This document shows positions 1-64,000 of a stretch of DNA of 64,000 nt, piece by piece (the first letter of the stretch is position 1; every line of letters begins with the position of its first letter). The stretch is from assembly GCF_001403795.1 (NCBI RefSeq), contig NZ_CXSU01000012.1, forward strand, positions 1,410,548 through 1,474,547, read 5' to 3'. A program made the translations under genes and the position numbers. The notes below the pieces were generated by a model, which was given only the letters and a program-made list of their open reading frames with translations, did not search any database and had not been told where the DNA came from. The stretch comes from Jannaschia donghaensis (GTDB taxonomy: Bacteria; Pseudomonadota; Alphaproteobacteria; Rhodobacterales; Rhodobacteraceae).

Positions 1-891
1 GTGGCCCTCGGCGGGTCGATCTTGCTGACGTACGGCGCAGCGGCGCTTGACCTCGCCGATCCTGCGGCCTCGGTCTATCTGGCGACGGCATGGTCGCCGC
101 TGTCGGTGATCGTGGGGGGGCTGTTGTTCGGATACGGCATGGCGATGGCGGGAAACTGCGGCTTCGGTGCCTTGGCCCGACTGGGGGGCGGCGACCTTCG
201 CGCCTTCGTGATTGTCCTTGTCATGGGACTCTCCGCCTTTGCCGTCATGTCGGGTCCGTTCGCGGCCCTTCGCCTATCGCTTTTCCCGCTGGGAAACGTC
301 GGTGAAAGCCAGGGCATCGCCCAAACGCTCTCCGCAATGACCGGCGCGTCGCCTGTGGCGATCGGGGGTTTGGCCGGTGTCGGCATCCTTCTGGTCTCTC
401 TCGCCAATCTGGAATTCCTGCGGCAGCGCCGGTTGATCGCGGCGGGCGCGGCCGTGGCTGTTGCGATTGCGACCGGCTGGGTCGGCACCACCTATATCTC
501 GACGACCGGGTTCGCCCCGGCCTCGGTCATCTCGCATACCTTCGCGGCACCGCTGGGCGGGACGATGCTGTGGCTGATGACCGCCAGCGGCACATCCATC
601 GGGTTCGGCATCGGATCGGTGGGCGGCGTCCTGATCGGGGCCTTCGCCGGCAGCCTTCTGCGCGGCCACTTTCGCTGGGAAGCCTGCGAGGACCCCCGCG
701 AATTGCGTCGCCAGATCGGGGGCGCGGTGCTGATGGGGGTCGGTGCCGTCCTTGCCTTGGGCTGCAGCGTCGGACAGGGATTGTCGGCCTTTTCGGTGCT
801 GGCCTATTCCGCGCCGCTTGCGGCCGCGGCGATCATCCTTGGGGCAACCGTCGGTTTGCGGCAGTTGGTGACAGGGTTTCAAGTAGGCTGA
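1..891 (+). CDS. YeeE/YedE family membrane transporter, 5' end outside window
   Basis: Very hydrophobic protein with about eight membrane segments. The glycine- and cysteine-rich repeats GYGMAMAGNCGFGA (about residue 44) and GVGAVLALGCSVGQG (about 246) are the paired half-channel motifs of the YeeE/YedE family, whose characterised members take up thiosulfate through conserved cysteines in the membrane. The 296 residues visible are shorter than the usual 350 or so and the frame is open from base 1, so the GTG at base 1 is probably internal and the gene starts upstream. No sulfur-metabolism gene follows; the next gene is 500 bp away. The substrate (thiosulfate or another sulfur compound) is inferred from the family only. 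Confidence 0.85.
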   Translation: MALGGSILLTYGAAALDLADPAASVYLATAWSPLSVIVGGLLFGYGMAMAGNCGFGALARLGGGDLRAFVIVLVMGLSAFAVMSGPFAALRLSLFPLGNVGESQGIAQTLSAMTGASPVAIGGLAGVGILLVSLANLEFLRQRRLIAAGAAVAVAIATGWVGTTYISTTGFAPASVISHTFAAPLGGTMLWLMTASGTSIGFGIGSVGGVLIGAFAGSLLRGHFRWEACEDPRELRRQIGGAVLMGVGAVLALGCSVGQGLSAFSVLAYSAPLAAAAIILGATVGLRQLVTGFQVG

Positions 892-1396
892 CGCCGGACC
901 GAATGGGGCGCCGTCCCATTCTGAACGCGACGTCATCGAAGCACATCTAGACGCCCCCCGGACCTGGATCGTGCGCTTCGCCTTCGCAGTTTCGGCGACG
1001 TGCGATCCGGCAGCTTCCGATATGCGGGGGTAGGCCGTCGCTGCAAAGGGCCGACCGTCCTCGTCACGGATCCCCGACCCTCTCTTGACTGTCGTTGGTA
1101 TGAAGGTCGCGACCTCTTGATGGCGGTGGCGCAAATTCGGCGGGACCGCCCGTTGCTTCGATAGAGGATCCAGCACCGGTGTTTTCCAGGACCGGGAACC
1201 GTTCGACACCGAAAATAGCATTCGCGCGCAAGCATTTGCATCGAGCCAGACTGAAAATCAGGAAGACCCCATCAATTATAAGGGCTGGCATAAATTGCCG
1301 GCGTCATGACCAGTCGGAGGTCGGCGACGGGACTTGACGCCGCGTCCGCTCCCGCCGGACACTGAGCTTCGTGACCCCCAACCCGGAGACCTCCCC
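892..1396. other. intergenic stretch, no gene seen
   Basis: About 500 bp between the YeeE/YedE and YceI genes. Reverse-strand frames here have proline/arginine-rich, non-family-like translations and are best taken as noise. I see no RNA gene. The last bases (GGAG at 1384-1387) form the ribosome site of the YceI gene. Confidence 0.4.
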
Positions 1397-1972
1397 ATGA
1401 AAACGCTCGCCTTCGCACTTGCCCTGGTTCCCGCGTCGGTCGTCGCGGACCCGGCCCGGTATGAACTGGACCCTGCTCATACCACCGTCGCCTTCTTGGT
1501 CGACCACGTCGGCTATGCCGCGACGCTGGGCCTTTTCGCCCAGGTGGAGGGTGGATTTACCTACGACACAGACACACAGGCCCTGTCCGATGTGATCGTC
1601 ACTGTTACCGCCGACAGCATCGAAACGCTCAATGACGCGCGCGACGAACATGTCCGTTCCGGCGATTTCCTCGACGTGGGGTCCCATCCGCAGATCGTGT
1701 TCACCGCCACAAACGGTGCACCCACGGACGCCACGACCGGTACAGTCGATGGGGCGTTGACGCTGTTGGGAAACACCCGCCCCCTGTCGCTGGACGTGAC
1801 GCTCAACAAGGCGGACGCCTATCCTTTCGGACACAAGCGTTTCACCCTGGGCCTGACGGTCCGCGGCACCCTGAACCGCTCCGATTGGGGCATGGACTAC
1901 GGCGTTGCGAATGGTCTGGTGGGCGACGAGGTGACGCTGATCATCGAAACCGAGGCGATGCGGATGGAGTGA
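1397..1972 (+). CDS. YceI family periplasmic lipid-binding protein
   Basis: The ATG at 1397 is preceded by GGAG at 1384-1387 and opens a signal peptide (MKTLAFALALVPASVVA, cleaved near ADP), so I prefer it to an in-frame start at 1334. The 191-residue product has the YceI pattern: YELDPAHTTVAFLVDHVGYA at the mature N terminus, a central SGDFLDVGSHPQIVF and a terminal GDEVTLIIETEA. YceI proteins are beta-barrel lipocalin-like carriers of polyprenoid or fatty ligands in the periplasm. It is convergent with the long minus-strand operon that ends at 1984, with only 11 bp between, and it stands alone. The ligand is unknown. Confidence 0.9.
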   Translation: MKTLAFALALVPASVVADPARYELDPAHTTVAFLVDHVGYAATLGLFAQVEGGFTYDTDTQALSDVIVTVTADSIETLNDARDEHVRSGDFLDVGSHPQIVFTATNGAPTDATTGTVDGALTLLGNTRPLSLDVTLNKADAYPFGHKRFTLGLTVRGTLNRSDWGMDYGVANGLVGDEVTLIIETEAMRME

Positions 1973-1983
1973 CGAGCCCCCCG

Positions 1984-2814
1984 TCAGCCTTTCACGGCAC
2001 CCGCGATCAGGGCCGAAACGATCATCCGCTGCAGCGCCACGAAAACAGCCACGGCTGGCACCACCGCGATCAGGCAGGCGGCGGCCAGAAGTTGCGTAGT
2101 GGAGGCGGAGGTGGAGCCGGCGAAGTTGAAGATGGCAACGGAAATCGGCCAGTCGCCATCGCGTTCCAGCAGAATGAACGGCACCAGAAACTGCGACCAG
2201 TTCATCACCATCGCAAGGATGAACGCCGATGCGATACCGGGCCTGGCGAGCGGCAACGTGATGCGGGTCAGCACCTGAAGCCGAGACGCACCATCGACGA
2301 AGGCCACCTCCTCGATCTCGGCCGGGATGGCATCGAACGCCACCTTGAGCAGCCAGACCGCCAACGGCATCCCAAGCGCGCCATAGACCGCCACCACCGA
2401 TGCATCGAGGTTGAGCAGCTCCAGCGCGCCCATCCAGCGATAGAGTGGGACGAGGATCACCAGCGGTGAAATCATCTGCACGGCCAGAATGCCGATCAAC
2501 ACCCCCTGCTTGCCGCGAAAATCCAACCGCGAACACGCATAGGCCGCCGGGATCGCCAGCACGACCGCAAGGCCACCGCCGAGCGCGGAGAGCTTCAGCC
2601 CGTTCCACAGGTAGGTCAGGAATGCAGGATCGGAGAGGATATAGGCGAAGTTGCCCAACGTCGGCTCGTGCGGGATCAGGCGCGCCGCCCCGCGAAACAC
2701 CTCTGCCGGGGTGCGCAGCGACAGGCTGAGCAGCCAGACAAATGGGGTGGCAAAGAACACCGCCAGCAGGGCCAGCACGGCATAGGTCGCCAAATCGCCG
2801 ACCCGCGCGCTCAT
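1984..2814 (-). CDS. CUT1-type sugar ABC transporter permease (MalG-like)
   Basis: 276 residues with six predicted membrane segments and the EAA loop that docks the ATPase (EEVAFVDGASRLQVLTRITL, about residues 165-185). It matches the inner permease of carbohydrate-uptake class 1 importers. It is last in a seven-gene minus-strand operon and overlaps the preceding permease by four bases (ATGA). No ATP-binding gene is present in the operon, so the importer presumably borrows a shared MsmK/UgpC-type ATPase encoded elsewhere. Confidence 0.9.
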   Translation of the reverse strand: MSARVGDLATYAVLALLAVFFATPFVWLLSLSLRTPAEVFRGAARLIPHEPTLGNFAYILSDPAFLTYLWNGLKLSALGGGLAVVLAIPAAYACSRLDFRGKQGVLIGILAVQMISPLVILVPLYRWMGALELLNLDASVVAVYGALGMPLAVWLLKVAFDAIPAEIEEVAFVDGASRLQVLTRITLPLARPGIASAFILAMVMNWSQFLVPFILLERDGDWPISVAIFNFAGSTSASTTQLLAAACLIAVVPAVAVFVALQRMIVSALIAGAVKG

Positions 2815-3695
2815 GTCCGCCCCAGCCAGCCGTGGACCAATGCTGCAAGCGCTGCGCTGATCGTGAAAAGCAGCACCGCCAGAACGCTGCCCCCCGCCAG
2901 ATCAAAATTGTAGAACACGGTGTTGAACGTGAAAAGCGCCAGCACTTCTGTCGCGCGCCCCGGTCCGCCCCCGGTCAGCGCCAGGATACTGTCGAAGGTG
3001 TTGAGCGTCTGGACCGTCACAAGCACCGTGTTCACCGCGATGGCCGTTCTAAGCAGAGGTAGCGTGATCGAGCGGAAGCTGCGCCACGCGCGCGCGCCGT
3101 CCAGCTGCGCCACTTCGTAAAGGGTGGGGTCGATGCCCCGGCGCGCGGCGTAGAAGACGATCATGGAAAAGGCCGTCCCCTGCCACAGGTTCGCGATCAC
3201 CGCCGAGACCAGTGCCATCTGCGGGTCCGACAGCCAGGCCACCGGACCGAGCCCGACCCCGCCCAAAATGGAGTTCAGCGTGCCATAAGGTGCCTCGTCG
3301 AAGAGCATCTGCCAAATCAGACCGTTGGCGATGCCCGGCACGACCCAGGCCGCCAGGACCAACGTGCGAAACGCCGCCATGCCACGCAGCCCCCGCGCCT
3401 CCCCGCGCACGATCAGCAGGGCGATGGCCAGCCCAGCAACCTGCAGCGCGATCACGTTCACGGCCGTAAACACAAACGTCGTGCCCAGAACCTGCGGCAA
3501 GGCCGGATCGCCCAGCACCGCGCGAAACGCGTCCAGCGAATACCCGGACGCGCCCCGCACCAGCGTTGCATCGCTGAACGCCAACCGGACCACGTCGATG
3601 ACCGGCACCAGATAGAACAGCGCCGTGAACGCGATGGCCGGCAGCAGCCACGGGAACGGCCGCCCGTCGGCGGGCGCGGGGCCGCGTGTCGTCAC
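2811..3695 (-). CDS. CUT1-type sugar ABC transporter permease (MalF-like)
   Basis: 294 residues, six membrane segments and an EAA-type loop (YEVAQLDGARAWRSFRSITL, about residues 185-205). It pairs with the permease at 1984-2814 to form the importer channel. The start overlaps the stop of the binding-protein gene by four bases and its own stop overlaps the next start, so the three transport genes are translationally coupled. The sequence does not reveal the substrate. Confidence 0.9.
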   Translation of the reverse strand: MTTRGPAPADGRPFPWLLPAIAFTALFYLVPVIDVVRLAFSDATLVRGASGYSLDAFRAVLGDPALPQVLGTTFVFTAVNVIALQVAGLAIALLIVRGEARGLRGMAAFRTLVLAAWVVPGIANGLIWQMLFDEAPYGTLNSILGGVGLGPVAWLSDPQMALVSAVIANLWQGTAFSMIVFYAARRGIDPTLYEVAQLDGARAWRSFRSITLPLLRTAIAVNTVLVTVQTLNTFDSILALTGGGPGRATEVLALFTFNTVFYNFDLAGGSVLAVLLFTISAALAALVHGWLGRT

Positions 3696-4978
3696 TGCCG
3701 GGCGTAGGCCGCGCGCGCTGCATCCCCGGCGGCATCAAGGGCGGCTTCGGGTGTCGCCGCGCCCGACAGAACGTCGCCCAGCAGGATCTGGATCTGGTTG
3801 GAAATCTCCGGATAGATCGCGGCACCGGGGCGCGCGACGCCGTTTTGCAGGGCTTGGGCGAACAGCTCGAACTCCGGTCCGTCGTAGGCGTCGTACTGAT
3901 CGTAGAGCGCGGTGGAAGTCGGCAGCAGACCTTGGAGTGCATTGCCCGGACCGGCATAGATCTCCTTGGCGATCTGACCACACAGCGCCGCCTTTGCGGG
4001 GTCGTCCGTCATCGCCGCGATGGCCCAGCCGCCGGTGCCCGTAGCCCGCTGATCGACGGTCGGCCCCGGCAGTTCGGAGACGGCCCAGTTGGCGAAATCC
4101 TCGGGGGCGAGTGTCGTGCGCAGCTGCCCATACTGCCAGTTGCCACCCACGAACATCGACGCCGTGCCTGCGGCCGCCGCCGCGTTGAATGCGTCGTAAT
4201 CGGTGATCGACGTCACCCGCTCAGGCGATGCGCCGCTGTCGACCAGATCCTGCACATAGGCGACGGCGGCGAGGAATTTCTCGCGGTTGTCGCCTTGATC
4301 GAACACCGGCGCGCCCTCCGCGTTCACCAGTGTGCCGCCTTGCGCCCAGAAGTTCGCCAGCCAGTCAAAGGCCGTCCCCTCCCACCTGCCGCCGTTGAAG
4401 AGCAGCCCCTCGCGCCCGGCCTCCACCGCCGTCAGGCCTGCGGCGCGCGCCTCCTCCCAAGTCTGGGGGGCATCGGGCACGACGGAGGTGTCGCGGTAGA
4501 GGACGCGCAGGTCGGTGAACCACCACCAGGCCAGCACGTCGCCCGCCTCGTTCACCACGGCGTCGCGCACATAGGGGAACAAGTCCGCCACCTCCGCGTC
4601 GGAGAAGACCGCGTTCATCGGGCGCAGCACGTCCGCGTCGCGGAACGTGGCCAACTGGCTGCTGTCGACCATCGCGCAATCGGGGCCGCGCCCGGCCTGC
4701 GCCTGTTGCAGCATCCGGGCCTGTTCCTGCCCGATGTTGCCGGTTTGCAGCTGCGTCTCAATCCGCCAGGCGGGGCGCGCCCGGATGAAATCGGAGAACA
4801 GCGCCTCGAACCCTTCCCGCGTGGCCGGGTCGCTGGAATAAAGGTCATAGGACGTCAGCCGGAACGTCAGGACGTTGGGCGCATCCGGCAGGCCCACGCG
4901 GGTGCGGGTGACCAGATCCTGCGCGGGGGACAATGTCGGGGCAAGCGCCATTGCGGCGGCGAGGGGAAGCAATTTCAT
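3692..4978 (-). CDS. extracellular solute-binding protein, CUT1 ABC importer
   Basis: 428 residues with a cleavable signal peptide (MKLLPLAAAMALAPTLSPAQ). The remainder fits the family 1 extracellular binding-protein fold: ARPAWRIETQ early, WWWFTDLRVLYRDTSVVPD in the hinge region and GTGGWAIAAMTDDPAKAA near residue 330. It captures the ligand in the periplasm for the two permeases encoded downstream. It overlaps the LTA-synthase-like gene upstream by four bases, which ties uptake to lipid-type enzymes. A glycerol-phosphate-type or sugar-phosphate ligand would suit the neighbours but is inference. Confidence 0.88.
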   Translation of the reverse strand: MKLLPLAAAMALAPTLSPAQDLVTRTRVGLPDAPNVLTFRLTSYDLYSSDPATREGFEALFSDFIRARPAWRIETQLQTGNIGQEQARMLQQAQAGRGPDCAMVDSSQLATFRDADVLRPMNAVFSDAEVADLFPYVRDAVVNEAGDVLAWWWFTDLRVLYRDTSVVPDAPQTWEEARAAGLTAVEAGREGLLFNGGRWEGTAFDWLANFWAQGGTLVNAEGAPVFDQGDNREKFLAAVAYVQDLVDSGASPERVTSITDYDAFNAAAAAGTASMFVGGNWQYGQLRTTLAPEDFANWAVSELPGPTVDQRATGTGGWAIAAMTDDPAKAALCGQIAKEIYAGPGNALQGLLPTSTALYDQYDAYDGPEFELFAQALQNGVARPGAAIYPEISNQIQILLGDVLSGAATPEAALDAAGDAARAAYARQ

Positions 4979-6543
4979 GGGACGCTCCTGTCAGTCAGCG
5001 GTGTCTCGTAGATCGTCGTCAGCATGACGCGCAGGTCCTGCATCGGCAATGTCGCGCGGGCGGGGTCGGGCACCATGCCACGGGTGAAAAGCGCCTCTGG
5101 CAGACGGTTCAGCAGCCTGGGGTCGTCTGAAATGATGTGGATCGGCACGTCGGGCGAAGCGCCCTGCCCCGTCAACAGCGGCGCGGGTTGATGATCGCCC
5201 AGTACGATGAACAGCGCGCCGTCGCCGTCGCGCGCCACGTATTGCCCCATCACCTCCAGCGCGTAGTCCAGCGAAAGGGCGTATTGCGCCCGGATCGTAT
5301 CGGGGTCCGACCAGACGACGCGGGGGGTGTCGCCCGCCCGGCGGGTGCCGTCGAAGACCGATCCGTCGCCGATATCGTCCCACGGCAGGATCTCCGGGAG
5401 GGGCGTCCACGGCGCGTGGGACGTGATGAGCGCGACTTCGACCATGTCGTCGCCCGGCCCCCGCAGCACCCGGTCCAGCACGGTCCAGGTGTACTGGTCC
5501 GGCATCGTCACCCATTCGAACGGCTGGCCGCGATAGCCCAATCTCGCGGCGTCCAGCGTGATGTCGTACCCGTACCAGGCGGCTTCGGGCCAATCGAGGG
5601 TGATCGCCGGCATGGCCGCCCCCACCGTCCACCCGGCCGCGCCGAACAGCCGGTTCAGGGAGGTGCGCTGCGAGGTCATCAGCCGATCGTAGCGGACCTG
5701 GTTGTCCACCCACAGACCCGACATCAGTGTTCCGTGGCTGAGCCAGCTTTGCCCGCCACGCGTCGGTGCCGCCAACCAGCCGCTGCGGGTCGACCATCCC
5801 GCTGCCGCCAGCCGATCCTCCACCGCCGCCAGACGCGGCAGGGCGGTGAGGGCGAATTCCGGATCCTCCAGAAACGATCGACCGTAGGATTCGACGAAAG
5901 CCAGGATCACATCGCGTCCCTGCAAGGCAGCGAAGGTCGGGGCCTGCTCCGACGCCGCACGCAGGTCTTCGGTGAACGCGGCCAGATCGTTGACGCCCGT
6001 TGCCATCCGCGTGACCTGCGCCGCCACCACCGGCGTCACCGCCAACGGGGCCCAGCCCGGCACCACGCTTGCCGCGCCCGCCAGCGCCAGCGCGCCCCCC
6101 GCCAGGCCCGCCCGCGCGACCGTGGGCACGCCGCGCAATCGCGTCAGGCACAACCACAGCACCCAGGCCACCCCTGTCACGGCCAGCACGACCGCCCCCA
6201 CCGCCGCCGCCGCCTGCCCGCGCCCGATGCTCGACGCCAGAAGCGACCAGCCGGAGGTCAGCAGATGCAGGTCGAGCAGCGGATTGAACGGGCGGCTGAA
6301 CGCCTGATACGTGCCCAGATCGGCGGCGCGCAGCACCATCAGAACGGTCGCCACCGCCACCAAGGTGCCGCGCAGCCAGCGGCCCGGCAGCAACGTCAGC
6401 GCCAGCAGGATCATCGGAAGTTCCCACGTGGGGCGCGCCAGCCGCGCAAGGCTCAGCCCCGCAGGATGCGACGGCATGACCAGGATAGCGTGCAGCAGCA
6501 GGATACCCGCCGCGGCCATGATCCAGACCCCGGCGCGCGTCAT
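4975..6543 (-). CDS. LTA-synthase-like membrane phosphotransferase/sulfatase
   Basis: 522 residues. The first 170 or so hold about five membrane helices; the rest is an alkaline-phosphatase-superfamily domain facing the periplasm. Visible family elements are DVILAFVESYGRSFLED (metal site 1 and the typical VESYG), GGQSWLSHGTLMSG (nucleophile Ser/Thr region) and VLGDHQPAP (metal-binding Asp-His). Relatives transfer phosphoglycerol or phosphoethanolamine from phospholipids to glycans or lipids. The gene lies between a flippase-like gene and an importer binding protein and overlaps both by four bases, suggesting headgroup transfer or removal. Donor and acceptor are unknown. Confidence 0.85.
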   Translation of the reverse strand: MTRAGVWIMAAAGILLLHAILVMPSHPAGLSLARLARPTWELPMILLALTLLPGRWLRGTLVAVATVLMVLRAADLGTYQAFSRPFNPLLDLHLLTSGWSLLASSIGRGQAAAAVGAVVLAVTGVAWVLWLCLTRLRGVPTVARAGLAGGALALAGAASVVPGWAPLAVTPVVAAQVTRMATGVNDLAAFTEDLRAASEQAPTFAALQGRDVILAFVESYGRSFLEDPEFALTALPRLAAVEDRLAAAGWSTRSGWLAAPTRGGQSWLSHGTLMSGLWVDNQVRYDRLMTSQRTSLNRLFGAAGWTVGAAMPAITLDWPEAAWYGYDITLDAARLGYRGQPFEWVTMPDQYTWTVLDRVLRGPGDDMVEVALITSHAPWTPLPEILPWDDIGDGSVFDGTRRAGDTPRVVWSDPDTIRAQYALSLDYALEVMGQYVARDGDGALFIVLGDHQPAPLLTGQGASPDVPIHIISDDPRLLNRLPEALFTRGMVPDPARATLPMQDLRVMLTTIYETPLTDRSVP

Positions 6544-7427
6544 CCCGTACGTTCCGACACGGGCCAGACCCAGAAGATCAGCACCGGCAGAACCGACAGC
6601 ATCATCGCCGCGCCGAACACGATGCCCGCCGCGATACCCGCCTGCGCGGTCGCCCCCGCGATAGGAAACAGCAACGCAGCCGCCCCCTCGCGCCAGCCCC
6701 AGCCGGCCACCGACAGTGGGATCAACATTGCCGTCAGGATCAGCGGCACCAGCAACAGCGTGGCTTGCGGACCCAAGGCCGTGCCAGTCGCCCGCGCGCA
6801 GGCAGCGAACGCCGCGACGTTAAGCAGTGCGGCCCCCAGCGACAGCGCGACCTGCGCCCCCGCGATGCGGCGCGTTGGCAGGCAGCGGCGCAGCAGATCC
6901 GCGATCCGGCCCCGACGCGCCGCGGCGAAGATGCCGGCGGCCAGCCCAATCCCTAACAGCACGGCGAAGATCAGACCGCGAAGCAGGCCCGGCGGCCAGT
7001 CAAACGCGCCGGGGGCGGCCAAGCCCCAGACCGCACCGGCCAGACCCACCACCAGCAGACCCACCTGACCCGCCACCCGCTCGATCACCACGGCCTGCGC
7101 CGCCGGCTTCCACCCTGTCCCGTCGCGCGACCGGACCGCACGGCTCGCATCGCCCAGCACACCGCCCGGCAGTGTTAGGTTCACGACCTGCCCGGTCAGA
7201 TATTCCCGGATTGCCCAGCCCGCGCCGAACCGCAGGCCCAGGCACCGCGCCACCAATCGCCAGCGCAGCGCCATCAGAATCGTCTGACCCCAGAGACAGG
7301 CGAGCGCGACGCCGACCCACAGCGGATCGGCCCGCGTCAGCCGTGTGCCGATGTCGCCTGACCCGAAGGCCCAGAGCAACAGCCCGATCACGATGGCGGG
7401 AACTGCAAGGCGCAGCATATGCGTCAT
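6540..7427 (-). CDS. lysylphosphatidylglycerol synthase TM-domain (flippase-like) protein
   Basis: The start at 7427 gives MTHMLRLAVPAI and an ATGA overlap with the upstream gene; a longer open frame reaching 8213 is an arginine/proline-rich shadow. The 295-residue product has about eight membrane helices and the LPG_synthase_TM features LMALRWRLVARCLG, LPGGVLGDASRAVRS (about residues 85-100) and VIERVAGQVGLL. The family includes the flippase half of MprF and glycolipid-linked membrane proteins. There is no C-terminal synthase domain. In this operon it probably moves or presents the lipid made by the adjacent CDP-alcohol phosphatidyltransferase. Confidence 0.85.
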   Translation of the reverse strand: MTHMLRLAVPAIVIGLLLWAFGSGDIGTRLTRADPLWVGVALACLWGQTILMALRWRLVARCLGLRFGAGWAIREYLTGQVVNLTLPGGVLGDASRAVRSRDGTGWKPAAQAVVIERVAGQVGLLVVGLAGAVWGLAAPGAFDWPPGLLRGLIFAVLLGIGLAAGIFAAARRGRIADLLRRCLPTRRIAGAQVALSLGAALLNVAAFAACARATGTALGPQATLLLVPLILTAMLIPLSVAGWGWREGAAALLFPIAGATAQAGIAAGIVFGAAMMLSVLPVLIFWVWPVSERTG

Positions 7428-8146
7428 CGCCGCCGCGCCAACCAGCAGACGTCGACCGCGAACGACCAGACCAAGGCCAGCGTCGCCACCAGCGCCAAAC
7501 CGCGCCCGAGACCGTCCGACACGACAGGTGCCAGCAGAGCCGTCAACACCCCGATCTGGACGACGCAGACGGCCTTGCGCCGCAAGCTGTCCGGCAATGT
7601 CGCGCCGAGCCAAGGCCAGATCAGCGTCGCTGCGACGAAGGCATAGCGCAGGCCCCCCAGGATCAGGATTTCGGGCCCGGCGCGACCCTGGACCAGCAGG
7701 ATGCCCGCCAACACCGCGGCCAGCAGGGCGTCCACCTCCATATCGAAGCGCGCGCCGAAGGCCGAGGTCAGGCCCGCGCGCCGCGCCAGCCAGCCATCGA
7801 CGCCGTCCAACGTCAGGGCCAAAGCGGCAAGCGCCAACAGCGACCATGCCGTCTGCGCGGGCACAGGCCCCGGCGGCCAGAGCGCTGCGGCCAGACCCGC
7901 CGTCAGCGCCAGGCGGATCAGGGTGACGATGTTGCATCCACCCGGTCGAACATGCGGATACCCCGCCGCCATTCCCGCCACCGCGATCGCCGCACCCACG
8001 ACGAATACGGCCAGAGAGATCGCCGCGCCGGGTGCGGACATGGCCAGCGCCAGTCCGATCACGCCGGGCACGAGCATCGCCGCGACCGCAGCCAGCCAAG
8101 CCGCCGGACCGGCGTGTCGGGTGTTGATGTATCTGACCCAGTTCAT
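7424..8146 (-). CDS. CDP-alcohol phosphatidyltransferase family protein
   Basis: 240 residues, membrane-embedded throughout. The family signature is complete: DGVDGWLARRAGLTSAFGAR followed at once by FDMEVD (about residues 113-138), giving the DxxDG, AR, G, D and D residues that bind CDP and metal. Such enzymes join a CDP-activated lipid to an alcohol (glycerol phosphate, serine, inositol) or the reverse. About 85 residues precede the signature, longer than in PgsA or PssA, and may be two extra helices. It overlaps both neighbours by four bases. The product lipid cannot be read from the sequence. Confidence 0.9.
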   Translation of the reverse strand: MNWVRYINTRHAGPAAWLAAVAAMLVPGVIGLALAMSAPGAAISLAVFVVGAAIAVAGMAAGYPHVRPGGCNIVTLIRLALTAGLAAALWPPGPVPAQTAWSLLALAALALTLDGVDGWLARRAGLTSAFGARFDMEVDALLAAVLAGILLVQGRAGPEILILGGLRYAFVAATLIWPWLGATLPDSLRRKAVCVVQIGVLTALLAPVVSDGLGRGLALVATLALVWSFAVDVCWLARRR

Positions 8147-8889
8147 GCGGCCCGTCCCCGCAATTCGACCCGGGCCGCCAAGGGCCGGTGGTCGGATGCC
8201 GCGTGGATCGCATCGGAATTCAGCGCCCGAGCATCGAACACGTCGGTCCCGTTGTCGGTAAGGATCCGATCAAGCGGCAGTAGGGGGCATCCGGCCGGAA
8301 ACGTGCGCCGCACCGGCCCGGTCAGGTCCATCCCCATCATGGGCCGTGACAGAGCAATCCCACCCCAAGGCCGCCATTCGTTCAGATCGCCCAACAGGAT
8401 CGTCTGCATCGGCGCGCGTCGCGCCAATACTTGCCCCACCGTGCGCAGTTGCACCGCGCGCAGCGCCTGTGCCAGCGACAGGTGGCATGACACGATGCGA
8501 AGGGGGTGCCCCGCGACCTCGACTTCGGCCAGAACGGCGGCGCGGGGACACCGGCCCGGCAACTCCAAGATGCGTCGGTCGCGCAGGGTCATCGCCGGAT
8601 CCAGCAGAAGGATATTGCCCAGAAAACCGCCGCTTTGCGGGCCCCACCGCATATTGTCGCCATCGTGAACCGATTGCAGGCCGGTCATCCGACCCAATTC
8701 TTCCATGTTCAGAATAGCCTGGTGCGGGGCATCGTCCGAGTCCGCCTCTTGCAAGGCCAGGATGTCCGGCGCGGTCGGCACGATGGTGGATGCGATGGCG
8801 GCCATGGTTCGCGCGGCATTCAAATGCCCGTCCCGTCCGACGGATCGGTGCAGGTTCCACGTCACGCAGGCAAGGGACGAACGTTCCAC
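8143..8889 (-). CDS. endonuclease/exonuclease/phosphatase (EEP) family protein
   Basis: 248 residues from a GTG at 8889, chosen because AAGGGA lies seven bases upstream and the fold begins at once (VTWNLHRSVGRDG). A TTG at 8976 would add a basic, family-unlike extension. EEP motifs are in order: WNLH, ILALQEAD (metal-binding Glu), SCHLSL, LLGDLNEWRP (catalytic Asp and Asn) and ASDHRPLAARV (catalytic Asp-His). Members cut DNA, inositol phosphates or phospholipid headgroups; as first gene of a lipid operon, a phosphodiesterase or phosphatase role fits better than a nuclease. No signal peptide is evident. Confidence 0.85.
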   Translation of the reverse strand: MERSSLACVTWNLHRSVGRDGHLNAARTMAAIASTIVPTAPDILALQEADSDDAPHQAILNMEELGRMTGLQSVHDGDNMRWGPQSGGFLGNILLLDPAMTLRDRRILELPGRCPRAAVLAEVEVAGHPLRIVSCHLSLAQALRAVQLRTVGQVLARRAPMQTILLGDLNEWRPWGGIALSRPMMGMDLTGPVRRTFPAGCPLLPLDRILTDNGTDVFDARALNSDAIHAASDHRPLAARVELRGRAA

Positions 8890-9386
8890 CGAGTCATCCC
8901 TTCCCGTCTGCGACTTGGCGCGGCTGCACCGTTGTTTTCTTGGCTTTCGATTTAGAGCAGCGCCAAGGGGCGGCAATATCCACCCCGCACCGCGCGGCAG
9001 CCGCCGTGATCGCGCCGTCCCTGCGCAGCCGACGGGCAGAAGACATGCGGCGTCGTATCGTCATGCGCGATTGAAGGCGATGAAGCAGCGTTCGTTCCCG
9101 TCGACCGAGATACCTTGATACCTGCCACAGACGCGGGCCGGATCGTCCGCCGAAGAAACGCTTATGTAAGCGATTACAACATGAAGGAGGCCGAAGTTCA
9201 GAGCTGGATCAGCCATGGGCCTTCCCCGTTAGTGCAAAGCGACATCACGATCCACGCCACCAAACCATCCTTATATCGCGCGATCGGGGCATCTGGTTCT
9301 GGCGCGGCCTCAAGACTTGCAGGACGTGATACCTTCGCGTGATTTTCACCGATTGCCTGAACAGCGCGCCCGATGCCCGACGTGCG
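8890..9386. other. operon upstream region, contains a LacI-type operator
   Basis: About 500 bp between the ABC exporter stop (9387, minus) and the start of the lipid/importer operon (8889, minus). It should hold the operon promoter; the only clear site is the palindrome at 9165-9178. A 75-codon plus-strand frame from 9115 shows no family features and is not called. Confidence 0.45.
9165..9178. promoter_or_regulatory. LacI-family type operator palindrome
   Basis: TGTAAGCGATTACA is a 14-bp palindrome (arms TGTAA/TTACA around a central CG), the form typical of LacI/GalR-family operators. It lies 276 bp upstream of the operon that encodes the sugar-type importer and lipid enzymes. No LacI-family gene is in the window, so a regulator elsewhere is inferred. 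Confidence 0.5.
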
Positions 9387-11144
9387 TTATGCCACCAGCA
9401 TCTGCTTCTCCCTCAGCGCGCGATAGAGCCCGCCGTGCATCGTCATCAGCTCGGCCGGCGTGCCGTCCTCGACGATCCGACCCCGGTCGAAGACCAGGAT
9501 CCGGTCCATGCGCTCCACGGTTGCCAAGCGGTGCGCGATCACCAGGGTCGTGCGCCCCTCCATCAGCCGCTCGGCCGCCTGCGCGACGCGCGCCTCCGCC
9601 TCGCTATCCAGGGACGAGGTCGCCTCGTCCATCACCAGGACGGGGGCATCGGACAGGAACGCCCTTGCGATGGCGACCCGTTGGCGTTCACCACCCGAAA
9701 GCTTCACCCCACGCTCGCCCACCGCCGTGCCGTAGCCTTTTGCCAGCCGGTCGATGAACTCCGCGGCCCCGGCCTTGTCGGCCGCGGCGCGGATTTCCGA
9801 CATCGTCGCGCCGGGTTTGGCATAGGCCATATTTTCGGCCAGCGACCGGTGGAAGAGGATCGGCTCCTGCGGAACCAGCGCGATATGGGCACGTAATTCT
9901 GCCAAAGGGACCGACGCGATGTCGACGCCGTCCAGCGTGATCGCCCCTTCGGTCACTTCGTGCAGGCGTTGGATCAGCTTGACGAACGTAGTTTTCCCAG
10001 ATCCCGAGCGCCCGACCAGCCCCACCTTTTGCCCGGCCGGAATGGCGACATGCAGATCGGTGAAAAGCGGCGTTTCTGCGCCTTCGTAGCCATAGGTTAC
10101 GTGATCGAAGGAAAGCGCGGCGGCGCGGGGCGGCAGGCTGCGCGCCGGGGGGCGGGCCACGTCCATCTCGGCCGCATCCTCCATCAGTTCGACCATCTCC
10201 TCGGCGTCGTTCACGGCTTTCTGCAGATTGCGCACATGGTTGCCGATCTGACGAAGGTAGCCATCCAGCATGCCCAAGGCGGACACGGTGAACGCGATCT
10301 CTCCTGCGCCGGCGGCCCCCCGCGCAAAGGCCAGGAGTGCACCCCCAAGGACCAGCGCGCGCAGCAGCCAGAGGCTTGTATCCTGAACGAGGCCGGACCA
10401 CGTTCCGCGCCGCCAGACGCGCCGGCTGCGGTGCGCCCATTTGCCGAGCACACGTGTCAGCCGTCTATCCTCGCGCGCTTCGGCGGCATGGGCCTTTACG
10501 ACGGCGTTCGACGTGATGGCATCGGCCAGCGCGCCGGAAACACGGCTGTCCTGCGCATTGGCCAGGCGCGCTGCCGGAGCGACCCACCGGAGCGTCAGGA
10601 GAAGCGAGAGTGTCACGAAAACGATGGCCCCGAACAGAGCGACCAGTCCCACCTCGAGACGGAACGCAGTGAGCGTCGCGATCGTCCCGATCAGCACAAG
10701 CACGGAGGGCCCGAGTGCAAGCATAAGAAGGTCGCCCATGTCGTCGAGGGCCCAGGCCCCCCGCGTGATTTTGCGCACGGTGGAGCCTGCGAACGCGTTC
10801 GCATGCCAGCTTGCCGGCAGGCGCTGGACACGGGCGAAAGCCTCGGCCTCGACCTCCTGCATCGTCGGGATCGTGAGGTCGATGATGGCGAAATAACTGG
10901 CGATCTTGGTGACGATGGATAGCACACCAAGGATGAGCAGACCCCAGAAGGCCAGCCAGGGGGACGTGCCGTCGGCCACAGCGGCGACAAGCTGACCAGT
11001 CAGGACAGGGATCGAAACGTCTGCGCCGGTCGAAAGAAGTTGAAGCGCGACAATCGCCGCCAAACGGCCGGGCCGCCGGGCCCACCGCGTCGCCGCGAAA
11101 GAAAGGACGCGAGCGAACGCGCCGCGGGTCGGAGTATGAGGCAT
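9387..11144 (-). CDS. ABC exporter, fused membrane and ATPase domains
   Basis: 585 residues. A six-helix exporter domain fills about residues 1-330 and an ATPase domain the rest, with Walker A GRSGSGKTTF, Q-loop VPQEPILFH, signature LSGGERQRVAIARAF, Walker B VLVMDEATSSLD and the switch His in VIAHRL. It is a type IV (MsbA/glucan-exporter-like) half-transporter that should act as a homodimer. The start at 11144 lacks a strong ribosome site. Two tiny coupled reading frames lie just upstream (11260-11319 and following). Substrate unknown; lipids, glucans and drugs are all possible. Confidence 0.9.
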   Translation of the reverse strand: MPHTPTRGAFARVLSFAATRWARRPGRLAAIVALQLLSTGADVSIPVLTGQLVAAVADGTSPWLAFWGLLILGVLSIVTKIASYFAIIDLTIPTMQEVEAEAFARVQRLPASWHANAFAGSTVRKITRGAWALDDMGDLLMLALGPSVLVLIGTIATLTAFRLEVGLVALFGAIVFVTLSLLLTLRWVAPAARLANAQDSRVSGALADAITSNAVVKAHAAEAREDRRLTRVLGKWAHRSRRVWRRGTWSGLVQDTSLWLLRALVLGGALLAFARGAAGAGEIAFTVSALGMLDGYLRQIGNHVRNLQKAVNDAEEMVELMEDAAEMDVARPPARSLPPRAAALSFDHVTYGYEGAETPLFTDLHVAIPAGQKVGLVGRSGSGKTTFVKLIQRLHEVTEGAITLDGVDIASVPLAELRAHIALVPQEPILFHRSLAENMAYAKPGATMSEIRAAADKAGAAEFIDRLAKGYGTAVGERGVKLSGGERQRVAIARAFLSDAPVLVMDEATSSLDSEAEARVAQAAERLMEGRTTLVIAHRLATVERMDRILVFDRGRIVEDGTPAELMTMHGGLYRALREKQMLVA

Positions 11145-11625
11145 GAAACGTATCCCGGACGAATATCCGCGTCCTGCTAAGGGATGAGACGAAGCCAGGA
11201 TCGAAGGACGCGATCGTGGCGTGCAATCTGACGGAGACGGCGGTGATCGCCCGTTTCCATCAGGGGGCGGCGACCCCGAAGCGGGGACCGCGGAAGAGTT
11301 CGAGAGTGATCGTCTTCATACTCGCCCTCCTTGCCCGGCGCGTGTCGTCTTGCGGAGACAATACTGGCCGCGGTCGCGGCAGGTCAACTCCAGTCCTTGG
11401 GATCGGCCGAAGCACGCAAGCACATTGGGTCGACAGTTGAACGCGCTTCCCGCTGCCGCAATGCAGTTTTGCCAAAATTCGAGAGGCCGGTGGGCTACCA
11501 TGCCTTCGATTGCGATTTGCATCACCGGCGTCGATGCCGACGGCTTAGGGTTTTGGGCGTCGGCTTACTGCTCGACGCAGTACGTCTCTGGCACTCGGCC
11601 TTCGCCATGATCTGCGTATTCCGGT
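11145..11625. other. intergenic stretch with little content
   Basis: Nearly 480 bp between the exporter start (11144, minus) and the SDR stop (11626, minus). Apart from the possible leader peptide at 11260-11319 I see no gene or RNA. An exporter promoter is expected between 11320 and 11625. Confidence 0.35.
11260..11319 (-). CDS. possible 19-residue leader peptide ahead of the ABC exporter
   Basis: The ATG at 11319 follows a perfect GGAGG (11326-11330) with six bases between, and opens MKTITLELFRGPRFGVAAP. The stop overlaps another ATG (TGATG) that opens 27 further codons reading toward the exporter gene. The end of the peptide coding DNA can form a CCCCG/CGGGG hairpin. Strong ribosome site, shortness, hairpin and position suggest a leader or small membrane-targeted peptide, but no family is recognised and chance is not excluded. 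Confidence 0.35.
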   Translation of the reverse strand: MKTITLELFRGPRFGVAAP

Positions 11626-12390
11626 TCAGCCGAAAACGAGACCGCCATCGACGATGAGGTTTTGCCCCGTCACGGCACGGGCCCAGGGGCTGGCGAAGAA
11701 AAGGACGGCATCGGCAAGGTCTTCGGGCGTCGTGACCTGCCGCAACGGTGTATTTTGCGCGATCATGTCGAACACCGCATCCGGGGTGGCCGCACTCGCA
11801 TCCGTCACACGCAGAAGTCCGCCCGACACCATATTGACGGTGATGCCCTTCGGCCCCAGTTCGGCGGCCGCCGTTCGGGTCAGGGCCAGAAGCGCAGATT
11901 TGGCCGCGGTGTAGTCGTGATAGGGAACGACCGGATTCTGCACAAGGTTGGAGCCGATCGTCACCACCCGACCGAACCCGTCGGCGGCCATCGTGTCCGT
12001 CGTGACGCGCAGCACGTTGAGCGCGCCGATGGCCGCCGTTTCGACCTGATGGGCGATGGCCGCGCCGTCCAGGGTCGCCAAGGTATCGCGCTCGTCGCCG
12101 TTGAAGGAATAGTCGGCCAGCGCGTTGTGCACGACTGTGGTGATCGGACCGAGCGTTTCGGTGATGGCACCGGCCATGGCGCGGACGGCGTCGGCGTCGC
12201 GTATGTCGGCTTCGAACGCGACGGCATTCGGGCCGATCTCGGCGGCCAGCGTCTCGGCCATGTCGCGGCTGCGGCGATAGTTGATCGCGACGCGCGCGCC
12301 TTCGCGTCCAAAGGCGCGCGCGATTGCGGCCCCGAGCCCCCGACAGCCGCCGGTGACGAGGACGGTTTGATGATCCAGAGGTAGAGTCAT
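11626..12390 (-). CDS. SDR family oxidoreductase coupled to the thiamine genes
   Basis: The ATG at 12390 overlaps the thiD stop (ATGA) and gives a 254-residue classical SDR; a longer frame to 12567 is a shadow. Motifs: TGGCRGLGAAIAR (NADP site), NALADYS in place of the usual NNAG, the active-site pair YTAAK, and IVDGG near the end. It resembles 3-oxoacyl-ACP reductase-like or pteridine-reductase-like SDRs. As fourth gene of a TPP-riboswitch operon it may act on a thiamine-related or folate-like compound, but position is the only evidence. The changed NNAG motif is unusual. Confidence 0.8.
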   Translation of the reverse strand: MTLPLDHQTVLVTGGCRGLGAAIARAFGREGARVAINYRRSRDMAETLAAEIGPNAVAFEADIRDADAVRAMAGAITETLGPITTVVHNALADYSFNGDERDTLATLDGAAIAHQVETAAIGALNVLRVTTDTMAADGFGRVVTIGSNLVQNPVVPYHDYTAAKSALLALTRTAAAELGPKGITVNMVSGGLLRVTDASAATPDAVFDMIAQNTPLRQVTTPEDLADAVLFFASPWARAVTGQNLIVDGGLVFG

Positions 12391-13193
12391 TCGAGGTTCT
12401 CCGTATGACGGGCGTGGAAATGATGGATGGGGCCGTGGCCGTGGCCGACCGACAGGTCGCCGGACGCGCGGATGGCGGCGGTGACGAATGCCTTGGCACC
12501 GCGCGCAGCGTCCTGCGGCGAGTGACCTGCGCCGATCAGGGTGGCGAGCGCGGAGGAAAGCGAGCATCCCGTGCCATGGGTGTTGCCTGTGTCGATGCGC
12601 GGCGCGGCCAGTTCCGTCACCCCATCCCGTGCGATCAACAAGTCGATCGCCGGCCCGGCAAGGTGCCCGCCCTTCAGCAGGACAGCCGTGGCCCCCATAG
12701 CCAGCAGGCGTGCCCCCTGATCACGCATCTGCCGGGGATCGACGACTTCGTCTTCGTCCAGCAGATCCGCCGCCTCGGGCAGATTGGGCGTCAGGATCGT
12801 GGCTTTCGGCACCAAAATGTCCCGCAAGGCGGCGACGGCGTCACGCGCCAGCAATCGGTCGCCCCCTTTGGCGACCATCACGGGGTCCAGCACAATCGGG
12901 GCCGCGATGCCGTCCAACGCCCTGGCGACGACATTGATGGTGGCAACATCGCCCAGCATCCCGATCTTGACCGCGTCGATGCGAATGTCGTCCCGGATGG
13001 CGGCGATTTGGTCTGCGATTATGTCAGGCGGCACGATCTGAACGGCACGCACACCGCGGGTGTTCTGCGCCGTCAACGCGGTGATCGCGGCCATCGCATA
13101 GCCAACGTTGGCGGAAATTGCCTTGATATCCGCCTGTATGCCCGCACCACCGGAAGGATCGGAGCCCGCGATCGAAAGGATGTTGGGGATCAT
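12387..13193 (-). CDS. thiD: hydroxymethylpyrimidine/phosphomethylpyrimidine kinase
   Basis: 268 residues of the ribokinase superfamily. Clear landmarks are IAGSDPSGGAGIQADIKAIS at the N terminus, the QNTRGV substrate loop, DPVMVAKGGDRLL, LLKGGHLAG and the anion-hole motif GNTHGTGCSLSSALAT with the catalytic Asp region (about residue 213). It phosphorylates HMP and HMP-phosphate to HMP diphosphate, the pyrimidine half of thiamine. It overlaps thiE upstream and the SDR downstream by four bases each and lies under the TPP riboswitch. Confidence 0.95.
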   Translation of the reverse strand: MIPNILSIAGSDPSGGAGIQADIKAISANVGYAMAAITALTAQNTRGVRAVQIVPPDIIADQIAAIRDDIRIDAVKIGMLGDVATINVVARALDGIAAPIVLDPVMVAKGGDRLLARDAVAALRDILVPKATILTPNLPEAADLLDEDEVVDPRQMRDQGARLLAMGATAVLLKGGHLAGPAIDLLIARDGVTELAAPRIDTGNTHGTGCSLSSALATLIGAGHSPQDAARGAKAFVTAAIRASGDLSVGHGHGPIHHFHARHTENLE

Positions 13194-13804
13194 GCCCTAC
13201 TCCATTGGTCGACGATCGCGCGCGCCGCCGCTTCGGGATCGGACGCACGGGACACGGCCGAGACGACGGCCATCCCGGCGCATCCCGCCGTGCGAAGGGC
13301 GGGAGCGTCGACGGCGGTCAACCCGCCGATGGCGATGCACGGCAGATCCGTATCCCGCACGATGCGGGCAAGCTGATCGAACCCCAACGGTGTCGCATGA
13401 TCCGCTTTCGAACGGGTCGCACGCACCGGCCCGACGCCCAGGTAATCGACGCAGCCCGGTGGAATTGCGGCAATCTGCGCGTGGTGTTCCACCGACAGGC
13501 CAAGCACCGCGTCGGGGCCGATCCGCGCCCGGATGGCGCGTGGATCGCCGTCGGTTTGACCGACATGCAGGCCGTGCGCCCCGACGGTTGGCGCAACCTC
13601 CACCCGGTCGTTGACGATCAGACGTGCGCCGAGGGGCACGATCCGTTCGGTCAATTCGCGCGCGAGAGCGGTGAAGGCGACGTCGTCCAGCGTCTTGTGG
13701 CGCAGCTGCACCCACCCGGCACCGCCCCGCACCGCCGCTTCGGCCTGATCGACGATGGAAAGCGCCGCCGTCGCATCGGTGATGAAACACAGGCGCGGTA
13801 TCAT
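13190..13804 (-). CDS. thiE: thiamine phosphate synthase
   Basis: The 204-residue product starts at 13804 (MIPRLCFITDA), overlapping the thiM stop; a longer frame to 14011 is a thiM shadow. ThiE TIM-barrel landmarks are VQLRHKTLDDVAF, LIVNDRVEVA, GLHVGQTDGD (diphosphate/metal site), YLGVGPVRATRSK and IAIGGLTAVDAP. It joins HMP diphosphate and thiazole phosphate to thiamine phosphate. It sits between thiM and thiD, so salvaged thiazole and pyrimidine converge on it. Confidence 0.93.
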   Translation of the reverse strand: MIPRLCFITDATAALSIVDQAEAAVRGGAGWVQLRHKTLDDVAFTALARELTERIVPLGARLIVNDRVEVAPTVGAHGLHVGQTDGDPRAIRARIGPDAVLGLSVEHHAQIAAIPPGCVDYLGVGPVRATRSKADHATPLGFDQLARIVRDTDLPCIAIGGLTAVDAPALRTAGCAGMAVVSAVSRASDPEAAARAIVDQWSRA

Positions 13805-14589
13805 GTCAGCGCGACCCGCGTCATCGCGTCCAACTCGGCCCCGGTCATCGCATAAAGCGCGTCGAGGAAAGCCGGCTGAAAACTGCCCGGACCGGACGCC
13901 GTCCGCCCGGCAATCTCCCCCGCGACACCGTAGTAAGCAAGGGCCGCAATGGTGCCCTCGAAGGCAGGGGTGGCCGCTGCGAAAGCACCGACCACGCCGG
14001 TCAGCGAACATCCCAGAGCAGTGATGCGCGGCATTATCGGATCGCCGTTCGATATATGCGCAGTCCGCGCCCCGTCCGTCACGAAATCCACCGGACCGGT
14101 AACCGCGACGACGGCCCCGGAGGCCCGCGCCAGGTCACGAGCCGCCCTTTGCGCCATCGCGACTTCATCGGCCGCATCTGCCCCGCGCCCGCGCGCGACC
14201 GCACCCGATAGGGCCAGGATCTCCGACGCGTTGCCGCGTATGACCGTGGGCGACAGGTCCAAAAGGCGCGCGCCGACATCCCGGCGCATCGCGGTCGCGC
14301 CGACCGCCACGGGATCGAGAACCCAGGGAATGTCACGTTCCACCGCCGCCCTGGCCGCCAGTGCCATACACTCCGCCCACTCGGCGTCGAGCGTTCCGAT
14401 ATTGATGGTAAGCGCGGCGGCGAGACCCGCGAACTCCGCCACCTCTCCGCGCGCATGAACCATCGCGGGCGACGCGCCAGCGGCCAGCATGACGTTGGCC
14501 ATCACGTTCATGGCGACGTAATTCGTGATGTTCTGGACAAGCGGGGTCGCCGTGCGCATCGCGTCCAGATGCCGGGAGGGGTCGTTCAT
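13801..14589 (-). CDS. thiM: hydroxyethylthiazole kinase
   Basis: 262 residues, ribokinase-like trimeric kinase fold. Diagnostic stretches: VQNITNYVAMNVMANVMLA, GASPAMVHA, LDPVAVGATAMRR, GNASEILAL and the catalytic ALGCSLTGVVGAFAA (Cys next to the anion hole). It phosphorylates salvaged 4-methyl-5-hydroxyethylthiazole. It is the first gene of the operon, 62 bp downstream of the TPP riboswitch. No thiC, thiG or thiO is in the window, so this operon is salvage-oriented. Confidence 0.95.
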   Translation of the reverse strand: MNDPSRHLDAMRTATPLVQNITNYVAMNVMANVMLAAGASPAMVHARGEVAEFAGLAAALTINIGTLDAEWAECMALAARAAVERDIPWVLDPVAVGATAMRRDVGARLLDLSPTVIRGNASEILALSGAVARGRGADAADEVAMAQRAARDLARASGAVVAVTGPVDFVTDGARTAHISNGDPIMPRITALGCSLTGVVGAFAAATPAFEGTIAALAYYGVAGEIAGRTASGPGSFQPAFLDALYAMTGAELDAMTRVALT

Positions 14590-14650
14590 TCGCGTCTGTC
14601 CATATTCGGGCGGAGGACGCGATGCGGCACGGGAAAAACCGGCAGCCGAC

Positions 14651-14735
14651 GCGCAACTTCCTCCGCCGGTATGAGCCGGGTCAGGTTCAGAGGGTACGTC
14701 TCAACCCGGCGGATGCCGGATGCCCCTGTTGCTTT
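14651..14735 (-). ncRNA. TPP (thi-box) riboswitch
   Basis: Read on the minus strand, the stretch has the thi-box core: GGGGCATCC, a stem, GTTGAGA in place of the canonical CTGAGA, then AACCTGACCCGGCTCATACC with GGCGGAGGAA directly after it. The second half matches the pyrophosphate- and pyrimidine-sensing arms closely. It precedes thiM by about 60 bp; TPP binding is expected to lower expression of thiM-thiE-thiD and the SDR. With such a short distance, control by masking the thiM ribosome site is likely. Confidence 0.93.
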
Positions 14736-14945
14736 AGCCGATCCTGTAGACGCTGCGATGAGGTGTCAATGGACCTTGTCGCGCGACTACGGCCGCGCTG
14801 CCCAGCACCCAGGAATGGCCCGAATGAAAGATGTGAAGGCTGGCTTGGGTTACGTCGTCATGGGTTTCGACTGGGCGGCAAGTAGGAGCCAAAGCAAATC
14901 CCAGAGGGATTGAGAACGAGGTGAATCGCCGGTCGGGAAAACGGG

Positions 14946-15288
14946 ATGAATATCGAGGCGGCGATCTTCTTTGGTGTCCTCACATGGCAGGATGGGCTCG
15001 CGAGAGGATCGAAACGTTCAAGCCTCGCGCGGGTTGCCCGATCAAGATTGCCGCCGGCGAATATAACCTCGCCCTCGCCCTTCGACAGCACCTCCTCCAC
15101 GGCGTCCGGACCGCGGGAACCGCCTGCCAGGCGCTTATCCACACCCATGACATCCGGCGCATGCCATTTTTGCAAACGTTATGGCTTCGGCCACAGTGGT
15201 CGCGGACGAGATGGCCCGCTTCCTCCGGTGCCATCTCCGGGTCCAGCGCAGTCAGGACGTTGTCTTCGACGACCAACACTTCGTGCAT
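14946..15288 (-). pseudogene. frameshifted CheY-like response regulator
   Basis: The frame from 15288 begins VLVVEDNVLTALDPEMAPEE, the N-terminal beta-strand and acidic pocket of a receiver domain (VEDN with the metal-binding Glu-Asp). It continues only in another frame from about 15175: LAGGSRGPDAVEEVLSKGEG, EVIFAGGNLDR and ARLERFDPLA, the alpha3-beta5 half, ending where the conserved KPY should be. The phosphoacceptor strand falls at the frame change. This is a single-domain receiver of the kind often paired with alphaproteobacterial HWE kinases, broken by at least one frameshift and C-terminal decay. Confidence 0.7.
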
Positions 15289-15452
15289 TCAAATGTCGCT
15301 TCGGATCTTCCACCGCACACTGCGGATACGCGTACAAGCAACCGGATCGTCCGATTTCAGCTGTCGAACAGCTCAGAGTTTTTCCACCGCTCGTCGGCTG
15401 AGATCGAGAAGCCGGCGTCGCTTGATCGATGCAAAGACCGGTCCGCGAAATT

Positions 15453-15899
15453 TCAACGGTTGTCCCAGAAGTCGGGCGGCATGTCATGAAGCTGCTGGGC
15501 GGCGGTATCATCGATCCAATCCTGCTGGTCGTCCATCGACCATGACGCGAATTCCGGTTGATCGGCCGCCATGGATCGCGCGCGGAGGAGTGCTTGCTGA
15601 TACTTCAACTGCTCGATCGGCGCGTTGGGCACGATGGCATAAATGAACCTTGCACCCATCGCTGCAGCAATTTTGTCCATCTGGTTCAGCGACACGCCCC
15701 CGTCTTGCTCGCTCCGCTCCGCCTGATAGACCGCGTTGCGACTAACACCCTTGCGGATGGCGACCTGCTCCGCCGACATTCCAAGGGCGGTCCGCATGGC
15801 TGAAATCCAGCCTTTCTCGGGCGTTGGCGTATCCGCTACCTGTTCGGCAGTGCGGTCGAGCATGCGAGCTAGACGTCGGCGCTCGATGAAGTTCGGCAT
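15453..15899 (-). CDS. mobile mystery protein A (XRE-type HTH), partner absent
   Basis: The start at 15899 has AAGGA seven bases upstream. The 148-residue protein has the pattern of the 'mobile mystery protein A' family: ARMLDRTAEQ, GWISAMRTALGMSAEQVA, a helix-turn-helix with VSRNAVYQAERSEQ, and MGARFIYAIVPNAPIEQL. The family normally accompanies a Fic-domain partner (mobile mystery protein B) on mobile DNA, and the pair is thought to work like a toxin-antitoxin system. No Fic motif is seen downstream, where a broken response regulator follows, so this copy looks orphaned. It is divergent from the yqiJ-like gene. Confidence 0.75.
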   Translation of the reverse strand: MPNFIERRRLARMLDRTAEQVADTPTPEKGWISAMRTALGMSAEQVAIRKGVSRNAVYQAERSEQDGGVSLNQMDKIAAAMGARFIYAIVPNAPIEQLKYQQALLRARSMAADQPEFASWSMDDQQDWIDDTAAQQLHDMPPDFWDNR

Positions 15900-15969
15900 G
15901 AAGCATCCTTGGTCGTATTTCCGCCAACCTTGATGGCTACCTAGTTTCGACGGTACAGAATTACAACTA

Positions 15970-15988
15970 TTTTTGCCTTCGCCAAAAA
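15970..15988. promoter_or_regulatory. possible operator: AT-rich inverted repeat
   Basis: TTTTTG and CAAAAA arms flank seven bases, about 70 bp upstream of the XRE-type gene and 64 bp upstream of the divergent yqiJ-like gene. It could be an autoregulatory site for the HTH protein. Support is positional only. Confidence 0.3.
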
Positions 15989-16051
15989 TTTTGCACATAT
16001 ATAACTAAAAAATTACTCCATCCGTACTATATGAAATTGGAAGGAGATACG

Positions 16052-16726
16052 ATGCTCGACCTGTTTTTGATCCCCGAAGCTGTACCGTTCTCGATTGCGC
16101 TGACGGTTGTTCTGGGCCTGTTCTTCCTGGAAGTCGTTGGACTGGTGCTGGGTGGCACTCTTCTGGGGCTCGGGGGGGAAAGTCCGGATATAGATGTCGA
16201 TGCAGATTTCGACCTGACGGCTGACGTCGATCCGGGGGGCGTGACATCGGCAGACGTGCCCAATGACATGTCCGCTGCGCCGTCTGACATCTTGACGTGG
16301 ATCGGCGCGCGCGACGTACCGGTCCTTATCTGGCTGGTGTCGTTTTTAACGATGTTCGGCCTGTTTGGCCTGTTAATCCAACTGCTGGCCATGACGACCA
16401 TCGGCGCGCCGCTGTATACAGTGCTTGCGGTGATCATCGCCGCGATCCCCGCTCTGGCCGTTACACGAGTGATCGCGAATTGGGTCGCGCTTATCATGCC
16501 AAAGACAGAGACGAGCGCCATGCGCACGCGTTTCCTTGGCGGCCATCGGGGAACGATCACCCAAGGGACCGCCCGAAGGGGCCAACCGGCCGAGGTCAAG
16601 ATCAAGGATCGACACCGCAACATCCACTACCTGCGGGTAGAGCCGTTGGAAGACGATGGCGTCTTCCCACAAGGCAGCGACGTCACGCTTATCCGAAAGC
16701 GTGGAGATAAGTTTTTCGTCATTTAA
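16052..16726 (+). CDS. YqiJ-like OB-fold membrane protein
   Basis: The ATG at 16052 follows AAGGAG (16041-16046) at five bases and is preferred to the in-frame ATG at 16031. The 224-residue product has two or three membrane helices (about 10-35, 90-140), an acidic linker (DIDVDADFDLTADVD) and a C-terminal NfeD/OB-like beta domain from about residue 155 (GHRGTITQGTARRGQPAEVK). This is the arrangement of E. coli YqiJ, which accompanies the flotillin YqiK. It lies 48 bp ahead of the flotillin gene, and the two products are expected to form a membrane microdomain complex. Confidence 0.82.
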   Translation: MLDLFLIPEAVPFSIALTVVLGLFFLEVVGLVLGGTLLGLGGESPDIDVDADFDLTADVDPGGVTSADVPNDMSAAPSDILTWIGARDVPVLIWLVSFLTMFGLFGLLIQLLAMTTIGAPLYTVLAVIIAAIPALAVTRVIANWVALIMPKTETSAMRTRFLGGHRGTITQGTARRGQPAEVKIKDRHRNIHYLRVEPLEDDGVFPQGSDVTLIRKRGDKFFVI

Positions 16727-16774
16727 CGGGCCGCGCGCGCGCAGCCTTCCACATCACGTCACAAGGATAATTCC

Positions 16775-18448
16775 ATGGAGCTCATAAACATTCTGACCAT
16801 CGCCGGCATCATCGTCGGCCTGCTGGTCTTCGTCGGCCTGATCATGGCTCGGCTCTATAAACGTGCGACACGCGAGACGAGCCTGGTCAAAACCGGGTCT
16901 GGCGGCAAACGGGTCATCATGGATGGCGGCACGATCGTGGTCCCGTTCTTGCACGAGATTGCCAAGGTCAACATGAAGACGCTTCGCCTCGAAGTCGCGC
17001 GGGTGAACGAACAATCGCTCATCACGAAAGACCGGATGCGCGTCGACGTCGGCGTGGAATTCTACGTCTCGGTCAATGCCACCGAAGACGGTATCTCGCG
17101 GGCCGCTCAGACTCTGGGCGACCGAACGTTCGACGTCGACCAGCTGCGCGAGATGATCGAGGGCAAGCTCATCGATGGTCTGCGTGCCGTTGCCGCCCAG
17201 ATGACGATGGACGAACTGCATGAAAATCGGGCGAGCTTCGTCCAGGAGGTGCAGAACGCCATCTCCGAAGACCTGCTGAAAAACGGACTGGAACTGGAGG
17301 CCGTGTCGCTGACCGCTCTGGATCAGACCCCGTTCGAGTCGCTCGACGAGAACAACGCCTTTAACGCGGTCGGCATGCAGAAATTGGCCGCCGTAATCGC
17401 GACGTCGCGCAAACAGCGCGCTGAAATCACGGCAGAGGCCGATGTCTCGGTCGCCCGGTCCGAAATGGAAGCCGAAAAGCTGAAGTATCAGATCGACCGT
17501 GAGCAAAAAGAGGCTTCGATCCGACAGATTCAGGAGATCCAGACCCTTCAGGCGATGCAGGAAGCCGAGATCGCACGCAATCAGGAAGCCTCTGACCAGG
17601 CGAAAGATCAGGCGCGGATCGAACGTGAACGCGCCGTGCGAGCCTCGGAAATCGAGCGGGAGCGGACGATCCGAGAAGCCGAAATCGCCAAGGAACGCGA
17701 ACTGGAAGTCGCCGATCAGGAGCGGCAGATCATCGTGGCCCGCAAATCGGAAGAAGAGAGCCAGGCCCGCGCGTCGGCCGACAACGCCCGAGCCGATGCC
17801 AAAAAGGCGTCGGAAGCGATCGAGACCGCCAGAGCCGTGGCAGAGGCGGAGCGCCTCAAGCGGATCTCTCTCATCGAAGCGGAGAAGGAAGCCGAGCGTC
17901 AGGCAACAGGGATTCGACTGGCGGCCGCTGCCGAAAAAGACGCAGCAAGCGATCGTGCGGCAGCCAAATTGGAAGAAGCGCAAGCAGATGCAAACGCGAT
18001 GATCGTGAGGGCCGATGCCAAGAAGGCCGATTTGCTGGCGACGGCGGAAGGACAGACGGCGATCGCGAACTCCGAGAACGAATTGAGCGCAGAGATCATC
18101 GCGATGAAAATAAGGCTGGCCAGTCTGGAAGCCATGCCGTCGATCATCGCAGAAATGGTCCGGCCGGCCGAAAAAATCGACTCGATCAAGATCCATCAAG
18201 TTACCGGGATGGGTCGCGGAAGTGGTTCGGACGGGTCAGGTGTCGGCACAGGAACACCCGTCAATCAGGCGCTCGATTCCGTCCTTGGAATGGCGCTGCA
18301 GATGCCGGCGATGCAGGCTCTGGGCAAAGAGCTCGGGATCAGCTTGGAAAACGGCGTTGCGGGAGTTGCCGATGGGATTTTGAGCAAGCCAACTGCCACC
18401 GGTAATGGTCCGAGCGAACCAAGAAGAACGGAGAGTATGTCGGATTAG
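16775..18448 (+). CDS. flotillin/YqiK family SPFH protein
   Basis: 557 residues; AAGGA lies seven bases before the ATG. One N-terminal membrane helix (residues 4-26) is followed by an SPFH/band-7 domain (about 30-210, with MKTLRLEVARVNEQSLITKD and DVGVEFYVSV) and a very long charged coiled coil (about 225-430) rich in the EAE/RE repeats typical of flotillins, then a Gly/Ser-rich tail. Flotillins oligomerise under the membrane and scaffold membrane domains; YqiK has been linked to membrane stress and motility. It forms an operon with the YqiJ-like gene. Confidence 0.9.
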   Translation: MELINILTIAGIIVGLLVFVGLIMARLYKRATRETSLVKTGSGGKRVIMDGGTIVVPFLHEIAKVNMKTLRLEVARVNEQSLITKDRMRVDVGVEFYVSVNATEDGISRAAQTLGDRTFDVDQLREMIEGKLIDGLRAVAAQMTMDELHENRASFVQEVQNAISEDLLKNGLELEAVSLTALDQTPFESLDENNAFNAVGMQKLAAVIATSRKQRAEITAEADVSVARSEMEAEKLKYQIDREQKEASIRQIQEIQTLQAMQEAEIARNQEASDQAKDQARIERERAVRASEIERERTIREAEIAKERELEVADQERQIIVARKSEEESQARASADNARADAKKASEAIETARAVAEAERLKRISLIEAEKEAERQATGIRLAAAAEKDAASDRAAAKLEEAQADANAMIVRADAKKADLLATAEGQTAIANSENELSAEIIAMKIRLASLEAMPSIIAEMVRPAEKIDSIKIHQVTGMGRGSGSDGSGVGTGTPVNQALDSVLGMALQMPAMQALGKELGISLENGVAGVADGILSKPTATGNGPSEPRRTESMSD

Positions 18449-18803
18449 GCAAAGCGTCGGCAGACGCTGCAACGCTTGAATGATCCGATAAACGAATGAG
18501 TGCTGGGGCCCTTCCTTACACGAGGGCTCCGAAGCACGAAGTTCTGTTTGAGAGAAAGGGAGCAAGGCCAAAAGGTCCGACTCGAACCACTCGATTAAAA
18601 GATCTAACACGATCGCCTGCCAAGGTAATCCATGCTGAAGCGCATCTTTGCCGAAGCGGTCCTTCAGTCTTGGTAGCTTTGAGAGGCAGACGTAAAAGCT
18701 GGGTTGGGTGACAAAACGGACGTCCGTGCGATAGGCACGAGTGACGGCTGTCGGGAATGCTTCACAGTTAGAATATCTGATGTCAGCTATATCGAAGGTT
18801 AGA
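18449..18803. other. intergenic stretch, no gene seen
   Basis: About 350 bp between the flotillin and hydrolase genes. No hairpin with a T-run and no RNA gene was found. The last bases (GAAGG before 18804) are the ribosome site of the hydrolase. Confidence 0.35.
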
Positions 18804-19622
18804 ATGGACCGATGGAACCTCGAAGAAACCTATGAGACCGTAGCAGGTTCGGTTGCAGCCGGTTTCGCAGGTCAAGGCCCTGATCTGGTGCTGGCCCATG
18901 GTTGGCCTTGGTCTTCGTTTTCTTGGCATCGCGTCATCCCAAAGCTAGCGAAATCCTTCACCGTCCATTGGTACGATATGCCGGGCTACGGCAGGTCGGA
19001 AAAATCCAGCCACCAACGCACCTCTCTCGATGTCCAAGGTGAAGTATTCACCGAGATGATGGCGCATTGGGGCTTGTCGAAGCCGCGCGTTGTTGCCCAC
19101 GATTTCGGCGGAGCGACAACGCTGAGGGCGCATCTGCTGCATGAATGCGAATTCGAGAAGTATGTGCTGATAAACGTGGTGGCGATGCGTCCCTGGGGAT
19201 CAGAGTTCTTCGACCACATGGGCCAGCATGTCGAAGCGTTTCAGGGGTTGCCGCAACATATTCACAAGGCGCTCGTCACCGCATACATCCAAGGCGCTCT
19301 GGCCAACGACATACCCGAAGGCGATCTCGGCCCTTTGGTTGCGCCATGGCTTACAAAGGACGGTAGGCCAAGCTTTTATCGACAGTTCGCCCAAGCAGAT
19401 GAGAAATACACCGCCGAGATTGAATCTCACTTTGGAGAGGTCCGTTGTCCTGTGAAGATTATCTGGGGAGAAGACGATCCATGGATACCGCTCGAAAGAG
19501 GCAGAGCTCTGCACAGGCTTATGCCCGAAGCAGAATTCACAATGATATCTGGCGCGGGCCACATGCCCCAGCTTGAGAAAGCCGCTGCGGTTTTACAAGA
19601 AGTGCTAGACTTCCTGCGATAA
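18804..19622 (+). CDS. alpha/beta hydrolase with Asp nucleophile (haloalkane dehalogenase/epoxide hydrolase-like)
   Basis: The start at 18804 has GAAGG five bases upstream; in-frame ATG 18780 and GTG 18741 are weaker. The 272-residue product has LAHGWPWSSFSWHRVIP (HGWP oxyanion motif), the elbow VVAHDFGGATTLR, where Asp replaces Ser as nucleophile, GEDDPWIPLE for the acid, and GAGHMPQLE with the catalytic His. HDFGG marks haloalkane dehalogenases, fluoroacetate dehalogenases and epoxide hydrolases rather than esterases. It stands alone, so the substrate is open. Confidence 0.82.
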   Translation: MDRWNLEETYETVAGSVAAGFAGQGPDLVLAHGWPWSSFSWHRVIPKLAKSFTVHWYDMPGYGRSEKSSHQRTSLDVQGEVFTEMMAHWGLSKPRVVAHDFGGATTLRAHLLHECEFEKYVLINVVAMRPWGSEFFDHMGQHVEAFQGLPQHIHKALVTAYIQGALANDIPEGDLGPLVAPWLTKDGRPSFYRQFAQADEKYTAEIESHFGEVRCPVKIIWGEDDPWIPLERGRALHRLMPEAEFTMISGAGHMPQLEKAAAVLQEVLDFLR

Positions 19623-19780
19623 TCCATAAGCGCAAAGGCCGCTATTCGGCTGCAACATGGCGTTGTGACCGAATGCTGTCGGGGATCGCAAAGCCGATCC
19701 GACATTTGGGAAACGGCTGAAGGGCACCAGGCGGTCATCATCTGGCGAGAGACCGTTTGCGGTGTCTATGTCCGGTCGCA

Positions 19781-20692
19781 TCACGCTAGGGGGCGGATAT
19801 CTGGCAGGTCGACACAAAGTCTGTTGACGGGCATGGCGAAGGTCGTCTCGCCGCCGATGTCCCAGTCGGAGAGCAAAGCGGCAAGATCGCCCAGCATCGC
19901 GTCCCGGGCATCATCGGTCAGGATGAATGCCGCGTAGAAAAAGCCCGCAGCTTCGCGCGCCACGAATTCTGCAGATCCCCGCAGTCGGACAACGTTGGTC
20001 TCAATGTTTATTTTCCCAAATGGGAAGGCTGTGCGGGCCAGGTCTACAAGGTCGTCCGCGCTGCGCACGCGGGGGTCGCCAAGTTCGATGCGGCCATAGG
20101 CGGGAAGCGCGGCCTGGACGTGGCCGTAGATCAGGTCGTGAACGGCCCGGTAGCCCGGTGCGGCATCCAGCGGGCCGTCGACAAGCGCGGCAAAGCGCCC
20201 GCCGGGTGCCAAGACGCGCGCGATCTCGTCCAGCACGGCTGCCACCGGGTCCATCAGGGTCAGCGCCCAATGGCAAAGCACTGCGTCGACCGACCCGTCC
20301 CCAAGATGATCAAGATGCTGTGCCCGCCCCTCGATGAGATCGGCCCGACCCTCGGGGAGCCGGGCGCGGGCCAGTGCCAGTTCGTCAGGCGACATGTCCA
20401 CACCCAAAAGTCGCGCCCCTGAGGGCAGCCGCGCGTTCAGGATCGCCAGCAGCGCGCCGGACCCGCACGCCAGATCGAGCACGCTGCGATGGCGCTGGGG
20501 CGTAACCGCCTGGGCGAGCCATTCGTAGGTCGTCCGTCCCTCCGCGTCACGGCACTGCCCGGCGCAGGATTCCGTGAAGCCGGGATTTGCCCGGTGGACC
20601 GCGCGCAAATGGTCGCGCAGCGCGGCCGCATCGGGCGTTCCACCGCGCCCGACTGTGTCGGTCCACGAGGTCCGCAAAGAAGTATCGGTCAT
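19781..20692 (-). CDS. class I SAM-dependent methyltransferase
   Basis: 303 residues. The Rossmann methyltransferase core shows motif I VLDLACGSGALLAIL (about residue 70), an acidic loop after LLGVDMSPDELALAR, and motif IV-like VDAVLCHWALTLMDP. The C-terminal 100 residues form a probable substrate lid. It is the last of three tightly spaced minus-strand genes with a second methyltransferase and a PhyH-type dioxygenase, 25 bp after its neighbour. The shared layout suggests one small-molecule pathway; the acceptor is not evident. Confidence 0.82.
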   Translation of the reverse strand: MTDTSLRTSWTDTVGRGGTPDAAALRDHLRAVHRANPGFTESCAGQCRDAEGRTTYEWLAQAVTPQRHRSVLDLACGSGALLAILNARLPSGARLLGVDMSPDELALARARLPEGRADLIEGRAQHLDHLGDGSVDAVLCHWALTLMDPVAAVLDEIARVLAPGGRFAALVDGPLDAAPGYRAVHDLIYGHVQAALPAYGRIELGDPRVRSADDLVDLARTAFPFGKINIETNVVRLRGSAEFVAREAAGFFYAAFILTDDARDAMLGDLAALLSDWDIGGETTFAMPVNRLCVDLPDIRPLA

Positions 20693-20717
20693 GTCGGGTC
20701 CTTCGGCGCGCGGCCGC

Positions 20718-21554
20718 CTAGCGTGTAACGGTGATCAGCCAGACGTCCTGAGGGAAGCGCCAGCCATCTGGATCGCGGCAGTCGGCGAGGTACGACGCAA
20801 CCGGCTCGGTCGTGGTCATCGCCTCCAGCCCCGCGCGGTCGTCGAAGACGCAGCGTTGCAAATAGCCCTCGACCGCAGCGACATCGTCAGGTCCGGCAGC
20901 GCTATCGTAGCGCACGGTCTGCACCTCGGGGTCGCATCCCGTCTTGCGCAGCGCGTCGACGATGGCCTCGGCCGGGACGTAGGCCACGCCCTGAGGATCG
21001 AAGGCCGCCAGCCAGCGACGGTGGAATTCGATGTAGTGCCCGGCGGCCGCGCTGTGGGCGATCACGCCCAGCCCGCCCGGCGCGATGGCATCGACGAAGC
21101 GCGCCATCGCGTCGTCCAGCTCCGCCGCGGGCACGGCATAGAGCGCATGGGTCGCCCACACGATGTCATATCCCCCCTCGGGCGGCGCGAAGTCCTGAAG
21201 CGTGGTCTCGTGTTCGGCCACGACAATGAAGGGGGGCGGCAGGGCCGCGCGGGCTTCGGCCAGAGAAAATGCGGATGGGTCCAGAAGTGCGGTCTCGATC
21301 GGGCGGATGCTGGCCTCGGCCAGCCCGGCATGACGGACCAGCGCGTTGGGAAACTTGCCCGACCCGCAGGCCACGTCGAGAAGCCGCAGGGCCCGGTCCC
21401 CTGCCCGCGCCTGCGCGTCCTCAAAAAAGCTGCGCCAGTCCCGCGACTGCGCCAAATGACGATAATCGTCGGTGGCGAGGTGATAGAACGCGTCCATTCC
21501 GGCGCGTCCAGCTTCGGACCAATGCGCGTTCGACCGCGTCAGGATGTCGGTCAT
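20718..21554 (-). CDS. class I SAM-dependent methyltransferase
   Basis: 278 residues. Motif I is LRLLDVACGSGKFPNALV (about residue 57), followed by an acidic loop near IETALLDPSAFSL, then YDIVWATHALYAVP as motif IV. An N-terminal cap of about 50 residues (SEAGRAGMDAFYHLATDDY) resembles small-amine or amino-acid N-methyltransferases. It overlaps the dioxygenase stop by four bases (ATGA). It is not an obvious duplicate of the neighbouring methyltransferase, so two different methylations are likely. Confidence 0.8.
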   Translation of the reverse strand: MTDILTRSNAHWSEAGRAGMDAFYHLATDDYRHLAQSRDWRSFFEDAQARAGDRALRLLDVACGSGKFPNALVRHAGLAEASIRPIETALLDPSAFSLAEARAALPPPFIVVAEHETTLQDFAPPEGGYDIVWATHALYAVPAAELDDAMARFVDAIAPGGLGVIAHSAAAGHYIEFHRRWLAAFDPQGVAYVPAEAIVDALRKTGCDPEVQTVRYDSAAGPDDVAAVEGYLQRCVFDDRAGLEAMTTTEPVASYLADCRDPDGWRFPQDVWLITVTR

Positions 21555-22585
21555 TGTGCGCCGTCCAACGGCACCGGCCAGCAGATCGGATTCAGCGGGC
21601 TTGCCGCGACCTCGCCCGGACCGACGCCCGGCATGAATTTTTGCCAGTCGCCCGACACCATGGTCGGCGCACCCACGATCCGCGCGCCATCGGCGTAATA
21701 CGTGTTGGCCATCACGATCCGGCTTTGATCGGTGCGGTTGCGGGCAGCGGTGTGGAAGCTCAGGTTGTGGTGGAAACTGACTTCCCCCAACTCGAATGGC
21801 GTTTCATCGACGGCCACGCGGTTCTCGGCAAAGACCTTTGCGACGCCCTTATCGTAGCTCGTGCTCGATTTCTCAAAGGCCACGGCATCGACCAGGCGGT
21901 GGACGTCCAGCGGATAGGCGAAGGCCAGCGGCCCCATTGCCAACGGAATGGCCTGCGCGGGGGCCCAGGCGGTTACGACATCATTGGTATCGAGCGGGAA
22001 GTGGTGATCGTCGAAATGCCAAGGTGTTCGGCCGCATCCCGGCTGCTTTGAGAGCACATTGTCGTGGTAGAGCCGCACCGCCGGCACGCGCAGAAGCTCC
22101 GCGCAGATCTTCGCCACGCGGGGCGAAACGACGTAGGCGCGCAAAAGCGGATGGTCGGTCCAGATCATCTCGAGCGACAGAAACCGGTCGCGCACCCCAC
22201 CGTCGGCACCCGCACCGAACACAGCCGTCAGCCGTTCGATCAGAAGCGCGCGCAGGCGCAGCACGGCACCGGGAGAGAAGACGTCCTTTAGCTTGATAAA
22301 GCCATTTGCCTGAAAGAAAGTGATGTCCGCGTCCGTCAGCACGTAGGGTTCGGCCAGTTCGGCCATCACGGTCGCGTCGTCGGGCAGCGGGATGTCGGGC
22401 AGCGGGGGGGCAACCTCGAAGGTCGTAATCTCACCTTCGTTGTCGGCAAGACTCACATACCAATCCCACCACGCTTGATTGTCTGCATCCCACGCGCCGC
22501 TGATGTCGGTATCGGACGATATGTCCGTCCCAGTATCGGGTCGGCCCGTGTGCCTGGCGGCGGCCATGTCTCTGGGTCCCTGCAT
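21551..22585 (-). CDS. phytanoyl-CoA dioxygenase (PhyH) family Fe(II)/2-oxoglutarate oxygenase
   Basis: 344 residues from an ATG preceded by GAGGAG about nine bases upstream. After a 60-residue acidic, low-complexity N terminus, the cupin domain has the iron pair in TPWHFDDHHFPLDTND (His-x-Asp, about residues 195-205) and the distal His in FHHNLSFHTAARNRTDQSRI, whose Arg should hold 2-oxoglutarate. It starts a three-gene operon with two methyltransferases. A hydroxylation followed or preceded by methylation of a small metabolite is inferred. Confidence 0.85.
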   Translation of the reverse strand: MQGPRDMAAARHTGRPDTGTDISSDTDISGAWDADNQAWWDWYVSLADNEGEITTFEVAPPLPDIPLPDDATVMAELAEPYVLTDADITFFQANGFIKLKDVFSPGAVLRLRALLIERLTAVFGAGADGGVRDRFLSLEMIWTDHPLLRAYVVSPRVAKICAELLRVPAVRLYHDNVLSKQPGCGRTPWHFDDHHFPLDTNDVVTAWAPAQAIPLAMGPLAFAYPLDVHRLVDAVAFEKSSTSYDKGVAKVFAENRVAVDETPFELGEVSFHHNLSFHTAARNRTDQSRIVMANTYYADGARIVGAPTMVSGDWQKFMPGVGPGEVAASPLNPICWPVPLDGAQ

Positions 22586-23762
22586 CGCCGCCTCTCCTCA
22601 TATCAATGACCATAGTTAGCGCGCTCGCGGATAAGGCAATTGCACGGTGCACTGTATCACTCACCTCGGGGTCATCCACCGTCGACGCACCCGTTTGACG
22701 GGACTAGCACGAGCAGGGCAAAACGCTCGTCTTCGTCGCGATGCAAAGGCTCGATCCGTCAATTCCGGTCTTGGGCCGGGCGGTCCGCGTCACACGCGTG
22801 TTTTTCCTTTTACAGACACGGTTCCGCTTTGAATTTTTCGGGCGCAATCAATAGTGCCCCCCCTCGTGGCGATCCGTGCCAAGGTAAGCCGGCGAAAGAA
22901 TGCAGCGTGTCGACGACAGCAATCGGGCAGACGCGCTCGCAGGGCTTCCGACCTCCCAATCCGCTTTCCGCGCAGCCTTTTCAGCGTCAGAAAAGAAAGG
23001 TTTAGAGAAACCCGTAGTCCGGGACGACTGCCCAATTATGGTTCCAACGCATGTCGTTAATGGCTCAACTGGCACCCCGGTCGTCGACGTCTGGCTAGAG
23101 CGCGCGGCAGCCTGATTGAACGCTTTTTCTGTCACAACAATGGGGTCGCCAGGCGTTTGAAATGGCTCCTCCTCAGCCGCCTTCAGAGGAAGACAAACAT
23201 CGGTGCCGCGTGCAGATCGATCGAAATGAACTGACAGTCGACCTGCGATGCGGCGCGGGGTCTTCCAAATGGCAGTATTGGTCCTTTTTTAAGGACGACC
23301 CGCAGCAGACCTTGGCCGCGGATCCCCATGTCGCGACGCAGCCTCCTTCAGTCAGACATTGACCGGCGAACCCGGCGACGGGGCTGACCCCGCATGAACT
23401 CGTCACCGCTCGGCAAGTCGATCGCGTAGGAATTATTGCCGCCGGGCTTCCACCCGAGAAGGCGGCCGGTGCCGTAGGCTATACCGCCGGGCATGCGGCC
23501 CGGTGCCTTGGAGCGCTTCGGTCGCCAGGCTGGGTGGTCCTCGAGGCTTCGAGATGTCCTGTACAGCTGTACGTTCCAGAGATCTTTATGGTCCTTCCTG
23601 CCGGACGTTATTGCGTGACTGCCGACAGATCGATCCGGAGGTGACGGATCGGCGACGTTCGGCGATCCCGCTCACGGAAACCACCTCGGATCGACCGCGC
23701 GGAATACGGCTCAATACCGGACGATTTCGGCATCATTTTCCTGACGCCCGACTGCGGCCGAC
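22586..23762. other. 1.2-kb stretch without a confident gene
   Basis: Between the dioxygenase operon (promoter expected at 22586-22700) and the TetR gene. Short frames on both strands (for example 22900-23115 plus, 22848-23135 minus) match nothing I know. A plus-strand frame is open for about 270 bases from near 23370 without a normal start (LVTARQVDRVGIIAAGLPPE) and may be a gene remnant. The looser base composition suggests decayed or acquired DNA. Confidence 0.35.
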
Positions 23763-24386
23763 CTAATCCGATCGCAACAACGTATCCATACGGTCCACGA
23801 ATTCCGAACGCGAACGCCCCTTCGACCAGATGGCAGCCACATGTGGCGTTTGGCCGAACATCTTTTCCGACATCGCGATGCTGAGCAGAGGACCGAACAC
23901 GACGTCGTGGACGGTCGTTTCGGGCAGGTCCCGGTGCGACCCAGCGGCGACGCAGGGCTGATATACATCCACCAATGTGGTCTGGAAGCGCGCGATAAAG
24001 TTGTCATGGAACCCTTCGGCGACCGCCGGAAAAGACTGTGCGGTCTCGGAGATGACGGTGGTCAATGCGCCGATCGAAGATCGCACCATCGCATCGTAGA
24101 ACAGCCCAAGCGCGATGCGAAATCTGTCCGCAGGTGTTCCGTCCCCACGTTTCATCAAGTGGTCCACCTGCGCCAGCGATGCGGCCACGTCCGCCGAGAG
24201 CGCGGCGAGGAACAGCGCCTCCTTGGACGCGAAATGGTGGTAGAGCGACGCCTTGCGGATGCCCGCGGCTTTGGCGACCATGCTCATGGATGTGCCGGAA
24301 TAACCGCGACTGAGGAATAATGCCAAAGCCTTCAGGGCGATGGCCTCGCGACGATCGTCCGGCATATCTTCATCGAAACGCGGCAT
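23763..24386 (-). CDS. TetR/AcrR family transcriptional regulator
   Basis: 207 residues; GGAGG precedes the ATG by about five bases. The N-terminal helix-turn-helix is typical (AIALKALALFLSRGYSGTSM, then VAKAAGIRKASLYHHFASKE), followed by an all-helical ligand domain. It is divergent from the RND efflux genes starting at 24482, and an inverted repeat lies between them, so it most likely represses the pump and itself until a ligand binds. Confidence 0.92.
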   Translation of the reverse strand: MPRFDEDMPDDRREAIALKALALFLSRGYSGTSMSMVAKAAGIRKASLYHHFASKEALFLAALSADVAASLAQVDHLMKRGDGTPADRFRIALGLFYDAMVRSSIGALTTVISETAQSFPAVAEGFHDNFIARFQTTLVDVYQPCVAAGSHRDLPETTVHDVVFGPLLSIAMSEKMFGQTPHVAAIWSKGRSRSEFVDRMDTLLRSD

Positions 24387-24412
24387 TGACCCTCCAACAT
24401 TTGGCCTAGTTC

Positions 24413-24442
24413 TTGACTCGGCTCCCGACCGTTCGGTAGGGC
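24413..24442 (+). promoter_or_regulatory. RND operon promoter with TetR-type operator
   Basis: TTGACT at 24413-24418 can serve as a -35 box; a weak TAGGGC-like -10 follows after about 18 bases. The palindrome ACCGTTCGGT (24428-24437) lies between them, where a repressor would block RNA polymerase. It is midway between the divergent TetR and adaptor genes. Confidence 0.5.
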
Positions 24443-24481
24443 TCGCGGGAGCGTACGCCAGTCAAAGATATGGAGCAGTCG

Positions 24482-25564
24482 ATGTCGAGACGAAATACCT
24501 TCGCGGCGATGTTCGTCATTGCGATCAGTTGGAGTTCTTTGACTGCGGTGGCCCAAAGCGATGTCACCCCGTCTGGAGATCCGGTCGCTCCGCGCGCGGT
24601 CCGCCTGATCGCACCGCTCGATGCCTCCGAGGCGAATTCGCGTCGCTTCTTTGGAAGGATCGCGGCCCGCGAGACCGTTTCGCTGTCTTTCGAGGTCGGC
24701 GGGCGCCTGGTGGATTTTCCCATCCTCGAAGGCAGTGCGGTCCCGAAGGGAAGCACCCTGGCCAGGCTTGACCAAGAGCCATTCGTTCGGGCGCAGGAAC
24801 GTGCGGTCCTTGCATTGGAGCAAGCGGAGCGGGATGCGGAACGGGCTGGGACACTGGCGGCCTCGAACGTGACCTCCGAAGTACGCGCCCAGGATGCCCG
24901 CACCGCGCGCGACCTTGCCGACGTCGCCCTGCGCGATGCCCGCGAGGCCGTCGTCGATGCCGTCCTGACGGCACCCTTCGACGGGATCGTCGCCGCACGG
25001 ATCGCCGAAACGTTTTCAAACGTCGAGCCGGGCCAGCCGATCCTGCGGCTCCACGACATGAGCCAGGTGCGCGTCGAGATCGAGGTGCCCGAGCGCGTTC
25101 TGCTGAACGTCGGTGACCCCGAGGCTATTTCCTTCTCCGGCACGTTGCCGAACAAGGTATCCGTTGATCTGAAACTGGTCGAGTTCGAGGCGCAGACCGG
25201 GCGCGTGGGTCAAAGTTTTCGCGTGGCGCTGGCCATCCCAGACGCGGCGGCGAGCGGACTGATCCCCGGATCGACGATGACGGTCGTCGCGCAGTTGCCA
25301 CAGACGGACAGCGGCGCAATCCTGCCTCAGAGTGCAATTCTGGCCGAGGCCGGGGGCGGCTTCGAGGTTATGGTCTTCCGACCCGGCGAAGGAACCACTG
25401 GCACGATCGAGCGTCGGGCCGTCCGGGTCTTCGCCCCGCGCGGCAAGGCATTCGAAGTAGAAGGGCTGAAGCCGGGCGAGCGCATCGTCGCCGCCGGCGG
25501 ACACCTTCTGCGCGATGGAGAGACGGTGCGCATCTACGACGGTCTGACGGTGGAGGAGCCGTGA
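24482..25564 (+). CDS. RND efflux periplasmic adaptor subunit
   Basis: The ATG at 24482 has GGAG seven bases upstream; an in-frame ATG at 24470 has none. The 360-residue membrane-fusion protein begins with a signal sequence (MSRRNTFAAMFVIAISWSSL), then a lipoyl half (ETVSLSFEVGGRLVDFPILE), a helical hairpin with heptads (about 100-165), the second lipoyl half (LTAPFDGIVAARIAETFSNV) and beta-barrel plus membrane-proximal domains. It bridges the inner-membrane pump encoded next to an outer-membrane channel; no channel gene is present locally. Its stop overlaps the pump start. Confidence 0.92.
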   Translation: MSRRNTFAAMFVIAISWSSLTAVAQSDVTPSGDPVAPRAVRLIAPLDASEANSRRFFGRIAARETVSLSFEVGGRLVDFPILEGSAVPKGSTLARLDQEPFVRAQERAVLALEQAERDAERAGTLAASNVTSEVRAQDARTARDLADVALRDAREAVVDAVLTAPFDGIVAARIAETFSNVEPGQPILRLHDMSQVRVEIEVPERVLLNVGDPEAISFSGTLPNKVSVDLKLVEFEAQTGRVGQSFRVALAIPDAAASGLIPGSTMTVVAQLPQTDSGAILPQSAILAEAGGGFEVMVFRPGEGTTGTIERRAVRVFAPRGKAFEVEGLKPGERIVAAGGHLLRDGETVRIYDGLTVEEP

Positions 25565-28500
25565 TGATCAAGGCCATCGCACGTTTGTCCGTCCAGCGCC
25601 CGCTCTATACCTGGATCATCATTCTGTTCGCCGCCCTGGGCGGCGCCTTCGGGTATCTCAACGTAGGCAAACTTGAGGACCCTCTCTTTACCCTGAAATC
25701 CGCGCTGGTCATCACGGCCTATCCCGGCGCAACCGCGGCGCAGGTGGCCATCGAAGTTTCCGAGCCGCTGGAGGCCGAAATTCAGCAGATGGGCGAGGTC
25801 AAGACGATCACGTCGCGCAACACCCCCGGCGTTTCGGTGATCGAGATCGAAATCGGGGATCAATACGATGGCGACGACCTGCCACAGATCTGGGACGACT
25901 TGCGCGACCGGGTGGAGAACGCACGCGGAATGCTTCCCGCCGGTGCGCTTGCCCCAACGGTCAATGATGACTTTGCAGATGTCTACGGCATCTACTACGC
26001 CGTCACCGCCCCCGGCTATTCCGACGACGATATCTGGGAAATCGCCTCCTTCCTGCGCCGCGAGGTGTTGACGGTCGACGGCGTGGCGAACGCGCAGCTT
26101 CTGGGCCTGCCCGAAGAAGCGATCTTCGTGGACATCGACAACCGCTTGTTGAGCAGCCTGGGCGTCCCGCCTGGCGCGATCCTCGGCGCGATTTCGACAT
26201 CGACCGCAGTGGTGCCCACTGGCACGGCCGACCAGCCGGGCCGCGATCTCATCATCGAGGCCCCCCGCCCCGATGACAGCCTGGGAGAGATCGGGGCCCT
26301 GAGCCTCGGCGTGGACGGGGAAATCGTGAACTTGCGCGATTTCGCGGAGTTGTCGCGCGGGCGCATCGACAATCCGTCGCATATTGTACGCCACAATGGG
26401 GACGAAGCCTTTACCCTGGGCGTCGCGGGCCTGACCAGCCGTAACATCGTCGACGTCGGGCACGCCGTCGAAGATCGGTTGGCCGCCATCTCGTCGCAGT
26501 TGCCTGTCGGCGTCGAGATCGAGCCGATCTACGAACAGCATCAGGTCGTCGACGACGCTGCGGGCGAGTTCCTGCTGTCGCTGGCACTTTCGGTCGGCGT
26601 CGTGATCGGGGTTCTCCTGCTCTTTATGGGGTGGCGGGCGGCCGCCGTCGTTGGCCTGTCTCTTCTGTTGACGGTCACGGCGACATTTTTCGCGATGTAC
26701 CTGTTCGATATCAAGGTGGAGCGGATCAGCCTCGGCGCGCTCATCATCGCGATGGGTATGCTCGTCGACAACGCGATCGTCGTAGCGGAGGGGATGCAAC
26801 AGAAGATGCGCGGCGGGGTGTCGGCGGACCAGGCCGCCGAAGATGCCGCCGGCCGGACCGGACTGCCGCTTCTGGGGGCGACGGTCATCGGCATCATGGC
26901 TTTCGCGGGCATCGGCCTGAGCCCGGATGCCTCGGGCGAGTTTCTGTTCTCTCTCTTTGCGGTCATCGGCTTGTCGCTGATGCTTTCGTGGCTTTTTGCG
27001 GTGACTGTGACGCCGCTTCTAGGTCATTACTTTTTCGCCTCCGGCGGGCTGGAAGACGGGGCAGATGCTTATGGGGGCCCCGTATTCCAGGCGTATCGCG
27101 GCATCGTCCGTATGGCCCTGCGTGTTCGCTGGCTGGTGATCGCCGGGTTGATCGGGGTCACGGCGGCGTCGTTTTTCCTGTTCGGTCAGGTGACCCAGCA
27201 GTTCTTTCCACCCGCGTCCACGCCGCTCTTCTACGTCGAGTACAAAGCCGCGCAGGGTGGCTCCATTCACCAGACGGCCGACGATCTCGCCCGCGTGGAG
27301 GACTGGCTGTTGGCTCGCGACGATGTGTCGGACGTGACCATGAGCGCGGGGCGCGGTCTGTCCCGGTTCCTGCTCACCTATGCGCCCGAAAACCCGGAGC
27401 CGTCCTACGGAGAGCTCATCGTGCGGACGCCGACGGCCGAGCAGATTCCGAAGGTGCGCCAGCAGTTGGACCTCTTCGTGGCGGAGGCCTTGCCCTGGGC
27501 GACGGTCACCACCCGGCGGATCATCTACGGCCCCGCCGTACCGGCAGACATAGAAGCGCGGTTCTCCGGCCCCGATCCGGCGGTCCTGCGCCGTTTGTCA
27601 CAGGAGGCGCTGGAGGTGCTGCGCACCGCGACGCCGAACCTGCACACGGAGACGATCGACTGGCATGAACGCGAAGCTGTCGTGCGCCCGACCTTTGCGA
27701 CAGACAGGGCGCAGGCCATCGGTATCGCCCGCTCCGACATCGCGACCGGCATCGCGCTTGTCACCGATGGCATTCCCGCAGGGGTGTTGCGGGAACGCGA
27801 CCGCCAGATCGACATCGTCGTCCGCAGCCAGTTGCCCGACGCGGACAGCCCCGCGAACGGGTCCAGCGCGCTGTTGGATCAGCCGATCTGGTCGCCGGCG
27901 ACCGGAACCTATGTGCCGTTGGCTCAGGCTATCGACGGGTTCGAAGTGATCGCCCGCGACACCCTGCAATGGCGCCGCGACCGCCAGCCGACGATGACCG
28001 TCCAGGCGAATGTGATCGAAGGCCTGACGCCGCCCACTGTCTTCGCCGAAATCCGCGCGCCCATCGAAGCCATCGACCTGCCGGACGGCTACGCCCTGGA
28101 ATGGGGCGGCGAATTCGAGAGCGCGGGCGAAGCGCAGCAGTCGTTGGGCCGCCAGATGCCGCTGAGCTTCGGGACGATGTTCCTCATCACGGTTCTGTTG
28201 TTCGGGGCATTGCGCCAGACGGCGGTCATCTGGACGATCGTGCCCATGGCCGTGAATGGGGCGGCGCTTGGCCTCTACTTCACGGGCCTCCCCTTCAGCT
28301 TCACCGCGCTGCTTGGGCTGCTCAGCCTCTCGGGGATGCTGATCAAGAACGCCATCGTTCTGGTTGAGGAAATCGACATTCAGAAGAGAGAGGGCCTGCC
28401 GCAATCGAAGGCCATCGTAGAGGCCTCCACCTCTCGCCTGCGCCCCGTCGTGCTGGCGGCGGCGACGACGATCCTCGGGATGGTCCCGCTTCTGTGGGAT

Positions 28501-28692
28501 AGCTTCTTCGCGGCCATGGCGGTGACGATCATGGCGGGCCTCGGGTTTGCATCGATCCTGACACTGATCGGCGTGCCCGTTCTCTACCACACCTATCTGC
28601 GCGCCGAGCGGCGTGCGGAGAGTGCGGACGCCAAACGCCCACCTGACCACCCTGCGCAGCCTGAGCTTCCCCTCAAAGTCGCTGCGGAATAA
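25564..28692 (+). CDS. RND efflux transporter permease
   Basis: 1042 residues with twelve membrane helices and two large periplasmic loops. The ATG at 25564 overlaps the adaptor stop (TGATG) and follows GGAGGAG. Helix 4 reads IAMGMLVDNAIVVAEG, where many drug pumps have LLVDDAIVV: the first proton-relay Asp is kept and the second is Asn. The C-terminal half has LSGMLIKNAIVLVEEID. It should expel small compounds with the adaptor; the DN variant helix is typical of a subgroup rather than necessarily inactive. Regulated by the divergent TetR. Confidence 0.93.
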   Translation: MIKAIARLSVQRPLYTWIIILFAALGGAFGYLNVGKLEDPLFTLKSALVITAYPGATAAQVAIEVSEPLEAEIQQMGEVKTITSRNTPGVSVIEIEIGDQYDGDDLPQIWDDLRDRVENARGMLPAGALAPTVNDDFADVYGIYYAVTAPGYSDDDIWEIASFLRREVLTVDGVANAQLLGLPEEAIFVDIDNRLLSSLGVPPGAILGAISTSTAVVPTGTADQPGRDLIIEAPRPDDSLGEIGALSLGVDGEIVNLRDFAELSRGRIDNPSHIVRHNGDEAFTLGVAGLTSRNIVDVGHAVEDRLAAISSQLPVGVEIEPIYEQHQVVDDAAGEFLLSLALSVGVVIGVLLLFMGWRAAAVVGLSLLLTVTATFFAMYLFDIKVERISLGALIIAMGMLVDNAIVVAEGMQQKMRGGVSADQAAEDAAGRTGLPLLGATVIGIMAFAGIGLSPDASGEFLFSLFAVIGLSLMLSWLFAVTVTPLLGHYFFASGGLEDGADAYGGPVFQAYRGIVRMALRVRWLVIAGLIGVTAASFFLFGQVTQQFFPPASTPLFYVEYKAAQGGSIHQTADDLARVEDWLLARDDVSDVTMSAGRGLSRFLLTYAPENPEPSYGELIVRTPTAEQIPKVRQQLDLFVAEALPWATVTTRRIIYGPAVPADIEARFSGPDPAVLRRLSQEALEVLRTATPNLHTETIDWHEREAVVRPTFATDRAQAIGIARSDIATGIALVTDGIPAGVLRERDRQIDIVVRSQLPDADSPANGSSALLDQPIWSPATGTYVPLAQAIDGFEVIARDTLQWRRDRQPTMTVQANVIEGLTPPTVFAEIRAPIEAIDLPDGYALEWGGEFESAGEAQQSLGRQMPLSFGTMFLITVLLFGALRQTAVIWTIVPMAVNGAALGLYFTGLPFSFTALLGLLSLSGMLIKNAIVLVEEIDIQKREGLPQSKAIVEASTSRLRPVVLAAATTILGMVPLLWDSFFAAMAVTIMAGLGFASILTLIGVPVLYHTYLRAERRAESADAKRPPDHPAQPELPLKVAAE

Positions 28693-28711
28693 TTCCCACA
28701 AGGAGATCGGA

Positions 28712-29218
28712 ATGAAAATCGACACCCTCCACGACCTCTACATTTTCGGCATTCAAGACAAGCGGACCGGCTGCGCCAGGACCTTCGACGGCATGAGGAG
28801 GATGCGCGATGCCGCGACCCACCCCGATGTCCGTGATCTGGTTGCGGGCGGTCTGGACGCGATGAACGGTGCGATGGAGATGTTCGACCGCATCCTCGAC
28901 CGCCATGGCGCGCAGCCGTCGGAAACCGCGAACCAAGCTCTCCAATCGCTGGCCGAGGAAGCAACCGAGTGGGTGGATGGAAACTATGCAGACGACCGCC
29001 TGCGCGACCTCGCCATCGTCGAGAAGACGCGCAACATCGCCGCCTATCCCGACGCGGGCTTCACCGCGTTCCGCCAGCAAGCCAAGGCCCTCGGGTATCA
29101 CGACGATGTGCGCGAATTGGGAGGTGAGAATAAGCCAGGAGGCGGAGATAACGACCAGGCCGCAATGATGGACCGGATCGAACGGGCCCTGCTCGAGGGC
29201 CTACGGTCTGCCGCCTGA
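28712..29218 (+). CDS. DUF892/YciE-YciF-like ferritin-fold protein
   Basis: AAGGAG at 28700-28705 selects the ATG at 28712, 19 bp after the pump gene, so it is probably cotranscribed. The 168-residue helical protein begins KIDTLHDLYIFGIQDKRTG and carries spaced acidic helices (MNGAMEMFDRILDRHG, AEEATEWVDGNYADDRLRDL), as in the DUF892 four-helix bundles related to ferritins and stress-induced YciF. The usual metal-ligand Glu/His set is not clearly complete. A stress role is inferred from the family. Confidence 0.68.
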   Translation: MKIDTLHDLYIFGIQDKRTGCARTFDGMRRMRDAATHPDVRDLVAGGLDAMNGAMEMFDRILDRHGAQPSETANQALQSLAEEATEWVDGNYADDRLRDLAIVEKTRNIAAYPDAGFTAFRQQAKALGYHDDVRELGGENKPGGGDNDQAAMMDRIERALLEGLRSAA

Positions 29219-29281
29219 TCCCACATATGCGACCGACACGCGTTTGGCCGTCGCACGGCGGCACTGTTGAAGGAGATCCAA

Positions 29282-29944
29282 ATGACGGGCTTCACCGAAC
29301 AGAGCTTCGCGTTCCTCGAAAATCTCGCGGCGAACAATGACAGGGACTGGTTCCACGCCAACAAGGCGACGTTCCAAGAGAAGCTCGAAAGTCCTTTCTC
29401 GGACCTGCTCGACGCCCTGTCGAACCGGTTGGCTGATGCGCTCCGCCCCCTGTCGGGCGGCAAGTCCACGATGTTCCGAATGAACCGCGACGTGCGCTTC
29501 TCCGAGGACAAGTCGGCGTACAAGACCAATGTGTCGGGCCTGCTGACGCCATCGGGCACGAAGTCCGAGGGAGCGGGGCTCGTCTATCTGCACCTTGATG
29601 CAACCGGCGGGTTCGCCGCCGCCGGATACCACGCACTCAGCCCCAAACAGCTCCGCCCCATTCGCGAGGCGATGATCGAGCGGGCCAATGGGTTCGACAA
29701 CGTGCTGAGCGTACTGAGCGATGCGGACAGGGTTTTGGAGGCGGAAGACGCGCTGACCGCCATGCCCAGGGGCTTTACGGATCACGCGGAGCATCGCCAC
29801 GCCAATCATATCAAGCTCAAGTCGCTCATCGTGCGGCAAGACCTGCCGAAGGTCGCATGGACGTCCGGCGACGTGATGGACCGAGTGGAGGCTCTGGCAC
29901 GGGACGCGATGCCGCTTCTGACCTTCGCGGAGCCCGCGCGGTGA
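29282..29944 (+). CDS. DUF2461 family protein
   Basis: AAGGAG six bases before 29282 selects this ATG over an in-frame TTG at 29267. The 220 residues match the DUF2461 (TIGR02453) pattern: FAFLENLAANNDRDWFHANK at the start, FRMNRDVRFSEDKSAYKTNV in the middle and GFAAAGYHALSPKQLRPIRE. The family has no assigned biochemical role. The stop overlaps the GTG start of the YdeI-like gene, so the two are coupled. Confidence 0.87.
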   Translation: MTGFTEQSFAFLENLAANNDRDWFHANKATFQEKLESPFSDLLDALSNRLADALRPLSGGKSTMFRMNRDVRFSEDKSAYKTNVSGLLTPSGTKSEGAGLVYLHLDATGGFAAAGYHALSPKQLRPIREAMIERANGFDNVLSVLSDADRVLEAEDALTAMPRGFTDHAEHRHANHIKLKSLIVRQDLPKVAWTSGDVMDRVEALARDAMPLLTFAEPAR

Positions 29945-30540
29945 ATGCCACCGGATCGAGGACGCCAGCGGATGCGGATAGCGTCGAGCGGGTGGAAATT
30001 GCGTCCGAGCCTGCTCTGTGGGCCTGGCTCGAGGCGCATTATGAGCGAGACCGAGGCGTCTGGCTCGTGACATGGAAAGCCGCGCATCGGGACCGCTATT
30101 TGTCCCGCGATGCCGTACTGGACGCGCTGATTGCGTACGGATGGATCGACGGCCGGCGCATGAAGCTCGACGCCGATCGCACGATGCAACTCATCGCGCC
30201 GCGAAAGCAGCAGGCCTGGGCCGCGACCTACCGCGAGCGCGCCAATCGTTTGGAGACGGCGGGCCGGATGCGCGCGCCCGGACGCGCCGTTATCGCCCGC
30301 GACCGGGCCAGCGGGCTTTGGGACGCGATGGCCCATGTGGACGCGCTGGAGGATCCCGCCGATCTGATCCTTGCGCTGGAGGCACGGGACGCATGGCCGT
30401 GGTGGACGGATGCGGCCCCGTCCTACCGTCGCAACGTACTCCGCTGGATCGCGCAGGCGAAGGCCGACGCGACGAGGGCCAAGCGCGTAGCCATCGTCGC
30501 CGAGCACGCCGCGCGGGGCGAGAAGGTTCCCAATTATTGA
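29941..30540 (+). CDS. YdeI/OmpD-associated family protein
   Basis: A GTG at 29941 overlaps the preceding stop (GTGA) and gives 199 residues. Conserved family parts are LWAWLEAHYERDRGVWLVTW, DALIAYGWIDGRRMKLDADR, LIAPRKQQAWAATYRERANR and a lysine/arginine-rich end (RRNVLRWIAQAKADATRAKR). Relatives in Gram-positives protect against bacteriocins; the role in Proteobacteria is unproved. It ends the small-gene cluster after the RND pump. Confidence 0.85.
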   Translation: MNATGSRTPADADSVERVEIASEPALWAWLEAHYERDRGVWLVTWKAAHRDRYLSRDAVLDALIAYGWIDGRRMKLDADRTMQLIAPRKQQAWAATYRERANRLETAGRMRAPGRAVIARDRASGLWDAMAHVDALEDPADLILALEARDAWPWWTDAAPSYRRNVLRWIAQAKADATRAKRVAIVAEHAARGEKVPNY

Positions 30541-31248
30541 AGCCAGACCCCTTCGGCAAAGACGGGCCGGCAGACAAGTCGCCGCCCCCGCTACGCACCA
30601 TGACCAACTTCTCAAATGCAGATTGTTACCGTTTGCCCCCGACCCGAGGGCGGCAACAGGGCCGGTCACCTAGTGGATGCACGCCTGGCGTCCGTCCCGC
30701 GACGCGCGATGGATGATCTACGTTTGGATCTGTAGGGGCGGCGAGGGTTGGCCATTCTCGACCTCCATCCAAGGACGAGACGGCCGGAAGTCGAGCGTTC
30801 AGATGGCTGGAGCAGCATTTCGGGCGCGTGCGGCTGCACGCCGCAATCCTATACTTTCCGCGGCGTTTCGAAGAGGTTGACCTGTACGGAACGTTCGGGC
30901 GAGACGGTTCAACCGTCCTGATCGGATGCCCTTCGAGCCACTGGAACGTTTTACACTTGCGTCTAGAGGCTCTCGGAACAGCTTTCAGGACGTCATCATC
31001 ATCAATGCAGCCGTCGGTTGATATTGCAGCTTTGGCCAATCTTGCTCGAAGCCGCCTTCCATGCGGCAGCGTATTAGCCGCGATGGTTGGCGGGCCGAAA
31101 ATCTAGACAGACCATAGAGAACGGTCCTACGCGGCGCAGCAAACGTCAACTTCGGACCCGAACGTAGGCAATGTTGAAATTACCGCAGAGGTCCATTCGT
31201 GACAGAACATCGACATGCTCTGCGACACCGATTTTCATCCTGGAAAAG
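30541..31248. other. intergenic stretch, no gene seen
   Basis: About 700 bp between the YdeI-like gene and the stop of the cyanate operon (minus strand). Several short frames on both strands lack family features and starts with ribosome sites. No RNA gene or repeat recognised. Confidence 0.35.
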
Positions 31249-31713
31249 CTAAAGGCCAAGCGCACTAAGGCCTTTGTAATCGGCTGGCCTTGGCCCCTCC
31301 TCCCACAGAAACAGGCGGTCACTTTCGGCAATCGCGACATCGTTGATAGATGCATGGCGGACTGCCATGTAGCCGTCGGCGTCGAACTCCCAGTTCTCGT
31401 TCCCGTGCGCTCGAAACCACTGTCTGTTTTCGTCGTGGTATTCGTAGCAGAAGCGCACGGCGATCCGGCTATCGCTGTGCGCCCAGATTTCTTTTATCAA
31501 TCTGTAGCCGCTCTCGATCGACCATTTCCGGATCAGGAAGGCCCGGACTTCGTCGCGTCCATTTATGAACTCCGACCGATTACGCCACCTCGTGTCAGGC
31601 GTGTAGGCCAGCGCCACCTTACCGGGGTCCCGCGTATTCCACGCGTCCTCTGCCATGCGAACCTTCTTGGCCGCGTCTTGAAAGCTGAACGGTGGCACTG
31701 GCATGCGCGTCAT
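31249..31713 (-). CDS. DUF1348 nuclear-transport-factor-2-like protein
   Basis: 154 residues with the DUF1348 hallmarks DAWNTRDPGKVALAYTPDTR, WRNRSEFINGRDEVRAFLIR and HGNENWEFDADGYMAVRHAS, a SnoaL/NTF2-like cone fold. The function is unknown; small-molecule isomerase or binding roles occur in the superfamily. It follows cynS by six bases and is last in the cyanate operon, so co-expression with cyanate breakdown is likely. Confidence 0.88.
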   Translation of the reverse strand: MTRMPVPPFSFQDAAKKVRMAEDAWNTRDPGKVALAYTPDTRWRNRSEFINGRDEVRAFLIRKWSIESGYRLIKEIWAHSDSRIAVRFCYEYHDENRQWFRAHGNENWEFDADGYMAVRHASINDVAIAESDRLFLWEEGPRPADYKGLSALGL

Positions 31714-31719
31714 CGCGAA

Positions 31720-32187
31720 TTACCAGCTATTGTAGCCAAGATACTTGCCCGACATCTCGACTTTGACCCGGTCGCCTTTGGGGTTCTCGATCCGAGTGAC
31801 GGACATGTCGAAATCGATGGCGGACATGATGCCATCGCCAAACTTCTCTTGGATCAGGGCCTTGAGCGTCGGGCCGTAGACGCCGACGATTTCGTAGAAG
31901 CGATAGATACAGGGATCGGTCGGCACCGCTTGGGTCCAGATCTTGGTCGGACTTTCGACCAACAGGCTTTCCGCCTCCTGCGGCAGGCCCATGATACTGA
32001 CCATCAGCTTGGCTTTTTCAGCCGGAAAGGCGTTCATGCCCATGGAGGCGGAGTGGGTCCATACGGGCGACATGCCGATTTTCTCCGCTATCTCTTCCCA
32101 CGTTATGCCAGCCTGTTTCTTGGCCGACAGGATCATGGCGGTCGCGTCTTCCTTGGTCATCGTCGCGGTCATGCTCAGGTCTTTCAT
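31720..32187 (-). CDS. cynS: cyanase (cyanate hydratase)
   Basis: 155 residues, the family's usual length. The N-terminal helical domain (AKKQAGITWEEIAEKIGMSP) is followed by the catalytic C-terminal domain with the active-site Arg and Glu in YRFYEIVGVYG and the Ser in GIMSAIDFDMSV; it ends GKYLGYNSW. It converts cyanate and bicarbonate to CO2 and carbamate, and thus ammonia. It is encoded directly after a nitrate/cyanate-type ABC importer, which identifies cyanate as the likely cargo. Confidence 0.96.
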   Translation of the reverse strand: MKDLSMTATMTKEDATAMILSAKKQAGITWEEIAEKIGMSPVWTHSASMGMNAFPAEKAKLMVSIMGLPQEAESLLVESPTKIWTQAVPTDPCIYRFYEIVGVYGPTLKALIQEKFGDGIMSAIDFDMSVTRIENPKGDRVKVEMSGKYLGYNSW

Positions 32188-32204
32188 GTTGATCTCCTGC
32201 GGTC

Positions 32205-33110
32205 TCAGCTGTTGACGGCACGCAAGACCGTTTGGGTGTCCTCGGGGTCATCCGAGGGGGTTGTCTTGTCGATCCGTATGGTTGCGGGCTTGTTCATCTC
32301 TCCGGGCTGCATCGGCTGACCCGCCAGCTCTTTCGAGCGCTTGCCCAGGAACTGAACAAGGTGGTTGCGGATCGCGTAGTAATTCGGGTGCTCGACGATC
32401 TCGGTCCGACTGCGTGGCCTAGGAATCGTGATTTCGACGCTTTCGGCGACGCGGGCCTGCGGTCCGTTGGTCATCAGCAGGATGCGGTCGGCCAACAGGA
32501 TCGCCTCGTCGATATCGTGGGTGATCATGAAGACGGTCTGCTCCATCTGGCCCCAGATTTTCAGAAGCTCGTCCTGGATCGTGCCCCGCGTGAGCGCATC
32601 TAGCGCACCGAATGGCTCGTCCAGGAGCAGCAACTTGGGGTGGTTGGCAAAGGCGCGTGCAATCGACACGCGCTGTCGCATCCCTCCTGACAGCTGACTG
32701 GTTTTGCGGTGGATTACGTCCCCGTCAAGTCCCACCATGGCGAGGAACTTCGTGGAGTGCGCCTCCACGTTGGCCTTGCTCCATTCCGGGTGACGCGCGG
32801 ACACGCCGAAAGTGACGTTCTTGAGGGTCGTGAGCCAAGGCAACAGAGAGTAATTCTGGAACACCACCCCCCGATCGAGGCTCGGGCCCTTCACTTCCTG
32901 CCCGTCCATGATGACCGAGCCGGCGGTCGGGTCCGCAAGGCCGGCGAGAATGTTCATGATCGTGGATTTGCCGCAGCCGGAATGGCCCAGGATCACAACG
33001 AACTCGCCCTTCTCGACCCCGAAGGTGGCGTCTTCGAAGACCGTCATGTCTCCGCCTGCCCCGTCCGGAAAGCGCTGGGTGAGTTTCTCGATGCTCAGAT
33101 ACGGTTTCAT
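32205..33110 (-). CDS. nitrate/cyanate-type ABC transporter ATP-binding protein
   Basis: 301 residues: Walker A GHSGCGKSTIMN, Q-loop VFQNYSLLPW, signature LSGGMRQRVSIARAF, Walker B LLLLDEPFGALD and the switch His in ITHDIDEAI. The C-terminal tail (ESVEITIPRPRSRTEIVEHP) is that of NrtD/CmpD/SsuB-type ATPases. It energises the adjacent permease and lies 17 bp ahead of cynS. CynD-like by context. Confidence 0.92.
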   Translation of the reverse strand: MKPYLSIEKLTQRFPDGAGGDMTVFEDATFGVEKGEFVVILGHSGCGKSTIMNILAGLADPTAGSVIMDGQEVKGPSLDRGVVFQNYSLLPWLTTLKNVTFGVSARHPEWSKANVEAHSTKFLAMVGLDGDVIHRKTSQLSGGMRQRVSIARAFANHPKLLLLDEPFGALDALTRGTIQDELLKIWGQMEQTVFMITHDIDEAILLADRILLMTNGPQARVAESVEITIPRPRSRTEIVEHPNYYAIRNHLVQFLGKRSKELAGQPMQPGEMNKPATIRIDKTTPSDDPEDTQTVLRAVNS

Positions 33111-33120
33111 GGACTTTCCC

Positions 33121-33960
33121 TTATTCGACGTAGGTGACGCGGCGTTGCAGGAAGCCGAACATCGCGTCGAGCATCATGCCGACAATGCCGATCATCAGGA
33201 TGGAGAAGACGACGGAGGTCAGGTCGAGGTTGTTCCATTCGTTCCAGACGTAATATCCGATCCCGGTCCCACCGACGAGCATCTCGGCCGCGACGATGAC
33301 CAGCCATGCGATACCGATCGAGATACGCATGCCCGTCACGATGGTCGGCGCGGCGGCAGGGAGGATCACGGTGAATGCCGTCTTGAGCGCGCCCAGTTCA
33401 TGCGTGCGGGCCACATTGACCCAGTCGTCGCGAACGCCCGCCACACCAAAGGCCGTGTTGATGAGCATCGGCCAGATCGAGCAGATGAAGATCACGAAGA
33501 TCGCCGACGCCTCGCTGTCGCCGATGATGAACAATGCCAAGGGCATCCAAGCCAGCGGCGAAATCGGACGCAGGACTTGGATGAAAGGATTGAGCGCCTT
33601 GTGAGCCACCGGCGACATGCCGATGAGGAACCCCAGCGGGATCGCCACGAGCGCGGCCAAGAAATAGCCAGTGAGCACGCGGTAGATGGAATACCCGATC
33701 TGAATGCCGATCCCCTTGTCGTTGGGGCCCGCGTCATAGAACGGGTCGCTGAGCTGCTCCCACGCCTTGGCGATCACGTCGCTTGGAAGCGGCACACCGG
33801 CCTTGGGCGCGCCGGCCCCGGTCAGTATCTCGTACTCGGTCAACTCTCCCACGGCCTTTTGCCCTGGGATCACGGCCTCCCATACGAGGAGGCCGACGAC
33901 GAGCATCAGAACCGACAGCAGGGCGGCGCGTTGGTTCAGGGACAGGGACAGGGTGTACAT
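33121..33960 (-). CDS. nitrate/cyanate-type ABC transporter permease
   Basis: 279 residues with six membrane helices and the EAA-type loop (NVARTHELGALKTAFTVILP) of NrtB/SsuC permeases. The periplasmic insertion after the first helix (LTGAGAPKAGVPLPSDVIAK) is typical of the nitrate/cyanate/taurine group. It starts four bases after the binding-protein stop and precedes the ATPase gene by ten bases. Confidence 0.92.
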   Translation of the reverse strand: MYTLSLSLNQRAALLSVLMLVVGLLVWEAVIPGQKAVGELTEYEILTGAGAPKAGVPLPSDVIAKAWEQLSDPFYDAGPNDKGIGIQIGYSIYRVLTGYFLAALVAIPLGFLIGMSPVAHKALNPFIQVLRPISPLAWMPLALFIIGDSEASAIFVIFICSIWPMLINTAFGVAGVRDDWVNVARTHELGALKTAFTVILPAAAPTIVTGMRISIGIAWLVIVAAEMLVGGTGIGYYVWNEWNNLDLTSVVFSILMIGIVGMMLDAMFGFLQRRVTYVE

Positions 33961-33963
33961 CCC

Positions 33964-35346
33964 TTAGGCCTTCTTGATCGCAAAGCTGTCGACGTAGGCT
34001 TCGGGCGTCTCGGGATCGAAGGTCTTGCCCATGATCGTATGCGATTTGTAGGTGATGTCCGGCGCGTCGTAGCCCAGGTCTTCCATGACCTTTTTGCAAT
34101 CCGCGGCCAAATAGACCCTTTCGGCCACGCCCTTATAATCCACGTCGCCCTCGATATAGCCCCACCGCTTCATCTGGGTCAGGATCCACACGCCCATCGA
34201 GTGCCAGGGAAACGGGTCGAAATCGATGCGATCGGGCACGCGTTTCACTTCGCCCAGACCGTCTGCATACGTTCCGGTGAGGACCTGCTCAATGACGGTA
34301 ACGGGCTGGTTGAGATAATTCGTCGGCGCGATCGCCTCGGAGATTTCCTTGCGGTTTTCAGCGGCAGAGGCGTATTGCGTTGCGTCGATGATCGACTTGA
34401 GCAGCGCGCCCTAGGTGTTGGGCAGTTCGGTCGCGAAGGACAGCGGTGCGGCAAAGGCACAGCACGGATGACCTTCCCAGATGTCCTTGGTGAGGATGTG
34501 CAGAAAGCCGATGCCCTCGTAGACGGCGCGCTGGTTGAAGGGATCGGGTGACAGGTAGCCGTCGAGGTTGCCGGCCCGCAGGTTGGCGACCATTTCGGGC
34601 GGCGGCACGACGCGGATCTGGATATCGACATCGGGGTCCAGTCCGAATTCCGCCACGTAGTAGCGCAGCAGGAAATTGTGCATCGAGTACTCAAACGGCA
34701 CGCCGAAGGTGAAGCCCTTCCACTGCTTGGGATCACGTTTGTCGAGATGCTCGTTGGAGAGCACGATCGCCTGGCCGTTGATGTTCTCGACCGCGGGCAT
34801 GATGTAGGGTTCCGCGACCGATCCGGCACCCAGGGTCATGGCAAGGGGCATGGGCGTCAGCATATGGCTGGCGTCGTATTCACCGTTCAGCGATTTGTCG
34901 CGGGCCACGGCCCAACCGGCCGTCTTGATGACCTGCGCGTTCAGGCCATAGCGCTCGTAGAAGCCAAGCGGCTGCGCCATGATGATCGGGGTGGCGCAGG
35001 TGATCGGCACGAAGCCGATGTTCAGATCGGTTTTCTCGGGCGGGCCGAGATTATCGAGGATCGCGGCCTTGGCTTCGTTGAGCGGGAAGACCGACGCGAG
35101 GGCGGCGGCCATGGTCGAGCCCCCCATCATACCCATGAAGGACCGGCGACCGAGGTCGCTTTGCCCAAAGACCGAACGAACGATCGCGCTTTCGACGGCC
35201 CGCTCCAGCATACCTTCGGATGTTGAGAGGTCGATCTTGTCGTCGACGTCCGGCGTCACCGTCTTGCAGGTGTGACACCCACAGTCCGCTCCGTGACGCA
35301 GGTCGGTTTTTGAGGAGAATGGATCGCCGAGTGATTTCGTTGACAT
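33964..35346 (-). pseudogene. nitrate/cyanate-binding protein gene with in-frame amber stop
   Basis: The frame from 35346 (GGAG six bases upstream) encodes a CmpA/NrtA-like periplasmic binding protein: an unusual 60-residue lead with CGCHTC, a Tat-like signal (GRRSFMGMMGGS), LNIGFVPITCATPIIMAQPL and RAGNLDGYLSPDPFNQR. After SFATELPNT a TAG (34411-34413) interrupts it; the same frame continues as GALLKSIIDATQYASAAENR to the natural end at 33964 (TFDPETPEAYVDSFAIKKA). The two parts are one 460-codon gene with a single nonsense change. Mutation, sequencing error or read-through are possible. Downstream genes are intact. Confidence 0.85.
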
Positions 35347-35479
35347 GCTGTGCTCCATCGTTGGTTGGATCGATGTTGCGTCGCGATATGACGCAAATGA
35401 AGAGACGTGCCGGAAAAACCATAATTTAGATTTTACAATTATTTTCGAGTGTTACGACGCATTCCCTAGATCAGTTTTT

Positions 35480-35509
35480 ACGATATTTCGTAAATTACGA
35501 TATTTCGTA
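35480..35509. promoter_or_regulatory. tandem operator in the divergent cyanate/regulator region
   Basis: ACGATATTTCGTA occurs twice, at 35480-35492 and 35497-35509, a 17-bp period. Each copy contains an ACGA/TCGT inverted repeat with a 4-base spacer. The pair lies 35 bp before the AAA+ regulator start and about 135 bp before the binding-protein start on the other strand, as expected for activator binding sites. Confidence 0.6.
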
Positions 35510-35543
35510 TTGTGCATAGCGCACCAATCGCGTGCGATCAGGC

Positions 35544-37400
35544 ATGACCGACATCGATAATACTCATGATTCTGAACTGGCCGGCGCTTTCGGGCCGACC
35601 GTCCTGATTGACCTGGCCACCGATGAGATCCTTGCCGCGACGCCGGAAGCGCGCATCCTCTTTGCAGACAGCGCGTTGATCGGGTCCCGTTTCGCGCGGT
35701 TCGTCGCCAAGGGGATGCCGCATCTAGTCGTCTTCATTGCCGAAGTGCAGCATCGGGGCATGGCGTGGTCTCGCCGTATCACTTTTCAGACGGCCACTGG
35801 CGAGGCGCTGAATTGCGAAGTCACGGCCCGCGCGCTGTCACGCGATGGGCGCAAAATGCTGCTTATGCATGTGCTAGATCTTGCCAGACTTGAACGACAC
35901 GCCACGCAGGCGGCTGCGGGCCACTTCTATGATGGCGGGTTGATCGAATGGCAAAGGGCCCAGACCTTCTTTTCCGATCTCGAACGGGAAAACCAGTTGA
36001 TCCTGAATGCCGCCGGTGAAGGAATATACGGCGTCAACGCAGACGGTAAGACGACGTTCGTCAACCGCGCCGCACAAGAGATGCTCGGCTGGACCACCGA
36101 AGACCTGCTGGGTCGCGATATCCACGCCATGATCCATCACCACCACCTCAACGGCGAGCGCTATCCCTCCCACGAATGTCCGATCTATCAATCGTTCCGG
36201 TATCAACAGGTGAACCGGATCGAAGACGAGGTCTTCTGGCGGAAAGATGGCAAGCCGATCCGTGTGGAATATGTCTCGACCCCGATCTACGATGGACCCC
36301 AACTTGTCGGGGCCGTCGTGATCTTTCGCGACATCACAGAACGCTGGGAGAACGAACGCAAACTGCGCGAGGCGATGGATGAGGTCGCAGCCCTGCGGGA
36401 CCAATTGGAAGAGGAAAACGCTTACCTTCAGGAAGCCATCAGCATCGAGCGCGCGCACCATGATATCATTGGACGATCTGACGCCGTTCGCCGCATCATC
36501 AAGCAAATCGAATTGGTGGCGCCCACCGATACCAGCGTCTTCATTCGCGGGGAAAACGGGGTCGGAAAGTCGCTCGTGGCTTCGGCCATTCACAATGACA
36601 GCACCCGCAAGCGCCGCCCGATGATCCACTTCAAGGCCGGGGCTATCACGCCAGAGAAGATTGAGAGCGAACTGCTGGGGCAAATGCGTGGTGCGTTTGC
36701 GGGTGCCCTGAAGGATCGGCCCGGAAAGTTGGAACTGGCCCATGGCGGGACGCTTTTCATCGACGAGATCTGTGACATTCCCATCGAACTTCAGGGTCAT
36801 TTGCTGGATGCGATTCAGAACCGCGAGGTCACGCGTCTTGGGGATGATCGGGCCCGCAGCCTCGATCTGAGGTTGATTGCCTCGACCAGCCGCGATGTCG
36901 ACCGGGAGATACAGGCCGGGCGATTGCGCCAGGACCTGCTTCTGCATCTCGGGGTGTTTCCCATCTATTGTTCGCCCCTGCGCCAGCGCACCGAAGATAT
37001 CCCAATCCTGACAGCGCATCTGTTGCGTATCGCGTGCAAGAGGCTTGGCCGAAAAGTGCCAGTGATAACCGAAGGCGCGATGCGCAAGCTGCGCCACTAC
37101 GATTGGCCCGGAAACGTCCGGGAATTGGCCAATGTGATCGAGCGCGGAGCAATCGTGTCGCAATCGGACAAGTTGCTGGTGGAAATCCAACAAGACGCGG
37201 CCTCTGCCGTTCGTGCAACATCAACACTTTTGACGGATGCCGATATCGAACAGATAACAATTACCAACACGATCGCCTGCATGAAAGAAGCCGGCGGGAG
37301 AGTTTCCGGAAAAACGGGTGCTGCGGCCCTATTGGGGATACGGCCAACGACGCTCTATTCACGGCTGAAGAAATTTGGCCTTAGCCAAGACGACTGGTAG
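35544..37400 (+). CDS. PAS / sigma-54-type AAA+ / Fis-HTH transcriptional regulator
   Basis: 618 residues. Two PAS-like sensory regions (about 15-110 and 145-270, with NAAGEGIYGVNADGKTTFVN) are joined by a coiled coil to an AAA+ domain and a C-terminal Fis HTH (GKTGAAALLGIRPTTLYSRL). Walker A is GENGVGKS and Walker B GGTLFIDEI. The loop that touches sigma-54 reads GAFAGA where the canonical form is GAFTGA, and the loop start GQMR replaces GHEK. It is divergent from the cyanate operon and is its likely regulator. The ATG at 35544 is chosen over GTG 35532; neither has a strong ribosome site. Confidence 0.85.
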   Translation: MTDIDNTHDSELAGAFGPTVLIDLATDEILAATPEARILFADSALIGSRFARFVAKGMPHLVVFIAEVQHRGMAWSRRITFQTATGEALNCEVTARALSRDGRKMLLMHVLDLARLERHATQAAAGHFYDGGLIEWQRAQTFFSDLERENQLILNAAGEGIYGVNADGKTTFVNRAAQEMLGWTTEDLLGRDIHAMIHHHHLNGERYPSHECPIYQSFRYQQVNRIEDEVFWRKDGKPIRVEYVSTPIYDGPQLVGAVVIFRDITERWENERKLREAMDEVAALRDQLEEENAYLQEAISIERAHHDIIGRSDAVRRIIKQIELVAPTDTSVFIRGENGVGKSLVASAIHNDSTRKRRPMIHFKAGAITPEKIESELLGQMRGAFAGALKDRPGKLELAHGGTLFIDEICDIPIELQGHLLDAIQNREVTRLGDDRARSLDLRLIASTSRDVDREIQAGRLRQDLLLHLGVFPIYCSPLRQRTEDIPILTAHLLRIACKRLGRKVPVITEGAMRKLRHYDWPGNVRELANVIERGAIVSQSDKLLVEIQQDAASAVRATSTLLTDADIEQITITNTIACMKEAGGRVSGKTGAAALLGIRPTTLYSRLKKFGLSQDDW

Positions 37401-37490
37401 GCCATCAAGTCTTTTATAAGTAGAGCCGATATGGTCATTCGGCATGTGTGGCCCAGAGCGTTGTCCAATATGAAATCCGCTGCTTTAGGC

Positions 37491-37928
37491 TCAGGACTCA
37501 TAGCCAGAAAAGCACGGTAGCGGCGAAGGCGATGGCCGAGAGGAACACGGTTGGAGGTCTGTCGTAGCGGGTGGCCACGCGCCTCCAGTCCTTGAGGCGA
37601 CCGAATATGATCTCGATCGTTGCCCGGCAGTGCATCGCGCAGCGATGTCACGAGAGGTGCGATTCCGTTTCCTGTAGCGTCGCTTTTCGTATTTGACGGG
37701 TTTGCCACGTGACTTTCGGCCGGGTGTGCAGGGCGTTATGCCCTTGTCCGCAAGGGCTTCGCGGAACCAATCTGCATCATACCCTCTGTCGCCCAAAAGC
37801 CAGTCTGCTGCTGGTAAACTGCTCACCAGAGCCCTTGCCCCAGTGTAGTCGCTGACCTCTCCGGCGGTCATGAAGAAGCGGATCGGACGTTCAACTGCAT
37901 CCGTGACCGCATGCAGCTTCGTGTTCAT
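37491..37928 (-). pseudogene. IS427-group transposase C-terminal part, cut by hairpin element
   Basis: Carries KLHAVTDAVERPIRFFMTAG and the second catalytic Asp in WLLGDRGYDADW, then KRRYRKRNR, where the frame is broken by the element at 37618-37658. The region with the catalytic Glu (IEIIFGRLKDWRRVATR) follows in a different frame. Confidence 0.8.
37618..37658 (+). repeat. 41-bp hairpin element, copy E1 (site 4)
   Basis: TGCCCGGCAGTG, then arms CATCGC/GCGATG around GCA, then TCACGAGAGG. It splits the transposase codons for Asn-Arg and Ile-Glu-Ile. Copy B of the IS (near 52660) shows the uninterrupted site. Nearly identical to E5, at the same site. Confidence 0.85.
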
Positions 37929-37947
37929 CCCTCGGTTCGTCCGCCCT

Positions 37948-37990
37948 CCCTTTCAGGACATTTGCCGTGCAAATACCCTGCCGGGCAGTG
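37948..37990 (-). repeat. 43-bp hairpin element, copy E2 (site 2, opposite orientation)
   Basis: On the minus strand it reads TGCCCGGCAGGG, arms ATTTGC/GCAAAT around ACG, then TCCTGAAAGG. The arms share no sequence with the other copies but pair fully. It sits at the junction of the two transposase frames; copy C near 63420 shows the empty site. Confidence 0.8.
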
Positions 37991-38062
37991 ATCAAACGAC
38001 CACGCCCCCTTTTTCGACCGCAGACTGGAACCCGTGCGGTGCGCCTTAAGATAGGTGGCGTC

Positions 38063-38103
38063 CACTGCCCGGCAGGGCATCACGCAGTGATGTCCCGAGA
38101 GGG
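38063..38103 (+). repeat. 41-bp hairpin element, copy E3 (site 1)
   Basis: TGCCCGGCAGGG, arms CATCAC/GTGATG around GCA, then TCCCGAGAGG. It splits the transposase between TISI and DATYL. Copy C (near 63491, GCGTCGATGGAG) gives the empty site exactly. Confidence 0.85.
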
Positions 38104-38379
38104 GATGGAGATCGTCCTGTTGTCAGAAGCTTCTGCTGGGAGCCCGTCCATGATCCTGGCAAATGCCCCCATGTCGCTCCACCGCTTCCACCGGTTGTAG
38201 AGGGTCTTGTGTGGGCCGTGCTCCTTGGGCGCATCGCGCAATCTCAAGCCATTGCGATTGATGAAGATAATTCCACCCAGGACACGCTGGTCGTCAACGC
38301 GTGGCACTCCATGGCTCTTCGGAAAGTACGGCCGGAGCCGCGCCACCTGAACGTCGCTCAGCCAACACAAGTCGCTCAT
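38080..38379 (-). pseudogene. IS427-group transposase N-terminal part, cut by hairpin element
   Basis: Starts MSDLCWLSDVQVARLRPYFP, includes RVDDQRVLGGIIFINRNGLR and KTLYNRWKRWSDMGAFARIM, and stops within the inserted element right after DNRTISI. The first catalytic Asp, which should follow as DATYL, is encoded beyond the insertion in another frame. Confidence 0.8.
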
Positions 38380-38452
38380 GTCGTGCCCCGAAGTTTGGGA
38401 GCTTGAATCAGGCAGCCTCAGCAGCCGCAACCAAATCAATGGGTCCTGAGCC

Positions 38453-38638
38453 TAAGCGCTTGGGCCTCTCAAAAATCGGCTATGCAGACTTTGCTACCGT
38501 TTGGGTTAAGACGCCGAACGTCTGCTTTTCCAAGTGGGCGTACTCAAAGGAAAGTTCCGCCAGCCATGGTCCTGCCGTCGTAGACATTACCGTTCTTTGA
38601 TCTTAGTTGTCACCTGCAGAACGAAGTGGGGTTTGGGC
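38453..38638. other. region between IS copy A and the hydrolase gene
   Basis: About 190 bp with no gene. It must hold the promoter of the RsbQ-like/histidine kinase operon, possibly influenced by the nearby IS end. Confidence 0.3.
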
Positions 38639-39439
38639 ATGGATATGGACGTTCGCACACGTCACAACGTCCGCGCGACGGGACGGGGTTTGGATGCGCC
38701 GGCCATCGTGTTCGCGCATGGCTTCGGGTGCGATCAGAACATGTGGCGCTTCGTGGCACCCGCCTTCGAGGATCGCTTCCACGTCGTCCTCTTCGATCAC
38801 ATTGGCGCGGGCGGCTCCGATCTCTCGGCCTACGATCCCGAGCGCCACGCGAGCCTGGGCGGATATGCCGACGATGTCGTCCGGCTGATCGAGGGTCTCG
38901 GCCTGCGCGACGTCGCTTTCGTGGGACATTCCGTATCCGCGATGATCGGCGCGCTTGCCGCGAACCGATCGGAGGGTCTGATCGGCCGGCTGATTATGGT
39001 CGGTCCGAGCCCATGCTACATCGACGATGGAGACTACCGCGGCGGCTTCGCACAAAGCGAGATCGACGAGCTGCTCGAGGTACTCGATGCCAATCACATG
39101 GGCTGGTCCGCCGCGATGGCCCCCACGATCATGGGCAACGCGGACCGCCCCGAGTTGAGCGAGGAGCTGACCAATTCGTTCTGCCGCACCGATCCGGCCA
39201 TCGCCAAGCAGTTCGCGCGCACGACATTCACCTCCGACAACCGGGCCGATCTCGAAGCCGTATCCGTACCCACGCTCGTGCTCCAATGCCGCGACGACGC
39301 GATCGCGAATGAGGAGGTGGGCCGGTTCGTCCACGAGCACATCGCCGGCAGCCAGTTCACGATGCTGGACGCGAGCGGTCATTGCCCGAACCTCTCCGCG
39401 CCCGAGGAGACGACAAAGGCCATCGCCGCCTTTGTCTGA
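38639..39439 (+). CDS. RsbQ-like alpha/beta hydrolase
   Basis: 266 residues starting MDMDVRTRHNVRATGRG; a frame extending to 38534 reads through IS-flank DNA and is rejected. Landmarks of the RsbQ/KAI2/D14 group are FAHGFGCDQNMWRFVAPAFE, FDHIGAGGSDLSAYD, the nucleophile elbow FVGHSVSAMIGALAA, a catalytic Asp in LQCRDDAIA and the His in ASGHCPNLSAPEE. In Bacillus RsbQ makes or senses a small ligand for a PAS-domain partner. Here the partner is the overlapping PAS-histidine kinase gene, so the pair is probably a ligand-sensing module. Confidence 0.87.
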   Translation: MDMDVRTRHNVRATGRGLDAPAIVFAHGFGCDQNMWRFVAPAFEDRFHVVLFDHIGAGGSDLSAYDPERHASLGGYADDVVRLIEGLGLRDVAFVGHSVSAMIGALAANRSEGLIGRLIMVGPSPCYIDDGDYRGGFAQSEIDELLEVLDANHMGWSAAMAPTIMGNADRPELSEELTNSFCRTDPAIAKQFARTTFTSDNRADLEAVSVPTLVLQCRDDAIANEEVGRFVHEHIAGSQFTMLDASGHCPNLSAPEETTKAIAAFV

Positions 39440-41456
39440 GACCGTGGAGCCGGGCCAGGACGCCGAACCAGATCCGGCCGCGTTCTTCGACGACGCGCCC
39501 TGCGGGTTCCTGATCGTCGGGCCAGACTGGTCGATCCGGCGCGCGAACGCCCAACTCGAACAATGGATCGGCACGAGCCGGGGCGAGCTTGCCGGTCGTC
39601 ATCTTCGCGATCTGCTCGACGTCGCCGGCCGCGTCTTTTTCGATACCCACTTCGCGCCGCTCGTGCGTCTTCAGGGTGCGTTCCACGAAGTCGCGCTCAA
39701 CCTGAAGCGCGCCGACGGCTCCCGAATGCCTGCGCTGGTAAATGCCGCCGAACGGACGGGCGCGGACGGCGCGATCGAAGCCATGCTCGTGACCGTGTTC
39801 AACGCCAGTGACCGGCGCCGCTACGAGACCGAGCTTCTGGACGCGCGCAACGCCCTGCGCGAACTGAACGAGGACCTGGAGGACCGTGTACGCAAGGCCG
39901 TCAAGGCGCGTCTGGAAGCGGAGGATACGCTGCGCCAGGCGCAGAAGATGGAAGCGATCGGCAATCTATCGGGCGGCATCGCGCACGACTTCAACAATAT
40001 CCTTCAGATTGTGTCCTCCAACCTGGGGCTCCTCTCCAAGCGCGTTCCGAAGGAAGGCGCGGACTTCCTGGCCAACGCACAGGCCGGCGTCGGGCGCGGC
40101 GCACAACTCGCGCAGCAGCTGCTCGCTATCGGGCGCCGGGGGCCGGTCGAGACGAAGGTCGTCGATGCAGTCGCTGTGATCGAGGGCATGCACGACCTTC
40201 TGGAGCGGACGCTCCGCTCCAGCACACGGACCTCATTCGACATCGCCCCCGGCGTGCTGCCGGTCGAGGTCGACGTCTCGCAGTTCGAGAACGCGGTCCT
40301 GAACTTGTGCATAAACGCCCGCGACGCGATGGAGGGCCTTGCAAATGGCGAGCTGTCCCTCGTCGTCCGGGATTGGCCGGCCGGCGCGACGGCCCTGCCC
40401 AAAGATCTCCACGGGCCGCATGTCGAGATCCGGGTCGTCGATACCGGCGCGGGGATGGACGCAGCGACGCTGGCGAAGGTGTTCGAGCCGTTCTTCACCA
40501 CCAAATCCTCCGGCAAGGGGACCGGGCTGGGGCTTGCGATGGTCTATGGCTTCGCGCGTCAGTCGAGCGGTCAGGTCACGATCCAGAGCGCCGTGGGAGA
40601 GGGCACGGCAATCTCGGTCTGGCTGCCCCGGTCGCCCAAACCGCTGGACGGCGGGACCGTGCCGGAGCCCGTGCCCATCCGAGGGGGCGACGAGACCGTG
40701 CTTCTCGTGGAGGATGACGACGAAGTCCGCGAGGCGACGCGCTCCATTCTGGCCGATTTAGGGTACACGGTCCTTCTTGCGCAGAATGGGGCCGAGGCGC
40801 GGAGGTATCTGCGGGGTTCGGCGACTGTCGATCTGACGATCCTCGACCTCATTCTTCGCGACTCCGAAGATGGCATAGCGCTGATGCAGGAGTTCAAATC
40901 CAAGGCCAACGACGGCGGGCTTTTGCTGACGTCCGGGCAGGCGGACGCATTCGAAGACCGCCTTGATCCTTCGTTCGAGCTTCTGCGCAAGCCCTACGAC
41001 GTCACAGCGCTGGCCGCCGCCATTCGGCGCGCGATCGGCACGGACGGGCGGGCGGCGTCGCAACAGGCCACGCCGCGCGCCGCCGATCTCCCCGTCTTGC
41101 CGACGGGCATGCGGGTGCTGATCGTCGAAGACGAGATCTTGATCCTGATGGCGGCGGTCGATCAGCTGCGCGACCTCGGGCACACCGTCTTCGACGCCAA
41201 CTCGGGAGAGGCCGCCATGGAGGTTCTGCGGACGGCCGACATCGACGTGATGATCACCGATCTGGGATTGCCGGGCCTGGATGGCGGCGCGTTGGCGCGC
41301 GCGGCGCGGCAGTCGAAGCCGTCGATCGGCGTAGTGTTCGCGACGGGCGCTCACGACCTGCCGGACCTGCCAGGCGCCGCCGGCGTGCGCCTGAGCAAGC
41401 CCTACCGGGAAGAGGACTTGGCCAAGGCATTGGAAGCTGCACGACCGGAGCCGTGA
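39432..41456 (+). CDS. PAS hybrid histidine kinase with two receiver domains
   Basis: About 674 residues from a TTG that overlaps the hydrolase stop (a GTG at 39444 is the alternative). Order: PAS (about 15-130, [20 protein letters not shown]), coiled coil, DHp with the phospho-His in [12 protein letters not shown], HATPase with [26 protein letters not shown] and GTGLGLAM, receiver 1 ([13 protein letters not shown], Asp in [10 protein letters not shown]) and receiver 2 ([11 protein letters not shown], Asp in [10 protein letters not shown]). No output domain or separate response regulator is adjacent. The upstream hydrolase probably feeds the PAS domain. Confidence 0.87.
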
Positions 41457-41603
41457 GTGGACCTGCCCCGTCAGCTTAGACCGCCCGGCTCGACTTGGTG
41501 CCTTTCGTTCCGGGGTGCACATCCCAGACGCGTTTCACCATTCGAAATGGGTGCCGCGATATCGTTTGCGTCGCCCCATCGGTCAGATCCCGCTGCGCCG
41601 TAT

Positions 41604-42431
41604 TTACCCAAGTTCGAGGCTTGCCACGGCGTAGAAATCTCGCGGAGACACGGTGACATCGCCGCGATACATGCGGACGGTCTCGAACTCGGGAACCAGG
41701 TTCAAGTCACGGCAGATCGCACCGAGGGCCGGCGCGGAGGCTGGCACATCGATCGTTAATTCGCCCGGCGCGCAGGCGGCGGCATGGGTCAAGAGCGCGC
41801 GCGCCTCGTCGGCATCGGAGGCGACGAGCGGTCCGATCTTGGCACCGCTCCGGCAACGGCGGACGGTGACGAACCCTCCATCCGGCCCGATCCAAGTCGT
41901 CCGGTGCTCCGAAGGTGCCAGCCACGCCATCATGTAGGCGCTCTTCGACCACCCCGATGCATGGGCTTCCCGACCCGTCAAAACCGGCAAATCGGCCGCT
42001 GTCGCTGGAACGGCACCAGTGCAGAGGTGCCCATCGGGCCGGCCGGAATAGCGCACCGTCGCTCCGGCCTCGACGAAGCCCGAGGCGCGGTAGTTTGCCA
42101 GCTGCGCTGGCACCCCGTCGAGTCCCACGATCCGGTCCCCTGCGTGACGTAAAGCATAGCGCCATAGATCATGCGCGATCCCATAGCCCCGTCGGTCGGG
42201 GCGGCAGAGATAGAGGCCGAGAAAAGCGAAACGCTCCGAATGGTTCACCACGGAGATTGCGGCAACTGGCACCTTCTCCTCGACCGCGACGAAGAAGCCG
42301 TCCGGGTCGGCAGTGCGAAAGGGGACGACATCGTCCAGACCGGGATTCCACCCCTCGGCCTCGGCCCAGTCGATAACCGTCTCCAACTCGGCGGGGGTCA
42401 TCACGCGCCGGACGATTGCCCCACCGCTCAT
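41604..42431 (-). CDS. GNAT family N-acetyltransferase with YitH-type C-terminal domain
   Basis: The start at 42431 overlaps the GntR stop (ATGA), giving 275 residues; a longer frame is a shadow. The N-terminal GNAT half has FLGLYLCRPDRRGYGIAHDL, the acetyl-CoA pyrophosphate loop, and QLANYRASGFVEAG. The second half (about 150-275), with GGFVTVRRCRSGAKIGPLVA, resembles the acetyltransferase-like domain of YitH proteins. Substrate unknown. It is cotranscribed with a GntR regulator and divergent from a polyamine-type importer, so an amine substrate is plausible. Confidence 0.82.
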   Translation of the reverse strand: MSGGAIVRRVMTPAELETVIDWAEAEGWNPGLDDVVPFRTADPDGFFVAVEEKVPVAAISVVNHSERFAFLGLYLCRPDRRGYGIAHDLWRYALRHAGDRIVGLDGVPAQLANYRASGFVEAGATVRYSGRPDGHLCTGAVPATAADLPVLTGREAHASGWSKSAYMMAWLAPSEHRTTWIGPDGGFVTVRRCRSGAKIGPLVASDADEARALLTHAAACAPGELTIDVPASAPALGAICRDLNLVPEFETVRMYRGDVTVSPRDFYAVASLELG

Positions 42432-43162
42432 CGTGCCGGGGACGCAGGCGGTGCCGCAAGTGCGTCGCGCAGCGAAACGGGTCCGACCGGCCCCTCGCGC
42501 AGATCCAGAAGCGAGAGCAGGTCGACCAGATGGCCCTTCATCAACTCCTCGGCAGCCGCGCCGTCCTGGCACCGCATCGCATCGACCAGAGCATGGTGGG
42601 CGTGCTTCTCGCACATGGCCGTCTGGCGACGCCAGTAGAGCGCGATCACCAGCGCCGAACGTGCGACGAGCTGCCGGATGAAGGCCTCGATGGTGACCTG
42701 CCCGCTGATGCAGGCAATTTCGACATGGAAATGTCCGGACAGCATCAGGGCCCGCCCTTGTGCCCCGGCGGCGAGTGCGGCGTGCTCGTCCGCGATGTGC
42801 CGTTCCAGGCGGGCCAAATCGGTATGACCACAGCGACCGGCAGCGACCCGGGCCATTGTCGGCTCCAGCAGGGCGCGGGCCTCGAACACCTCGCGTGCCT
42901 CGCGCACAGACGGTTTGGCGACAAAGGCCCCGCGGTTGCGCTCGATGGTAACGAGCCCTTCGTGCGCCAACGCGCGTAGGGCCTGGCGCACGACCGTACG
43001 TCCGGCGCCGTAAATGTCCCCGACCTCATCCTCCGAAAGTTTCATGCCGGGCAAGACGCGGTGTTCATGGATGGCGGCAATCAGGTCGGCTGCGATCGGA
43101 TCTGCGGCGCGCGCTGTGGCGCGATCATCTCCTCCACCCCCTGCGTGCCCGGCATCGTCCAT
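42428..43162 (-). CDS. GntR family (FCD/FadR subgroup) transcriptional regulator
   Basis: The ATG at 43162 follows GAGGAG; an upstream in-frame TTG or ATG at 43180 is less likely. The winged helix (VLPGMKLSEDEVGDIYGAGR, TVVRQALRALAHEGLVTIER) is followed by a helical FCD domain with metal/ligand-type His and Asp spacing (EARALLEPTMARVAAG; HFHVEIACIS; EKHAHHALVDAM). It faces the ABC operon across 230 bp that contain a GTATAC-centred palindrome, and very likely controls it. Confidence 0.9.
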   Translation of the reverse strand: MDDAGHAGGGGDDRATARAADPIAADLIAAIHEHRVLPGMKLSEDEVGDIYGAGRTVVRQALRALAHEGLVTIERNRGAFVAKPSVREAREVFEARALLEPTMARVAAGRCGHTDLARLERHIADEHAALAAGAQGRALMLSGHFHVEIACISGQVTIEAFIRQLVARSALVIALYWRRQTAMCEKHAHHALVDAMRCQDGAAAEELMKGHLVDLLSLLDLREGPVGPVSLRDALAAPPASPAR

Positions 43163-43242
43163 CGCGGCTCTCCTCAGCATCCGCAGTGCCAGACCCCGGC
43201 AAAGCCGACAACCTCCTATTACAATGCCAACAATTCACAAAA

Positions 43243-43256
43243 GATCGTATACAATC
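43243..43256. promoter_or_regulatory. GntR-type operator
   Basis: GATCGTATACAATC is an imperfect palindrome centred on GTATAC, the usual core of FCD-GntR operators (T-GTATAC-A). It lies 80 bp from the GntR start and 140 bp before the ABC operon. Confidence 0.6.
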
Positions 43257-43395
43257 GCTGCCGCCTTTTTCGACAACCGGACGCGACTCTGCATCTTAAT
43301 GTGCCATCCCGCCGATCCCCCAAAGGCGAGGAGCGGGAATCCATCGCAAGCATCGTGCGTCCGGACAAAGCTGGTCCCAGCCACTGGGGGACATC

Positions 43396-44424
43396 ATGCG
43401 ATCCGATCTCGACCTCGAACTCGTGGGCCTGACCAAACGCTACGGTTCCACCACCGCTGTGGATGCCATAACCCATCTCTTTCCTGCCGGCACTTATGCT
43501 TGCCTGCTGGGCCCGTCGGGCTGCGGCAAATCCTCGACCCTTCGGATGATCGCCGGGCACGAGAGCGTCACCGAAGGTGCCGTGGTCCTAGGTGGCCGGG
43601 ACGTCTCGCGGCTACCGCCGGCGCGGCGGGGTACGGCGATGATGTTCCAGAACTACGCGCTGTTCCCGCATCTCAGCGTTGTGGACAACGTCGCCTTCAG
43701 CCTGCGGATGAAGCACGTGGCCACATCCACTCGCCGTGCCCGCGCACTGGAGATGCTGGACCTCGTCGATATGACCCAGCTGGCGGAGCGCCTGCCCGCG
43801 CAACTCTCGGGCGGTCAGCAGCAGCGCGTGGCGCTGGCACGCGCGCTGGTGACGGAACCGCAGGTTCTATTGCTAGACGAACCGCTCTCTGCGCTCGATC
43901 CGTTCCTTCGGGTGCGCATGCGCGGCGAACTCCGACGCCTCCAGCGGGAGCTTGGGATTACGTTCGTGCACGTCACCCACAGTCAGGACGAGGCACTGGC
44001 GCTGGCCGATCAGATCGTTGTCATGAACGACGCCCAAATCGAGCAAGCGGGGGCCGCGCGGGACGTGTTCGACGCCCCCGCCACAGCCTTCGTGGCGCGA
44101 TTTCTGGGGTCGCATAACGTGGTCGCCCTGCCCGACGGGATGGCGGCGATCCGTGTCGATGCGCTGCGGGTCACGGACGCACCGGACGCGCCGCTGCAGG
44201 GCCACGTCACAGGCATCGAATACCAGGGCACCCATGTCGCGCTGACCGCGCAGGTGACCGGCAAGCAGGAGGTCACAGTCCTTCTGACCGACGGGGATTT
44301 CTTCGGCGCGCCGAAGGATGCGGGCGAGGCCATCAGCTTTGTCTGGGAAGCCGCCGCCGCGCATCCGCTGCGCGGCGGCGGCCGGACAAATCAAATGAAA
44401 CCAAACGGGGAATACACGACATGA
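43396..44424 (+). CDS. spermidine/putrescine-type ABC transporter ATP-binding protein
   Basis: 342 residues: Walker A GPSGCGKSSTLRM, Q-loop MFQNYALFPHL, signature LSGGQQQRVALARAL, Walker B LLLDEPLSALDP, His in VTHSQDEALAL, and a C-terminal TOBE domain from about residue 255 (PLQGHVTGIEYQGTHVALTA). It matches PotA-type ATPases for organic cations and amines. First gene of a five-gene operon, overlapping the binding-protein start by four bases. Confidence 0.92.
   Translation: MRSDLDLELVGLTKRYGSTTAVDAITHLFPAGTYACLLGPSGCGKSSTLRMIAGHESVTEGAVVLGGRDVSRLPPARRGTAMMFQNYALFPHLSVVDNVAFSLRMKHVATSTRRARALEMLDLVDMTQLAERLPAQLSGGQQQRVALARALVTEPQVLLLDEPLSALDPFLRVRMRGELRRLQRELGITFVHVTHSQDEALALADQIVVMNDAQIEQAGAARDVFDAPATAFVARFLGSHNVVALPDGMAAIRVDALRVTDAPDAPLQGHVTGIEYQGTHVALTAQVTGKQEVTVLLTDGDFFGAPKDAGEAISFVWEAAAAHPLRGGGRTNQMKPNGEYTT
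44350..44382 (+). other. strong RNA hairpin near the 3' end of the ATPase gene
   Basis: A 12-bp perfect GC-rich stem (44350-44361 with 44371-44382) around CATCCGCTG lies inside the coding end of the ATPase gene, about 40 bp before the binding-protein start. It could slow decay or translation at the junction, separating expression of the two genes. Confidence 0.5.
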
Positions 44425-45695
44425 CCACGATCTCGAAGATCCGCTACTCGCGGCGTTCCATGCTCAAAACCGGGGGTGCTGCGCTCGCCGCCACGGCCCT
44501 GCCCGCGCCCATGATCTGGGGGCAGGAAAGCAAGAATATCGTTCTGCGCCAGTTCGGCACGGGGGTATCGAACCTCAACGACGTCGCCAACAAGGTGAAG
44601 GAGGATCTGGGCTTCACGCTGGAGATGACGGCCCTCGATTCCGACAGCGTAACGCAGCGGGCTGCCACCCAGCCGGGCAGTTTCGACATTGCGGATATCG
44701 AGTACTGGATCTGCAAGAAGGTCTGGCCCACCGGCAACCTTCAGGCAATGGATGTGTCCAGGATCGCCCGCTACGACCAGATCGTCGGCATCTTCAAGGA
44801 CGGCAAGCTGCGCGACGACAGCGTGATCGCCCAGGGCACCGCGCCGCACACCGTGGGCTTCGTCCCCGAACCCGGCGCGACCACCTTCGCCGATGAACCG
44901 ACGAACTGGATGACCCTGATCCCGACCATCTACAATGCCGACACGCTCGGGATTCGCCCCGACCTGATCGGACGTCCCATCCGCAATTGGTCCGAGCTTC
45001 TGAACCCAGAGTTTGCCGGCAAGGCGTCGATCCTCGACATCAGCTCGATCGGGATCATGGACATGGCCATGGTGTGCGAGTCGATGGGCGAGATCCAGTA
45101 TGCCGACAAGGGCAACATGACCCGCGACGAGATCGATCGCACGATCGCGATCTTCACCGAAGCCAAGCGCGCCGGCCAGTTCCGCGCCTTCTGGAAGAGC
45201 TTTGACGAGAGCGTGAACCTGATGGCGTCCGGAGAAGTCGTGATCCAGTCGATGTGGTCGCCCGCCATCACGGCCGTCAAGTCCCGCGGCATCCCATGTG
45301 TCTACCAACCGCTGGAAGAAGGCTATCGCAGCTGGGGCGGCGGGATCGGCCTCTCCAGCGCGCTTTCGGGCATGGAGCTGGACGCGGCCTACGAGTACAT
45401 CAACTGGTATCTCGATGGCTGGGTCGGCGGCTACCTCATGCGCCAAGGCTACTACTCGGCCGTGCCCGCCACCTCCAAGGACCACATGTCCGCCAACGAA
45501 TGGGGCTACTGGTTCGAAGGCAAGGCCGCGACTGGCCCGATCACCTCGCCCGGCGGCGACGTGCTGGCCCAGGCCGGCGATGTTCGCGACGGCGGATCGT
45601 TCGAGGCACGCATGGGCTCGGTCGCCTGCTGGAACGCGGTCATGGACGAGAACCAGTACATGGTCCGCAAGTGGAACGAGTTCATCTCTGCCTGA
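44421..45695 (+). CDS. spermidine/putrescine-type ABC substrate-binding protein, Tat signal
   Basis: 424 residues. The twin-arginine signal SRRSMLKTGGAALAATALPA precedes a PotD/PotF-like bilobed domain (NIVLRQFGTGVSNLNDVANK; FDIADIEYWICKKVW; GRPIRNWSELLNPEFAGKAS). The export route implies folding in the cytoplasm. Ligand likely an amine or other cationic organic compound. A strong stem-loop follows the stop, as expected for a binding-protein gene expressed above its permeases. Confidence 0.9.
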   Translation: MTTISKIRYSRRSMLKTGGAALAATALPAPMIWGQESKNIVLRQFGTGVSNLNDVANKVKEDLGFTLEMTALDSDSVTQRAATQPGSFDIADIEYWICKKVWPTGNLQAMDVSRIARYDQIVGIFKDGKLRDDSVIAQGTAPHTVGFVPEPGATTFADEPTNWMTLIPTIYNADTLGIRPDLIGRPIRNWSELLNPEFAGKASILDISSIGIMDMAMVCESMGEIQYADKGNMTRDEIDRTIAIFTEAKRAGQFRAFWKSFDESVNLMASGEVVIQSMWSPAITAVKSRGIPCVYQPLEEGYRSWGGGIGLSSALSGMELDAAYEYINWYLDGWVGGYLMRQGYYSAVPATSKDHMSANEWGYWFEGKAATGPITSPGGDVLAQAGDVRDGGSFEARMGSVACWNAVMDENQYMVRKWNEFISA

Positions 45696-45705
45696 CGAGC
45701 CTTAG

Positions 45706-45730
45706 GTGCCCCGGCTTAGCGCCGGGGCAC
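45706..45730 (+). terminator. perfect stem-loop after the binding-protein gene
   Basis: GTGCCCCGGC and GCCGGGGCAC pair over 10 bp around TTAGC, ten bases after the stop. No T-run follows, so it is more likely an mRNA-stabilising or partial-termination hairpin that raises binding-protein over permease expression than a full terminator. Confidence 0.75.
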
Positions 45731-45756
45731 ATCCTCCGTTCCGCCTCGAGGTTCAT

Positions 45757-46644
45757 ATGACCGACCACGCACGCATCAGCGCGCCGCGCCGTAGCCTTGG
45801 GCCGAACGTCGCCGGCTGGCTGCTGGTATCGCCCCTGGCGCTGGTATTATCCGCGTTCCTCGTATTGCCGGTAATCATGATCGTGGTCGTCAGCTTTTGG
45901 GGCACGACGGAGTTTTCGATCTATCCTGCGTTCCAGTTCGACAACTACGCCTTCCTATTCGGATCGGAGGTCACTTACCGCGTCTTCCTCAACACCTTCA
46001 AATACGCCGTGATCACTTGGGCCCTTACCCTGGGGATCGGCTTCACGGTGGCCTACTTCCTCGCCTTTCATGTCCGCACCCAGACCTGGCAGATCGCGCT
46101 GTTCCTTTTGTGCACGATCCCGTTCCTGACCTCGAACATCATCCGCATGATCTCGTGGATCCCGTTTCTGGGGCGCGAAGGCATCGCCAATTCGGCGCTG
46201 CTGTCCTGGGGGATGATCGACGCGCCGCTCGATTGGCTGCTGTTCAGCGACTTTTCGGTGATCCTCGCCTTCGTACATCTCTACACGCTCTTCATGGTGG
46301 TCCCGATTTTCAACACCATGATGCGCATCGACCGCAGTCTTATCGAGGCGGCCAACGATGCGGGTGCCAGCGGTTGGCAAACGCTGGCCTTCGTCATCGT
46401 GCCGCTGACCAAGCCCGGTATCATGATCGGCACGATCTTCGTCGTCACGTTGGTTATGGGCGACTTCATTACCGTGCGCTTCATGTCGGGCTCGCAATCG
46501 GCAAATGTCGGGCGCCTCATCTCGAACGACATCGCGCTGCTGCAATACCCCTCGGCATCGGCAACGGCAGTGGTGCTGCTGGTCGTGGTCTTGGTGGTGA
46601 TCGGCACGCTGCTGCGCTTCGTCGATATCCGGAGGGAGCTGTAA
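45757..46644 (+). CDS. spermidine/putrescine-type ABC permease 1 (PotB-like)
   Basis: The ATG at 45757 follows GAGG by seven bases; an upstream GTG frame would read through the stem-loop and is rejected. 295 residues, six helices and an EAA loop (RSLIEAANDAGASGWQTLAF). It pairs with the second permease. Its stop TAA overlaps the next ATG. Confidence 0.92.
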   Translation: MTDHARISAPRRSLGPNVAGWLLVSPLALVLSAFLVLPVIMIVVVSFWGTTEFSIYPAFQFDNYAFLFGSEVTYRVFLNTFKYAVITWALTLGIGFTVAYFLAFHVRTQTWQIALFLLCTIPFLTSNIIRMISWIPFLGREGIANSALLSWGMIDAPLDWLLFSDFSVILAFVHLYTLFMVVPIFNTMMRIDRSLIEAANDAGASGWQTLAFVIVPLTKPGIMIGTIFVVTLVMGDFITVRFMSGSQSANVGRLISNDIALLQYPSASATAVVLLVVVLVVIGTLLRFVDIRREL

Positions 46645-47468
46645 TGGGACCGCGCCCGCGCTCCTTCTACGTGTTGGCCGCGGTCTTCACCCTCTTCGTC
46701 GTGTTCCTTTACGGTCCCACCGTAACGATCGCGATCCTGTCGTTCCAAGGTCCGCAGGGGGGCCTTACCTTTCCGATGCGCGGCACGTCGCTGCACTGGT
46801 TCCGCGACCTGTTCGAACAGCAGGCCGTGGGCGACATCTGGGGGGCGTTTCGCCGGTCGCTGATCCTCGGGCTGATGGTTATGATCGTGACGGTCGTCGT
46901 ATCGGTCATGGGCGGTTTGGCGTTTCGCAAGCGGTTCCATGGGTCCGGTGCTCTCTTCTATCTGATGATCGCCGCGCTCGTAATTCCGTCGATCCTGGTC
47001 TCGCTCGGCGTGGGCCTTCTTTTTGGACGCGCGGGCCTGCCGGTCCACTGGGCCACCAGCGGCTTCGGCGCGCAGCTGACTTGGACACTGCCTTTCGGCC
47101 TCTTGATCATGTTCGCCGTCTTCAACCGCTTCGACCCGGCGTTCGAGGAGGCCGCGCGCGATCTGGGCGCGTCCCCCTGGCAGACGGTCCGGCATGTGGT
47201 TCTGCCGATCATCGCGCCGTCGCTGATCGGCGTCGCGCTCTTCGGCTTCACCCTCAGTTATGACGAATTCGCGCGCACGCTGCTGACGGCGGGCAGCTAT
47301 AACACTCTTCCGCTGGAGGTGTACGGCATGACCACCAACGTCACTTCGCCGGTGATCTTCGCGCTCGGCACGCTGACGACTGTGTTCTCGTTCGCGGTGA
47401 TCGGCGTGTTCCTCGGCGGGGCGCTGGCGATGGACCGCCGGCGCAAGACCCGTGCGGGCGGGCGCTAG
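46644..47468 (+). CDS. spermidine/putrescine-type ABC permease 2 (PotC-like)
   Basis: 274 residues starting at the TAATG overlap, with GGAGGGAG upstream. Six membrane helices and the EAA loop FEEAARDLGASPWQTVRHVV. A longer open frame starting at 45897 is a shadow of the first permease joined to this gene in the same frame. It completes the importer. Confidence 0.92.
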   Translation: MGPRPRSFYVLAAVFTLFVVFLYGPTVTIAILSFQGPQGGLTFPMRGTSLHWFRDLFEQQAVGDIWGAFRRSLILGLMVMIVTVVVSVMGGLAFRKRFHGSGALFYLMIAALVIPSILVSLGVGLLFGRAGLPVHWATSGFGAQLTWTLPFGLLIMFAVFNRFDPAFEEAARDLGASPWQTVRHVVLPIIAPSLIGVALFGFTLSYDEFARTLLTAGSYNTLPLEVYGMTTNVTSPVIFALGTLTTVFSFAVIGVFLGGALAMDRRRKTRAGGR

Positions 47469-47472
47469 GGCC

Positions 47473-48129
47473 GTGGTGATTGCGATCCTGAACCCCAACA
47501 GCACTGCGTCGATGACCCGCGCCATGCTCGCCGCCGCTCGCGCCGCCGCACCCGATCTGGCCTTCGAGGGATGGACCTCCGAAGAGGGCCCCCCAGCCAT
47601 TCAGGGGCCTGCAGATGGCAAAGCCGCCGCCGGTCCTTTGATCGCGTTGGCCAAGCGCGCGGCCGACGGGGGCGCGCAAGGGATCATCATCGGCTGTTTC
47701 GACGACACCGCCCTGCAAGCTGTTGTCGCCGCTGTTCCCTGCCCCGTCATCGGCATCGGTCAGGCCGCCTTCACCAACGCAGCATTGCGCCAATGGCGCT
47801 TCAGCGTAGTGACGACCCTGCCCGTCGCGGTGCCGGTGATCGAGGCCAACATCGCTCGCTACGGCTTTGCGGCGCATCTAGGACGGGTGCGGGCAGCAGA
47901 CGTGCCGGTCCTCGCGCTGGACCACGATCCGGGGGCGGCCTGCGCGCCCATCCTGGCCCAGGCCCGTGCGGCCCTCGCAGATGAGGCCCCGCACGCCATC
48001 GTGCTCGGCTGCGCGGGCATGGTCGCGCTCACGGCGCGGATGCGCGCTGCTCTGCCCGTACCGGTGATCGACCCGGTCGAGGCTGCCGCGACCTGCATGC
48101 GTTGGCTGGTACCGGATGCGGCAAGCTGA
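47473..48129 (+). CDS. Asp/Glu/hydantoin racemase family protein
   Basis: 218 residues from adjacent GTG codons (47473 or 47476), four bases after the permease stop. The family's two catalytic cysteines are visible in IIIGCFDDTAL and IVLGCAGMVAL, with ILNPNSTASMT at the N terminus. It belongs with hydantoin and maleate isomerase-like racemases. As last gene of the importer operon it probably acts on the imported compound or a ring-opened derivative, which would widen the cargo beyond plain polyamines. Confidence 0.87.
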   Translation: MVIAILNPNSTASMTRAMLAAARAAAPDLAFEGWTSEEGPPAIQGPADGKAAAGPLIALAKRAADGGAQGIIIGCFDDTALQAVVAAVPCPVIGIGQAAFTNAALRQWRFSVVTTLPVAVPVIEANIARYGFAAHLGRVRAADVPVLALDHDPGAACAPILAQARAALADEAPHAIVLGCAGMVALTARMRAALPVPVIDPVEAAATCMRWLVPDAAS

Positions 48130-48424
48130 CTCGCCGAGATGGCCGGGGGTCGGTAAGCTACCGTTTGGATGGTCATGACGACGTGGCGATGATGGAAATG
48201 GCTGCATTGAACGGACGGTTCTAATGAGACAAGCGATTGCATCCCGCCCACCCAATAGTGCCAGTGAAGTGCGGCCTTGCAGACCGCTTGGGACCGTTCC
48301 GACCGAGTGTTCCCACGTACCAGCGGCGGAACCGTCCCTATTGAAATGGATATAGATCGTCACCTAGGCGTGGGTCGGATGACGTTTCGGACCGTGTGTT
48401 GGCTTAATCGGCCGGCCCTTGGGC
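48130..48424. other. intergenic stretch, no gene seen
   Basis: Nearly 300 bp after the racemase gene without a start, hairpin or RNA that I recognise; it leads into decayed genes. Confidence 0.3.
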
Positions 48425-48690
48425 AGCGTGCTCGACCTCGACACGCTGCGCAATCCGGGCCTGCAAGACACCGGCGTTGTCGCGATCGGTGACATGAACC
48501 TTGCAATGATCCTCGCCATCCGCGCGCGCTGGCTGGAACGCTGCCTCGACGGGCTCGACAAGTCCTACCGGCTGCACAGGTGGCTGGGGGTCACCGCCTT
48601 CGCCGTCCCGAAGATCCACTGGGCCATGGCGAACGGGCCATGCTGGCTGATCGACCTAGGGCTGCGCGAGAGGGCACCGCTAACGGTAGA
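48425..48690 (+). pseudogene. ferric-reductase-like membrane protein fragment
   Basis: A plus-strand frame shows NLAMILAIRARWLERCLDGL, DKSYRLHRWLGVTAFAVPKI and HWAMANGPCW, the first two membrane helices of ferric-reductase/NADPH-oxidase-like proteins (RxRWLE, DKxYRLHRWLG, HW). Nothing of the later helices or the FAD/NAD domains follows, and the frame continues into unrelated sequence. A truncated remnant is the simplest view. Confidence 0.6.
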
Positions 48691-49064
48691 TCGGCGGGAG
48701 GCGCCCCCCTCGAGAGTCAAAATCGCTACGTGTATCCCGGTCGAAGCTCTGACCGTGCCCAGAAAGCTCAGCAGGACGAGTCCACCGGTTCTCTCCGCGC
48801 GAATAGGAGTCGGAATCGCCCGGTAAACAGCGCCGTCAAGTTCGGGATTATTCCGTAGGACAATGCCCCATCCGGCAGGTCGCGCGAAAAATTCGGGACC
48901 GAGATCGAACCTGCGCCGATGTCCACCACATGACCGAGATAGCGGCGACGATTGACCGGATCGTCCCGTGCGCAACGTCGAACTCGGCGTTGGTGCAATC
49001 CGCGCCCGTGTCAAAGCGTATCGTCGAGATGTAGGAGCATTCAGGTGCACCGATCCCCATCACG

Positions 49065-49487
49065 GCGGCAACCTTCGGCATTGACACGCGCGCTTTGGAG
49101 AACGCTGTTCGTCGGGGGCTTGCCGTGTGGGCGTTTTCACACAGTGCGCATAGACTTGAGAAAACCGATCTTGTTGAACCTGTCGACAGGGATGCTCGTT
49201 CACTAGACGACATAACGGCAACCCTCACCGGCACCCGTGCCATTTTTTACGCCTTGGGCATCAAGGACCGGCAGGAGGCGCTGATCATGGACAGTGATCT
49301 CGACTGGACGACCGCGCGGCCGATCATCCTCACCAACAGCCAGAAATCGCGGAGGTCCACGGTCCTGCGGGAGCCTTCATATTGGCGCAACGGCCTTGTC
49401 TCCCGACGCGATGTCGCGTGTTATCTTGTCAACGCCGTCGAGGATGGGCTCGACATTCGAACAGACGTTGTCCTCACTCGGTCCTGA
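49065..49487 (+). pseudogene. NAD(P)-binding NmrA/atypical-SDR remnant with internal deletion
   Basis: The frame carries RRGLAVWAFSHSAHRLEKTD and SLDDITATLTGTRAIFYALG, the first half of an NmrA-like domain, then directly SDLDWTTARPIILTN and VSRRDVACYLVNAVEDGLDI from its end. The middle of about 60-80 residues is missing and the glycine-rich N terminus is garbled (no proper start; TTG only). A decayed gene next to the ferric-reductase fragment. Confidence 0.6.
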
Positions 49488-49536
49488 TCGCTATCGATCC
49501 TGCCATGACCGTCCGTCAAGGAGCCCGTGCCGACCC

Positions 49537-50010
49537 ATGCCTGACCTCGCCCCGGAAAATGTTCAGGATTATCCACGCCCGCCCGCGCTCGAGCCTGTGC
49601 GCCAACAGCTGCGCATCGTGCTGAACGGTAAGATCGCCGCTGAAACAACGCGCGCATTTCGCGTCCTCGAAACACATCACGCGCCCACATATTATATTCC
49701 GCCCGAAGACGTGACGGCGGCGCTGACGCCCCTGCCCGGCACGACGTTTTGCGAGTGGAAGGGACGGGCCGCGTATTTCGATGTCCAGATTGACGGCAAA
49801 ATGGCCCCTCGGGCGGCTTGGAGCTATGCCGCGCCAACGCGCGACTTCACGGCGCTGGCGGGGTATCTGTCTTTCTACGCCAGCGCGATGGACGCCTGTT
49901 TTGTCGGAGAGGACCGGGTGATCGCGCAGCCCGGTGACTTTTACGGCGGCTGGGTGACAGCGAACCTGCAAGGCCGGATCAAGGGCGCGCCGGGAACAGA
50001 GCATTGGTAG
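49537..50010 (+). CDS. DUF427 family protein
   Basis: 157 residues from the ATG at 49537 (MPDLAPENVQDYPRPPALEP). Family pieces: IAAETTRAFRVLETHHAPTY, YIPPEDVTAALTPLPGTTFC, EWKGRAAYFDV and YPxD-like FYASAMDACFVGEDRV. DUF427 proteins are small beta-rich and of unknown role. The end overlaps the start of the FAD oxidoreductase gene, so the two are coupled. The frame is open further upstream to 49294 without family match. Confidence 0.88.
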   Translation: MPDLAPENVQDYPRPPALEPVRQQLRIVLNGKIAAETTRAFRVLETHHAPTYYIPPEDVTAALTPLPGTTFCEWKGRAAYFDVQIDGKMAPRAAWSYAAPTRDFTALAGYLSFYASAMDACFVGEDRVIAQPGDFYGGWVTANLQGRIKGAPGTEHW

Positions 50011-50954
50011 AGGTGGTGCCGAAGGTCGCAGTCGTGGGTGCCGGGATGTCGGGCCTGACCTGTGCGCGGGAGTTGATGCAGCATGGCGTGGACGTGACGG
50101 TTTTCGACAAGGGGCGTGGTCTGGGCGGCCGGATGGCAACACGACGCGCCGATGGCGGTTTTCAATTCGATCACGGTGCTCAGTATCTCACCCCGCGCAG
50201 CGCCGCTTTCACCGCGATGCTCGAGGATGCGGAGGCCGCTGGTGCCGTGGCGCGCTGGCAACGCGAAGGCAAACAGCCGGCATATGTCGGGGTCCCCGGG
50301 ATGACGGGGCTCGCGAAGTATCTGGCGCACGACCTTGAGATCCGAAAGCAGACGCGCATTGACCGTGTCGTGTGCGCCAATAACCGCTGGCAACTGACTT
50401 GGGACACCGGCACCGAGATGTTCGATCGCGTAGTCATCACGACCCCTGCCCCCCAGATTGGTGCGCTTCTGTCCGATGAGGATCCTTTCAGCGGCGCATT
50501 GGCCACAGTGACGATGGATCCTTGTCTGACACTCATGGTCGGCCTTTCCGCGGATGTGGACCTGCCTTTCGTTTCCCGCCGCACCCCCGATCAGGATATC
50601 TCTTGGATCGTGTGCGATAGCGCGAAACCGGGCCGACCGGACGCAACCTGCATCGTGGCCCAGGCCAGCCGAGACTGGAGCATACGCCACCTAGAACTGG
50701 ACCGGGATGTGTTTGCAAAACGGATGCTTGCGCTGCTGTCCGACGCCATCGGTGGCGACCCGATCGCGAACCCGGCTTACCTGTCCGGACACCGCTGGCG
50801 CTATGCCTTCGTGTCCCAACCGCTTGCACAGCCGTACTTGGCAAGCGCGGATCGGACCCTGTTCGCCGGTGGCGACTGGTGTCTCGGCGCGCGGGCCGAG
50901 GATGCGTGGACGAGTGGGCAGGCCATCGCGGACGCAATCGCTGAGGGCATATAA
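50004..50954 (+). CDS. renalase-like NAD(P)/FAD-dependent oxidoreductase
   Basis: 316 residues, start TTG 50004 overlapping the DUF427 stop (GTG at 50013 or 50016 possible). FAD site VAVVGAGMSGLTCARELMQH, then GRGLGGRMATRR and FDHGAQYLTPRS, and C-terminal LFAGGDWCLGARAEDAW with SGQAIADAI, as in renalase and related amine-oxidase-fold enzymes. It probably oxidises or isomerises a reduced cofactor or small amine; the substrate is not evident. Confidence 0.87.
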   Translation: MVEVVPKVAVVGAGMSGLTCARELMQHGVDVTVFDKGRGLGGRMATRRADGGFQFDHGAQYLTPRSAAFTAMLEDAEAAGAVARWQREGKQPAYVGVPGMTGLAKYLAHDLEIRKQTRIDRVVCANNRWQLTWDTGTEMFDRVVITTPAPQIGALLSDEDPFSGALATVTMDPCLTLMVGLSADVDLPFVSRRTPDQDISWIVCDSAKPGRPDATCIVAQASRDWSIRHLELDRDVFAKRMLALLSDAIGGDPIANPAYLSGHRWRYAFVSQPLAQPYLASADRTLFAGGDWCLGARAEDAWTSGQAIADAIAEGI

Positions 50955-50968
50955 CGATTTATCGGCCG

Positions 50969-52408
50969 CTACGCCTGAAACAACGGCGTCGACGCGGCAA
51001 TGGCCCAGGCAAGGATCACCCCCGCCCCGAGGCCCGCGCCGATCGGCCCGCTCCTTTGCGCCAGCCACATGGCCATCGTGCCGTAGACAAGCCAGTAAAG
51101 CACCAGCACCGGAAGCACCGTGAAGACGAGGCCAAGCGCCGTCGGAGCGACGATCATGGCCAAGGTGAACGCGACCAGAAACGGCACGCGCAAAGCGATC
51201 CGAGCACCAAGGCCACGGCCCTGCACGAGGATGCGGTCTGCCAGCCCGAAGAGCAGCGTCGACGGAAGCAGGATAAGCGCGAGAGACAGCCGCGGCCCCA
51301 TCGGCAGGAAGGCTGCGCCGTAACGATCCAGCGCAAGGGCGAATGCGCCCAGCCCCCAGACCACCAGCAGCAGGCCCGCGAAAAGATCGAGACCTGAAAA
51401 CCGTGGAACAACGCGCAGGATCATCAGAACCAGAATGCCCCAGACCCCGAACGCGAGACCAAGTGCGCCGAACCCGGCCACCCCGAGCACCGGCAAGCCC
51501 GTCGTTGCAATGCCCCCTGCCCCGATAGCCGCCACGGATGCGGCCAATGCGGCGCGTCCGATCCCGGGCTGGTGCGGCAGATCGGTCGCCGGCAACAGCC
51601 GGACGAGCGGCTGGAACAGGATCAGGATCGAGAGCAGCAGCGCGGCGATCCATTTTCCAATCGCCACCGGGGCCGCACGATCGCCCAGCCAGCGCGCCGT
51701 TTCCGACAGGGTCAAGGGTGACCACAAAACACCCACGTGCCCGACCATAGGGGCACTGACAGCACGCCGCGCGACGGTTGCATTTGTGACGGTTTCGCCT
51801 TCCTGCGCGGGGCCGACCTGCCCCACCGCCGCAAGCGACACCTCGCGCAACCGGCCCTCGAAAGCGCCTGAGACGACGAGCAGACGTTCGGGATGCGTCG
51901 GCGTGATCGCATCCGAGTACATCGAAATCGCCACAACATCCTTGGTTTCTGGCAGACGCGCCGCCGCCCGCACGATCACATCCGTTGCCATCGAATGACC
52001 GACATAGGACACACGCGTCAGCCCGGTACGAAGCTGCGCCGCTTCGACGACGCCGAGTGTCTGCCTGACGAGGTCCTCGGTCGTACCGGTGAGCGTTTCT
52101 ATGGCGGGCGACAGCGCCGCGGAATGACGCCCGTGACCGATATAGTCGAATGCAACGGCGGTATGACCCGCTTGAGCCAGAGTTAAAGAAATCGCCTCCA
52201 TCATCTGCCGGGACCCGCCGAACCCATGGGATACGACGACAAGCGCGCCCTTCGAACCTTCGGTCGAATAGAACGTCGCCGGCGTTTGTCCCAATACGAC
52301 ATCCTCTATCTCTATCGACCATCGGGCGCTTTCGAGCCGGTAGATGGACCACAGGGCGAGCGTGAGGGCGAGTATCGTGATCACGAAGGAGAGGCTTGCG
52401 CGTTTCAT
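50969..52408 (-). CDS. membrane-bound alpha/beta hydrolase
   Basis: 479 residues from 52408 (MKRASLSFVITILALTLALW); an earlier in-frame start at 52474 is possible. After one helix comes a periplasmic hydrolase domain with VVSHGFGGSRQMMEAISLTL, FDYIGHGRH and the nucleophile elbow YVGHSMATDVIVRAA, then about nine membrane helices from residue 265 to the end. A hydrolase fused to a polytopic membrane region is uncommon; a lipid or peptide substrate near the membrane is plausible. It is convergent with the FAD gene (14 bp) and has IS copy B behind its start. Confidence 0.75.
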   Translation of the reverse strand: MKRASLSFVITILALTLALWSIYRLESARWSIEIEDVVLGQTPATFYSTEGSKGALVVVSHGFGGSRQMMEAISLTLAQAGHTAVAFDYIGHGRHSAALSPAIETLTGTTEDLVRQTLGVVEAAQLRTGLTRVSYVGHSMATDVIVRAAARLPETKDVVAISMYSDAITPTHPERLLVVSGAFEGRLREVSLAAVGQVGPAQEGETVTNATVARRAVSAPMVGHVGVLWSPLTLSETARWLGDRAAPVAIGKWIAALLLSILILFQPLVRLLPATDLPHQPGIGRAALAASVAAIGAGGIATTGLPVLGVAGFGALGLAFGVWGILVLMILRVVPRFSGLDLFAGLLLVVWGLGAFALALDRYGAAFLPMGPRLSLALILLPSTLLFGLADRILVQGRGLGARIALRVPFLVAFTLAMIVAPTALGLVFTVLPVLVLYWLVYGTMAMWLAQRSGPIGAGLGAGVILAWAIAASTPLFQA

Positions 52409-52538
52409 GGGGATCAAGATGGAGTGGCGACCAGAGGTGGCGACTTTTTTCGAAGTATGGACGCTAGATGGCAAGATTATTTGGTGTTCTTCTGCTCGTT
52501 GCGGCTTTCCGTAAGATTATTTTGGAGTGGCAGAGCTA

Positions 52539-53089
52539 GGCTCAAGCCTCATAACCAGAAGAGCACGGTTGCGGAGAGTGCGATGGTCGAGAGGAACACG
52601 GCTGGAGACCTGTCGTAGCGCGTCGCCCCGCGCCTCCAGTCTTTCAGGCGCCCGTACATGATCTCGATCCCGTTGCGTTTTCTATAGCGGCGTTTGTCCA
52701 TCGCCCGGCAGGGCATCACGCAGTGATGTCCCGAGAGGGGATGGAGATCGTCTTGTTGTCGGATGCCCGGGCGGCGAGCCCAGTCATGATCCGCGCAAAC
52801 ACCCCCGTGTCGCTCCACCGCTTCCAGCGGTTGTACAGCGTCTTCTGCGGACCGTACGCCCGTGGTGCATCGCGCCCGCGCAAACCATTGCAGTTGACGA
52901 AGACAATCCCGCTCAGGACGCGCCGGTCATCAACGCGTGGCACCCCAAGGCTGTTGGGAAAATACGGTCGAAGCCGCTCCGTCTGACCTTCGCTCAGCCA
53001 GTACAAATCGCTCATGTCGTGCCCCCGAAGTCCGGGAGATTGAATCAGGCAACCTTGGAAGCCCCAACCAAATCAATGGGTCCTGAGCC
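52539..53089 (-). mobile_element. IS5-family (IS427-group) element, copy B, internally deleted
   Basis: Ends GGCTCAAGCCTCAT and, inverted, GGCTCAGGACCCATTG enclose 551 bp. No target duplication is seen (CTA on one side, GGA on the other). The first third (MSDLYWLSEGQTERLRPYFP to SDNKTISI) and the last part (DKRRYRKRNGIEIMYGRLKD to the end) are present, joined by one hairpin element at 52699-52739. About 330 bp between them, with both catalytic Asp codons, is missing. Confidence 0.82.
52699..52739 (+). repeat. 41-bp hairpin element, copy E4 (recombinant junction)
   Basis: CGCCCGGCAGGG, arms CATCAC/GTGATG around GCA, then TCCCGAGAGG. Its left flank (GCGTTTGTC) is that of site 3 and its right flank (GATGGAGATC) that of site 1, so it marks a deletion between two elements. 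Confidence 0.83.
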
Positions 53090-53096
53090 GGATGAT

Positions 53097-53738
53097 TCAA
53101 AAGTCTTCGTTCAAGATCACGTTGTCCTGCACGGCGCGATACATCTCCTTGTGTTCTTCCCAGTAGCCGCTGACCTTCAGACGAACAGTGATCGGCCCTT
53201 CCTCGATATTCATGAAGTAAAACCCGTGATATCCGGGAAATGGGGCGGTGAATGAACCGTGCTGGGCTAGGCCTTCGCCCCGTGAATAGGCCATTTCAAA
53301 ACCCTCGGGGTAGTTGGCGGCATCTTCGCTCGATGGATGTCCGTGAAAGTCGTAATAGACGCCGTCACCGACCGCATTCAGAACCTCCCAAGAATACACC
53401 AGTGTGGTGTCTGCGGGCAGGACAAACTTGTACTCGACCTCGCCGAAATCCTCGATCTCGATGTCAATCACCTTGGAGCGGAAGGGCGCGTCTTCCAGGT
53501 GGATCAGCCCCTGGACGGAAGTGTTGATCAGGTCGGCCGTCGGGTCGTAGTCACCGATGTTGAACTCCAGAGCTCCCTCGAACGGGGCCCCCTCGGGGGT
53601 ATCCTGCGCGAGGGCCGTCAGGCCCAGCTTCGACCCGAGGCCGGTCGGGTCGATCCCGTATTCCGCGGGCAGGACGGCACCGATCAGCAGCGCACCGCCG
53701 ACCATGGCCCCCATGATGAGTTTGCGTATCTGCGTCAT
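53097..53738 (-). CDS. transmembrane-anchor-like secreted protein
   Basis: The start at 53738 follows GGAGG by seven bases. 213 residues: a membrane anchor (MTQIRKLIMGAMVGGALLIG) running into VLPAEYGIDPTGLGSKLGLT, a stretch shared with small 'transmembrane anchor' proteins found beside metal-transport genes, then a soluble beta-rich domain with FHGHPSSEDAANYPEG and HGFYFMNIEEGPITVRLKVS. It is the last gene of the HupE operon, 13 bp after hupE-like DNA. Its 3' end lies 8 bp from IS copy B. Function unknown. Confidence 0.72.
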   Translation of the reverse strand: MTQIRKLIMGAMVGGALLIGAVLPAEYGIDPTGLGSKLGLTALAQDTPEGAPFEGALEFNIGDYDPTADLINTSVQGLIHLEDAPFRSKVIDIEIEDFGEVEYKFVLPADTTLVYSWEVLNAVGDGVYYDFHGHPSSEDAANYPEGFEMAYSRGEGLAQHGSFTAPFPGYHGFYFMNIEEGPITVRLKVSGYWEEHKEMYRAVQDNVILNEDF

Positions 53739-53751
53739 GGCAGCCCCTCCT

Positions 53752-54426
53752 TCATGTGGTGAAAAATCCGGCCGCCTGCACTGCGAACAGGACAAGTCCG
53801 GCCGTGAACAGGATGACGTTCGCGTTCGTCGCGATCTGGGTGAAATCGGGCCGCTGCCGTAGCCACGACAGGCCGCCGAACAGTACCGTCAGGGCAAGCA
53901 CTTGCCCGATCTCGACGCCCGCGTTGAAGGCCAGCATGTTGCCGATCAGACCATCGGGCGACAGCGACAGGTCCTGCAACTTGCTCGACAGGCCAAGCCC
54001 GTGGACAAGGCCGAAACCGAAGACCGCGGCCTTTGGATCGATCCCGCGAATGATCCGAAGGTTCTCCAGCGCCTTGTAGCAGACTGACAGGCCGATGATC
54101 GCATCGACCGCGTAGGTGTTCACCTGAAATCCCGACAGCACCCCAATGAGCAGTGTGACCGAATGGCCCAGGGCGAACAGGCTGACGAAGGTGACGACGT
54201 CGCGCAGCCGTCCCAGGAAGAAGATCACCCCGGCCAAGTAGAGCAGATGGTCGTAGCCCGTGACCATGTGCTTCGCTCCGAGATAGAGGTAGGGTCCGAT
54301 GTGCAGGCCCGACGCCCCGGTCAGGAACCCCCGGTCCCCGGCCCCGACGCCATGGGCCGCGGCGCCGACGGCCAACGCCGGGACCAGCCCGCAGACCAAG
54401 ATTGCGGATCTACAGGTCTTCGACAT
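53752..54426 (-). CDS. HupE/UreJ family membrane protein
   Basis: 224 residues from 54426, overlapping the previous gene by 17 bp. An N-terminal signal-like helix is followed by the HupE/UreJ-2 pattern: HIGPYLYLGAKHMVTGYDHL (His-rich, GxDHLL), FALGHSVTLLIGVLSGFQVN and GFGLVHGLGLSSKLQDLSLS with conserved His residues in helices. The family are secondary transporters, some for nickel or cobalt; no hydrogenase or urease gene is nearby, so metal identity is open. Confidence 0.85.
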   Translation of the reverse strand: MSKTCRSAILVCGLVPALAVGAAAHGVGAGDRGFLTGASGLHIGPYLYLGAKHMVTGYDHLLYLAGVIFFLGRLRDVVTFVSLFALGHSVTLLIGVLSGFQVNTYAVDAIIGLSVCYKALENLRIIRGIDPKAAVFGFGLVHGLGLSSKLQDLSLSPDGLIGNMLAFNAGVEIGQVLALTVLFGGLSWLRQRPDFTQIATNANVILFTAGLVLFAVQAAGFFTT

Positions 54427-54907
54427 AGGGAATGAACCGCCCGAGGACGATGACGCTGCACCAGAACGCGAGGGACAGAACCGCGACCGTCCGCGCCCCG
54501 CCCGCAAGGTCGGCGGAATCGACACCCGCCGCCATCTGCGGCTTGATCCGTCGCACGAAGTAGGCCGTGTTCAGACCGGCCAGCGCGATCATCCCCATTT
54601 TTGCCCAGAACGCGACGTTGACGAGGTATCGGTCCGAGTCCCCCACGAGGAAGAGAAGCCCCGTGACCAGATTTATCGCGAAGCCGATCGGGGCGAAGCG
54701 GACGAAGAGATCGACCCGTTGCATCGGTACTCTTCGCGCCACCCCGACCATCCGCAAGTCGACCACCAGGAGCGCTCCGAACAGCAGGCTCAGGCCGATG
54801 AAATGTGCCATCTCCAGCATCGGGAAGACGTAACGGTTGTCCATCACCAGCCCGTTCAGGGCCGATCCGTTCAGGGTGGCGATCACCCAGTTGAGCAGCG
54901 TTTCCAT
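54410..54907 (-). CDS. four-helix membrane protein of the HupE operon
   Basis: 165 residues starting METLLNWVIATLNGSALNGL; four membrane helices with a His in EMAHFIGLSLLFGALLVVDL and VDLFVRFAPIGFAINLVTGL. Not assigned to a family with confidence. It shares its general pattern (H..G..L..G....DLR..G, then FAP.GF..N...G) with the gene upstream, so the two are probably distant paralogues forming a membrane complex. Confidence 0.78.
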   Translation of the reverse strand: METLLNWVIATLNGSALNGLVMDNRYVFPMLEMAHFIGLSLLFGALLVVDLRMVGVARRVPMQRVDLFVRFAPIGFAINLVTGLLFLVGDSDRYLVNVAFWAKMGMIALAGLNTAYFVRRIKPQMAAGVDSADLAGGARTVAVLSLAFWCSVIVLGRFIPYVEDL

Positions 54908-54918
54908 CGTTGCGACCC

Positions 54919-55377
54919 CTAGGACATGTAGCCGATCAGGCGGCCCGAGATGATTGCGGCGATCCAGGTGGCCATCGCCAGCCCGGCCAGGCTGCGGTGG
55001 ACCGGCGACACCTCGTCCATCCGCGCGATGCAGATGCGGACGAGGTACCACGTCAGCAACAGGCCGACCGCGACCAGCGCGAGCTTGATGCGGAAGGCCC
55101 AGTTGAAGAACAGCATCGACGCCCCGCCCAAGAAGAGGGCCGCACCCGACAACAAGTTCAGGAGGAAACCGCCAAGCGCCACGCGCCAGTAGGGTGCCAT
55201 CGCCGTGACCGGGATCGCGGGCGCAAAACCCAACACCCGGATCGTCAGCATCAGCGCGATGCCGACCATCGTGGCCATCCCGATCGCGTGGAGCGACAGC
55301 ACGATGGGATACCCCCAGAGGGTGCCGGACACCGTTGTCCCGATAAAGGAATCTTCCAGCCAGAAGAGGGTTTCCAT
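54919..55377 (-). CDS. four-helix membrane protein of the HupE operon
   Basis: 152 residues from 55377 (GGAGG about nine bases upstream); longer in-frame starts add a non-hydrophobic lead. Helices include LWGYPIVLSLHAIGMATMVG, MLTIRVLGFA, WRVALGGFLLNLLSGAALFL and a final segment with SGRLIGYMS. One membrane His and a DxR-like loop resemble its neighbour. It lies 11 bp before that gene. Possibly a heme or metal-handling membrane subunit; this is speculation. Confidence 0.78.
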   Translation of the reverse strand: METLFWLEDSFIGTTVSGTLWGYPIVLSLHAIGMATMVGIALMLTIRVLGFAPAIPVTAMAPYWRVALGGFLLNLLSGAALFLGGASMLFFNWAFRIKLALVAVGLLLTWYLVRICIARMDEVSPVHRSLAGLAMATWIAAIISGRLIGYMS

Positions 55378-55437
55378 GTCGCGCGCCTCCGCCGTTCCAT
55401 TGTCGCCGCATAACCGCCACGCGGGCACCCAAGCGGG

Positions 55438-56544
55438 CTACTCCGTCCGCTCGTTCGTGAGGTCTTCGCAGTCGTAGGGCCGGTAGGCGTCCGTCGTCAG
55501 TACGACCTCGTCCACCCCTTCGATCGGTGCCTCGAGGTAGAGCGGATCGATGAAAGCATAGTCACGGGTCAGCACTGTGCCGTCGTCGCTCAGCGTGAAG
55601 CGTTCGGTGACGGTCAGCTCGGTGCTGTTCTTGACCGGCTGCGGACCGCGGCCACCTTCGGGGCGTTCGGGGTGTTCCGGTCTCTCGGCCGCCTCCGCAC
55701 TGTTCGGCAGGACGCCCGCACGCCCCCCGATGGGTGCCATGATCCAACCTTCATCGAATCCGGTCGTCGTCACGACCAGCGCGTCGCTGTCCCAATTGCC
55801 CACCGAATACCCCGCGCGGCTGGGCTCAATCGCGTCCGGTGTGTCACCGTCCAGGTGAATCGTACGCACCAGATCCATGAACCCATAGGTCAACGTGATC
55901 TCCGTCTCCGTCTGCTCGACGGCGTTCACCATGCCGTTGAACACCCAATCCATGACGATGTTCGTGGGCTGACAGTTGAAGCGCGGGTTTTGCTCCGGGC
56001 TCGCATCCGCGATTGCCGCCTCACCCGCGTCGGTGAGTGTCACACTGGGCCGCCCTCCGCCGCGTTCCCGGGGGTTTGCCACCGCCCAGTTGCCGTCGAT
56101 GTTGGGCGTCCCATCCGCGCGGACGACCTCCCGTTCCGCGACGTCGAGCGTGCCGTCCTCACCGAATGTACTCTCGCGATTGGCCGTCACACCATTGGCG
56201 AACGTTATCTCGTTCATGTGACAAGTCGTCGGATCGTCACGGTCGGGCGAGCCCTCGATGGTAATCTCGCTCCCAATCTCGAACATCTCCTCGGTCCAGC
56301 CGCTGCGCCGTAACAGCGACCCTGACGTCAATTCGCAGCGCATGTTCGTCATGTCGCCGCCCTCGTCGGCGACGTCGAAATAGACGTAGGCGTGGGGATT
56401 CACGAGGCTGATACGCGTGATCGTTCCGGTGACTTCGTAACTTTGGCTCATATCGAACTGACCGCTGACGCCGTGGTGGGCCAGTACGGTGAGTGGAAAG
56501 ACAGATAGGGTCGCGGTCAGCCCAAGGGTTTGCAAACTCGGCAT
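55438..56544 (-). CDS. DUF6152-like secreted protein, first gene of the HupE operon
   Basis: 368 residues with a signal peptide (MPSLQTLGLTATLSVFPLTV, then LAHHG). The N-terminal third has HHGVSGQFDMSQSYEVTGTI, NPHAYVYFDV and CHMNEITFANG, as in DUF6152 periplasmic proteins (AHH start, E..G.....NPH). The rest is a beta-rich region found in related longer proteins, with a short repetitive Glu/Pro/Arg stretch (ERPEHPERPEGGRG). The paired His at the mature N terminus may bind metal. It leads a five-gene minus-strand operon with the HupE-like transporter. Confidence 0.72.
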   Translation of the reverse strand: MPSLQTLGLTATLSVFPLTVLAHHGVSGQFDMSQSYEVTGTITRISLVNPHAYVYFDVADEGGDMTNMRCELTSGSLLRRSGWTEEMFEIGSEITIEGSPDRDDPTTCHMNEITFANGVTANRESTFGEDGTLDVAEREVVRADGTPNIDGNWAVANPRERGGGRPSVTLTDAGEAAIADASPEQNPRFNCQPTNIVMDWVFNGMVNAVEQTETEITLTYGFMDLVRTIHLDGDTPDAIEPSRAGYSVGNWDSDALVVTTTGFDEGWIMAPIGGRAGVLPNSAEAAERPEHPERPEGGRGPQPVKNSTELTVTERFTLSDDGTVLTRDYAFIDPLYLEAPIEGVDEVVLTTDAYRPYDCEDLTNERTE

Positions 56545-57059
56545 GGTTTCAGGTCCTCATCTGGAGTTGGCAGCCGTTTGGCCGCTGCATTCACAGGTAT
56601 TTCACGGATGAGGAGGCGTATTCCGTCGCTGGACAGGCGACGACGGGCGTACATCGCGGGCGGAATATCGCCCCCGTTTGAAGTCACATGCGCTAGTTGG
56701 GCGGGAATTCCATGACGACCTCCCGCCAGAGGAGTTCGTTTGCGCTGACGCCAAAAACGTAGGGTTGTGGCCGCTGAACGTCCCAAAGTTGATCTTGATT
56801 TACGGGCTGCCCATTGCCTGTTGTGCGGACCCTGGCGGCCATTGCCCGCGGGCACCCAAAGGTCTGCGCATCTTCAGAAATGATTTCCACGATTAGTAAG
56901 CCCCTCGCGAAAAAGCAGCTAGAAAAACGGATCAAGTCTCAGAGAGCGAAATGCGCTGATCCATCGACCGGATACAGAGATGAAGCGTCTTCCGATGTCA
57001 TTATGGACCTGCGTAGGTGGTTGTGCTTTTCTTTACCTAACGGCAAGGAAGGACACATA
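56545..57059. other. divergent promoter region, no gene seen
   Basis: About 515 bp between the HupE operon (minus) and the secreted-protein operon (plus). It must hold both promoters. Frames are short and unlike known families. Confidence 0.35.
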
Positions 57060-57938
57060 ATGAGAGGTCTGACGATCGCGACGATGGTCTGCTTGTGGGC
57101 CAGCGCAACCTTGGCCGATTGGCAGCTTGCTCCGCAGGGGGGTTGGATTTCGGACCGCCCGACGGCCCGAGGCTCTGCCGAGAACGACGCCTTCGTTCTA
57201 TCGCTCACCTGTCGCGAAGGCGCTCCATTTCTCTTTACGCTCGGCTACCCGGCGCGGGCCGGGGAAACCCGCGAGGAAGCCTTCGTGGTCGAAGTCGACG
57301 GCCGTAGCTTCGAACCGTTCGGAGAGCATTACCCCCCTGACGGTCTCTGGACGGCGACCCCAAGTGCCGACCTGATCGCGGCGCTGAAGGCGGGCAACGT
57401 CGCCCGGGTGGCACCACCGGATCAGCAGCCCCAGATTATTCGGCTCCGCGGATCATCTCGGGCCATTGAAGGTGCCTTGGCGGATTGCGCGCTGGTGTCG
57501 GCGAGCGATGTGCCCTCCGCGGCCGATCAAGATGCGCCCGGCGAGGTGCCATATGGCACGACCGTTCAGTTCGGCCAGCTGATCGCTTCGACGTGCGGCG
57601 GTGGGTATAGTCTCGCGGTAGGGGCCGAGGAAACCGCCGATCTTGACGGAGACGGGCGGGAGGATGTCGTGCTCGACTGGGCCGGTGTCACGTGCGACGA
57701 CCGTACAAAGGGACGCGGTGCGGGTTTTTGCGGCGCAGCTCTCTGTCGGATCGATGTGCTGCTGACCGGCCCCGGCACGCATCAGCAGATGATGGGTCTC
57801 AAACCTCGGTTCGTCAGGCGGATCTTCGATAAGGTCGCATTGCGAACCACCACGACGGGGGCCACCTGCGGAGGCCCGACACAGATCTGCGAGGTCGACT
57901 GGCGGTTCGATGGCCGGAAGCTGGAGGCAACGCGATGA
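57060..57938 (+). CDS. secreted protein of unknown function with DxDxDG loop
   Basis: 292 residues; GGAAGGA precedes the ATG, and an open frame back to 56814 is not needed. Signal peptide MRGLTIATMVCLWASATLA. The first half (FVLSLTCREGAPFLFTLGYP) resembles alphaproteobacterial secreted beta-sandwich proteins; the second half has ADLDGDGREDVVLDW, a calcium-binding-type loop, and several cysteines (GVTCDDRTK, GFCGAALCRIDV, CGGPTQICEVDW) that may form disulfides. Not recognised. Coupled by ATGA to the next gene. Confidence 0.72.
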   Translation: MRGLTIATMVCLWASATLADWQLAPQGGWISDRPTARGSAENDAFVLSLTCREGAPFLFTLGYPARAGETREEAFVVEVDGRSFEPFGEHYPPDGLWTATPSADLIAALKAGNVARVAPPDQQPQIIRLRGSSRAIEGALADCALVSASDVPSAADQDAPGEVPYGTTVQFGQLIASTCGGGYSLAVGAEETADLDGDGREDVVLDWAGVTCDDRTKGRGAGFCGAALCRIDVLLTGPGTHQQMMGLKPRFVRRIFDKVALRTTTTGATCGGPTQICEVDWRFDGRKLEATR

Positions 57939-59530
57939 GGTCTGCTCTGGTCGCCGTCGCGCTCTGTGTCGCTAGTCCGATTCAGGGGCAGGAACAGGTT
58001 GAGCTTCTGGTCCATGGGGCCATGATCGAGAGTCCGGAGGGGACGCCGTTGGCGACCGCCACATGGGTCGGAGATGTCCCGGAGGCAGGTTTCTTTCTCA
58101 CATCGAATGCGGTGCTGAGCGCAGATGAGCCGTGTTTGCGGTATTGGGCCGACGGCCCCTGCAGCCCACTTAGACCCGGCAGCAAGGCTGCATCGGCACT
58201 TGAGGGGATGGCGTGGATATCGGTCGCGGCGCTTGAAACGGAAAGTCAGGCCAAGTTCGATGCCAATCCGATAACCGCCATGCCCATGGTCGGATCTTTC
58301 GACCCGGCGACCGATCCCCCGGTGGCGGTCTTCGTCACGCAGAACTCCTTCGAGGGGTGGGAGGTGCCGGTCTCGCCCGTACCTATCTCCGGCGGCGCGG
58401 GTGACCTGTTGACGCTCAGGAACCCTGCTCTCAGCGGGTTCACTCTGGGCGCACCGGTCGCCACGGTCGAGAAAGGCCTGATCGGCGTCGTCGTCCGGGC
58501 AGCGGACGGTGCGGCGCAGGTGGCCGGACTCTCCACCGTGGTGGATGCAGCCGTATCGGAAGGCATTCCAGTCTTGAGCACGATGCAGTCCCTGAGTGTT
58601 GAAGACGGGGGCTTGCCCCCGCGTATCGAGAGCGAGATGGGGCGCGTCGTCGTCTTTGCCGACTGGGGAAGCCTCGGCTGGATCGGCGGTTACTACGGCC
58701 CCTCGATGGGAGGTGGCTTTGACGAGACGTTTGTGGCGACGATCGAGTTTTCGACATGGAACATCGCGTCCGACGGTCAGGCGACATTCTATGCCGGGAG
58801 TGACAAAACCCTGCCGCTGATCCCGGCAGGTCAATCGCTTGCGGCGACGCGTGGCGGGCCGACGTCCGATCACATGGCGACCTGCATCGTGCATGCGACG
58901 CCCTCCTCGGCAGGGCGACGCGCGTTGGTTGTGCAGCTCTGGCGTCTGATGCCGCATCTGGGGACGTCGCAGTCTGGGGGAAGACACTTCGAAGACGCAT
59001 CGGTCGTCGTCACAGACTGGGCAGACGGAGACACCGCTTGTGCCGATGCTCTCGGGACCCTGGATGAAGCGCGGCTTGCAGTGTTGTTCGGGCAAGCCCC
59101 TCCTGCCCCGCAAGAGGCTGCCAAGGAGGCCGAGGAGGCGACGGCGATGCAAGTCGAGGCAGTTTCGAAGGTCCTGCCTTCTGAGGGGCAGGGCAACTCC
59201 GCCTCCACGGCGACTTGGCAAGAACTGCCGTTATGGGAGGCGACTGGTCTCGCGGCAGTGCAAATCCCGCTCGGCGAGCGAAGCCTGATCGTCGGATGCA
59301 CGGAAAGCCGTGAGTTGGCCGTGGCACTGATCCTGGCCGAAGGTGAGGTATTATTCACGATCGCTGGCATCCCTGCGCAAGAGAGTGGGATGAACCAAGG
59401 CACGGCCTACGGATTGTTCGCCGCAGGTTCCAAGGATCGACTGATCCGTGGCGCGCTTGAGTGGGATGACGAAGGCGGCCCTCAAAAGATCGCGGGGCCG
59501 CCAGAATCGGCTCTCATCGGTGAGTGTTAG
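57935..59530 (+). CDS. secreted protein, possibly an inactive trypsin-fold protease
   Basis: 531 residues with signal peptide MRSALVAVALCVASPIQGQ. Residues 20-210 recall a trypsin-like fold: a strand pair before GFFLTSNAVLSA, where proteases have TNxHVV, and PALSGFTLGAPVATVEKGLI with GVVVRA, where they have GxSGSPV and GVV. If the alignment holds, the catalytic His is missing. The remaining 300 residues are unassigned and include an Ala/Glu-rich linker (PQEAAKEAEEATAMQVEA). It overlaps the preceding secreted-protein gene by four bases, so the two probably act together outside the membrane. Confidence 0.7.
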   Translation: MRSALVAVALCVASPIQGQEQVELLVHGAMIESPEGTPLATATWVGDVPEAGFFLTSNAVLSADEPCLRYWADGPCSPLRPGSKAASALEGMAWISVAALETESQAKFDANPITAMPMVGSFDPATDPPVAVFVTQNSFEGWEVPVSPVPISGGAGDLLTLRNPALSGFTLGAPVATVEKGLIGVVVRAADGAAQVAGLSTVVDAAVSEGIPVLSTMQSLSVEDGGLPPRIESEMGRVVVFADWGSLGWIGGYYGPSMGGGFDETFVATIEFSTWNIASDGQATFYAGSDKTLPLIPAGQSLAATRGGPTSDHMATCIVHATPSSAGRRALVVQLWRLMPHLGTSQSGGRHFEDASVVVTDWADGDTACADALGTLDEARLAVLFGQAPPAPQEAAKEAEEATAMQVEAVSKVLPSEGQGNSASTATWQELPLWEATGLAAVQIPLGERSLIVGCTESRELAVALILAEGEVLFTIAGIPAQESGMNQGTAYGLFAAGSKDRLIRGALEWDDEGGPQKIAGPPESALIGEC

Positions 59531-60041
59531 GGTACAGAGATTGGTCAGCGGCCCAACGCTTCAGCTCCTGAAAACGTCGCGGATGGCTTGATGTGGGGCG
59601 CTGATGTCTGATCGATTGTAAGTCGCCCGAACTCTTTCTCGGCGTTCTTGTATGGCATGGCGGTGGTGGGGGCGGCATTAAGGGTGCTCCGGGTTCTTGC
59701 GAGCAGGCCCTGTCTGATGACCGACGTGATATCCCCACTTGAATGGACCGTCCTCGACCCGACGCCGACGCTCCGCCCGGGCCACCAGCAGAATATAGCG
59801 ATCACGGAGGTATAACCGGTCGGCTTGCCGTTCCGACCACAGGCGCGTGAAGCTCGACCGCCGAAATGCACCCGTCCCCCGAAGCCGCCGCTCTGGGGCA
59901 CCGCGGCATCGGTGCTTCTGGGCTCGAAACCGACTTCGGAGGTGGCGCAGCATCTTGGCAACCGGACCGGGTTGGGGCTCAACCGGACGGCGCGAAGCAG
60001 AGATGGACGCTGTGATGCGGGAAACTTTGGGCATTAATCCT
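59531..60041. other. intergenic stretch, no confident gene
   Basis: About 500 bp between the secreted-protein gene and the ABC exporter. The exporter frame is open from 59847, but that lead is arginine-rich and unlike the family. No RNA gene seen. Confidence 0.3.
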
Positions 60042-61925
60042 ATGTTCTTCCTCATGAGTTTAGCTGACCGTATCTTTCGCCCGTTCGAGACCCTCGTCCG
60101 CCCTTTCGACCTTCCCGTCAGCCCGATGCCCGGCAGCGGGGTCTGGGCCTTGATCTGGCATTTTGCCCGGCTGTTCCGCGGCGTGCTGATCGCGGTGAGC
60201 GTGCTGTCTGTGATCTCTGCCGGGATCGGATTGACCGTTGTCTGGGCCCTCGCCTTCGTGGTCGACGGCGTGACGACGCAAGGCGCTGCGACGTTCGTGT
60301 CCTCCGAGGCATGGATGCTCGGCGCGTTGATCGTGCTCTTTGCGGTGATCGACCCGCTTGTCACCTTCGTGCGCGGGGCGTTCATGGCGCAGACGGTTCA
60401 GGTGCTGTTGCCGGCCGCGATGCGTTGGCAGTCCCACAAGGCGGTCGAGAGGCAGGACGTCGCGTTTTTCGAAGATGTCTTTGCGGGACAGGTCGCCAGC
60501 CGCATCGGTCAGGTCACCGGTGCCGTCCAGCGGTCGATGATGATCGCGATGCAGATGGTGCCCCGCGTCGTGGTGTCCTTTGGCGGGGCCGCGGCGCTTC
60601 TTGTCGCGCTGTCGCCGATGCTGGCCCTGCCGGTGGTGGTCTGGATCGCCCTGAACGTCGTGCTGGCCTGGTTCGCCGTGCCCGTCTATGCCGCGAGATC
60701 GCGCAAGGTGGCCGCCGCCACCAGCCGGGCGACGGGGGCAATGACGGACGTTTACTCCAACATCGCGATGGTCAAACTTTTCGCCGCCGAAGACAGCGAG
60801 GCCGGGGCCATCCGCAAGGTCATCGGCCAGACCATCGACACCCAGCACCGCGAAAACCGCGCCTATGTATCGACCGACGCTCTGGTGCATCTGCTCAACG
60901 TGTCGCTTGTCGTGTCGATCTTCGCGGTGGGTCTCTGGGGGCTTGTCGTTGGGTTCGTCACACTGGGCGACTTCGTTGCGGCTGCCGCGATCGCGCGCAC
61001 GCTTTCGGCGTCTTCGGGGATGTTCATTGGTTTGGGGCAATCGATCAGTCGTGCGTACGGGACAATCGCCGACGCGATGCCCATCATGACCACGCCGCCC
61101 ACCCTCACGGACGCGCCGGATGCGCCCGACCTGTCGGTGCCCAAGGGGGGCGTCACCTTCGACAACGTCACCTTCGGCTATGGCGACGCCGACCCGGTGG
61201 TCCGCGATCTGTCGCTGGACCTGGCCCCCGGGGAGCGGGTTGCGCTTGTGGGTCTTTCGGGCGCGGGCAAATCGACGCTCGTGTCGTTGCTGATGCGGTT
61301 ACGCGACGTCGACGCCGGGCAGATCGCCGTCGACGGCCAGGACGTGCGCGGCGTGACGCAGGCGTCCCTGCGGCGTCGCATCGGCGTGGTGACGCAGGAC
61401 GTCGATCTGCTGCACCGGTCGATCCGCGACAACATCCGGTACGGTCGCCCGGACGCCACGGATACCGAGGTCGAGGCCGCAGCAGAGGCAGCACAGGCGA
61501 TGGAGTTCATCCGCGATTTACGCGACGACAAGGGACGCCGCGGGCTGGACGCCTACGTCGGCGACCGGGGCGTCAAACTTTCGGGCGGTCAGCGGCAGCG
61601 CGTGACGATCGCGCGCGCCCTTCTGAAGGATGCTCCGATCCTGATTTTGGACGAGGCGACAAGCGCGCTCGACAGCGAAGCCGAGGCCGCGATCCAGGTC
61701 AATCTCGATCGGCTGATGGCGGGCAAGACGACGCTGGCGATCGCCCACCGCCTGTCGACCATCGCGGCAATGGATCGCATTGTGGTGTTGGAAGACGGCC
61801 GGATCGCTGAGGTTGGCACCCACGAAGCACTGCTGGCGATGGGCGGGCTCTACGCCAGGCTCTGGCAGCGGCAATCGGGTGGCTTCCTCGCACGGGATAT
61901 GCCTACTGCCGACGCAGCCGCCTGA
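60042..61925 (+). CDS. ABC exporter, fused membrane and ATPase domains
   Basis: About 627 residues; starts at 60003, 60042 or 60054 cannot be told apart because none has a good ribosome site. A six-helix exporter domain (about 40-350) is followed by an ATPase domain: Walker A GLSGAGKSTLVSL, Q-loop VTQDVDLLHRS, signature LSGGQRQRVTIARAL, Walker B ILILDEATSALD, His in AIAHRLST. It resembles MsbA-like half-exporters; it is not a close copy of the exporter at 9387-11144. Substrate unknown. Confidence 0.92.
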   Translation: MFFLMSLADRIFRPFETLVRPFDLPVSPMPGSGVWALIWHFARLFRGVLIAVSVLSVISAGIGLTVVWALAFVVDGVTTQGAATFVSSEAWMLGALIVLFAVIDPLVTFVRGAFMAQTVQVLLPAAMRWQSHKAVERQDVAFFEDVFAGQVASRIGQVTGAVQRSMMIAMQMVPRVVVSFGGAAALLVALSPMLALPVVVWIALNVVLAWFAVPVYAARSRKVAAATSRATGAMTDVYSNIAMVKLFAAEDSEAGAIRKVIGQTIDTQHRENRAYVSTDALVHLLNVSLVVSIFAVGLWGLVVGFVTLGDFVAAAAIARTLSASSGMFIGLGQSISRAYGTIADAMPIMTTPPTLTDAPDAPDLSVPKGGVTFDNVTFGYGDADPVVRDLSLDLAPGERVALVGLSGAGKSTLVSLLMRLRDVDAGQIAVDGQDVRGVTQASLRRRIGVVTQDVDLLHRSIRDNIRYGRPDATDTEVEAAAEAAQAMEFIRDLRDDKGRRGLDAYVGDRGVKLSGGQRQRVTIARALLKDAPILILDEATSALDSEAEAAIQVNLDRLMAGKTTLAIAHRLSTIAAMDRIVVLEDGRIAEVGTHEALLAMGGLYARLWQRQSGGFLARDMPTADAAA

Positions 61926-62590
61926 TGCCGGTGGGACACAAACCGCCCACCGCAAACGTTCACGGACGGCCACAGCGCTGCGGCGCGGGTTTCCCAAAGC
62001 GATCATTCGCTTGGCACGCAGCACTGTATAGATACGGATGAAAGCTCAACGGGACGAAGTAGCCTTCCGGCTTGTCAGGTCGAAGGTTCACATCCGCTCG
62101 GTACGTTCCTAAGAACCTGGCCTAGCGCATCGCTTAAAACAGACTGAGGAAGGTGTGTAAGAAGACTAGAAAACTCAATATTTTGACAACAGAAAAACCC
62201 TTGGACGGCTCTGCGCAAAAAGGTCACGTCTGACGAGATGTGTAATTTGATCTGTGAACGAGATATCGACCCGTCCACCACAAGTGAGTTCTACTCTCCA
62301 AAGAAATACTAGCTGAGCTCTCGATAGAAGACGCATAACCATGAAAGTCGAAATACGAGCAGCATGGGGATCAGTTATTCTATCCCTCAGCGGCGGCGTA
62401 TGGGCAGTTTTCAGATACGATGAATAAGGCGATCTATGAAATACTGTGACGGTTGTGGTGCCGTCGCACTTTCTGCGCCACCGGAATCAAAGTGGACTAT
62501 ATCGGCGGTCTGACACCCTTTAGTCGCAGGTGGTGTTCTGGGGTCTACGATAGCCGGTTTTACGACATCTATCAAAAGCTTAAAAGATAT
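61926..62590. other. AT-richer gene-free stretch
   Basis: About 665 bp between the ABC exporter and the tRNA remnant. Only very short frames occur, composition is less GC-rich than elsewhere and nothing recognisable is encoded. Together with the tRNA fragment and IS copy C it looks like an integration scar. Confidence 0.35.
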
Positions 62591-62615
62591 TGGCTGGGAT
62601 GGTAGGATTCGAACC
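62591..62615 (-). other. 3' end of a tRNA (possible attachment-site scar)
   Basis: On the minus strand: GGTTCGAATCC, then TACCATCCCAG and CCA, which is a T-loop, T-stem 3' arm, acceptor 3' strand (CATCCCA), discriminator G and CCA. The 5' half with TGGGATG is not found upstream, and the 5' arm of the T-stem matches only partly. The acceptor resembles tRNA-Gln. Such 3' tRNA pieces are left at one end of integrated elements. Confidence 0.65.
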
Positions 62616-63048
62616 CAACCCCACGTTCCTTCTTAAAGCCTTGATAAAGAGCAGCTTAAAGTCTTATCCGAACTCCATGTTTCGCGTTGATTGATATCAC
62701 GTGTGATACTCGGAGCCAGTCGATTCAGCCATTTTGTTGGCGAATGGGTTGTAAAGCGCGACACCCGCCTCCCCTGCGTTTCGTCAAATCGCGCCAGTAG
62801 CGTTGGTTGCGGGAGCTTGCAGCCATCGTCAATTGCCGAAGATTTTCTGCTGACTTCTTACCGATGTGAACGGAGATCCTGACGGCGGCTCAAGGTCAGC
62901 TCTGCGGAACCAGGACTAGGCTCAGGACTCATAGCCAAAAGAGTACGGTAGCGGCGAGGGCGATGGCCGAGAGGAACGCGGTTGGAGGTCTGTCGTAGCG
63001 GGTGGCCACGCGCCTCCAGTCCTTGAGGCGACCGAATATGATCTCGAT

Positions 63049-63089
63049 CGGTGCCCGGCAGTGCATCGCGCAGCGATGTCACGAGAGGT
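63049..63089 (+). repeat. 41-bp hairpin element, copy E5 (site 4)
   Basis: TGCCCGGCAGTG, arms CATCGC/GCGATG around GCA, then TCACGAGAGG. Same transposase position as E1 and one base different from it, so both IS copies descend from an already interrupted ancestor. Confidence 0.85.
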
Positions 63090-63119
63090 GCGATTGCGTT
63101 TCCTGTAGCGTCGCTTGTC

Positions 63120-63160
63120 CGTTGCCCGGCAGGGCAGTGCGCCGCACTGTCACGAGACGG
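63120..63160 (+). repeat. 41-bp hairpin element, copy E6 (site 3)
   Basis: TGCCCGGCAGGG, arms CAGTGC/GCACTG around GCC, then TCACGAGACGG. Arms differ from E1-E5 but pair perfectly. Copy A near 37685 (CTTTTCGTATTTG) shows the empty site. Confidence 0.85.
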
Positions 63161-63420
63161 GTATTTGACGGGTTTGCCGCGTGACTTTCGGCCGGGTATG
63201 CAGGGCGTTATGCCCTTGTCCGCAAGGGCTTCGCGGAGCCAATCTGCATCATACCCTCTGTCGCCCAGAAGCCAATCTGCTGCTGGTAAACTGCTCACCA
63301 GAGCCCTTGCCCCAGTGTAGTCGCTGACCTCTCCCGCGGTTATGAAGAACCTGATCGGCCGCCCGACTGCATCCGTGACGGCATGCAGCTTCATATTCAT
63401 CCCTCCCTTCGTCCGCACTA

Positions 63421-63768
63421 TCAGACGACCGCGCCCCCCTTTTTCGACCGTAGACTAGGAGCCGTGCGGTGCGTGTTCAGATAAGTAGCGTCGATGGAGA
63501 TCGTCCTGTTGTCAGAAGCCTCTGCTGCAAGCCCGACCATGATCCTGGCAAATACCCCCATATCGCTCCACCGCTTCCATCGGTTGTAGAGGGTCTTATG
63601 TGGGCCGTACTCCCTGGGCGCATCGCGCCATCGCAAGCCATTGCGGTTGATGAAGATAATTCCACTCAGGACACGCTGGTCGTCAACGCGTGGCACTCCA
63701 TGGCTCTTCGGAAAGTACGGTCGAAGCCGCGCCATCTGCGCTTCGCTCAGCCAGTACAAATTACTCAT
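63421..63768 (-). CDS. IS427-group transposase, first frame (OrfA)
   Basis: 115 residues: MSNLYWLSEAQMARLRPYFP, RVDDQRVLSGIIFINRNGLR, then TISIDATYLNTHRTAPSLRS with the first catalytic Asp and a lysine run before KGGAVV and stop. The second frame begins just beyond, so a programmed -1 frameshift near the AAAAAGGGGGG run (minus strand) would make the full transposase. Confidence 0.82.
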   Translation of the reverse strand: MSNLYWLSEAQMARLRPYFPKSHGVPRVDDQRVLSGIIFINRNGLRWRDAPREYGPHKTLYNRWKRWSDMGVFARIMVGLAAEASDNRTISIDATYLNTHRTAPSLRSKKGGAVV

Positions 63769-63995
63769 CTTGGGCCTCCGGGTTCGGGAGCTTGAATCAG
63801 CCAACCTCGGTCGCCGCAACCAAATCAATAGGTCCTGAGCCTAGTAACTGGCCCCTTGGGCTGCCTACGTTGATAACCGGAGAGGTAGGTCGACAATCGG
63901 CTGAACTGGTACACCTTGCCACTCGGCTTGCCACGACAATGCAAAAGCATCACCTGCCCAATGTCGCAAACGGCTAATCCTCTAAGGAGTCTGCT

Positions 63996-64000
63996 ATGAC
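63996..64000 (+). CDS. first bases of a gene leaving the window
   Basis: An ATG at 63996 follows AAGGAG (63984-63989) at six bases, a strong ribosome site. Only ATGAC is visible, so the product cannot be judged. Confidence 0.45.

Follow-up and report, generated by a model that had tools for sequence, protein, structure and literature searches.

Short hairpin elements of about 41 nt interrupt insertion-sequence (IS) genes of Rhodobacteraceae; almost every host is a transposase gene or an IS accessory gene, and the hosts come from about ten families. On the evidence of sequence comparison, we favour, with modest confidence, the view that they are a non-autonomous mobile mini-element of this family, moved in trans in a way that would resemble IS200/REP single-strand transposition. 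A non-autonomous mini-element was among the possibilities raised by the original prediction, and it is the best reading here. That prediction could put no name to the elements, and Rfam and literature searches likewise gave no description of them: the literature search covered both the elements and analogues, and an Rfam scan of window positions 36000-64000 returned 0 matches over the gathering cut-off. The window is the whole 64,000-nucleotide stretch analysed, part of the 3.48-Mb, 13-contig genome of Jannaschia donghaensis.

Six elements in three IS copies of the window

The IS copies and elements of the window are as follows.

37486..38454, minus strand: IS copy A (IS5/IS427-group), with ends TAGGCTC...GAGCCTA, the transposase on the minus strand, three elements and one G missing at the frame overlap
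37618..37658, plus strand: E1, 41 bp, of the T-A lower stem pair type, at the E5 site; net length exact against L045
37948..37990, minus strand: E2, 43 bp, in reverse orientation and with a longer stem; copy C is uninterrupted there, exact
38063..38103, plus strand: E3, 41 bp; copy C is uninterrupted there, exact
52537..53090, minus strand: IS copy B, internally deleted, right end approximate; transposase residues about 94-185 missing
52699..52739, plus strand: E4, a hybrid from deletion between elements at the E6 and E3 sites, by flank comparison; the junction recurs in L045
62917..63843, minus strand: IS copy C (IS5/IS427-group), with two elements; both transposase frames open after excision
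63049..63089, plus strand: E5, 41 bp, at the same site as E1 and with nearly the same sequence
63120..63160, plus strand: E6, 41 bp; uninterrupted in copy A and L134, exact

Boundaries set independently gave coordinates identical to those first proposed for the six segments. The common frame ascribed to them, ending in TCMCGAGA on the 3' side, holds except that E2, on the minus strand, ends TCCTGAAA and E4 starts CGCCCGG. E1 and E5 occupy one site in two IS copies. Five of the six supposed insertions are clean inserts. E4 joins the left flank of the 63120 site to the right flank of the 38063 site, and in copy B the protein match skips from transposase residue 93 to 186; together, these features identify E4 as the scar of a deletion between two elements rather than a simple insertion. 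In copy B, about 90 transposase residues were lost by this recombination. Similar hybrid junctions occur in L043, L045 and L074, and the elements thus double as deletion points.

Excision of the inserts was expected to restore the DDE frame at IS lengths of 840 and 841 bp. The DDE-bearing second frame is indeed open in A and C after excision, with no stop relative to L134, and copy C minus its inserts reads as an IS5 transposase in two overlapping, stop-free frames. The run at the frame overlap is A5G5 in copy A and A5G6 in the others; with one G fewer in copy A, the usual frame relation is kept only in copy C. From inverted repeat to inverted repeat, we obtain 844 (A) and 845 (C) bp, not the lengths proposed. 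The missing G of the A5G6 run is common to copies A and L001, both of which may therefore be impaired independently of their inserts.

A hairpin conserved in structure

The consensus of 29 aligned elements is CCACTGCCCGGCAGGGCATTGCGCAGCAATGTCCCGAGAGGGG. A 5' arm, CRYYGCCCGGCAG, and a 3' arm, YGAGAGGG, enclose a hairpin with a 6-bp upper stem, usually a 3-nt loop, and a conserved unpaired T. Lengths run from about 36 to 47 nt, with a mode of 41. Among 135 distinct matches, 82 are 41 nt and 12 are 43 nt long, the rest being 36-45 apart from one of 50 (the tuf match, discussed below) and one of 72, which was dropped; the second set of matches includes one of 47 nt.

The hairpin is conserved in structure, not in sequence, and is supported by covariation. 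Pairing holds in 97.1% of 347 cells of the alignment, and 7 of the 9 main-helix pairs show double changes. The covariation score is 0.373, whereas shuffles gave 0.120 and slid partners no more than 0.100. Among 166 elements that share one layout, a 6-bp stem plus bulge, the 996 upper-stem pairs include 928 Watson-Crick, 40 G.T and 10 A.C pairs, counts that come from related sequences and are hence not independent; the unpaired base is T in 158 of these elements. GNA loops make up 154 of 223 triloops. Folding as single-stranded DNA gave a modest signal, the four window elements examined lying only 1 to 1.9 sd below shuffles. The elements thus combine a structure-conserved hairpin carrying an unpaired base with strand asymmetry.

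Distribution across genomes

A strict sequence pattern matched 44 of 198 Rhodobacteraceae genomes, 31 of which we judged by eye, from their hairpins, to be true carriers and 13 to be chance; the reversed control gave two matches in the same 198 genomes. Of 385 alphaproteobacterial genomes, 3 matched a stricter pattern; these 3 belong to the 5 Rhodobacteraceae in that set, and 0 of the 380 others matched. Dinoroseobacter shibae, with elements on plasmid pDSHI04, and Phaeobacter are examples of carriers in laboratory culture. J. donghaensis itself gave 7 strict-pattern matches and 0 with the reversed control.

A covariance model (R1), built from 29 sequences, found 12 convincing copies in the J. 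donghaensis genome, all within one IS5 family. This search scored 150 of 3063 first-look candidates. At E below 1e-3 there were 13 matches: these 12 and one near tuf (C12 near 246939; L049:1500-1720), where three successive terminator-like hairpins lie 3' of the gene, each followed by TTTGTCACGA(G/C)AG, which resembles the 3' arm of the element. This weak match looks like a tandem of terminators and was counted as chance. Across 21 chosen genomes, the model gave 1-47 matches per genome at E up to 0.1; genome-wide searches scored only 150 candidates per genome, so copies may be missed. In all, R1 gave 149 matches in 82 loci (first set) and 156 in 90 further loci (second set). We used 148 of the first, without the 72-nt match, and 150 aligned matches of the second; the two sets overlap in genomes.

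A scan of 84,980 species yielded at least 120 matching stretches. Among the 80 matches listed, 77 titles name what we take, from the organism names, to be Rhodobacterales, one names Alphaproteobacteria and two name Enemella evansiae; L149 and L185 were omitted from these 80 as repeats. The Enemella records are JAFKDC010000007.1 and JAFKDC010000020.1 (L185/L188). One of them matches G002:C7, of Rhodobacteraceae, in size (163,622), and the Enemella-titled record is probably mislabelled or contaminated. On some IMG/VR viral contigs (L257, L258, L260 and L262), elements are likewise found within transposase matches or next to them, a possible route of spread.

Nearly all hosts are IS genes of about ten families

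In the first set, 51 of 56 context clusters lie in IS genes, 43 by library match and 8 otherwise assigned: L022 and L075 because annotated relatives show a gap of roughly element size, L048 through its DNA match with copy A, L056:2110 through a PF01548 match slightly below the cut-off, the L057:2842 cluster and L030 because their DNA resembles IS5-type contexts, and L066:2128 and L099:3157 by reading as IstB. The other five are L056:2728, L070, L079 and L096, together with L049, the chance match. In the second set, library matches accounted for 104 of 150 elements; of the 46 left, 34 were placed through Pfam, annotation (L170) or reading. The remaining 12 comprise seven in L142/L183/L184, two in L145/L172, two in L256/L261 and one in L148. 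The library itself contains ORFs taken from ten of these contexts, eight of which were run through Pfam (L071 IstA and L083 rve83 being the other two).

Pfam placed 7 of 8 first-set representatives in transposase or IS families, L082 showing only helix-turn-helix domains, and 10 of 12 second-set representatives in transposase or integrase families, L114 showing only helix-turn-helix domains and L115:7729 no family. Pfam or annotation supports IS3 (rve), IS5, IS6, IS21, IS66, IS91, IS110, IS256, Tn3 and DUF772 transposases as hosts; on our reading, IS30 and IS481 are also among them. Accessory-gene hosts include IstB and IS66 TnpB, and a gene often carries several elements. The hosts thus extend beyond the IS5-family genes seen in the window; in J. 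donghaensis, a single IS5 family is the host of all 12 convincing copies.

One multicopy Sulfitobacter region of about 400 bp (L142:3900-4300, L183, L184) holds two or three elements and has no recognised transposase gene. It is perhaps an IS-derived non-autonomous element.

Insertion is precise and recurs at a short motif

For 82 distinct flank pairs, with one site in different IS copies counted separately, a relative spans the insertion point. The net length equals the element length exactly in 57, confirming the inserts as precise; the residual is -1 in 15, +1 in 5, -2 in 2, +2 in 1 and -10 in 2, so that 25 of 82 deviate by 1 to 10 nt, and in at least 2 of the comparisons (L073 vs L074) the subject carries an element of its own. 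No target duplication was seen at the filled and empty sites compared, as had been expected from the window.

The insertion point follows a motif, YCRTC^G, that is confined almost entirely to the 5' side. In the 207 distinct flank pairs compared, C is present in 57% at -4, A or G in 84% at -3, T in 64% at -2, C in 75% at -1 and G in 68% at +1. The elements thus show insertion 3' of a short motif with no target duplication. A weight matrix made from non-IS5 sites placed some IS5 hot spots high (7, 36 and 101 of 1720) and others poorly (542).

Sites in homologous genes are filled in different genomes with different hairpins, the E3 site, for instance, 11 times with 9 sequences, which indicates repeated insertion. 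The 28 IS5 sites gave 20 mappings, 18 of which fall at four positions within 1-2 nt. Copies A and L001, and copies A and C, share tracts as well, and inheritance and re-insertion therefore both seem to occur. Inserts are enriched between codons (phases 81/49/34, n=164). Tolerance of in-frame inserts was rejected as the cause of this bias, the target motif in six intact genes giving a similar trend.

The motif leaves the restriction to IS DNA unaccounted for: the window has 436 matches to YCRTCG, only 7 of them in IS copies, and all six elements lie in IS DNA.

Candidate enzymes

The elements carry no gene, in line with the prediction that they have no transposase of their own, and we searched 198 genomes for enzymes that could act in trans. 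PF01797 (Y1) was found in 18 genomes (4/31 carriers, 14/167 others; p 0.49), PF00078 (reverse transcriptase) in 53 (12/31 and 41/167; p 0.12) and PF04986 (Y2) in 20 (8/31 and 12/167; p 0.005, one of three tests, uncorrected). None of the three was detected in the J. donghaensis genome. The suggested co-occurrence with a REP-associated tyrosine transposase (RAYT) is accordingly not seen, Y1/RAYT being present in 4 of 31 carriers and absent from J. donghaensis. Reverse transcriptase and Y2 were rejected as partners, being inconsistent across carriers and undetected in J. donghaensis. The Y2 excess may only mark IS-rich genomes, and it stays a lead. At L022:1992-2483, an IS200-type Y1 transposase gene is separated by 0.45 kb from an element that interrupts an IS110 gene; across the 198 genomes, Y1 and the elements showed no general association.

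Comparison with known systems

As outlined in parts of PMC3733652 and PMC8266576, REP sequences are hairpins of 20-40 nt with an unpaired stem position and a 4-nt foot 5' of the hairpin, and are thought to move as a single strand in trans; GTAG-tagged REPs occur with RAYT/TnpAREP, and a CGTC-tagged superfamily occurs without a known transposase. The elements resemble them in being short hairpins with an unpaired stem base and a 4-nt foot, and the CGTC REPs are, in that account, likewise without a dedicated transposase. Unlike REPs, their foot is GCAG within the constant CCCGGCAG arm, and their copies lie inside IS genes. No GTAG or CGTC tag stands at an end of the 29 aligned elements, which have constant CCCGGCAG and GAGAGG arms, and whereas REPs are extragenic and of high copy, the elements are almost all intragenic. 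Membership in the REP/RAYT group, and with it the proposed REP-like palindrome, is thus rejected on tag, enzyme and location.

IS200/IS605 elements insert 3' of a short motif without target duplication, and the elements share both traits. They also share the unpaired T of the hairpin: an excerpt of PMC8266576 describes T17 in the IS608 hairpin, a stem bulge in E. coli REPs, and the choice of cut site by the tetranucleotide at the hairpin foot. They differ in being 41 nt long, gene-less and without an associated Y1 transposase. Like MITEs, the elements are small, non-autonomous and hairpin-forming; they lack the target site duplication of MITEs, have no known partner element and fall below the 70-300 bp given for MITEs in a section of PMC3733652.

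Further parallels concern short inserts in genes. Mitochondrial double-hairpin elements are short structured inserts that interrupt genes. The Rickettsia palindromic elements (RPEs) outlined in PMC3733652 are also palindromic and inside alphaproteobacterial genes; RPEs lie in frame in functional genes, whereas the present elements are mostly frame-breaking and in IS genes. Yeast mitochondrial byps and phage T4 gene 60, as treated in part of PMC5009743, are likewise short structured gene inserts; those are translationally bypassed, whereas our elements have mixed orientation and drifting host genes. The internal eliminated sequences of Paramecium, for which a passage of PMC3464196 gives a minimum of 26 bp, are similarly tiny, intragenic and precisely bounded but, unlike the elements, TA-bounded and excised in development.

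Alternative explanations

The elements might insert anywhere with the motif, only copies in dispensable, multicopy, horizontally spread IS genes surviving. Bacterial group II introns, which reside largely in mobile elements, offer a parallel, and stops occur in 98 of 164 element-bearing host matches against 4 of 18 element-free nearby transposase matches, although IS3/IS5 frameshifts and library entries in the wrong frame inflate both numbers. We nonetheless consider such purging unlikely. Intergenic and other dispensable DNA exceeds IS DNA yet is almost without copies, the J. donghaensis copies are 12 of 12 in one IS family, and IS DNA holds just 7 of the 436 window motif matches.

Targeted silencing, in which a system of the host or of a plasmid would put hairpins into IS genes, the element being its scar or payload, would account for the near-exclusive residence in about ten IS families, including accessory genes such as IstB and IS66 TnpB, and for the same 12 of 12 convincing copies. 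By illustrative odds, five independent window insertions would all fall in IS DNA (3.8% of the window) at about 8e-8. Each near-full-length close IS copy found in J. donghaensis (A, C, L001 and L043) carries two or three elements; an element-free relative, 67-83% identical and at about C11 580935-581690, weakens this point but is already decayed, with several stops. We regard silencing as distinctly unlikely, since no machinery was found and a few copies lie outside recognised IS genes. One insert would do, yet there are four to six matches in about 1 kb of L060 (two of them weak), and an IS with four inserts still reached six copies in genome G013. A specific form, in which a Rhodobacteraceae enzyme would recognise an IS of any family as mobile DNA and insert a ~41-nt hairpin at YCRTC^G as a heritable mark, appears more doubtful still. 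Near-exclusive IS residence in marine Rhodobacteraceae suggests instead a mini-element preying on insertion sequences, with transposon silencing the less likely interpretation.

Alternatively, the insert could be eliminated at the DNA or RNA level, or ribosomes could pass over it, leaving the interrupted IS functional. Excision opens both frames of copy C, and the tract shared by A and C around E1 has 5 silent vs 4 replacement changes (p 0.04 against neutral). The IS3-type element of G013 has four inserts, two per orientation, and after excision aligns over 308/308 residues ungapped with an annotated relative; its six copies are 98.5-100% identical, with no close uninterrupted copy among the matches. 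Such a multicopy interrupted IS3 could reflect insert removal or mobilisation in trans. Those six copies drift, however, with 5 replacement and 2 silent changes in orfB and the orfA start codon lost in one. Replacement changes outnumber silent ones 18 to 10 in the A-L001 tract with E2 and E3 (p 0.11 against neutral), A and L001 share their missing G, and lengths are inexact in the 25 of 82 comparisons noted above. Orientation relative to the host gene is mixed, 114 opposite and 87 same (not deduplicated), with both orientations found even inside one gene; this disfavours RNA splicing and translational bypass, and with them the proposed RNA-level device. For bypass, take-off and landing codons also mismatch, by eye, at one L091 site. 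Intron-like removal is thus not supported, and we think it very improbable that the interrupted genes stay functional.

That the segment belonged to the IS from the start and was deleted from the uninterrupted forms, a possibility that would have overturned the prediction and is favoured only by there being multiple carriers, is as good as excluded by uninterrupted relatives for about 80 flank pairs, the presence of the element in several transposase families and the existence of annotated intact homologs.

A proposed mini-element of insertion sequences

For the favoured non-autonomous mini-element, the written strand (CRYYGCCCGGCAG-hairpin-YGAGAGGG) would fold as single-stranded DNA, and a candidate enzyme would cut and join it in trans, by a chemistry like that of the IS200/IS605 and REP (HUH) transposases. 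An insert that breaks the transposase frame would silence that IS copy, and the IS would then carry the elements along through transposition, through recombination of one copy with another and through horizontal transfer. Restriction to IS DNA may arise if insertion is coupled to something that marks such DNA, for example transposition intermediates. We know of no targeting rule that explains the choice of about ten IS families.

If mobile, these ~41-nt elements would rank among the smallest mobile DNA elements in bacteria. If their insertion is truly IS-directed, they would represent a new means of either parasitising transposons or defending against them. The elements also give many broken transposase genes of Rhodobacteraceae a recognisable cause.
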